Origin: a virus
Strand: one strand, 5' to 3'
IMG/VR virus record: IMGVR_UViG_3300031612_000690
Location: 1-30,753 of that record
DNA: 30,753 nt
Shown here piece by piece: positions 1 to 30,753 of this stretch. The number at the start of each line of letters is the position of its first letter. The first letter of the stretch is position 1. A program made the position numbers and the translations under genes. Under the pieces are notes generated by a model that searched no databases, was not told the DNA's origin, and saw nothing but the letters and a program-made list of their open reading frames with translations.

Positions 1-3
1 GGC

Positions 4-468
4 TTAATCGTATCCTAGGTTTGCTACAGCACTAACGTCTCCGGGTATCTCATCAGCACACAAGCCCCATGCATTTACACTGTCCATGTCTTGTATAGCA
101 CCTTCAAAGTCTAGCCATATGCTTCTGTTGTGTTCTAGGTTGATGCCAGGATAGCACCAAATGAATCCCTTGCTGGTTAGAGTTACTGTATCTTCTTGAT
201 GCCAGAACGTGTGTACACCTGCAGTTAGCAATGTGCCCAGTGTTTCTATATCCTTAGCATGACAAAACCAATTCACTTGCATCAACATATCTATGTCTGC
301 AGGCTCTTGTGGCTCGTTGTGTCCTAGGTATAGCTGTCCAGCTACAGTTTGTACATCAACTTCTACTGCACCCACAGCTCTGTATGCGGCTGTTAGGTAG
401 TCAACATGGTTCTCTAGGTCGGGTTTAGCTCCATAACAGTTGCCTCGGTGTGCTATAAACTGTGTCAT
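4..468 (-). CDS. GDPD-like phosphodiesterase, short form
   Basis: A 154-residue protein of the glycerophosphodiester phosphodiesterase / PI-PLC-like TIM-barrel superfamily. The family signature HR(Xn)ExD(Xn)H is present: His7-Arg8-Gly9, Glu36-x-Asp38 and His50 in 'LGHN'. These residues bind a divalent metal and cleave a phosphodiester in known members. It is much shorter than typical GDPDs (about 240-300 residues), so the barrel may be incomplete or a minimal variant. Its ATG overlaps the TGA of the upstream HAD gene, so the two are translationally coupled. It is the last gene of a nucleotidyltransferase-HAD-GDPD run, which suggests work on a nucleotide-activated or phosphodiester-linked polyol or sugar. 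The family call is fairly sure; the substrate is unknown. Confidence 0.75.
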   Translation of the reverse strand: MTQFIAHRGNCYGAKPDLENHVDYLTAAYRAVGAVEVDVQTVAGQLYLGHNEPQEPADIDMLMQVNWFCHAKDIETLGTLLTAGVHTFWHQEDTVTLTSKGFIWCYPGINLEHNRSIWLDFEGAIQDMDSVNAWGLCADEIPGDVSAVANLGYD

Positions 469-1082
469 AACAACAACTCCAAGCGTAAGCGTGTGTCTGT
501 ACTGTTCTTTACAGCATGCACATGGCTTACTCCACTGCTGGTTGCGGCACGTATACCCACTGGACTGTCTTCATACACTGTTGTACTGGCTGGATCTGCA
601 TTTAATATGTTCATTACAGTTGTAAACATGTGTGGATTAGGCTTGCGTAAGCTCTGTGGAACGAACTCTGCAGTATAAACCACAGTAAAACATGTTAGTT
701 TCATGGCCTGTAGCACACTGTATACGAACTTACTACGTGCATTTGATGCTATAGCCAGCGTATACCGTTCACTTACACGTTGTAATACGTCAGGTAATAG
801 TGGATCCCAACTTAATTCTTCCATGTTAGCATTGGTATGCTGTTGTTTCTGGTCGTATATCAGTTGTTTATTCAGTGGTTTGATACTATAGTCAGCTAGT
901 TTGTTAAGCATATCCACCTTTGTTAGTGTACTTAGGCCTTCTAATTGTTCTTTTAGTGCTTCAGTTAATCGGAATTCACTGTGTTGTTGCTGTACTGCCC
1001 ACTCAAAACTGGTGTGATGCAGCTGTTTTGCATCTACTATTGTGCCATCCAAGTCTAGTATTATGGTTTGTCTAGGTGCCAT
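465..1082 (-). CDS. HAD-superfamily hydrolase (subfamily IA phosphatase-like)
   Basis: A 205-residue HAD phosphohydrolase with all four motifs: motif I 'DLDGT' (nucleophile Asp10, acid/base Asp12), motif II 'IASNA' (Ser113), motif III Lys147 in 'KPNP', and motif IV 'YEDSPVGI' (Glu171-Asp172). The insert between motifs I and II is helical and of the size of the beta-phosphoglucomutase/phosphatase type cap. It probably removes phosphate from a small phosphorylated metabolite such as a sugar or polyol phosphate. The start overlaps the end of the nucleotidyltransferase gene by 11 bp, and the stop overlaps the GDPD-like start, so it belongs to the same operon. Phosphatase versus mutase cannot be decided from sequence; with no partner mutase substrate evident, phosphatase is the simpler reading. 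Confidence 0.85.
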   Translation of the reverse strand: MAPRQTIILDLDGTIVDAKQLHHTSFEWAVQQQHSEFRLTEALKEQLEGLSTLTKVDMLNKLADYSIKPLNKQLIYDQKQQHTNANMEELSWDPLLPDVLQRVSERYTLAIASNARSKFVYSVLQAMKLTCFTVVYTAEFVPQSLRKPNPHMFTTVMNILNADPASTTVYEDSPVGIRAATSSGVSHVHAVKNSTDTRLRLELLL

Positions 1083-1770
1083 CTTGGTTATATCTCTCTA
1101 AATCTACCGGAGTTCCTATTGGAATGTAGTTGTTTAAGTACACTGGCCGTATCTTTTCACCGCTTTTGACTGCGGCATTGTACAATGGAGCCAGATAAAA
1201 CTCATTTAAAACATGTAAATCGTTATCTTTGTAGTAGTTATACGCATCTATAAACACATTACCAGTTCGCCAATAGTAGTGTCCACTGTTTCTATACTCA
1301 CTAATAGGTTGTTTTTCAGCTACAGCTACTATATGACCCTGATGATCTATACTGCTATAGCTTGATTTAGTATCCCATTCGCTAACATGCTGTACGAATA
1401 TAGCATTAGCATCAGCTTCAAACGTATTAATGTCGTGTTCCCAATCTAATATAGTATCACAATCTATAATTAACCATGGTTCGTGTTTGTATTCGTTGTT
1501 GTTTATAACATGGAACGCACTAGTAGCGGCTCCATTAGTGAAATGATCTATGGTATGTAGTTGTGCATGTTCTACATAGCGTTGTGGATTGTAGATATCT
1601 ATGTGTTCTTGTTGAAACAATATATGATATCTAGCATCTGGTAACCCTACACTTTCATAACTACGCTGGAACATTGGCATACCGTCTACTTGAATGAATG
1701 GTTTATGTACGCTCGTATGGTCGCTGAACCTAGATCCTTTGCCTGCAGCCAATTGTAGTATGTTTATCAT
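1072..1770 (-). CDS. Sugar-phosphate nucleotidyltransferase-like protein
   Basis: A 232-residue GT-A-fold nucleotidyltransferase related to GlmU/RfbA/LicC-type enzymes. The N-terminal nucleotide-binding loop reads 'LAAGKGSRF' (residues 7-15), followed by the conserved Lys23 in 'KPFIQVDG'. A metal-binding 'DCD' lies at 103-105. Enzymes of this family join an NTP to a sugar phosphate, polyol phosphate or phosphocholine-like group to give the activated donor. It begins inside the cupin stop codon (ATGA overlap) and runs into the HAD gene, so cupin, nucleotidyltransferase, HAD and GDPD form one cassette. The compact size without a C-terminal beta-helix argues against an acetyltransferase-fused GlmU type. 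Family confidence is high; neither substrate nor nucleotide can be told. Confidence 0.85.
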   Translation of the reverse strand: MINILQLAAGKGSRFSDHTSVHKPFIQVDGMPMFQRSYESVGLPDARYHILFQQEHIDIYNPQRYVEHAQLHTIDHFTNGAATSAFHVINNNEYKHEPWLIIDCDTILDWEHDINTFEADANAIFVQHVSEWDTKSSYSSIDHQGHIVAVAEKQPISEYRNSGHYYWRTGNVFIDAYNYYKDNDLHVLNEFYLAPLYNAAVKSGEKIRPVYLNNYIPIGTPVDLERYNQDGT

Positions 1771-2093
1771 TTGTATTCTATTTTATCCTCTGCGCCTACA
1801 CTGGGTGTCTTGACGCATACTATAGTTGTGGGTTCTAAAAATTCCACATTGCATATCTCGTCTGGGCCGTATATAAATATATCATTCGGTCCTAGTACTT
1901 CTCCATTCGCAATCATGCTTCCACTTATTATAACGTTATACTCTGTAGCTGTCAACTGGTAATGTGGAACTACTAGTTCGCCTCTAGCATGATGTTTGAT
2001 ACCCAGCTCGAACTCTTCTGTTTTAATTAGTGCAGGATCAAAGTTACCAAAGATCCATCCGCCCGTAAAGTTTTTTAAGTTATTTGTTTGCAT
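1767..2093 (-). CDS. Small cupin-like protein
   Basis: A 108-residue protein when started at the ATG at 2093 (residues MQTNN). In-frame codons extend upstream to 2153, with another ATG at 2111, but the late promoter box at 2099-2106 lies between those starts and 2093, so 2093 is preferred. The body has the spacing of a single-domain cupin: 'IKHHARGE' and a downstream 'GPNDIFIYGPDEI' turn, which resemble the two cupin half-motifs. Canonical metal ligands are only partly recognisable. It is the first gene of the nucleotidyltransferase/HAD/GDPD cassette. A sugar isomerase or epimerase role, or a sensor or binding protein, would fit; I cannot choose between them. Confidence 0.6.
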   Translation of the reverse strand: MQTNNLKNFTGGWIFGNFDPALIKTEEFELGIKHHARGELVVPHYQLTATEYNVIISGSMIANGEVLGPNDIFIYGPDEICNVEFLEPTTIVCVKTPSVGAEDKIEYK

Positions 2094-2098
2094 AGTAC

Positions 2099-2106
2099 TA
2101 TTTATA
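2099..2106 (-). promoter_or_regulatory. T4-type late promoter box for the cupin cassette
   Basis: The minus strand reads TATAAATA, the exact T4 late promoter -10 consensus, followed by GTACT and then the ATG at 2093. In T4 the box covers about -13 to -6, so +1 would fall on the A of the start codon. No Shine-Dalgarno can fit, which predicts a leaderless transcript. Confidence 0.7.
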
Positions 2107-2116
2107 TTCATTATTA

Positions 2117-2124
2117 GATAAATA
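2117..2124 (+). promoter_or_regulatory. Possible late promoter for the plus-strand small genes
   Basis: GATAAATA differs from the TATAAATA late box by one base. Transcription would start near 2130, giving a leader of about 22 nt that carries the AAAGGAG ribosome binding site at 2137-2143. It stands back to back with the minus-strand box at 2099-2106. Confidence 0.45.
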
Positions 2125-2151
2125 TATGTATAAACCAAAGGAGACAGTACC

Positions 2152-2439
2152 ATGGCAATAACAAAAGTATATACATTTACAAATGATGACGGTGTTCAAT
2201 ACACTGACGTAGCAGACTGGCTAGCCGCTTACAATCCACCTCAAATAGGTGAGGGTTTCGCAGTTGACGCACCAGTAGGCATTACTTGGGTTTACGCATT
2301 AGCGTCAGCTACAAGTGTTACAAGAACAATGACATTCGCAGACCAAGCAACATTTGATGCATGGAATGGCGATGGGGTGACACCAGTTGGTACACCATTT
2401 ACATTTAATAATGTAACTAAAGCCGCACCAGCGGAATAA
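2152..2439 (+). CDS. Small protein of unknown function (95 aa)
   Basis: A 95-residue acidic protein that I do not recognise. It starts at an ATG 8 nt after a strong AAAGGAG site, which makes it a convincing gene despite its size. It has no cysteine, no signal peptide and no membrane segment. The middle is rich in Val, Thr and Ala; the segment 'TRTMTFADQATFDAW' looks like an amphipathic strand-helix pair. It is one of only three plus-strand genes in the window, followed 15 nt later by a second small gene, and the pair is flanked by a radical SAM gene on the opposite strand. Possible roles are a minor virion or decoration protein, or a substrate of the neighbouring enzymes. Neither is shown by the sequence. 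Confidence 0.75.
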   Translation: MAITKVYTFTNDDGVQYTDVADWLAAYNPPQIGEGFAVDAPVGITWVYALASATSVTRTMTFADQATFDAWNGDGVTPVGTPFTFNNVTKAAPAE

Positions 2440-2454
2440 TAAGGAGAGCATAGA

Positions 2455-2787
2455 ATGGCACAAACACAAACTATTACTATCGCCGGTGTTAAAGGTAACT
2501 TTGCTCATGCAAACGGACCATTCATGGCAATAGCAGAAATTATGACAGCTTCATTTCCAGGTAAGGAAGTGCAGTCAAGCATGACGTATATTGGAGAAGC
2601 AATAACAGCTGGCACAGTTACACGTGTTGAATCGTTTAATAACACAACTAAGATTTATAAAATTATTAGAACTTGGACTGACGCAGGTTGGACTACGTAT
2701 GATGATCATAAAGTTAACACAGCCGCAGTTACTGCCGCTATTGAAACTGCAGGTTACACAGTTACTAACCAAAACATCAGCGGTTAA
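2455..2787 (+). CDS. Small protein of unknown function (110 aa)
   Basis: A 110-residue protein that I do not recognise, starting after an AAGGAG site in the short gap behind the 95-residue gene, so the two are probably one transcript. It has no cysteine, signal peptide or membrane segment. A segment 'GTVTRVESFNN' is faintly like 'TSVTRTMTFAD' of its neighbour, so the two may share a fold, but this is weak. The C-terminus ends 'TNQNISG'. Its stop at 2785-2787 directly abuts the stop of the convergent radical SAM gene at 2788, leaving no room for a terminator between them. A role as virion component or enzyme substrate is a guess. Confidence 0.75.
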   Translation: MAQTQTITIAGVKGNFAHANGPFMAIAEIMTASFPGKEVQSSMTYIGEAITAGTVTRVESFNNTTKIYKIIRTWTDAGWTTYDDHKVNTAAVTAAIETAGYTVTNQNISG

Positions 2788-3717
2788 TTAATAACCACCT
2801 TCGTTTAACTTAACGTGTTCAAAGAATGGCGCCACTCGAAAGTCTGGCGTCAGTCTACCCCTTCTGAAACTGTTTGGACTTGGAATTTGTTCTAGGTTAT
2901 CAGTATCCCAATTAGCGATCTTAATCCATATACCACTTCTGTTTAGAGGCTTGCCCTCTGCATTTGGATCTAATGGAAACATAAAACTATCTGGTTCTAC
3001 ATCTAGAGTATCTATGATTGGTTTGTTTCTCCAGTGCTGTAAGTAGTCCCAACTAACTCCCATTTGATCAACACACAGTTGCATTAAGTCTTCCAACTTA
3101 ACATTACCTTCTGCATCATTCATATAGCGTCCTAGTTGACCTACGTTCTTAATACGTACTATAGCGTTAACTACACCTTTAGCTTTTAATAAGTTTAATA
3201 AACGGCCTGGAGCTTCTTCGTTTAATCCCTTAACAACTATAGTTCCTGTTTGTAATAATATCTTGTTAGCTATTATAGCATCTAATGCCAACAGCTTCTT
3301 TGTAGCACATTCCATTTCGTCTATTGCTAGATACCAATCATCTCTGTCTACTCCATTAAGGCTTAGGTACATATGATTACATCCGTGTGCTTTAAGTTTT
3401 TCAGCATAGCCTTTACGTGCTAACCTCAAACCATTTGTTAATAGTATCTGTCTATGCCCCATGTCTTTAATACGTTGACATATCTCTGGCAAGTCATTAC
3501 GCATAGTAGGCTCTGCACCTATAATACGAATACTAGTTCTAGCTGGAAACCTACTAATAGCATCCAGCATCTTTTCTTTGTCTAGGTCTGGAACATCTCT
3601 ATTAGGTATGTAACAGTTCTTACACATCATGTTACATCGATGCGTGACATCTATGATTACATCATGAAAGTGATTGTCTTCTGGTTCTAGTTCATAGTAG
3701 TTCATATTATCATTCAT
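2788..3717 (-). CDS. Radical SAM enzyme
   Basis: A 309-residue radical SAM protein. The CxxxCxxC cluster motif is Cys28, Cys32, Cys35 ('CNMMCKNC'), and the SAM-contacting GGE-like motif reads 'GAEPT' at 67-71. The core barrel continues through 'ILLTNG' and 'MYLSLNG'. The C-terminal part (about 215-309) has no cysteine-rich SPASM or twitch module, so it carries only the catalytic 4Fe-4S cluster. It is closest in feel to MoaA/SPASM-type enzymes without the auxiliary domain; the reaction is unknown. It starts 5 nt after a late promoter box (3723-3730), which suggests late expression from a leaderless message. It is divergent from the oxygenase-like gene and convergent with two small genes, an arrangement suggesting a modification cassette. 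Confidence 0.88.
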   Translation of the reverse strand: MNDNMNYYELEPEDNHFHDVIIDVTHRCNMMCKNCYIPNRDVPDLDKEKMLDAISRFPARTSIRIIGAEPTMRNDLPEICQRIKDMGHRQILLTNGLRLARKGYAEKLKAHGCNHMYLSLNGVDRDDWYLAIDEMECATKKLLALDAIIANKILLQTGTIVVKGLNEEAPGRLLNLLKAKGVVNAIVRIKNVGQLGRYMNDAEGNVKLEDLMQLCVDQMGVSWDYLQHWRNKPIIDTLDVEPDSFMFPLDPNAEGKPLNRSGIWIKIANWDTDNLEQIPSPNSFRRGRLTPDFRVAPFFEHVKLNEGGY

Positions 3718-3722
3718 AACAG

Positions 3723-3730
3723 TATTTATG
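3723..3730 (-). promoter_or_regulatory. Late promoter box for the radical SAM gene
   Basis: The minus strand reads CATAAATA, one change from TATAAATA, then CTGTT and the ATG at 3717. The 5-nt gap places the predicted +1 on the start codon. Only 4 nt separate it from the opposite-facing box at 3735-3742. Confidence 0.6.
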
Positions 3731-3734
3731 TAAG

Positions 3735-3742
3735 ACTAAATA
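3735..3742 (+). promoter_or_regulatory. Late promoter box for the oxygenase-like gene
   Basis: ACTAAATA keeps the TAAATA core of the late box. It is followed by CTTGT and the ATG at 3748, the same 5-nt gap as the other boxes, and no Shine-Dalgarno is possible between box and start. Confidence 0.5.
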
Positions 3743-3747
3743 CTTGT

Positions 3748-4245
3748 ATGAGAAGAGACTTAAAACAACTCGCACACAAACGTAGACACTATCCAACACA
3801 CAAATTACTAGGAACTATATCAGTTAATGAACCAGAAACCTTTAATGGAGACCTGCACCTTACACTAGATAACAGAACTAGACATGGGTTAGACTTTGAA
3901 TATGCTAAACTAAGCAAGTATAATCAAGCTAGTATAGCTGAAGACCAAGAATGGATTGACAGTTTAACTAGCATTACTGGCGAAGTTAATAGATTAAGAT
4001 GGAGTAAGTTGTGTGCTGAAGAGACATTAGACTGGCATATTGACCCAGCTGACTGGGATAGATTTGTAATTAGTGTTAATGTTAGTAGCATATGTGAACT
4101 AAAAACACACAAAGAACTAATTAGTTTCACTATGAACCCAGGCGAAGTTTGGTATTTAAACAGTTGTTGGTCGCATAGAGTGGTAAACAATAACCCAGTT
4201 GAACGTATTGCACTACTGGGTAACTTTACCCTCCATGATGTTTAA
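3748..4245 (+). CDS. 2-oxoglutarate/Fe(II) oxygenase-like (aspartyl/asparaginyl hydroxylase type)
   Basis: A 165-residue protein with the ligand pattern of the cupin-fold 2OG-Fe(II) oxygenases: His97-x-Asp99 in 'DWHIDPA', the distal His143 in 'WSHRVVNNN', and Arg153 ('ERIALLGNF') placed to bind 2-oxoglutarate. The 'H..VNN...ER..L' spacing is typical of the aspartyl/asparaginyl beta-hydroxylase-like branch, which hydroxylates peptides or small molecules. The start is fixed by a late box 5 nt upstream. Its 3' end overlaps the convergent hydrolase-like gene by 20 bp. It stands in the plus-strand island next to a radical SAM gene, so protein or peptide modification is a reasonable guess. Family call fairly sure; substrate unknown. 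Confidence 0.78.
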   Translation: MRRDLKQLAHKRRHYPTHKLLGTISVNEPETFNGDLHLTLDNRTRHGLDFEYAKLSKYNQASIAEDQEWIDSLTSITGEVNRLRWSKLCAEETLDWHIDPADWDRFVISVNVSSICELKTHKELISFTMNPGEVWYLNSCWSHRVVNNNPVERIALLGNFTLHDV

Positions 4246-5425
4246 GGGTTTCTTCTAAACTAAGTTCCTCAAACACTTCATCTATTTCAGTATTAGGATG
4301 ATCCGCATTTAGAAACGCAAACATACTATATGATTTTGTACTTACTACAGGTGCATATACATCTGTGTACTTAACCATAACATGTTTGATGTTGTCCTTG
4401 GCTCCATGTAGGTATACAAACCTGCCATGTTCTGTTCTTTCATTTTCATCACCCAGCTTAAATAAGAACTGTGTCTTGTGTGGAAGTCTATCTAGTAAAT
4501 CACTGTTTGGATCTATTACATCCATTGCACCCCACTTGCCACCTAACGTTGCAGTTCCATTTAGTTCCATTAGTTTTTTGCTTCTATGGTTAGTTGGATC
4601 AAATATAGTAGCAGTTGTGTATAGTCCATCAGCACGACCAGGGTAGTGACTAGCTGTAGCAATACAGAATGGTGAACCTAGACATTGGCCAAAGTATATA
4701 ACCCTCTTTGTTTTAGGTAAGTACTTCTTAATTAATTCAAATTGCTTCTCTGCTACTGCCTTTGGATCGTTTTCAAATCCAAACTGAAAGGCCTGAGTAG
4801 ATGGAGTTCGCCAACTAAGTATATTACAATTAGCTTTACGCCAAGTAAGCACGTATGGGTTATACCAATCTGCATAGCTTGATATATCAAACCACCAACC
4901 TGCGTCAGTATGATTAATAATAGTTGTTTCACTCATGCTATCTGATATAGCCCAATTGTCTTTGTGTGCAGTAATGTATTTAGGTGCTGGCTTCTGCATC
5001 CACGTTTGTACATGTTCTTCAGTATACCATTTCTTATAACTAGTGCGTTCGTGTAGAACATAGTCTAGACTAAGCAAGTCGCCTTGTATAATCCACATCT
5101 CATCATTAGTGTTATCTAATTTACGAAGTATAAGTTCGTCTTGTGCTAGTACTAATACAGTTGTGTAACATCTTGCACGTTGTATTATACCGTCTGCTGT
5201 TTCCCATAATGTACCTTTGAAAGGACTTGTTATAATTATTATACAGTCCTCTTTAGGAAACACTACTAAATCTTTTATTGCAATGTCGGCCTTCTCAGTT
5301 AACAACACACGCTTAATCATTGTGCTAGGTGTTGGTGGTAGTATATCTGAATCTTTTTGTATAGCTTGGAATCTATATTCCCAAAAGGCAAATTCGTTTT
5401 TGTATTTAAAATCAATTAGTTTCAT
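4226..5425 (-). CDS. Putative alpha/beta-hydrolase-like protein
   Basis: A 399-residue protein without clear full-length relatives in my memory. Residues 241-251 read 'RVIYFGQCLGS', which looks like the strand-elbow-helix of an alpha/beta hydrolase (GxSxG) with Cys248 at the nucleophile position. Later acidic and His residues ('LHGAKD', 'NADHPN', C-terminal 'HHGG') could supply the rest of a triad. The first ~150 residues are of unknown type. It overlaps the preceding gene by 4 bp (5422-5425), so it is translated from the same minus-strand operon, and its end overlaps the convergent oxygenase gene. An acyl-transfer or deacylation step on a glycan would fit the neighbours. The fold assignment is tentative. 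Confidence 0.6.
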   Translation of the reverse strand: MKLIDFKYKNEFAFWEYRFQAIQKDSDILPPTPSTMIKRVLLTEKADIAIKDLVVFPKEDCIIIITSPFKGTLWETADGIIQRARCYTTVLVLAQDELILRKLDNTNDEMWIIQGDLLSLDYVLHERTSYKKWYTEEHVQTWMQKPAPKYITAHKDNWAISDSMSETTIINHTDAGWWFDISSYADWYNPYVLTWRKANCNILSWRTPSTQAFQFGFENDPKAVAEKQFELIKKYLPKTKRVIYFGQCLGSPFCIATASHYPGRADGLYTTATIFDPTNHRSKKLMELNGTATLGGKWGAMDVIDPNSDLLDRLPHKTQFLFKLGDENERTEHGRFVYLHGAKDNIKHVMVKYTDVYAPVVSTKSYSMFAFLNADHPNTEIDEVFEELSLEETLKHHGG

Positions 5426-6300
5426 AGTTCTACTTGTACTAGTGGGTCATTCATTATAATGTCGTGCCACTGTTTCATTGTTAATTTTTCTAAACAATGT
5501 GCATACACAGGTTGTTGACAATAAGAATGTATAGGATCTTTCCATCCTACATAGTCTTGTAAATTATTATCTTTAACAAATGAAGATAATTGCTTATCAA
5601 GTATTTTCCTATCCTCTGCTTCACTATGAGTGAACCTGTTTGGTGTGGCGTCTAATATTGTCTCTGTACTTATACTTAGTTGTGGTCTCAGGTTACAATT
5701 TTTAACTACTTCTACATCGTTGTCAATTGCAGCATGCCAAAGGGTCTTTCCAATTGTAGCATACCCAACATGTAATGTTACTTCTTTTCTCATAGCTACG
5801 GTTGAGTGGCTAAATAATTTTCTTAATTCAGCGTTTATAATTACTCTATCTTTAATATTAAAGTCTCCGATCTGAAACACGCTGTATGCTATTACATTTT
5901 TTTTAAATAATACGTTCTCAAGTTCATGTACTAATACATTAACATCATTAAACAAATGTCCTACTGCATGGTCTTTGCTTTTAATTTTAGTTGCCATATG
6001 ATCAGCTTGAGCTTTTTCTTCTACTATATGAAAGTCTTCATGACAACGATTCAATGTGTCTCTAGTCATCTCTTCTGGTATCACTGGCATCTTGTATCCT
6101 AGCTTAACTAATGCAGCCACCGCTGTTCTAAGTTTAGCTTCAACAGTTACTGAATCAGTAAAAGTATTAAAGCTAGTATGTCCTTGTCTAATATGCTTTT
6201 TAGAACCTTGTATAAGAGTATACATTATCTTGCCTATATTATTATCTACAAATTCAAAAGTTATTTTTCTTCCTGAAGTAGTTATAAGATTCATTTTCAT
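5422..6300 (-). CDS. Protein of unknown function (292 aa) with conserved-looking His/Asn/Glu motifs
   Basis: I do not recognise this 292-residue protein. It contains two helical motifs that look functional: 'NRCHEDFHIVEE' (residues 84-95) and 'FNDVNVLVHELE' (117-128), spaced as if two helices bring His87, His91 and His125 with Glu126 and Glu128 together, perhaps around a metal. I have the impression of similar His/Asn motifs in marine phage proteins, but I cannot name a family. No membrane segment or signal peptide. Its start overlaps the end of the twitch-type radical SAM gene by 4 bp, and its end overlaps the hydrolase-like gene by 4 bp, so it sits in the middle of a coupled enzyme row and may be a partner of the radical SAM enzyme. 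Confidence 0.65.
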   Translation of the reverse strand: MKMNLITTSGRKITFEFVDNNIGKIMYTLIQGSKKHIRQGHTSFNTFTDSVTVEAKLRTAVAALVKLGYKMPVIPEEMTRDTLNRCHEDFHIVEEKAQADHMATKIKSKDHAVGHLFNDVNVLVHELENVLFKKNVIAYSVFQIGDFNIKDRVIINAELRKLFSHSTVAMRKEVTLHVGYATIGKTLWHAAIDNDVEVVKNCNLRPQLSISTETILDATPNRFTHSEAEDRKILDKQLSSFVKDNNLQDYVGWKDPIHSYCQQPVYAHCLEKLTMKQWHDIIMNDPLVQVEL

Positions 6301-7976
6301 TTTGGTGGCCTTGCCAACTCCTTTTCTATATTAAGTCCTGCCTTTGTAGTTAAAGGTACAAGCCTTGCTTTTTGTTTCCGTTTGTAGTCCTCGTAATGTC
6401 CGTCATGACTGTCCATGTTTTCAAGCTCTGCTTCTTCGGCTTTGCATATCTTATAGAAGTCTGCGTACTCTGGAAATGTCTCATGGAAGTTCTTTCCACG
6501 TCTCTTATCGTATTCGTCTATGAACTGAGCAAACCTTGCTCTCTTTAATTTTAATTTAGGATCTTCATGTAGTCCTGTTTCTCTGTTTGCACGTTTGATA
6601 TGTAATATGCAATCAACAATGTTACGTCTTAGCTTACTACATTCGTGTGCTTCAAACTTATTACTTAGATACCAGTCGTGTGTTCCCATGTTACTATACA
6701 TGAAGTCTCCGGCTGGTACAAGAAACTTGTTAAGCAACTCTACATCAATAAGACATGGGTCTAAGAATTGTGGCCATCTAACATAAGGTACGTCAATGCC
6801 TACACGGTTGTGTGTTCTTGTGTTTTCTTCTCCACGTACTGTATAGTTATCGTGACTGGGCAGTGCTCTATCCACTCCTTCGTCTTCTAACCATTTAAAG
6901 AATCCATGATAACTGTACTTTGTTTTAAGTAACAGTACCCATTCTAATAAATCTTTAAAGCTAGTAATACTTAATATATTAAATGCACACATGAATACTA
7001 CACGTGTGTTGCTAGTGTTGTCTAAGAAGTAATGTATGTTCTTAACAAACGTTTTCCAATCCATACCATCACGTATGTAATCGCATCTGTCGCCTGTAGC
7101 TTCAGCACTTGTGTATAGCTCAAACTTCTTAACACAGTTGTTGTCTGTTAGTACTTTAATCTTAGCACAGAATTTCTTCCAAGCACCTGGGCTTGTTGGA
7201 CATGCATTGCTATTAATAGCAAATTCTAATTTAGGGTTAGGGTTAGCAATAAGGAAGTCAATGACTTTGAATGTATCTTTTATTAGTAACGGCTCACCGC
7301 CTGTAATACGAAACGTATGCATATGTTTATATGCTTCTGGAAACCAATTCCAAAATGCTTCAATGTATGGATTGTGATCTCTAGCTAGTATATGTGTTTC
7401 GTTATCTACTATGCTATTAAATGGTTGTCCTAAATTCATTATAGGACCTTGCTTTTTTATTTCTTGTTCCCACTTACTACTAAACGGAGGACCACAATAA
7501 GCACAAGCAAAGTTGCACGTACGACCAAATGATACTTCTACGTAAGTAGGAAATACAAACTCGTCTCCTTTGAGAGATGATATCTTGTCGTGATGTTCAA
7601 AACTAAACGATTCCAAACTTTTAAATACACGATCACTTACACCACCGTTGTCTTCTATGCGCCAACAGAAGTCACACTCAGTAGGACGTTTGCCTGCAAG
7701 CATTTCTTTCCGCTTCATCATTTTAAAAATTGTATTGTGTAATGAACCAGCGTCTTCGGTTAGTTCTTTTAATGGGATTGTATGTGCGTGTGGATGGTGA
7801 CAGCTATGTGTTAGTCCGTTACCCAAGTGCATAGTTACTTGTGTCCACTTAGCTAAACAGAAACCAGGGCCAGTACTGTTGAGTAATGATAGCATGTTCT
7901 GTTGATTGGAATCCGACATTGTAATTGATTCATTCGGATCGCGGTCCCACTCAAAGTCAGCTAACTTTTTGCTCAT
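6297..7976 (-). CDS. Twitch-domain-type radical SAM enzyme
   Basis: A 559-residue radical SAM protein. The catalytic cluster is Cys154, Cys158, Cys161 ('CNFACAYC') and the GGEP motif is at 226-229. Upstream lie four further cysteines, Cys40 ('FCLAKW'), Cys59 ('THSCHHP') and Cys101/Cys104 ('ECDFCW'), set as in proteins annotated as twitch-domain radical SAM, where they are expected to hold an extra iron-sulphur cluster. Such proteins occur in marine phages and bacteria, usually beside glycosyltransferases; the reaction is not known to me. The last ~150 residues are charged and helical. It overlaps the upstream glycosyltransferase by 4 bp and the downstream 292-residue gene by 4 bp. A weak GAGG site precedes its start. 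Confidence 0.87.
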   Translation of the reverse strand: MSKKLADFEWDRDPNESITMSDSNQQNMLSLLNSTGPGFCLAKWTQVTMHLGNGLTHSCHHPHAHTIPLKELTEDAGSLHNTIFKMMKRKEMLAGKRPTECDFCWRIEDNGGVSDRVFKSLESFSFEHHDKISSLKGDEFVFPTYVEVSFGRTCNFACAYCGPPFSSKWEQEIKKQGPIMNLGQPFNSIVDNETHILARDHNPYIEAFWNWFPEAYKHMHTFRITGGEPLLIKDTFKVIDFLIANPNPKLEFAINSNACPTSPGAWKKFCAKIKVLTDNNCVKKFELYTSAEATGDRCDYIRDGMDWKTFVKNIHYFLDNTSNTRVVFMCAFNILSITSFKDLLEWVLLLKTKYSYHGFFKWLEDEGVDRALPSHDNYTVRGEENTRTHNRVGIDVPYVRWPQFLDPCLIDVELLNKFLVPAGDFMYSNMGTHDWYLSNKFEAHECSKLRRNIVDCILHIKRANRETGLHEDPKLKLKRARFAQFIDEYDKRRGKNFHETFPEYADFYKICKAEEAELENMDSHDGHYEDYKRKQKARLVPLTTKAGLNIEKELARPPK

Positions 7977-8959
7977 TCAAGAGTGTCCTCAACTTGCTCT
8001 TCTTTAATTTGTGCGCCAAGTCTACTTGGGTTAATGTATACTTCTTTAAAGAAGCGTGAACCTTCAACTCCCATGTCTGCTATTTCTAACTCTAATTTAG
8101 AACGCAACAAGTATCCAAGCCTGTCGCTTTCGTCTTGTAATGTTTTATAGTTCCATTTCATTCCAGTACGTGGACATAGTTGATCACTGTCAGCTTCAAA
8201 GTCTGGTAGTACATGTTCTTCAAAATACTTAGTTAACCAATCAAAGTCTCTAACGTTTCTCCAGTCCCATGACTCTCTATCAATGTTTGTCATATAGCAT
8301 CCTAGACGTGCGCCGTAAATTGCCCACAGTCCGTTCTCACAATCATCACCAACACTCATCCATGTAAGTAAACGTTTGTAATTTTTATTGTGTACCATTT
8401 CTTTAAGGTTCATAGGATCTACAATGTCTCCATCTACTAATCCCATCTTAACACCTTCTCGGAAACCTGCTCTCCATGCTTGTAATGGACTAGCGTTATT
8501 CATTACATCACAGTATATGTTATTCATTTGTACATAGTTAATGTTCCAACAGAAGTCTACTTGAGCTCGCTTGTCACCCTTGGGTGCATTCTCATGTGTT
8601 TGCATTCCGTATACAACATCCTTAGGCCAACATTTAATCCCACCGTTGCCGTAAACAAGTCCATTGATTGTATTCTTGCCCGCCCAACTAACAACATCAG
8701 TTGCACGGATCTTATCCATATCAATTTCTACTCCAAAGAAATCTTCTCTTACAATATTATCTGCGTCTATTGTAATAAATCTATCTGTCTCTGCTAAGTC
8801 TGCTGCCGCTTTGTGTGCCGCATCACTTCCAAATACTCCGTGGCTACGCTTGGCCCAAGGTGCTTTGTTTATTAAATCGTTGTAGTTCTCATCAGCGTTT
8901 GGTTCATCATAGCTGATAAAAACAATATCAAACTCATTAATGCTAGTCATCTTTGTCAT
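7973..8959 (-). CDS. GT-A-type glycosyltransferase
   Basis: A 328-residue protein with an N-terminal GT-A nucleotide-sugar binding fold. It opens with a 'FDIVFISYDEPNADENY' strand-loop, then 'FITIDADN' with the metal-binding Asp65-x-Asp67. Several acidic and aromatic motifs follow in the acceptor half ('WDWRNVRDFDWL'). It presumably transfers a sugar from a nucleotide donor onto an unknown acceptor; DNA, lipopolysaccharide or a virion protein are all possible. The start at 8959 is supported by GGAG 6 nt upstream and lies 17 bp inside the preceding gene. It is followed by the radical SAM gene with a 4-bp overlap, so the two are probably made together. Confidence 0.75.
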   Translation of the reverse strand: MTKMTSINEFDIVFISYDEPNADENYNDLINKAPWAKRSHGVFGSDAAHKAAADLAETDRFITIDADNIVREDFFGVEIDMDKIRATDVVSWAGKNTINGLVYGNGGIKCWPKDVVYGMQTHENAPKGDKRAQVDFCWNINYVQMNNIYCDVMNNASPLQAWRAGFREGVKMGLVDGDIVDPMNLKEMVHNKNYKRLLTWMSVGDDCENGLWAIYGARLGCYMTNIDRESWDWRNVRDFDWLTKYFEEHVLPDFEADSDQLCPRTGMKWNYKTLQDESDRLGYLLRSKLELEIADMGVEGSRFFKEVYINPSRLGAQIKEEQVEDTLE

Positions 8960-9947
8960 TTAATTCTCCGTTTGTACTTATTGTAACATAGTTATTCTTA
9001 AAAATCAATAGCGGATCTTCAGGCCAATCAAAATTAATATTTAGATATGACTGTGATTGTAACAATAAGCCAACTGGTAATTCTATAGCACCTACAAAAT
9101 TATCCACTGCGCCATCGCATACTACGATTTGTATTTGGTTCTTTCCTTCGAAGTAATACATTTCATCTTCTGTTAACTCACTTGTTATATGAAGACTGTT
9201 GTCTACTACGCTAATATTTATGTCTGCATTATCAACGTCACTTGATACTTGAACTAATCTGCTTGTACCTAAGAAGTTTTGATTCTCTTTAACAGTTGCT
9301 TGCAGTGTCCATTGGTATTGTTTAAACACTGGCTTAGTGTATAAACTAATTTCATTCCAGTTAACCTTATCAGTTATAGTTGGGTTGAGATCAATAATTT
9401 GTTTTCCATTTGAAAACAATGCTAGTGGGTCAACTCCTATGCTGTCTATTAGATAGTCTGGGTCACCTTTCTTTGTGATGTAGATGTCTAGCAGTTTGTT
9501 TTCTGATTGTGCTACGGCTGTAATGTCACTAAGGTTCTTAGTAGTTGTGATGTTGCTTCTATTAGCCTGCACCATAACTTTATTATCCTCATAGAATATC
9601 TTTACAAATATATCTGACTTAGTTGGGTCGTCAATGGATTCAAACGGTATAAGTTTATTACCCCTTGCTACTAGTTCAAGTGTTGTACTACGCTCGCCAA
9701 AGTCCCATCTGTTATTAATGATATCCCATATCATTCCATACTTCTTAATACTAGAAGTACCTTTAATAATACGTTTGCATATAGGATTCCAACAAGGTGC
9801 TTCGATTAGTCCAATATCCAATGATTGTGGTGATGTACTAATCTTATGTATCCGACCTGAGTTAGAATCAAACGCTACAAAGTATTTACGCTTGTTGTAA
9901 GTAGGATTACTTTTTACTGGTTGCGAGGTATGTGTTTCTGTGTTCAT
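8943..9947 (-). CDS. Hypothetical protein, possibly a virion or fibre component
   Basis: A 334-residue protein from the ATG at 9947 (residues MNTETHT). The frame extends to a GTG at 10031, but that start would overlap the upstream gene by 125 bp and lacks a ribosome site; even the chosen start overlaps it by 41 bp and has no clear Shine-Dalgarno. The sequence is beta-rich and lacks catalytic motifs, signal peptide or membrane segments. 'KYFVAFDSNSGRIHKIS' near the N-terminus and the later strand-rich region look like phage structural proteins. Its place between glycosyltransferase genes could mean it is the protein they modify, but that is inference. I do not recognise a family. Confidence 0.6.
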   Translation of the reverse strand: MNTETHTSQPVKSNPTYNKRKYFVAFDSNSGRIHKISTSPQSLDIGLIEAPCWNPICKRIIKGTSSIKKYGMIWDIINNRWDFGERSTTLELVARGNKLIPFESIDDPTKSDIFVKIFYEDNKVMVQANRSNITTTKNLSDITAVAQSENKLLDIYITKKGDPDYLIDSIGVDPLALFSNGKQIIDLNPTITDKVNWNEISLYTKPVFKQYQWTLQATVKENQNFLGTSRLVQVSSDVDNADINISVVDNSLHITSELTEDEMYYFEGKNQIQIVVCDGAVDNFVGAIELPVGLLLQSQSYLNINFDWPEDPLLIFKNNYVTISTNGELNDKDD

Positions 9948-10764
9948 CAAATATTTCTTGTGTAAGGAACTCTTGTTCACCGTAATATAAATTAGTAGAG
10001 ATAGCAAAGTTTTGTATTTTAATCTTTGCACCTTTACTGGCCCAAGTATTTAAACAGTCCGTCCACTTATCCCATACACCTATGTTGCCGTCTTCTAATG
10101 TTACTGGCATGTTTACAATAGTTACAAGGTCTTTGTGTAACAATGGATCATCATGTATGATTACTGTGTTGAGTAGACTATGTATAATGTCTGGACTAAA
10201 CTGTGATGGTTTATGTACTTCCGAAAAGTAATGTGCATATACTTCTCTCCAGTTTTGCATAAACACATCTGCTAGTTTAAAGTAAGCTAGTGCAATGTCA
10301 GTGTCGTGTTTAAAGTAATACATGCTAGAGTATACTTTAGTTAATTTATAATTTATTTCTAATACGTTTGCGTTCTTATTTACTAACGGAGCACCCTTGA
10401 AGTTAGTTGCCCTGTTAAAGAAGCAAATGTCTTTCTGGTCTATTAAGTAGTCCCATGTACTATCGTGATTCTCTTTTACTAAGCTAGCACAGTCAACTAC
10501 CATAGTATGTACATATGGTGTACACCAATATAGTTGCCACTCGTTAGCTCTAGTTGTCTCACTAAATCCATAAGGTAGCTCTATAAGATAATCAAACACT
10601 TCGTGAAAGTGTTCTGGTATTCTGTCTGTGTAGTTAGTTACTAACGAAACGCTTGCTTTTTTATTTTGTAATTTAATACTGTACGCCAATGCTGTAGCTT
10701 GTTCATATTCAAAATCTTGCATTGCTACAATTACGTAGCCTCTGTCTTCAGGTTCTTTAATCAT
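9907..10764 (-). CDS. GT8-like glycosyltransferase, possibly degenerate
   Basis: A 285-residue protein whose architecture parallels its upstream neighbour: 'GYVIVAMQD' first strand, 'VSLVTNYTD' second strand, then an aromatic 'NEWQLYWCTPY' stretch. The GT-A metal site should follow; here it reads 'VVDCAS' (Asp91), so the second Asp of the DxD motif is missing. It may be metal-independent, inactive or a partner subunit of the neighbouring transferase. The start at 10764 has AGGAG 6 nt upstream and lies 8 bp inside the preceding gene, which indicates coupling. Paralogy with the 10757-11659 gene is likely by layout but the two are diverged. Confidence 0.65.
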   Translation of the reverse strand: MIKEPEDRGYVIVAMQDFEYEQATALAYSIKLQNKKASVSLVTNYTDRIPEHFHEVFDYLIELPYGFSETTRANEWQLYWCTPYVHTMVVDCASLVKENHDSTWDYLIDQKDICFFNRATNFKGAPLVNKNANVLEINYKLTKVYSSMYYFKHDTDIALAYFKLADVFMQNWREVYAHYFSEVHKPSQFSPDIIHSLLNTVIIHDDPLLHKDLVTIVNMPVTLEDGNIGVWDKWTDCLNTWASKGAKIKIQNFAISTNLYYGEQEFLTQEIFDEHRNTYLATSKK

Positions 10765-11659
10765 TAAACTTCTCCTGTAACTCAGCTATTACTCTACCAA
10801 GCGATCGTTTATTCATAACATGTACGTCCTGTTTGCCTTGTCTTACTAATATATTCTTCCATTGTTCCTTTTGGCAATGTGCTATAAATACCCAATCAGT
10901 TAATGTAGGAGTCTCAATGATATCATCCTTCTGACTCATATTAACTAATGCTGTTCCATCAAAGTTTCCAATTGGTGATTCAGCATCTTGCATGCCTCCA
11001 AGTATATGTACAGCAATGCTCACGCAATAGTCTGTGCGGAATAACTTACCTGGAAAGTTATAAAGGTATTGATAGAATTCATAGTTGGCTGCAACGTGTG
11101 CCCATGTATCAAAAAATAATTTACTCTCGTCACTACGATCAAAGTATACAACAGTACTCCACCACATCTTAATACCCGACTCGTATAAGAATCGTTCGCG
11201 TTCTGCTGGCAGTTCGTTACGTAGTGTTGTTGCGTTGTCAAACATACAAACGTTGTGTTCTGTTTGATCAAAGTATTGTAATAAGTAATCTGTCTTAACA
11301 ATATAGTCAATGTCTAATAATAATGTTTGTTCAAATGGACTGTACTCAAATATCTTATGTTTGTTACTGTTATTAAATTGTGCAGTAAACTCTGTCCATG
11401 GACTATCAAAGTGCCGTCTGTTGTTAGTTTTCATTTCATCATTAGTAACTACAATATAATCAAACGTTGCTTCAATTATATCTTTGTCCTGACTTTGTTC
11501 AAGCCAAGCTTCTGATCCTTCGTCTGTAATTAAACACACGGGTAGTTTTAAAAACTTCTTAACATACTGGCCAGCAAACAATGCAATCTTAACATAGTCT
11601 ATCTGGTCATTGTTGTAAGCGAAAAAACATACACCTTTCTGATCACTGTATTCAAACAT
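10757..11659 (-). CDS. GT8-like glycosyltransferase
   Basis: A 300-residue GT-A-fold protein. It begins 'GVCFFAYNND', has 'VCLITDEGSE' as the next strand, then 'QTLLLDIDYI' with the metal-binding Asp116-x-Asp118, and an acceptor region with 'MWWSTVVYF'. This is the arrangement of GT8/glycogenin-like and capsule glycosyltransferases, which use a nucleotide sugar and Mn2+ or Mg2+. Its ATG overlaps the last base of the upstream 115-residue gene and its end overlaps the second transferase by 8 bp. Together they form the start of a glycan gene row. Donor and acceptor are unknown. Confidence 0.75.
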   Translation of the reverse strand: MFEYSDQKGVCFFAYNNDQIDYVKIALFAGQYVKKFLKLPVCLITDEGSEAWLEQSQDKDIIEATFDYIVVTNDEMKTNNRRHFDSPWTEFTAQFNNSNKHKIFEYSPFEQTLLLDIDYIVKTDYLLQYFDQTEHNVCMFDNATTLRNELPAERERFLYESGIKMWWSTVVYFDRSDESKLFFDTWAHVAANYEFYQYLYNFPGKLFRTDYCVSIAVHILGGMQDAESPIGNFDGTALVNMSQKDDIIETPTLTDWVFIAHCQKEQWKNILVRQGKQDVHVMNKRSLGRVIAELQEKFND

Positions 11660-12006
11660 TACCAGTCCATTACTTTTTTAATGTTCCTAGCTTTCTTAAG
11701 CTTCTCATTTTCAATATCATATTCTGTTGTTGCACTTGTGTATGCATCAAGTAGCTTAGTCATTAATTCTTTTAAACTTTTTACATTGATAGGATTTTGT
11801 TTGCTATCAATTACAATCGAGTCTTTGCGTTCTAAGTCTATTAATGTTTTTACAAACGCAATTGTTTCGTGGTCGGCTAAGAACACTCCGCCTAAGTAAT
11901 GCACAATTTGTAACTGTGCTACTCTGTTTTTAATGTTTCTTTTTTGATTGTTTATTGTTAAAGCATAGTTACTGAACTCTAATGCTTTAGATAATCTCTC
12001 GTCCAT
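11659..12006 (-). CDS. Conserved-looking small phage protein (115 aa)
   Basis: A 115-residue, highly charged, mainly helical protein that ends 'KARNIKKVMDW'. It starts after AAAGGAG with an 8-nt spacing, a strong site, just downstream of the 14-bp stem-loop. It reads like a small conserved protein of marine T4-like phages ('MDERLSKALEFSNY' opening), but I cannot name its function. No cysteine pair, membrane segment or nucleotide-binding motif is visible. It overlaps the first GT8-like gene by one base, so it heads the glycan operon. It could be structural, regulatory or a chaperone. Confidence 0.75.
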   Translation of the reverse strand: MDERLSKALEFSNYALTINNQKRNIKNRVAQLQIVHYLGGVFLADHETIAFVKTLIDLERKDSIVIDSKQNPINVKSLKELMTKLLDAYTSATTEYDIENEKLKKARNIKKVMDW

Positions 12007-12023
12007 AGTTTTCTCCTTTAAGT

Positions 12024-12057
12024 GAATGTACGATAAATGTTACTTTATCGTACATTC
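12024..12057. terminator. Perfect 14-bp stem-loop between yhhQ and the glycan operon
   Basis: Two 14-base arms (12024-12037 and 12044-12057) are perfectly complementary around a 6-base loop TGTTAC. It lies 11 nt after the yhhQ stop and a few bases before the AAAGGAG site of the next gene. On the minus strand no U-run follows the stem; on the plus strand TATTTGTTTG follows. It may be a partial terminator, an RNA-processing or stabilising hairpin, or a site that masks the ribosome binding site. Terminator is the least unlikely label, not a firm one. Confidence 0.45.
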
Positions 12058-12068
12058 TATTTGTTTGT

Positions 12069-12680
12069 CTAATCTTCTACTCTGCTTTGTAGATACTTTA
12101 ATAGTACGCCATATGCTGGCAAGAAGATAATAAGCCCTACTGCAATTTTTAGTACAACCTGTGAGCCTGCGATTTCTATCCAGTTCGCTGCCATGTACTC
12201 GTCTGCTGAGTTGCTGAATGCCACCCAAAAGAATGTATACGTATCAATTATATTTGCTGCCACTGTAGAAACTGCTGGTGCAATCCACCACATCTTTGAG
12301 AATCCTTCTCTGATGTATTGAAATACATAGACGTCAAGTAGTGTACCTACTGCATATGCAGATGCACTTGCTAAACCAATTCTAAGAGCAACACTAGTTG
12401 GTGCTCCTTCTAGCATTACTACTGCAATAGATCCAATAATTGCTAACGGGTATGCCGCTAAAATTGTTGAACGTGCAATATTTTTGCCTAGCATTCTTAC
12501 TGTTAAGTCGGTTGCGAGTACAACTAATGGGAAAGTAAATGCTGCCCATGTTAGTTTTACTCCAAACATTTCCACTGGAATGGAAACTAGTGCGTTAGAT
12601 ATAACAACAATCACAACATGCAGTAATGCAAGTTTAATCATCATAGCTTTATCGACGCCTTCTAATAGTCTTGAAATCAT
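12069..12680 (-). CDS. yhhQ: Queuosine precursor transporter, YhhQ/VUT family
   Basis: A 203-residue integral inner-membrane protein of the YhhQ (VUT) family, which in E. coli imports the 7-deazaguanine precursors preQ0 and preQ1. Conserved family stretches are visible: 'TWAAFTFPLVVLATDLTVR' (44-62), 'LLDVYVF' (114-120), 'WWIAPAVST' (131-139), 'NWIEIA' (166-171) and 'FLPAYGVLLKYL' (186-197). About six hydrophobic spans are present and the length matches cellular members (about 220). The start has AGGAGA 6 nt before the ATG. It has its own sigma70-type promoter upstream and is not overlapped by other genes, unlike everything around it, so it looks like a separately regulated metabolic gene acquired from a host. 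It may feed tRNA queuosine or deazaguanine DNA modification; no queuosine biosynthesis gene is in this window. Confidence 0.93.
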   Translation of the reverse strand: MISRLLEGVDKAMMIKLALLHVVIVVISNALVSIPVEMFGVKLTWAAFTFPLVVLATDLTVRMLGKNIARSTILAAYPLAIIGSIAVVMLEGAPTSVALRIGLASASAYAVGTLLDVYVFQYIREGFSKMWWIAPAVSTVAANIIDTYTFFWVAFSNSADEYMAANWIEIAGSQVVLKIAVGLIIFLPAYGVLLKYLQSRVED

Positions 12681-12700
12681 ATTAGTTCTCCTGATAAATT

Positions 12701-12716
12701 ATATATAATTATATAT
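12701..12716. repeat. 16-bp perfect AT palindrome in the yhhQ leader
   Basis: The 16 bases ATATATAATTATATAT read the same on both strands. They cover the predicted transcription start (about 12714) of the yhhQ promoter, so they could be an operator. In such AT-rich DNA chance is also plausible. Confidence 0.35.
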
Positions 12717-12720
12717 GTAT

Positions 12721-12749
12721 ATAATATACTATTTACCAGAGTTTGTCAA
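12721..12749 (-). promoter_or_regulatory. Sigma70-type promoter for yhhQ
   Basis: On the minus strand a perfect -35 box TTGACA (12744-12749) is followed after exactly 17 bases by TATTAT (12721-12726), five of six matches to the -10 consensus. Transcription would start near 12714, about 34 nt before the ATG at 12680. A GGTAAATA, weakly like the late box, lies in the spacer at 12730-12737 and might give late expression too. This is the only near-consensus host-type promoter I found in the window. Confidence 0.75.
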
Positions 12750-12770
12750 GCTGATTTTGGGATTTGTTTA

Positions 12771-13946
12771 CTAGTCTTTGGTATATGAATAAGGATTGTT
12801 TGCATCGCCGGTGCTAGTCCAGCCTGTATTTGGAGATGCGTTCCAATCAAGTTGTACGCCACTTGCAACATCAACTGGTGCCCACGCTACTGCTTCTGAA
12901 ATTACAGGAGCATTACGTTGTGCAAATCGTGTTACAGTTGCACCTACTGTCATTGATGCTTCGTTACCATCACCATTTGTTGGAGCTTGTGTTGGTCTAC
13001 TCCATCCTGAGTATAGTTTAATAGGTTGTGTTATAGCAAATGTATCGTCTACATCTTCCACTAGTATTACTTTCACGTACACATTGAATGTTCCGCCTAC
13101 TTCATCTGCTTTCATTTGGAATCTAATACGTCTACTGTTGTATTCACTGTACACATATACATAAGCGTTTCCATATTCACCTGAAGAGAATCTAAATACT
13201 CCTGCATCAAATATAGTATTAAAGTCTCCACCATGCACAATTCCATTGTAGAAGCCTGTTGCCGCTACTGTACTAGTTGTTAATACATCATAAGCATCGT
13301 CTGCAACTATCTTACATTGCTCTGCTCCTATACGTATGCTATCGAATCTGTTAAAGATTTGTCTCCATACGTCTTGTCCTGCTGCTCCACCTGCATCCAT
13401 CTCAAGTTCTAAACTTAGCTCGCCACCACTATTAAAAAAGTGCCTTGCTTCGTTGTAGTCTGTAAATGCAAACTTATGAACAATCTCTAAGTCTTGATTC
13501 CAAGATTGTGTATTAGTTGAAATTAATACATCCTTATCCCATTCTGCCCAGTCTACTTTGTACTTGTTAGATTCAATTATAGAAATCTTAGTTACTACGT
13601 CATTATAGTTAACTGGTGAGATTGGGTCTGGGTGGTTCGCTGCTATCTTAGGAAGTAGCAGAGTTGGATTATCTTCTGTATGATACTGTCCAGCATTAAC
13701 TTGTGTTATAGCTTGATTAAAAGAAAGTCCTGTAATAAGCGAACCAATATTAATTGCTGGGTTAATGACTGCAGACGTTTGTCCCCAGCCATATCTTCTG
13801 TTGTCTGATGTACTGCTATGATTGGAGTCATAACTAAAGCTCCCGCCCGTCCACAATTCGTTAAAATATGTAACAAGGTTATTCAGTTCTAGAGCATAAA
13901 TCTTATTGCCCGTTAGTACTTGTGCCGGTTTGGAAGCTAATGCCAT
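12771..13946 (-). CDS. Fibre or other virion structural protein
   Basis: A 391-residue beta-rich protein without catalytic motifs. The N-terminal part carries 'RRYGWGQTSAV', a 'YGWGQ' motif I associate with small structural proteins in marine T4-like phages, and the C-terminal third is Thr/Asn/Gly-rich ('NTGWTSTGDANNPYSYT'). It sits directly behind another fibre-like gene with a 1-base gap and shares that transcript; a GGAG site lies 10 nt before its ATG. It is the last gene of the baseplate/fibre region. A tail fibre, collar or head-decoration protein would fit; the position favours fibre. There is no glycanase or chaperone motif I can identify. Confidence 0.65.
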   Translation of the reverse strand: MALASKPAQVLTGNKIYALELNNLVTYFNELWTGGSFSYDSNHSSTSDNRRYGWGQTSAVINPAINIGSLITGLSFNQAITQVNAGQYHTEDNPTLLLPKIAANHPDPISPVNYNDVVTKISIIESNKYKVDWAEWDKDVLISTNTQSWNQDLEIVHKFAFTDYNEARHFFNSGGELSLELEMDAGGAAGQDVWRQIFNRFDSIRIGAEQCKIVADDAYDVLTTSTVAATGFYNGIVHGGDFNTIFDAGVFRFSSGEYGNAYVYVYSEYNSRRIRFQMKADEVGGTFNVYVKVILVEDVDDTFAITQPIKLYSGWSRPTQAPTNGDGNEASMTVGATVTRFAQRNAPVISEAVAWAPVDVASGVQLDWNASPNTGWTSTGDANNPYSYTKD

Positions 13947-13947
13947 T

Positions 13948-14865
13948 TTACTTTACTCCAACTATAACTTCTATTACGCCCGCTTCTAAAGAATTCTTTG
14001 ATTCTAATGCACGGCCTATAACATGTCTCCAATTAATTTCATGACCCATTTCACTTCTTCCGTGTCCTGGTGTATCACTACTAATAATTCTGTCACCCTT
14101 TGTAATTGGTCCAACTACTTTACAAGGAACTCTTCCAAGTAATGCAACCGCTGTTGTAATTCCCTCTGCCATTGAGTTCATCAATAATGCTGGGTCTGTT
14201 GTTACAACTCCTATTACTTTAGGATCTTTCTCATGTACTGTTTCTGTAACTTCGTGGTCACCTATTACGCCATCGCCTGACGCTATCATTATTACAGTGC
14301 CTGCACCGTATGTTACGTCTGATGTATAGTTCTCTGCAACGTCTGCAAATTGTGCATGCGTAGCAGTACCATGAAACTTCATTGCTGAAGCTGTTACTGT
14401 GTTTAAGTTGATACCTGCATTAATTGTTGTTGTTCCTGTACCTGCTCCGCTGTCTGAGAAGTAAGGTATGTAATCAGTTTCAGTTGACTTTAATGCAAAT
14501 GCTGTTGCATTTGAACTAACCATTGAGACTGGTATTCCGTTTGCTCTGCTAACTGCCACGTTATGGACAACATCAGCTGTGTCTGTTACTTGAACAAAAC
14601 CACTGCCAGCATCTAAGCCTAGCCATGTAGTATTGTATCTTACGTATAGTATTTTGGTACTTGGCTTCCACCATAACTGACCTTCGATTGGATTAGTTGG
14701 AGCAGTTTCGCTTGCAAAATTCTCTAATAAACTAACAGAGTTTTGTGCAATTGCTTCACCGTAACCAATATAATCCTTACCTACTAGACGCAGACTTGTT
14801 TGTGTGTTTAGCGTATCGTCAGCTACTGTAATTGACGTTCCGTTTTTTGTAATCGTATATGCCAT
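13948..14865 (-). CDS. Tail fibre protein with an intramolecular-chaperone-like C-terminus
   Basis: A 305-residue protein. The N-terminal part has 'TSLRLVGKDYIGYGEAIAQN' and 'LLENFASETAPTNPIEGQLWW', a stretch typical of fibre proteins in cyanophage-like myoviruses. The C-terminal third ('VIGVVTTDPALL', 'VALLGRVPCKVVG', 'KGDRIISSDTPGHG') resembles the Peptidase_G2-type intramolecular chaperone domain that trimerises fibres and in some phages cleaves itself off. It presumably trimerises at the baseplate edge and takes part in host binding. AGGAG lies 8 nt before the ATG; only 3 bases separate it from the upstream stop. Self-cleavage is not demonstrable by eye. Confidence 0.75.
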   Translation of the reverse strand: MAYTITKNGTSITVADDTLNTQTSLRLVGKDYIGYGEAIAQNSVSLLENFASETAPTNPIEGQLWWKPSTKILYVRYNTTWLGLDAGSGFVQVTDTADVVHNVAVSRANGIPVSMVSSNATAFALKSTETDYIPYFSDSGAGTGTTTINAGINLNTVTASAMKFHGTATHAQFADVAENYTSDVTYGAGTVIMIASGDGVIGDHEVTETVHEKDPKVIGVVTTDPALLMNSMAEGITTAVALLGRVPCKVVGPITKGDRIISSDTPGHGRSEMGHEINWRHVIGRALESKNSLEAGVIEVIVGVK

Positions 14866-14868
14866 TGT

Positions 14869-15465
14869 TTAAACTCCTGCTCTAATTCTTAGAGTATATA
14901 GTATCTCTAATTTTCTATTTTTACTTTTTTGAATAGGATGAAATATTAAATGCGTTAAGAAGTTACCTGATTCTGTTACTAATGCAATCTCATCAAATAC
15001 AAACTCGCCTGCTGTCTCATAATTACTAGCTGTATCCAAGTTACTTGCATCAGCTGGGTAGTTATAATCTAAAATTACTTTGCATGCTAAATCTGTATAC
15101 GGTTCGTTTGCCGCATCCATAACTGTATGCTCTGTGATAGGTACTTGTAAATGTACGCCACCGTTTGCATTATCAAGGCTTGCGTTATACAACGCTCCAC
15201 TTCCGCCTGCGACTTTAGCTTCTTTATATGTAATGTTTCCACTTGCATCAATGGTTGAACCACCAAATCCAAATGCTAACTTACTAATAACTGAGCTATT
15301 GCCATTAACATCAGTCTTATTAGCTAACGAATTAGCTAGTGCTAACGCAAAGTTTTGAAAGTTAATTGCGTTATATTTGTTAAGCAGAGTCTCATTAGTA
15401 TCAACATCTCTGATGATTACATGACCTTCTACGTTAACTACTGATGTTTCATTCAATGTTTTCAT
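14869..15465 (-). CDS. Small virion protein, baseplate/fibre region
   Basis: A 198-residue protein. The segments 'NFALALANSLANKTD', 'ISKLAFGFGGSTID' and 'FVFDEIALVTESGNFLTHL' belong to a small beta-rich protein type that I know from phage tail and fibre regions, usually annotated only as structural. It follows the giant gene in the place occupied by gp8 and its neighbours in T4, but I do not see clear gp8 similarity. It has its own late promoter box (15485-15492) and, in contrast to several other late genes here, a short leader with AAGGA before the ATG. Function: virion component, exact position unknown. Confidence 0.72.
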   Translation of the reverse strand: MKTLNETSVVNVEGHVIIRDVDTNETLLNKYNAINFQNFALALANSLANKTDVNGNSSVISKLAFGFGGSTIDASGNITYKEAKVAGGSGALYNASLDNANGGVHLQVPITEHTVMDAANEPYTDLACKVILDYNYPADASNLDTASNYETAGEFVFDEIALVTESGNFLTHLIFHPIQKSKNRKLEILYTLRIRAGV

Positions 15466-15484
15466 ATGCCTATTCCTTATACAC

Positions 15485-15492
15485 TATTTATG
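15485..15492 (-). promoter_or_regulatory. Late promoter box for the fibre genes
   Basis: The minus strand reads CATAAATA. The predicted +1 at about 15479 gives a 14-nt leader that includes AAGGA, so this late gene has a normal ribosome site. It lies in the gap after the giant gene and should drive the genes at 15465-12771. Confidence 0.6.
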
Positions 15493-15510
15493 CCGGAGCA
15501 TTATCTAATG

Positions 15511-18500
15511 TTATAATTGTATTCCCTTGCTAATTGCCGACAACTCTGCTGCCGCTGTTGAGCTAGGACTATTCAATATCGTACTACCTACTACATTATA
15601 TTGTAATGTTGCAGGGCTGTTAGTGTATGTAAGTTGGTTAGTATCTACTTGTGTAATAGAGTCTCCTAACGCACCTACCGCTCTAAATGTGTTGTTAACG
15701 TTTCTAGCTATAACTGTTACTGTAGTTGCATCAACTTTAGTATATGTAATCAGTTCGCCGTTAATATATAATGTACCTGTTGCTGTAATGCCAGCAGTAC
15801 TAGTTACTATTATTTTAGTATCATTAAGTCCAAGTTCAGAAGCTAACGTTGTTTCCTTAGCACTTGCTAATGCATACGCAATAACGTTGCCTGTGTTGTC
15901 TTGTAAATGTACAAACGTTCTTGTGTTAGTATCGTATGTGCTTCCACTTGTATTTGTTTGTACTGCTATGCTTAATGATTCTGTTACACTTGCTTTAACC
16001 TTTTCAGTAGTAGCAAAACTATTAATAGTAGAGCTTATCTTAGTATGGAAAGGTTTAACATCTTGTATGTAACCAGTTATGTTATGAATTTTATTTCTCT
16101 TATACTTTCTAGCCGTTGTGTTAAACTCGCTAGCAATCTCAACTTTAATATAAGTTGTCTTTCTAATCCAGTTAGTTTGAGGTAATGAACTTAACACATA
16201 GTCAACAACACCAAAGAATAATTTATTCATCTTAAGTTTGTTTCTACCTATGAAGATGTCTTCGTCTAATGCTGTTATTAATGTCTGCCAATACTCTGCA
16301 ACGTTGTCAACATCCCACTTGCCGCTATCCCAATATCCGCCTTTGATAACAGTTCCGTTTGCTGTTGTACGTGTGCCTTCGGCGCTCTTGTCATATCCCA
16401 TTTCAGGACATAAGTCTGCTACGCTAAATTCAATACTACTATTCTTTTTAAGAACTAGTACCCATTCGGCCTTCTCATCATTATACGCATAAATTTCACT
16501 TCTGTCAAGGTCTGCTTCAACATTAAACAATTTAATTTTCACTACCTTATGAAAGTCTCTGTCTATGTTTATTAAGTCTGCAACACTTGTGGCAGTTGTT
16601 GTGTAATTAAATGTACCATTGTATCTAGTTGGCTTATGATCAATCCACTTCCATAACGTTGTAGGGAAGTTGTTTGCAACTAATGTTCTGTCCCACTTGT
16701 TAGTATACGCATCATCTACTAATACTGATCTAAGTTCATAGTTAATAGCTTCAGCTGTATTTCTTCTACCTTCGTTTATGTTGTTAAACCAAGACTGTCC
16801 AATGTCAAGACTGTCGCCGTATTTGTTAAATTTGTGTAGCGTGTTGAATGGGATTCTAGCCTTAACACTATTCCATCCAGCCAAGCTGTACTTCATTCCT
16901 TGTATATAATATCCAGGAATATTATCATAACCTTTAGCAATTAATGTCCACTCGTTGTGTGACTTAAACTTGTTAGGTGCTTTATTAATTTGTAGTACTG
17001 TACTCTTATTGTCTACGTAATAAGATATATTGTCTACAATAAATTCATTTGCTGTTAGTGCAGCGAACCAACTTACACCGTTAGTTGATGGGCTTCTAAT
17101 AATATTAGCAACATCAAATGCTGATAGTGTTCTTTCGTCTTGCACTGTTGTTTTGTTCTTAACCCAGTAATAATAAACATCATCATTTGATCCGTTTGCT
17201 GAGTTAAACTGTGTAGTTAGTGTGTAATGATATACTAGTTCTGCAGTAAGTTTATCGTATACTGCGTAAGCCTCACCTGTTGCAGGTACGCCGTAAATCT
17301 CTTTACCAAACAATACAGACTCTGCATAGTCGTCTGGTGCTACTGAAGATTTAATCCATTCCCATACTACAATTTCTGATCCAGGATATAACTCTCCCCA
17401 CTTGGAAACTCTATACTCTAGACCTCCCTGATCGTAATCATAATATCTAGCTTTACTAGTGTCCCACCATCTTGTTCCTAATTGTTCTGTACCCCAAGCA
17501 TTATTATCGTCTACTGATTGTCCTGTGTCAGATGATGTATTATAAATTGCGTTGTCTGATACATTTATAATATCTACATTCTGTTTAGCAATACCCGGTA
17601 TAATATGTCTTAAAGGATCAAACGATTCTAATATGATATTAGATTTATTCTTTTTATAATTATATACAGTAATATTATCTATGTCTTTATTAGTAGGTCT
17701 GCTTAGTGTCTGTCTCTTAGCTGTCACTGTACTTCCTGTGATGTTACTTACATAAGTTCCTAATACACTTGCATTGCTGTCTTCGTATATAAGTGTCTTA
17801 GCTGGTAAGTTCCATGAAGCAAGTGCAATTGCAGATGCTCGTTGTACTTCATCTGTAAATCTTGTTGTAACTAATGGCATGATTGATACTGCGTTACCGC
17901 ACATCTCAATAAACTCGTCTATGTAAAATACTGTATCTAGTGTGCCTACTTTTGTTACTTTGTGAATACCATCTATGTTAGGAGTAGTAGTTGTGTTTAG
18001 TAACTGCACAAAGTCTCCTACTTGTAATCCGTGTGCTACGTTAGTAGTAACCTCTGCATCGTTTCCATCTAATGTTGATGTACCTGCACAAATTCCACAA
18101 CCGTCTGTTGCTGTAGTATATGAATACAATGGTGCTGGTCTTTGCGTAACTTGTAAAACATTCCAACCAAAGAACTTAGTAGTTATAGATCCTCTTGACG
18201 CTACTTCAAATGCACTATCGTCTGTAACTAGTATGTTGTATAATGCGTTGTCAGATGTTTGTGCTGTAGATCCAAAGTCGGTTACATCAAATGTGTTAAC
18301 TACTCCACCGTCTGTTGCTATTTTAGTTCCTGTGTCAAAACCTGCTAGCGTGTTGAAAGTAGTGTCACCTAATGTAAGTGATGTTCCTGTTGAACTAATT
18401 ATTATGTTGTTACCAACAGTTGCTATTGTTACTTCTGTATTTCCTGCCGCTGTAATTGCTGCCTGTATCAATGTAACTGCATCACTTCTAACAGTTGGTA

Positions 18501-21500
18501 CAGCAATAGTTGAAGTTGTTGCTGAGTAAGTTGTATTTAATCCCACAGTAGTTCTAGCTGTACCTGCTACTGCTAATGTTACACCTGTGCTTACTAATTT
18601 TAATTTGTTGGCAACGTTACTTGCTGTAACGTTAACTAATGCTGATGTTGCATTAATCTGTGCTACAATCTCAGTAATGTTTAATTGTGCTGGCTGTAGT
18701 TGTAACTCGACTGGTACTGCAATAGTGTGTCCGCCAGTTGCAAATCCTAGTGCCGCATTGCTTGCCGCTGGTGCTATTATTAATACATCACCTACGCCTC
18801 CAGCATATGCTATTTCTAATACATTACTTGCTGTAACTAATGAAGATGTAACACCTGTTACACCGGCTGCATTAATAGCATCTCTAATTCCAGTTGTTGT
18901 TATACCAACTGTTACATGTGTTAATGTAATTACAATAGCTTGTCCGGCTGTTGGTGCTGTAGTGAATGTTATATTTTGTCCACTAAGCGTGTATGCTGTT
19001 GTTGCTGTTCCATTAACGGTAACCGAAGCTATGCTAAATGTACTTCCACTTAATGCTTGTGCAATTGTAAACGTAGCTTGTAGAACTGGATTAAGTGCAG
19101 TTCCATTGTTTACACCTGTAAAGTTTTCAATTACGTTTGCTGGTGTTGAACCAAAGCTAATTGCTGTGCCATTAATTGTAATGCCTTGTCCAGTTACATC
19201 TGCAAATGCAACGTTACCTAAAGTTGAACGCTGTATTGCTGGGCCTGTAACTACTTGAACGTTTGCAGTTTTACTAAAGCCAATGTTAATGTTATCAATT
19301 ACTAATGTTTCGCTTGGCAAAAATGTAGGACTAGTTGCTGTACCATTTGCAATTATTGGTTGGTACTCAGTTGATGTGTTATTAAATGTTACCGAAGTAC
19401 CTGCTATTTCTGCTATAGTTCCGTGTGGGAAGTCTGCTCGTGATGCTCTACTTGTTTCCAATATAGTGGCTGTTGTTTCTGTTAAGCCTGTAAAGTTCAC
19501 ACTACATTTCCAAAGCTGTCCTTGGTGTCTTACTTGCTCACCTTTTTTATAACTTGTATAATTATTCCAAGTAGGTACGAGTGCGTAAGGCTCTGTCTTC
19601 TCAAACACAGATGAAATATCATCTGCGGATAGTATTCTATATTTAACTTCATGGTCTAACGCGGCGCCACCTGTTAGTATAAAGTTCCAATCATATGTAA
19701 AGTCTTTTGTATCAAAAGTTATTGCTTTGTTATTAATAATACGCTCTGGTGCTGTGTATGTTACTCCAGCCTTCGCGCCGCCTGCTGGTGTATCTTGTGT
19801 AGAGATACATTGTGGCGATGCAACTAAATCTGAAGAACGTAATTCTATTTCTAATACTTCTTCTAAGTCATTATTTCCTAATTCACTTTGTCTAAACATG
19901 TACTGATCATATGCGTTCAGTTTTGTAATGCCTTCGTCAACTATTGATGCTCTATTAAATCTATCAATTGATGCTGTAGTACCTTGTTGCTTAATTGATC
20001 CTTGATGGAACTTAGTAAGTACATTCTTATTAATACCTAATCCATCTGCCCATGTCTTATTAACATTTCCTATTGCAAGATCCTTTGATTGAGTAAACGC
20101 ACCATTAAATGAATCCACATCTGTTCTATACATGTCGTCAATGCTTTGTACTGCACTATCAAAGTTTTCTACAATATGATCATCAAACACTAAGTAGCCA
20201 GGAGCAGTTTTAGTTCCGTTCCAATTAGCTGTTCGTTGTCCTCTTAGCACTAAACGCTTTTGTGTTTGGTTTAACACGTCATCATATATTGCAACGCCTA
20301 GTTTAGTTTTATTTTCAAATATCATAACATGATCATACTCAAGTACTGCACTAGTAATGCTACCTATGAACTCTGCATTCTTAGTAGCTACTGTAACAAG
20401 TCCTTTAGATCTGTTAACACTTAGGTCGCTGTCTTGTAATGTTTTGTTGAACATTGTTAATACATCGTTACCATTGGAAGTTAGTTTGTTGTATGGATAT
20501 ACAGTACCGTATAAAGTTTTAAACGATATTGTTCTACCTATCTGTAAAACAAATGTATCTGTGTTGTCTGCTGTAAGAGCCCAGTTAACAAAGTCTGATG
20601 CTGAACTATCTCCATCAAATTCTAATGTGTATCCAAATTTTGTTAGTAAACTAAAGTATCCTCTAACAAAGTTATAAACATCTTGCATCTTCTCAACGGC
20701 TGCACCGTATTCAATTGTGCTAGCTGTTGTTACAAATTTATTATATCTTCTAACTGTTGAGCCTTGTACTGTTACTAATTCATAATCAGTAGTATCTGCA
20801 ATGTTAGGTTCAAAAAAGTTAAACTCTTGTTTGTTGTTACTTAATCCAGAAAGAGTAAATCCTGTTAAAGTCTTTGTAATAAAAATTGCACTAGCTGTTA
20901 CTAATCTAGTTGGTCTGCCTTGATACATATCAATTGTAAAGTCAGCCTTGCCAAATTCAAAGTCGCCTGTTAAACTACTTTCTGCAAACACTTCAAGCAA
21001 TTCTTTACTACTAAAGCCACCTAACTTTTCGTGTAGCTTAGTATCTAGGTTTGTATATAACTGTCCTTGTGACAAATTACTATTTTGATTTCTTAGTATA
21101 AAGTTATACTGTGCCTGTGAAAGACCGTTAGCTACGTATCCAATTCTACCTGTTGTAATTTTAAAATCTATTCCTGCAATATTGGATGCTCCACCTGAGT
21201 AAGAAACTATTGGGCTTCCAGTAAACTTCACGCCTCTGTTTGTAAGACTTAATGCACTAACCTTGCTAGATGCATTTAGTTTAAAGTTTGTTGTAGCTGT
21301 TGTGCTTCCAAAGTCATCAAGTACTATAAAGCTCTCAGTTGCTGATACTGTTGTTGGTGATGCTTGTACTTCAATATTAATAATTGAATTACCATACGTG
21401 TTGCCAGGTACTTTATAAGACTTACTACTTCCAAATCTACCTGCGTTCTGAATTCCTGCATAGCCATTGTTGTGTATGCCTGGTTGGAAGAATGCACTCC

Positions 21501-24500
21501 AAGCTCTAGCAGGATTTAATTTTATAATAGCATCAACGCCTGCGGCTTGTCCTTGTGGAGATACTCTCCATTCGTATTCCTCTGAACTCCAATCGCCAAA
21601 CTTAAATGCAGATGATGCATCAACGTTTGCCGGAGTACCAATTACTGTTGTTAAATCTTCTAATGTACCTGAACCTGTTACTGGTGATTTAGTTGCAAAG
21701 TCCCAATGTGGTCTTGCAAATACTATATCATGTGTAGGTGTTCCTGAAGGATCACTTACTAGTCCATTCTTTAATGCACTTAGTAACGCTGTACGTTTTG
21801 AACCAGTTACCCAGCTATAGTTTGCATCCCACCATGTTGGCTTAAATGAATGCCCTAGCATATGCCAAGGAGTTAAGTCAGGTGTTGCTGTTCCAAACAA
21901 ATGAACATACACACCTTTATAGTGTCCTGGTGTTGCATTTGAATAGTTAAATCCTAATGGTATAGTACTGTAGTTCCATGTTGTGTTATCGTTGGCTACA
22001 TATTGGTTTGCTTGGTTAAGAGAACCTTTTTGTTTCAGCTCTGCCCAATGCTTAAAATGTTTTTCTAAATAATTGTTTAACAGCTCTAACGAATACCAAG
22101 TAGCTGACGCTTGTGTTGGTAAGAAGTTATAGTATGATGATGTGTTAGTCTTATCGTATGTTGTATCTTCTTTAACTAGTCCAGCATACACACGTGTTTC
22201 TAATTCAAACAGTGCCGCATTAACTGGGTCAAACAAACTTGAGTTATTTGGATTAGTTAAATCTGCGTTAGCTTTTAATACTATCTCTACACCATCATGT
22301 GTATACAATATATTATTTGATACTACCGGCTGTGTTCCATATGCTAATCCTAGCTTAACCAAACTAGCAGGTACATAACACTCACTGTCCATTTGATTGT
22401 ATACTACTTCTAGTACAGGTGTTACAGTTGTGTTATATGTAAGCAATATAGTAATTGCATTACCTAGCTGTGTGTAATCAATATCTTTTCTTAAAATTCT
22501 TTTATATGTGTTAGTACCATCTGACTCAGTTAGGTAAACATACACGTGGTCTCTAATATTAACGTCACCGTTAAAAGTCCACTTAGTTTCAAATTCTTTA
22601 ACTGATGTATCTGTAATAGTAAATGTTTGTAATGCATCTTCACTATTAAACAACATATTAGAATCGCTGTGTAGCTTGCTTGTTCGTTTGTTTCTCAACA
22701 ATGCAGTTAGCGTAGCTGTTGTTAATTCTTGTACTGATGGATAAGCAGTTACTGAGTATAAACGTTTTGCTTGTGCTTTGAATCTTTCTCTAAACGCATC
22801 CCAATCACCAGCTTGTTCAATAAGAGATCCTGTAACATCTAGTTTCTCATCTGAATAACATATGTCATTCATTACTGCAATGTCATCATGTAGGAACAAA
22901 GTTCCGCCTGTGCTTCTGTTGTGTGTAATTGATCCGTAGTTATTCTCACCAAATGTATTTCTATCAAACGATGGATTGGCATTTAGTTTATCTGCCCAAT
23001 GATCTATTGTTTCACTTATTGTAAATGTTTTAATTACTTTGTTGTGTACGTTATGCTGTGTTACTTGTGGGTAACTATAATTCTTTACGTTGTTGTTTTG
23101 CTTGTTACTGTTCCATGTAAAATCAACTAAGTCGTCTGCAGTTAATGCAGTTTCGTCAATAGTAATACTAGAGCCTGTTACTGTAACTAATGCATCCTTA
23201 ATACGTTTACCATTTAATGTAATATCAAAATAGTTAGCGTCCCACTCATTAGAGATATTAAATGATCCTATTCTACTAGATCCTGCTCTAACATCAAATG
23301 TGCCGCCTATGCTTGATGAACCTGTTTCAATCTTTACAACATCGCCGAAGCGTTGTATTGTTATATCTGGATTGTTTGCATGACTTGGGTTTGCTTCAAT
23401 GTCAATGCCTCCTGGTGCTATAAACGTAAGTGCGTCTGTTGTTGAATTAACAAACTTAATTATATGAGAATATCCTATGTTATATTCACGTGTACCAGTA
23501 AATGTAATTGCAGTTCCGTCTGAAACGTTTCTTCTTGTTACAGCTAGCTTACCAGCAATGTGATGTACATTAAATTCTTCTTGATGTGGTCTCCATTTTC
23601 CATGACCATATGGAATAACTAAATCAGTATCAGGATTTGTAATTTTATACTGTACTGTTTCTTTTGCGCCAAAGTTAAGATCTGATTTATTATAAACACC
23701 TTCAAGAACATTTCGTTTCTTATATAAACTATATCCTGTAAGGTTCTGATGATAATCTAACTTTGCATTTTCTGCTTGTGTGAAGTTAGCTTTATATCTA
23801 GTTGTTAGTATAAAGTTTTGAAATTGATACTCAGCACCTTTTAAAGAATCCTTATAACTTAATTTCATTCCAAGCTCAGTATCAACTGCACCCTTGCCTG
23901 GCTTATATCCAAATATCTTCTCGCCTTTAAAGTTAGTACCAGCAATGTCGCTTAGTAATTTACCTGTATGATCATAAAACTTATAAAGTGGATATTGGTT
24001 GATCTTTGTCTTCTGTTGTGCTAAAGTAATAGTACTGTTAGTATAATACACATCTGCATTAACCCAAGCACTTAATGTATTATCAAGTACAGCTTTAATT
24101 GTCATTGTATTATTTTCAGCAAGCGTAACACTTGTTGGTGTTGCTGCCTGTGTATATACTTTTGTATCTGAGTTGTCAACGTATACGTATGTTGAGCCAA
24201 CTGGAATAGCAGATAACACATCACCTGTCTTAACACCAAAGTCTATTGTGCCAAGGCTTACAGGATTAACATGTCTTGCATGGTTCCATAAATCTATTCT
24301 TGCTGTGTATTCTATAATAGGTCTTATTGCTTTTCTTTTAGTAGTAATTATATTATCAAAGTTTTGGAAAGGCATAATGCTTTTTAATTTATTAATTGCA
24401 CTGATGTTAACCCAATGGTTTGCTCTACTCCATGCTGTGTTAAACACGTCATGTTTCTCAATAAGTAAATAATCTTTTAATGGTTCTACTGGTAACATCC

Positions 24501-25662
24501 AATCCCACATAGCAGTATCAAATGTTTCTGCTCTTGCTATCATTGCACGTTCAGCTAGTGTTGCGTCAGACGCAATAGCAAGTGTGTACTTGTCATTAAC
24601 ACTATCATATGTTGCTACTATTACTTTCTTAATACTAAGATTGCCAGTAGTAGCATCACGTTTAGTTACGTAAATAGATTCTGAGTCATCGAGAGTTGCA
24701 TCAACCCATCCTGTTCCTGTGAACTTAACTAACACGTTTTCATTATACAATGACTTATTAGATTCTACATCTTCAAATATAAAGCCATCAAAAACCGGTA
24801 ACCTATCTGCTATAGGATCTGCATTATATGCAGTAAGTAATGCTCCGTAATTTCTTTTTCCAAACGGTGCCAGCCAGTATTTGTTATTTGTATTAGGTGT
24901 AACAGAATGTACTTTGCTGTTATCCCAAATACCATCATTGGCTTGTGTATGTTTTGTAACACTGTTATAAACTCTTATTTGATTAAAATCAATATAAAGT
25001 TCAAACCTATGTTCACCGTTTCCTTCACCTGTACCTAATACAATATATGTACTTCCTCTACATGCTACATCGTAGCCTGAGCCAACAAACTTAATTAACA
25101 TATTATTTTCTAATACAATTGTATTAGTGTCATCTACTAATGTATATACATTGGTATTTTGAATATCAGTTAATGGATTCTTGCTTGTGCCTGTGTAGAT
25201 ACTAGTATAAATTGGAAGCTCTTCAACCCAATAGTAATTATTAAAGTTAATAAACTTATCAATATTAAAAGGCGGGTTATAAGAAAATGCATTAGACGAG
25301 TATGCTGAGTTATAGTTGTACTCATTAAAGTTTGCATTCAACGAGTGTACTACATCGTCATATGTAATCTTGTTTGTTATAGCTCCAGTGTTATCATAAG
25401 ATATAATACCAGGCGTTAATGAAGTTGATTTTCTTAGTTTAACTTCTGTAACTGGGTCAACATATGAGTCATGTGCTTGAGCTTCTGAGCCATGTCTACT
25501 ACCTATGTATCCATCAACTTGGTCCAATGGTCCTTTTGAAACCATTTGATCTAATGTACTATCAAGCCAACTATTATTTAATTCAGTTTGGAATACTTGA
25601 GGTAAAAACTTCTTTGTTTTGATACTGCGGACCTTTGATGAACCTGCTTTTTTATTCGCCAT
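15511..25662 (-). CDS. Giant baseplate/virion structural protein in the gp7 position
   Basis: One uninterrupted frame of 3383 residues, about three times T4 gp7 (1032 aa). It follows gp6 with a 4-base gap, the position of the baseplate wedge protein gp7 in T4. The N-terminal ~150 residues ('SWLDSTLDQMVSKGPLDQV', 'FINFNNYYWVEE') are of a type I know from large structural proteins of marine myoviruses. Near the C-terminus is 'GYIQDVKPFHTKI' and a module with 'TLYINGELITYTKVD' (about 3270-3310) seen in many virion proteins. Residues about 2195-2455 hold a Thr/Ala/Gly/Asn-rich block with hook-IN-like repeats. AGGAAC precedes the ATG. I see no enzymatic motif. Homology to gp7 itself is inferred from order, not from sequence identity. 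Confidence 0.8.
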   Translation of the reverse strand: MANKKAGSSKVRSIKTKKFLPQVFQTELNNSWLDSTLDQMVSKGPLDQVDGYIGSRHGSEAQAHDSYVDPVTEVKLRKSTSLTPGIISYDNTGAITNKITYDDVVHSLNANFNEYNYNSAYSSNAFSYNPPFNIDKFINFNNYYWVEELPIYTSIYTGTSKNPLTDIQNTNVYTLVDDTNTIVLENNMLIKFVGSGYDVACRGSTYIVLGTGEGNGEHRFELYIDFNQIRVYNSVTKHTQANDGIWDNSKVHSVTPNTNNKYWLAPFGKRNYGALLTAYNADPIADRLPVFDGFIFEDVESNKSLYNENVLVKFTGTGWVDATLDDSESIYVTKRDATTGNLSIKKVIVATYDSVNDKYTLAIASDATLAERAMIARAETFDTAMWDWMLPVEPLKDYLLIEKHDVFNTAWSRANHWVNISAINKLKSIMPFQNFDNIITTKRKAIRPIIEYTARIDLWNHARHVNPVSLGTIDFGVKTGDVLSAIPVGSTYVYVDNSDTKVYTQAATPTSVTLAENNTMTIKAVLDNTLSAWVNADVYYTNSTITLAQQKTKINQYPLYKFYDHTGKLLSDIAGTNFKGEKIFGYKPGKGAVDTELGMKLSYKDSLKGAEYQFQNFILTTRYKANFTQAENAKLDYHQNLTGYSLYKKRNVLEGVYNKSDLNFGAKETVQYKITNPDTDLVIPYGHGKWRPHQEEFNVHHIAGKLAVTRRNVSDGTAITFTGTREYNIGYSHIIKFVNSTTDALTFIAPGGIDIEANPSHANNPDITIQRFGDVVKIETGSSSIGGTFDVRAGSSRIGSFNISNEWDANYFDITLNGKRIKDALVTVTGSSITIDETALTADDLVDFTWNSNKQNNNVKNYSYPQVTQHNVHNKVIKTFTISETIDHWADKLNANPSFDRNTFGENNYGSITHNRSTGGTLFLHDDIAVMNDICYSDEKLDVTGSLIEQAGDWDAFRERFKAQAKRLYSVTAYPSVQELTTATLTALLRNKRTSKLHSDSNMLFNSEDALQTFTITDTSVKEFETKWTFNGDVNIRDHVYVYLTESDGTNTYKRILRKDIDYTQLGNAITILLTYNTTVTPVLEVVYNQMDSECYVPASLVKLGLAYGTQPVVSNNILYTHDGVEIVLKANADLTNPNNSSLFDPVNAALFELETRVYAGLVKEDTTYDKTNTSSYYNFLPTQASATWYSLELLNNYLEKHFKHWAELKQKGSLNQANQYVANDNTTWNYSTIPLGFNYSNATPGHYKGVYVHLFGTATPDLTPWHMLGHSFKPTWWDANYSWVTGSKRTALLSALKNGLVSDPSGTPTHDIVFARPHWDFATKSPVTGSGTLEDLTTVIGTPANVDASSAFKFGDWSSEEYEWRVSPQGQAAGVDAIIKLNPARAWSAFFQPGIHNNGYAGIQNAGRFGSSKSYKVPGNTYGNSIINIEVQASPTTVSATESFIVLDDFGSTTATTNFKLNASSKVSALSLTNRGVKFTGSPIVSYSGGASNIAGIDFKITTGRIGYVANGLSQAQYNFILRNQNSNLSQGQLYTNLDTKLHEKLGGFSSKELLEVFAESSLTGDFEFGKADFTIDMYQGRPTRLVTASAIFITKTLTGFTLSGLSNNKQEFNFFEPNIADTTDYELVTVQGSTVRRYNKFVTTASTIEYGAAVEKMQDVYNFVRGYFSLLTKFGYTLEFDGDSSASDFVNWALTADNTDTFVLQIGRTISFKTLYGTVYPYNKLTSNGNDVLTMFNKTLQDSDLSVNRSKGLVTVATKNAEFIGSITSAVLEYDHVMIFENKTKLGVAIYDDVLNQTQKRLVLRGQRTANWNGTKTAPGYLVFDDHIVENFDSAVQSIDDMYRTDVDSFNGAFTQSKDLAIGNVNKTWADGLGINKNVLTKFHQGSIKQQGTTASIDRFNRASIVDEGITKLNAYDQYMFRQSELGNNDLEEVLEIELRSSDLVASPQCISTQDTPAGGAKAGVTYTAPERIINNKAITFDTKDFTYDWNFILTGGAALDHEVKYRILSADDISSVFEKTEPYALVPTWNNYTSYKKGEQVRHQGQLWKCSVNFTGLTETTATILETSRASRADFPHGTIAEIAGTSVTFNNTSTEYQPIIANGTATSPTFLPSETLVIDNINIGFSKTANVQVVTGPAIQRSTLGNVAFADVTGQGITINGTAISFGSTPANVIENFTGVNNGTALNPVLQATFTIAQALSGSTFSIASVTVNGTATTAYTLSGQNITFTTAPTAGQAIVITLTHVTVGITTTGIRDAINAAGVTGVTSSLVTASNVLEIAYAGGVGDVLIIAPAASNAALGFATGGHTIAVPVELQLQPAQLNITEIVAQINATSALVNVTASNVANKLKLVSTGVTLAVAGTARTTVGLNTTYSATTSTIAVPTVRSDAVTLIQAAITAAGNTEVTIATVGNNIIISSTGTSLTLGDTTFNTLAGFDTGTKIATDGGVVNTFDVTDFGSTAQTSDNALYNILVTDDSAFEVASRGSITTKFFGWNVLQVTQRPAPLYSYTTATDGCGICAGTSTLDGNDAEVTTNVAHGLQVGDFVQLLNTTTTPNIDGIHKVTKVGTLDTVFYIDEFIEMCGNAVSIMPLVTTRFTDEVQRASAIALASWNLPAKTLIYEDSNASVLGTYVSNITGSTVTAKRQTLSRPTNKDIDNITVYNYKKNKSNIILESFDPLRHIIPGIAKQNVDIINVSDNAIYNTSSDTGQSVDDNNAWGTEQLGTRWWDTSKARYYDYDQGGLEYRVSKWGELYPGSEIVVWEWIKSSVAPDDYAESVLFGKEIYGVPATGEAYAVYDKLTAELVYHYTLTTQFNSANGSNDDVYYYWVKNKTTVQDERTLSAFDVANIIRSPSTNGVSWFAALTANEFIVDNISYYVDNKSTVLQINKAPNKFKSHNEWTLIAKGYDNIPGYYIQGMKYSLAGWNSVKARIPFNTLHKFNKYGDSLDIGQSWFNNINEGRRNTAEAINYELRSVLVDDAYTNKWDRTLVANNFPTTLWKWIDHKPTRYNGTFNYTTTATSVADLINIDRDFHKVVKIKLFNVEADLDRSEIYAYNDEKAEWVLVLKKNSSIEFSVADLCPEMGYDKSAEGTRTTANGTVIKGGYWDSGKWDVDNVAEYWQTLITALDEDIFIGRNKLKMNKLFFGVVDYVLSSLPQTNWIRKTTYIKVEIASEFNTTARKYKRNKIHNITGYIQDVKPFHTKISSTINSFATTEKVKASVTESLSIAVQTNTSGSTYDTNTRTFVHLQDNTGNVIAYALASAKETTLASELGLNDTKIIVTSTAGITATGTLYINGELITYTKVDATTVTVIARNVNNTFRAVGALGDSITQVDTNQLTYTNSPATLQYNVVGSTILNSPSSTAAAELSAISKGIQL
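18290..18900 (-). repeat. Three ~70-residue FliD/hook-IN-like repeats within the giant protein
   Basis: Translated on the minus strand, three units begin near residues 2258, 2330 and 2397: 'IRDAINAAGVTGVTSSL', 'IVAQINATSALVNVTASN', 'LIQAAITAAGNTEVTIA'. Each is followed by a short strand pair such as 'NKLKLVSTGVTLAVAG' or 'NNIIISSTGTSLTLGD' and then by 'LGFATG', 'VGLNTT' or 'LAGFDTG'. The pattern is that of flagellin/hook 'IN' modules. The units are diverged, with no long DNA identity, so they are old. Confidence 0.6.
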
Positions 25663-25666
25663 TTAA

Positions 25667-28600
25667 TTATGTTCCTGCTCTAATATTTTCGTCTGTGATG
25701 TTTTGAATAATATCAATATCGTTAACTGTTACGTCTGCTATAATAAGTTCGTCTAGCTCTGGTGTGTACTCAAACAAATCACCAAACGTTGTTCCTGTGC
25801 CTTGCGGTACAATAACAAAACTACTTAGCACACCTACAAGTTGCTTGTGTACGTAAGCCGCTAATTCTGTAAAGTAAAAAGTTTCTCCAAAGTCCCAAAC
25901 ACTTGAACTAAAGAATTCATCTATAGCTTTAACTGTTCTTGTTTTCATATCACTGTCTGTTACATTACATCCAACAACTTTAATTATTCTAAACTTTGCT
26001 TTTAATTCTGCTGATGCCTTGGCTCCAAATATTGGTTTATACTTAACTGGTTTAAACACAATCGTGTCACTCATTGCTTTCTTTTCTCCAGTAGCTGAAA
26101 ACTGTGTTCCAAGTTCGTAGCTAGTAGGAGGCTTAGGCATTATAGCTAGCGTTCCTTTTAACCAATTTTTATAACTAGTATCATATGATGTTGTTAGTGC
26201 GTATACATCAATAATATTTGTAAAGCTAGGATCAACTACTTGATTGTCTGACGCAATATGTTGCCAGTCAAAGTTTAAACTACTTCTGCCATCGTAATCA
26301 ACAGTATTAATTTTTACGCTGTTAAGTCCAACCGTCTCAAAAAATATATCTGGGTTATCTGGCCTACTATCAGCATTGCTATCTATAAGAGATAGTCTGT
26401 AATTATTATCAGTAGCAGTATCATAACCATATACATAAAAATCACCAATGTCAACAATATCATTTCCATCTACGCCAATAGCAGTAATTTTATCACGTGT
26501 AGCCTTTTTAGTATAAGAACTAATTTCATATTCGTTCTGTATGTTTCCTAAACGTACTGTAGCACTTGTAAAATTAAATCTTAATGTTCTAATGTAGATA
26601 TCAAATGATGATCCGGTAAACTTGAAATTTAGAATCCAACTATCATCTGCTAAACTAAATGTTGTAGGATAAGCTACTGTTGGTACTACCGCTGTGCCTG
26701 TGGCTCCAATAATATCCCAACTCTTATTCTTGTAATTATATTTTATACTAAAGTCACGCTGTGACTCTAAGTAATATTTAATAACATCTTTTTCTCTTTT
26801 AATAAATCTTCTCGACAAGCCAGGGTATACAACATTAACTGTTGAACCATTTGGAATGTCAGTATCTAATATAATAGCACCTGTTCCATCTGTACGCTTA
26901 CCTGTTGGAGCACCAACTGTTGTTTCCATACCTAAGCCGTTTGCAAAAATATCTACTACCTTAGCCCATTTGGTTTTACTGTTGCTTGTAAATTTAATTA
27001 AAGCACCTGGTGTAATGTATTTCATGTATGTACTTGCTGTTGAACCAACACGTGCTATTTGAGTTGAAGTGTCTGTAATGTAACCAGTTAGTATTCCACT
27101 AGTTGATTCACTTGGGCTTTGCCAAACAAATGAATCTGGTGTGTAAGATTCTTCTCCTCTTAACGCTTCAAATGCTGTTTTATATTTTGTATAATATAAG
27201 TTAATAAATTCGTCATTGTCTAAAATATGTTTAACATGTTTCTCAAATGTTTGTGTAGAAGAGTCTGTTGCATTACTAGCAGTAGACATAACTTTTTCTG
27301 ATGCATATATTGTAGCATCTTTTCCACTTAGAAATAAATCTGAGTATGTACCTGTTGGGTCTGTAAACTTTGAATATCTACTATGTCCACTAAATGTTCT
27401 GTTAACACTCTTAAGTTTAAGGATGCCGCCTTGTTGACTAGATAACAATGTGTTATAGTCTTGGGCTGTAATCATTCTATCTTGACTAGCATAATTTTTA
27501 GGAGCATTTTCTCTAACGCTATCCATTGTCTCACTTGATGTTGCATTAACAATTGCTTGTTTTAATTGTAATGATAAAATAGCTGTGTATGTATTTCCAT
27601 CTAATCCTGTGTAACCAATGTTTACTTTTTTATTTGTTAAGTCATCTGGTCTAACAACATATGTAGTATTAGCACTTGTTCTGTACCAAACTCTAATAGT
27701 ACCTGTTGGAACATTACCAAATTCTTTTGATGGGAACATAATTGAGATTGAATTATTTGTTCTAGTCTTTACACTGTATACATCACGTATACCTGATGCT
27801 AAGTTGTTATAAATTACATTACTGTTTACGTCTGTAACTTTAGACCAATTCTTAACAACGTTACCTGTTGCATTAACATTCTGTACCCATACGTCTGTGT
27901 TGTTTATATTTTCTGCGGTAACATCTAATACTGCACTGTCAATTGGAGTGTCAATAACAAAGTCTTGGAATGATAATGCACCTTGCTTAACACCCATAAA
28001 GAATCCAGTATTAACACTGCTAATACCCTTGCCATCATTTTTAAAATATACTCCGACACTGCCTATTGGGCTAGGTGCCTTTTCCATAAATGCTTTATTG
28101 ACACTATCAAATTCACTGCTAATGATATTGTATGTAGCAGTCTTACCTGATACAATTCCCTGAACATCAAACTTAATTTGATTAGGCGTATTGTTTATAT
28201 CATAGAATTCTGATTGTATTCCATTTACAATAGAACTTTTCTTTGGACTACCATATTGATTACTGTTTTCTAATGTAGCATTAAGTACTGTAATAAAATC
28301 ATCTATGTTGCTTACATTGTTTGAAGCTTCATATTTTATTTCTACTCCACCTAAGCTAGTTCCTGCACTACCAATAACGGATTCGTTTGTTTTAATTCCT
28401 ATAACTTTCATCTCACCGTATGCTGGCACATTACGTCTGGGTTGATATCCTAAAAACTCTGCTAGTTTAAAAACTGAATCTTGTTTTCGGGCTGTAGTTA
28501 AAAAATTGTTTCTTGCATTAAGGTCTACCCTGTATGCCAAGTTATGTCCAAACTGTGCAACTACATCTAGTAGCGATACAAATTCTGCTGACTCTACCCA

Positions 28601-28762
28601 GTCATTATAGTTTTCTGGGTATGTGTTGCGAACATAAGCAACCATTGCAGTTCTAATAGTATCGTAATCAAATGCTTGGAAGTTAGCATTAACATACGAC
28701 TCGTATATAACTGTATAGTCCTCTGCCGCAAAAAGTTTATTTTGTCTTGTTTTTTGTGCCAT
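25667..28762 (-). CDS. gp6: Baseplate wedge protein gp6
   Basis: A 1031-residue member of the T4 gp6 / baseplate J-like family, which forms the inner ring of the baseplate wedge and drives sheath contraction together with gp53 and gp25. The N-terminal block 'NDWVESAEFVSLLDVVAQFG', 'NLAYRVDLNARNNFLTTA' and 'LAEFLGYQPRRNVPAYGEM' (about residues 58-120) is characteristic. The central core includes 'ENAPKNYASQDRMITAQDY', another baseplate J-type hallmark. It is longer than T4 gp6 (660 aa), with extra beta-rich material in the middle. It starts 2 bases after the gp25 stop and is followed 4 bases later by the giant gene, so gp25-gp6-giant form a single late operon. No strong ribosome site is seen before its ATG, which fits coupling to gp25. 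Confidence 0.93.
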   Translation of the reverse strand: MAQKTRQNKLFAAEDYTVIYESYVNANFQAFDYDTIRTAMVAYVRNTYPENYNDWVESAEFVSLLDVVAQFGHNLAYRVDLNARNNFLTTARKQDSVFKLAEFLGYQPRRNVPAYGEMKVIGIKTNESVIGSAGTSLGGVEIKYEASNNVSNIDDFITVLNATLENSNQYGSPKKSSIVNGIQSEFYDINNTPNQIKFDVQGIVSGKTATYNIISSEFDSVNKAFMEKAPSPIGSVGVYFKNDGKGISSVNTGFFMGVKQGALSFQDFVIDTPIDSAVLDVTAENINNTDVWVQNVNATGNVVKNWSKVTDVNSNVIYNNLASGIRDVYSVKTRTNNSISIMFPSKEFGNVPTGTIRVWYRTSANTTYVVRPDDLTNKKVNIGYTGLDGNTYTAILSLQLKQAIVNATSSETMDSVRENAPKNYASQDRMITAQDYNTLLSSQQGGILKLKSVNRTFSGHSRYSKFTDPTGTYSDLFLSGKDATIYASEKVMSTASNATDSSTQTFEKHVKHILDNDEFINLYYTKYKTAFEALRGEESYTPDSFVWQSPSESTSGILTGYITDTSTQIARVGSTASTYMKYITPGALIKFTSNSKTKWAKVVDIFANGLGMETTVGAPTGKRTDGTGAIILDTDIPNGSTVNVVYPGLSRRFIKREKDVIKYYLESQRDFSIKYNYKNKSWDIIGATGTAVVPTVAYPTTFSLADDSWILNFKFTGSSFDIYIRTLRFNFTSATVRLGNIQNEYEISSYTKKATRDKITAIGVDGNDIVDIGDFYVYGYDTATDNNYRLSLIDSNADSRPDNPDIFFETVGLNSVKINTVDYDGRSSLNFDWQHIASDNQVVDPSFTNIIDVYALTTSYDTSYKNWLKGTLAIMPKPPTSYELGTQFSATGEKKAMSDTIVFKPVKYKPIFGAKASAELKAKFRIIKVVGCNVTDSDMKTRTVKAIDEFFSSSVWDFGETFYFTELAAYVHKQLVGVLSSFVIVPQGTGTTFGDLFEYTPELDELIIADVTVNDIDIIQNITDENIRAGT

Positions 28763-28764
28763 GA

Positions 28765-29148
28765 TTAAAACTCTGCGTCCTGTTCGAATTCTCTATCGAA
28801 CTTTATCTGTAAATCTGTTACAGTTGTAGTGGGTATATACACTAGCTTTACTTTAATAGTAACGCTGTGTTTATCCTGATTAATATCTATATTGGTATCT
28901 TCTACTTCAAAACGTGGATCATAACTAATGACTGCAAAGACTTCCTCTTTGATAGATTCAGTAGTATTAGTATCCAACGGTTCAAACACGTAGTACGGTA
29001 AGTCACAACCAAATGTTGGGTCCGTCCACTTCTCTCCTTTGCGTATTGCAAAGTGATTCAGGAGGTCTCGTTTAGCTAAATCTATACCTAATAGGTTTTT
29101 GCTTGTATATGGCTGTTCTACTGTTGTGTATCCAATTATATTGTTCAT
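28765..29148 (-). CDS. gp25: Baseplate wedge protein gp25
   Basis: A 127-residue gp25/GPW-family protein, close to T4 gp25 in length (132 aa). Family features are the 'DLAKRDLLNHFAIRKGEKW' helix (residues 24-42), the 'TDPTFGCDLPYYVFEPL' segment, and 'FAVISYDPRFEV' followed by C-terminal strands ending 'LQIKFDREFEQ'. In contractile machines gp25 joins gp6 and gp53 in the wedge core and seeds sheath assembly. It is the first gene of the gp25-gp6-giant operon. Its ATG lies 5 nt after the late box CATAAATA, so the message should be leaderless; no Shine-Dalgarno is seen. Confidence 0.93.
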   Translation of the reverse strand: MNNIIGYTTVEQPYTSKNLLGIDLAKRDLLNHFAIRKGEKWTDPTFGCDLPYYVFEPLDTNTTESIKEEVFAVISYDPRFEVEDTNIDINQDKHSVTIKVKLVYIPTTTVTDLQIKFDREFEQDAEF

Positions 29149-29153
29149 ACAAC

Positions 29154-29161
29154 TATTTATG
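29154..29161 (-). promoter_or_regulatory. Late promoter box for gp25-gp6-giant operon
   Basis: The minus strand reads CATAAATA, then GTTGT, then the gp25 ATG at 29148. The 5-nt gap is the same as at the cupin, radical SAM and oxygenase genes. Confidence 0.65.
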
Positions 29162-29181
29162 CTAAAAATTATAACTGTAGT

Positions 29182-29727
29182 TTATGAAAGCAAAATTAGC
29201 TTATCTTCGGGCCATTTTACATAATCTTGCCACGACATGTCTGGAATATGCAGAGTGTGGTGCTTGTTTGAGTTCTGTATATAGTGCCAGCTTGGAACCA
29301 CTGGCTTGTTTAATGGTCGTATCATACGATCGGCCTTCTTAACATTACAAGGACCGCATGCTGAAACAGTGTTATCCCATGTTAACTTGCCACCCTTTGA
29401 TCTAGGAATAACATGATCCAATGTTAACTCGCCTGCAAAGAATTGCTCATTGCAGTATTGACACTTGTAATTGTCTCTGATGTAAACATTTCGTCTTGTA
29501 AACTTTGCTCTATTGGGCTGTCTATGATAAGCATTTAACATAACTATGCTAGGATATGGAATACTTATTGTAGTACTCCTTAAGAATTTGTTTTCAAAAT
29601 TACTTATTGTATGTACTTTGTGTGCAAATAAAGCCTTCACGGCTGTCTGCCAACTAATTGTGCTGAGCGGCAATATGCTTAAAGGTTGCCCGTTGGCATT
29701 AAGTAAAAGGACACTGTAGTCTGTCAA
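29182..29727 (-). CDS. HNH endonuclease
   Basis: A 181-residue HNH nuclease. 'RRNVYIRDNYKCQYC' (79-92) opens the domain with the zinc ligands Cys89 and Cys92; 'LTLDHVIPRSKGG' carries the catalytic His105, Asn119 follows in 'TWDNTVSACGPCN', and Cys124/Cys127 complete the zinc site. All core residues are intact. The N-terminal 'VLLLNANGQPLSILPLSTI' is typical of this conserved stand-alone family in phages and bacteria, so the frame needs the TTG start at 29727, which has AGGG about 6 nt upstream. It sits inside the baseplate gene row with gaps on both sides, as free-standing phage HNH genes often do. Homing versus a packaging or DNA-processing role cannot be told. Confidence 0.9.
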   Translation of the reverse strand: MTDYSVLLLNANGQPLSILPLSTISWQTAVKALFAHKVHTISNFENKFLRSTTISIPYPSIVMLNAYHRQPNRAKFTRRNVYIRDNYKCQYCNEQFFAGELTLDHVIPRSKGGKLTWDNTVSACGPCNVKKADRMIRPLNKPVVPSWHYIQNSNKHHTLHIPDMSWQDYVKWPEDKLILLS

Positions 29728-29755
29728 TGTAGATTTTCCCTGCGAATATATATGT

Positions 29756-29763
29756 ATTTAAAA
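29756..29763 (-). promoter_or_regulatory. Possible late promoter box for the HNH gene
   Basis: The minus strand reads TTTAAATA, one change from TATAAATA. The predicted +1 near 29750 gives a leader of about 23 nt that contains the AGGG site of the HNH gene. The box is weak and lies in AT-rich DNA. Confidence 0.35.
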
Positions 29764-29773
29764 TAGTTTTGAA

Positions 29774-30499
29774 CTAGTTAACTGATTGTTTTACTAAGAT
29801 TCTTTTTCTACTCTCAGCTAAGTTTGGTAGGAATCTTTTTGTCTCTGCATAATACACATACTCGGCCTGGGCTTTTTGTGGATCAGTTAGACCCATTGTA
29901 CTATAACGTTTTAACAAAGTTTGTAAGCCTTGTTCTTTAATTAATGATCTATCTTTAGTAGTACCGTAATCTGCTAGCATTAATACCTTTGCATCATATT
30001 GTCTTACTAATCTATTGCTTCCACTGAGTGTCATTGATGTCGCTACGTGATCCCATTTCCTATCGGTAATAAATTCACTAAGTTCAAACTGTCTTAGTTC
30101 TGTGCCAACCTTACGATATGTGCCTGTGTCGAAATATAAACTTAACAATGCATCATACTGTGATTGCGACAACGTAGGTAATGGAAAGTTTTTCTTAAAC
30201 ATACGTTCTGTATCTTTAAACTCTTCAATCCATGTGTTGTAAGCTATTTGTTCTAGCATCCCAACACCATCTGCTAATTCTTGTTTCTTACTAGCATACC
30301 CGATTATGTATGTGTTGTCAACCAATTCTTTAATTCCAGACCATCCTATTGTCCTTAATTTTAAATTAATTAATTTATCACTTGCTTCTAAGTCAGACAG
30401 TTGCTGTTGTATACGAACAGCATCATTGTCAATGATACTAAACAATCCATAGTCAATTAGTGTGGTTGTGTTGATTTCATTATTTAATTTAAAATCCAT
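29774..30499 (-). CDS. GH24 lysozyme-like protein, probably virion-associated
   Basis: A 241-residue protein with a degenerate GH24 (T4 lysozyme-like) domain. 'TYIIGYASKKQE' (about 63-74) corresponds to the 'TIGYGH' region, and 'SQSQYDALLSLYFDTGTY' (about 111-128) with 'SGSNRLVRQYDAKVLML' corresponds to the second lobe. Aligning 'LRTIGWSGIKELVDN' with the T4 active-site helix places a Gly where the catalytic Glu should be, so muralytic activity is doubtful. It begins on the last base of the gp5-like gene. T4 carries its lysozyme inside gp5; here the domain looks split off as a separate protein. A gp53-type wedge protein is an alternative by position. Confidence 0.6.
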   Translation of the reverse strand: MDFKLNNEINTTTLIDYGLFSIIDNDAVRIQQQLSDLEASDKLINLKLRTIGWSGIKELVDNTYIIGYASKKQELADGVGMLEQIAYNTWIEEFKDTERMFKKNFPLPTLSQSQYDALLSLYFDTGTYRKVGTELRQFELSEFITDRKWDHVATSMTLSGSNRLVRQYDAKVLMLADYGTTKDRSLIKEQGLQTLLKRYSTMGLTDPQKAQAEYVYYAETKRFLPNLAESRKRILVKQSVN

Positions 30500-30753
30500 T
30501 AGGCTGTATTCCCTTTACCAGTAGTAAATGTTTCCTGGACACCTTCCGAACCTAACCAAGGATGCTTCTCTGGTACTCTGCTTGCGGCACTAGTTTTTAC
30601 ACTTGCGTTAGCACTTTGATTTTGTATTGCCGTCTTTTTAGCATCAGCTGGAACTGGTCCATTATAATCTACTCTTGTTCCTTTAGCAATTATGTTTCCT
30701 GCTACTTTTAAATTATGGTTTGCATCGGCTTGTATGTTCATATCCAATGCACT
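30499..30753 (-). CDS. gp5-like baseplate central spike, C-terminal part (truncated by window edge)
   Basis: The frame is open to the right edge, so only the last 84 codons are visible and the start lies outside. The segment 'DMNIQADANHNLKVAGNI' resembles the repeating beta-helix end of gp5/VgrG-type spikes, and 'SRVPEKHPWLGSEG' matches the 'RVP..EPW' tail that I know from gp5-like proteins of contractile phages. The Asn/Ala/Lys-rich linker between them is low in complexity. The protein should form the membrane-piercing spike at the hub centre. Its TAA overlaps the lysozyme-like start by one base. The internal TTG at 30747 and ATG at 30741 are not likely starts. Confidence 0.65.
   Translation of the reverse strand, partial: SALDMNIQADANHNLKVAGNIIAKGTRVDYNGPVPADAKKTAIQNQSANASVKTSAASRVPEKHPWLGSEGVQETFTTGKGNTA

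Follow-up and report, generated by a model that had tools for sequence, protein, structure and literature searches.

The window analysed here is a virus fragment of 30,753 bases from IMG/VR (IMGVR_UViG_3300031612_000690). Its gp6-like protein (25667-28762) has matches in 61 named phage records, those listed being all jumbo T4-like phages and including Atu_ph07, SCTP-2, PA5oct and 121Q, and alongside these about 595 IMG/VR stretches encode relatives; the gene for a 3383-aa protein gave no match by megablast against phages. On the minus strand lie a gp25-like baseplate wedge gene (28765-29148; PF04965, 3.9e-08; phrog_261 and phrog_43) preceded by the late promoter box CATAAATA at 29154-29161, a radical SAM gene (2788-3717; PF04055, 1.4e-15) with the same type of box at 3723-3730, and a small gene of 108 aa (1767-2093; phrog_24762, 3.6e-27, residues 2-102 on profile positions 2-102) with the box TATAAATA at 2099-2106. 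On the plus strand, an Asp/Asn beta-hydroxylase-like (2OG oxygenase-like) gene (3748-4245; PF05118, 0.00049, just below the curated cut-off) follows the box ACTAAATA at 3735-3742. All four boxes (CATAAATA twice, the others once each) are TATAAATA-like, and all four genes are predicted to be leaderless, with +1 at 29148, 3717, 2093 and 3748, respectively. The initial annotation had reported these sites before unrelated genes and on both strands, and our inspection bears this out: the boxes at 2099, 3723 and 29154 (minus) and at 3735 (plus) stand exactly 5 nt from the ATG in 4 of 4 cases, the genes have different profile matches, and TAAATA-N5-ATG has no further match in the window. At all four sites an A occupies the sixth position downstream of the box.

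The radical SAM and oxygenase-like genes diverge from a segment of 36 bp (3715-3750) with the layout CAT-N5-TATTTA-N8-TAAATA-N5-ATG, which holds both start codons and both boxes. Similarly compact segments, of 32-36 bp including this one, are found at 49981-50012 of the related record G005 and at 18914-18945 of the pelagiphage HTVC008M. The window also contains leadered promoters, as had been noted for the genes at 15465 and 2152: the box CATAAATA at 15485-15492 (minus) lies 19 nt before the ATG at 15465, with an AAGGAA ribosome site, and the box GATAAATA at 2117-2124 (plus) lies 27 nt before the ATG at 2152, with an AAGGAG-like site (AAGGAGA).

At three of the four sites the ATG is the first of its open reading frame, the exception being that at 2093, which lies in frame inside a longer ORF that begins at 2153. 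The true start of this small gene is likely 2093, since the 108-aa product matches phrog_24762 from end to end (its residue 2 falls on profile position 2) and a gene begun at 2153 would run into the plus-strand gene at 2152. A Pfam search of the 108-aa product gave no match, and the name cupin is a label of the initial annotation.

A count of TAAATA-N5-ATG against shuffled controls had been proposed as a check of the spacing. For the window itself the excess is modest (4 matches versus 1.19 +/- 1.12 expected, with at least four reached by 3 of 100 shuffles); among ATGs that open ORFs of at least 60 aa there are 4 at spacing 5, versus a mean of 0.11 at other spacings. Because the excess in the window is modest on its own, the decision rests on the relatives, and through these the excess is real. 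A search of IMG/VR for relatives of the three window genes other than gp25 recovered none, so that conservation could be tested for gp25 alone, and for the other three genes the leaderless call is a prediction from the pattern.

The gp25 genes of the window's clade were gathered by a protein motif, ignoring the sequence upstream, and TAAATA-N5-ATG was present in all 53 distinct genes obtained. In gp25 genes 54-100% identical to that of the window, the box and the exact 5-nt gap are kept while the letters of the spacer vary (GTTGT, TAAGT, CCTTT, TTAAT and ACTAT among relatives). The N-terminus that follows the ATG is conserved and resembles that of leadered homologues, from which we conclude that the start codon is very likely correct; leadered gp25 genes are found in the cultured jumbo relatives PA5oct, 121Q, RaK2 and Phosso. 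The idea of a terminator hairpin just before the gp25 box was considered and rejected as not general, since such a hairpin is present in few relatives only and most of the 53 upstream regions fold weakly. In record L017 (4452), the frame of a gp25 gene with the conserved leaderless promoter closes after 49 codons, apparently through a frameshift, which may be a sequencing error. Upstream of gp25, the window carries an HNH gene (29182-29727, minus strand) with a TTG start after a longer leader, and its homologue in relatives (L048, L050, L080, L083 and L100) has TAAATA-N5-ATG; this gene may have switched between the leadered and leaderless modes.

The least biased evidence is a scan of IMG/VR for divergent pairs, which was not seeded with any gene. 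The layout CAT-N5-TATTTA-N4-TAAATA-N5-ATG was found in 82 stretches, versus 14 each when the outer spacing was N6 or N7, a difference of about sixfold. Reading frames open on both sides in 48 of the 62 distinct N5 cases, compared with 2 of 10 for N7. The layout enriched in IMG/VR has N4 between the boxes; the divergent pair of the window has N8.

We then consider how far NATAAATA lies from ATGs that begin an ORF of at least 60 aa in 16 clade sequences, namely the window and 15 related records (G002/G011 and G007/G014 are near-duplicates, and G005/G033 overlap). The distribution is bimodal: 28 cases fall at exactly 5 nt, no other distance up to 15 nt has more than 2 and those of 6-15 nt have 0-1 each, and a broad hump follows from 16 to about 36 nt. 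A Shine-Dalgarno motif occurs in 1 of 25 members of the 5-nt class versus 62 of 82 in the hump. The absence of Shine-Dalgarno sites at the 5-nt position, claimed from the window, thus holds in the clade and also in a 517-kb phage described below, where the motif occurs in 1 of 50. The coexistence of two late-promoter modes in the same genomes, a 5-nt class without the motif and a leadered class with it, likewise holds in the clade. Start codons at 5 nt in the clade are ATG in 28 cases, TTG in one and GTG in none, and ATAAATA-N5-ATG opens an ORF of at least 60 aa in 28 of 33 cases in the clade and 37 of 39 in the 517-kb phage, versus 18-22% of all ATGs. The near-absence of distances of 6-15 nt speaks against a tolerated short leader. 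In the window's clade the leaderless arrangement is a small class, with about one gene per 35 kb, gp25 making up roughly half.

The published late box of T4, TATAAATA, covers positions -13 to -6 relative to the mapped start of transcription (PMC1524935), a geometry that would put +1 on the A of the ATG at the 5-nt sites, as the initial annotation had predicted. The leadered promoters carry a matching signature: in the clade the sixth base after the box is A in 36, G in 13, T in 16 and C in none (49 of 65 purine), and among the leadered promoters of the pelagi- and methylophages HTVC008M, Mosig and Melnitz, 29 of 36 have A there. A preference for TG after the initiator A was sought in the leadered promoters and none was found, which rules out a promoter consensus that includes the ATG itself; an initiator purine at the predicted place without such a preference indicates that the ATG is there for translation and not as part of the promoter. 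With T4 gp55 as query, a homologue was detected in 13 of the 14 records of clade relatives searched; the matches are weak (E 1e-4 to 1e-8) and lie inside open frames of about 280-350 codons. Homologues of gp55 were also found in HTVC008M, Syn9, Melnitz, P-SSM2, Atu_ph07, Mosig, XacN1 and in records of 121, 126, 146 and 517 kb, with a marginal match in PA5oct.

The strongest case that we found is the 517-kb phage IMGVR_UViG_3300034072_000758 (516,805 bases; L335-L360), with 50 ORFs at 5 nt (Poisson p about 1e-71 against neighbouring spacings) and a further 12 at 4 nt. Its start codons at 5 nt are 50 ATG and 1 TTG, and ten genes of this class that were scanned include terminase, gp25, virion proteins and a tail fibre. 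A 126-kb contig has 36 ORFs at 5 nt (p about 1e-45). When A/T hexamers were compared in this contig and in the 517-kb phage, none gave a stronger signal than TAAATA at 5 nt. Twelve such ORFs occur in HTVC008M; for ten of them the start was compared with the deposited annotation, and the two agree in every case (2OG oxygenase, CsgF, adenylate cyclase, tape measure, DNA end protector, head closure, tail tube cap, gp25, baseplate protein and tail completion). Smaller numbers are seen in Mosig (6), Melnitz (3) and XacN1 (9). The DNA end protector is leaderless by the 5-nt rule in HTVC008M and, judging from similar N-terminal sequence, may also be so in Mosig and Melnitz. XacN1 (L379-L398), a cultured Xanthomonas phage and a possible laboratory model of the arrangement, follows a slightly looser rule with 6 further ORFs at 6 nt; in this phage and in the 517-kb phage the start may vary by one base. 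T4, Syn9 and PA5oct were tested for the 5-nt spacing and showed no excess. This distribution suggests repeated origin or repeated loss. A link to phage-encoded ribosomal protein bS21 was also considered; bS21 genes occur in HTVC008M (91237), Melnitz (34209), PA5oct (170985), SCTP-2 (192508) and Atu_ph07 (489120) but are absent from the clade fragments, so there is no consistent association.

We propose, with high confidence, that these sites are gp55-type late promoters that make leaderless mRNAs, working alongside leadered late promoters in the same genomes. The host RNA polymerase, equipped with the late sigma factor of the phage, would bind to TAAATA at about -11 to -6, melt the DNA and initiate at the purine six bases after the box, which is the A of the start codon. 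The mRNA would then begin 5΄-AUG and be translated without a Shine-Dalgarno site, its terminal AUG being bound presumably by a 70S or IF2-assisted route, as in other leaderless mRNAs, while other late promoters of these genomes, forming a separate class, would give leaders of about 11-31 nt with Shine-Dalgarno sites. The boxes, their fixed spacing and conservation, the missing Shine-Dalgarno sites, the initiator signature and the gp55-like genes of relatives are read directly from the DNA; from these we infer the actual 5΄ ends, the dependence on gp55, the late timing and the leaderless translation.

Other explanations have to be weighed against this proposal. Initiation could take place a few bases upstream or be scattered, giving very short leaders and a translation that is still not driven by Shine-Dalgarno sites. 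T4-like promoters can indeed initiate at neighbouring purines, and the ORFs at 6 nt in XacN1 and at 4 nt in the 517-kb phage fit such a flexibility. However, tolerance of short leaders predicts that spacings of 6-10 nt should be common, and these are almost empty in the clade, while the initiator A stands exactly at the sixth base after the box; we therefore regard this explanation as unlikely. We give still less credit to the idea that the boxes do not drive these genes, which would be transcribed from upstream promoters, the spacing being kept for some other reason, for instance a regulatory site or a sequence context favoured for translation start. The gene order suggests that gp25 lies in clusters open to read-through, but the same motif and spacing precede unrelated genes on both strands and in back-to-back pairs, and the divergent layout with N5 is far commoner than that with N6 or N7. 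Moreover, read-through transcripts would lack a Shine-Dalgarno site too, and T4 and Syn9 do not show the 5-nt spacing, so that this second explanation appears very improbable.

Chance in an A+T-rich genome, or misannotated starts, could account for a pattern such as that of the window, given the few shuffles that equalled it. Against this stand the conservation in every one of the clade's gp25 genes and the p values of the two other phages, and misannotation is contradicted by the conserved N-termini, similar to those of leadered homologues, and by the agreement with deposited HTVC008M starts. As a general account it seems to us extremely improbable; it is refuted for gp25, and for single window genes such as that at 2093 it is possible.

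The initial annotation had considered leaderless translation as a systematic late strategy in T4-like phages. This view is upheld, as a prediction, in the relatives of the window and in other T4-like lineages, and it fails for T4 itself. A wider hypothesis, in which our confidence is somewhat less than even, is that several T4-like lineages, up to a 517-kb genome with about 50 such genes, possess a dedicated leaderless late regulon. Here a phage sigma factor would make 5΄-AUG mRNAs for virion proteins whose synthesis would be independent of Shine-Dalgarno sites, possibly favoured by changes in the ribosomes late in infection, and bidirectional promoters would be reduced to as little as 32 bp including both start codons. 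If true, several T4-like lineages would need leaderless translation in their hosts to assemble their virions, and a box plus 5 nt would be a simple rule for these phages by which late promoters could be located and start codons correctly assigned.

Leaderless mRNAs and T4 late promoters are each well known, and T4 is the textbook case of leadered late genes driven by Shine-Dalgarno sites, a picture in which leaderless mRNAs have no place. What would be new is the systematic union of both. We found no description of leaderless late mRNAs of T4-like phages in the open-access literature, although priority is not established by this; the paper on phage AR9 contains only a remark that phage transcripts are often leaderless. 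In the parts consulted of two studies on related marine phages, late promoters are mentioned and this arrangement was not found, and one of them reports a failed attempt to predict late promoters in pelagimyophages (PMC7029224). The box CTAAATA, present at window position 3735 and at many sites of the 126-kb contig, is the published late box of phage Aeh1, and the portion of its description that we consulted does not mention a leaderless placement (PMC1524935).

With the T4 late promoters (gp55/gp33/gp45) the arrangement shares the box, a gp55 homologue in relatives and a purine start six bases downstream, whereas in T4 itself most boxes stand about 17-35 nt ahead of the ATG and are separated from it by a Shine-Dalgarno site, and no NATAAATA is found at 5 nt. 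With the leaderless mRNAs of bacteria and archaea, such as those of mycobacteria and Sinorhizobium meliloti, it shares the 5΄ AUG, the lack of a Shine-Dalgarno site and the ATG start, but here these features go together with a late promoter of phage type and with virion genes, and the 5΄ ends are predicted. Another close parallel is the pelagimyophage HTVC008M, which has the same TAAATA-N5-ATG at gp25, the end protector, head closure, tape measure and other genes, although it belongs to a different lineage (Kyanoviridae) and has a smaller genome.
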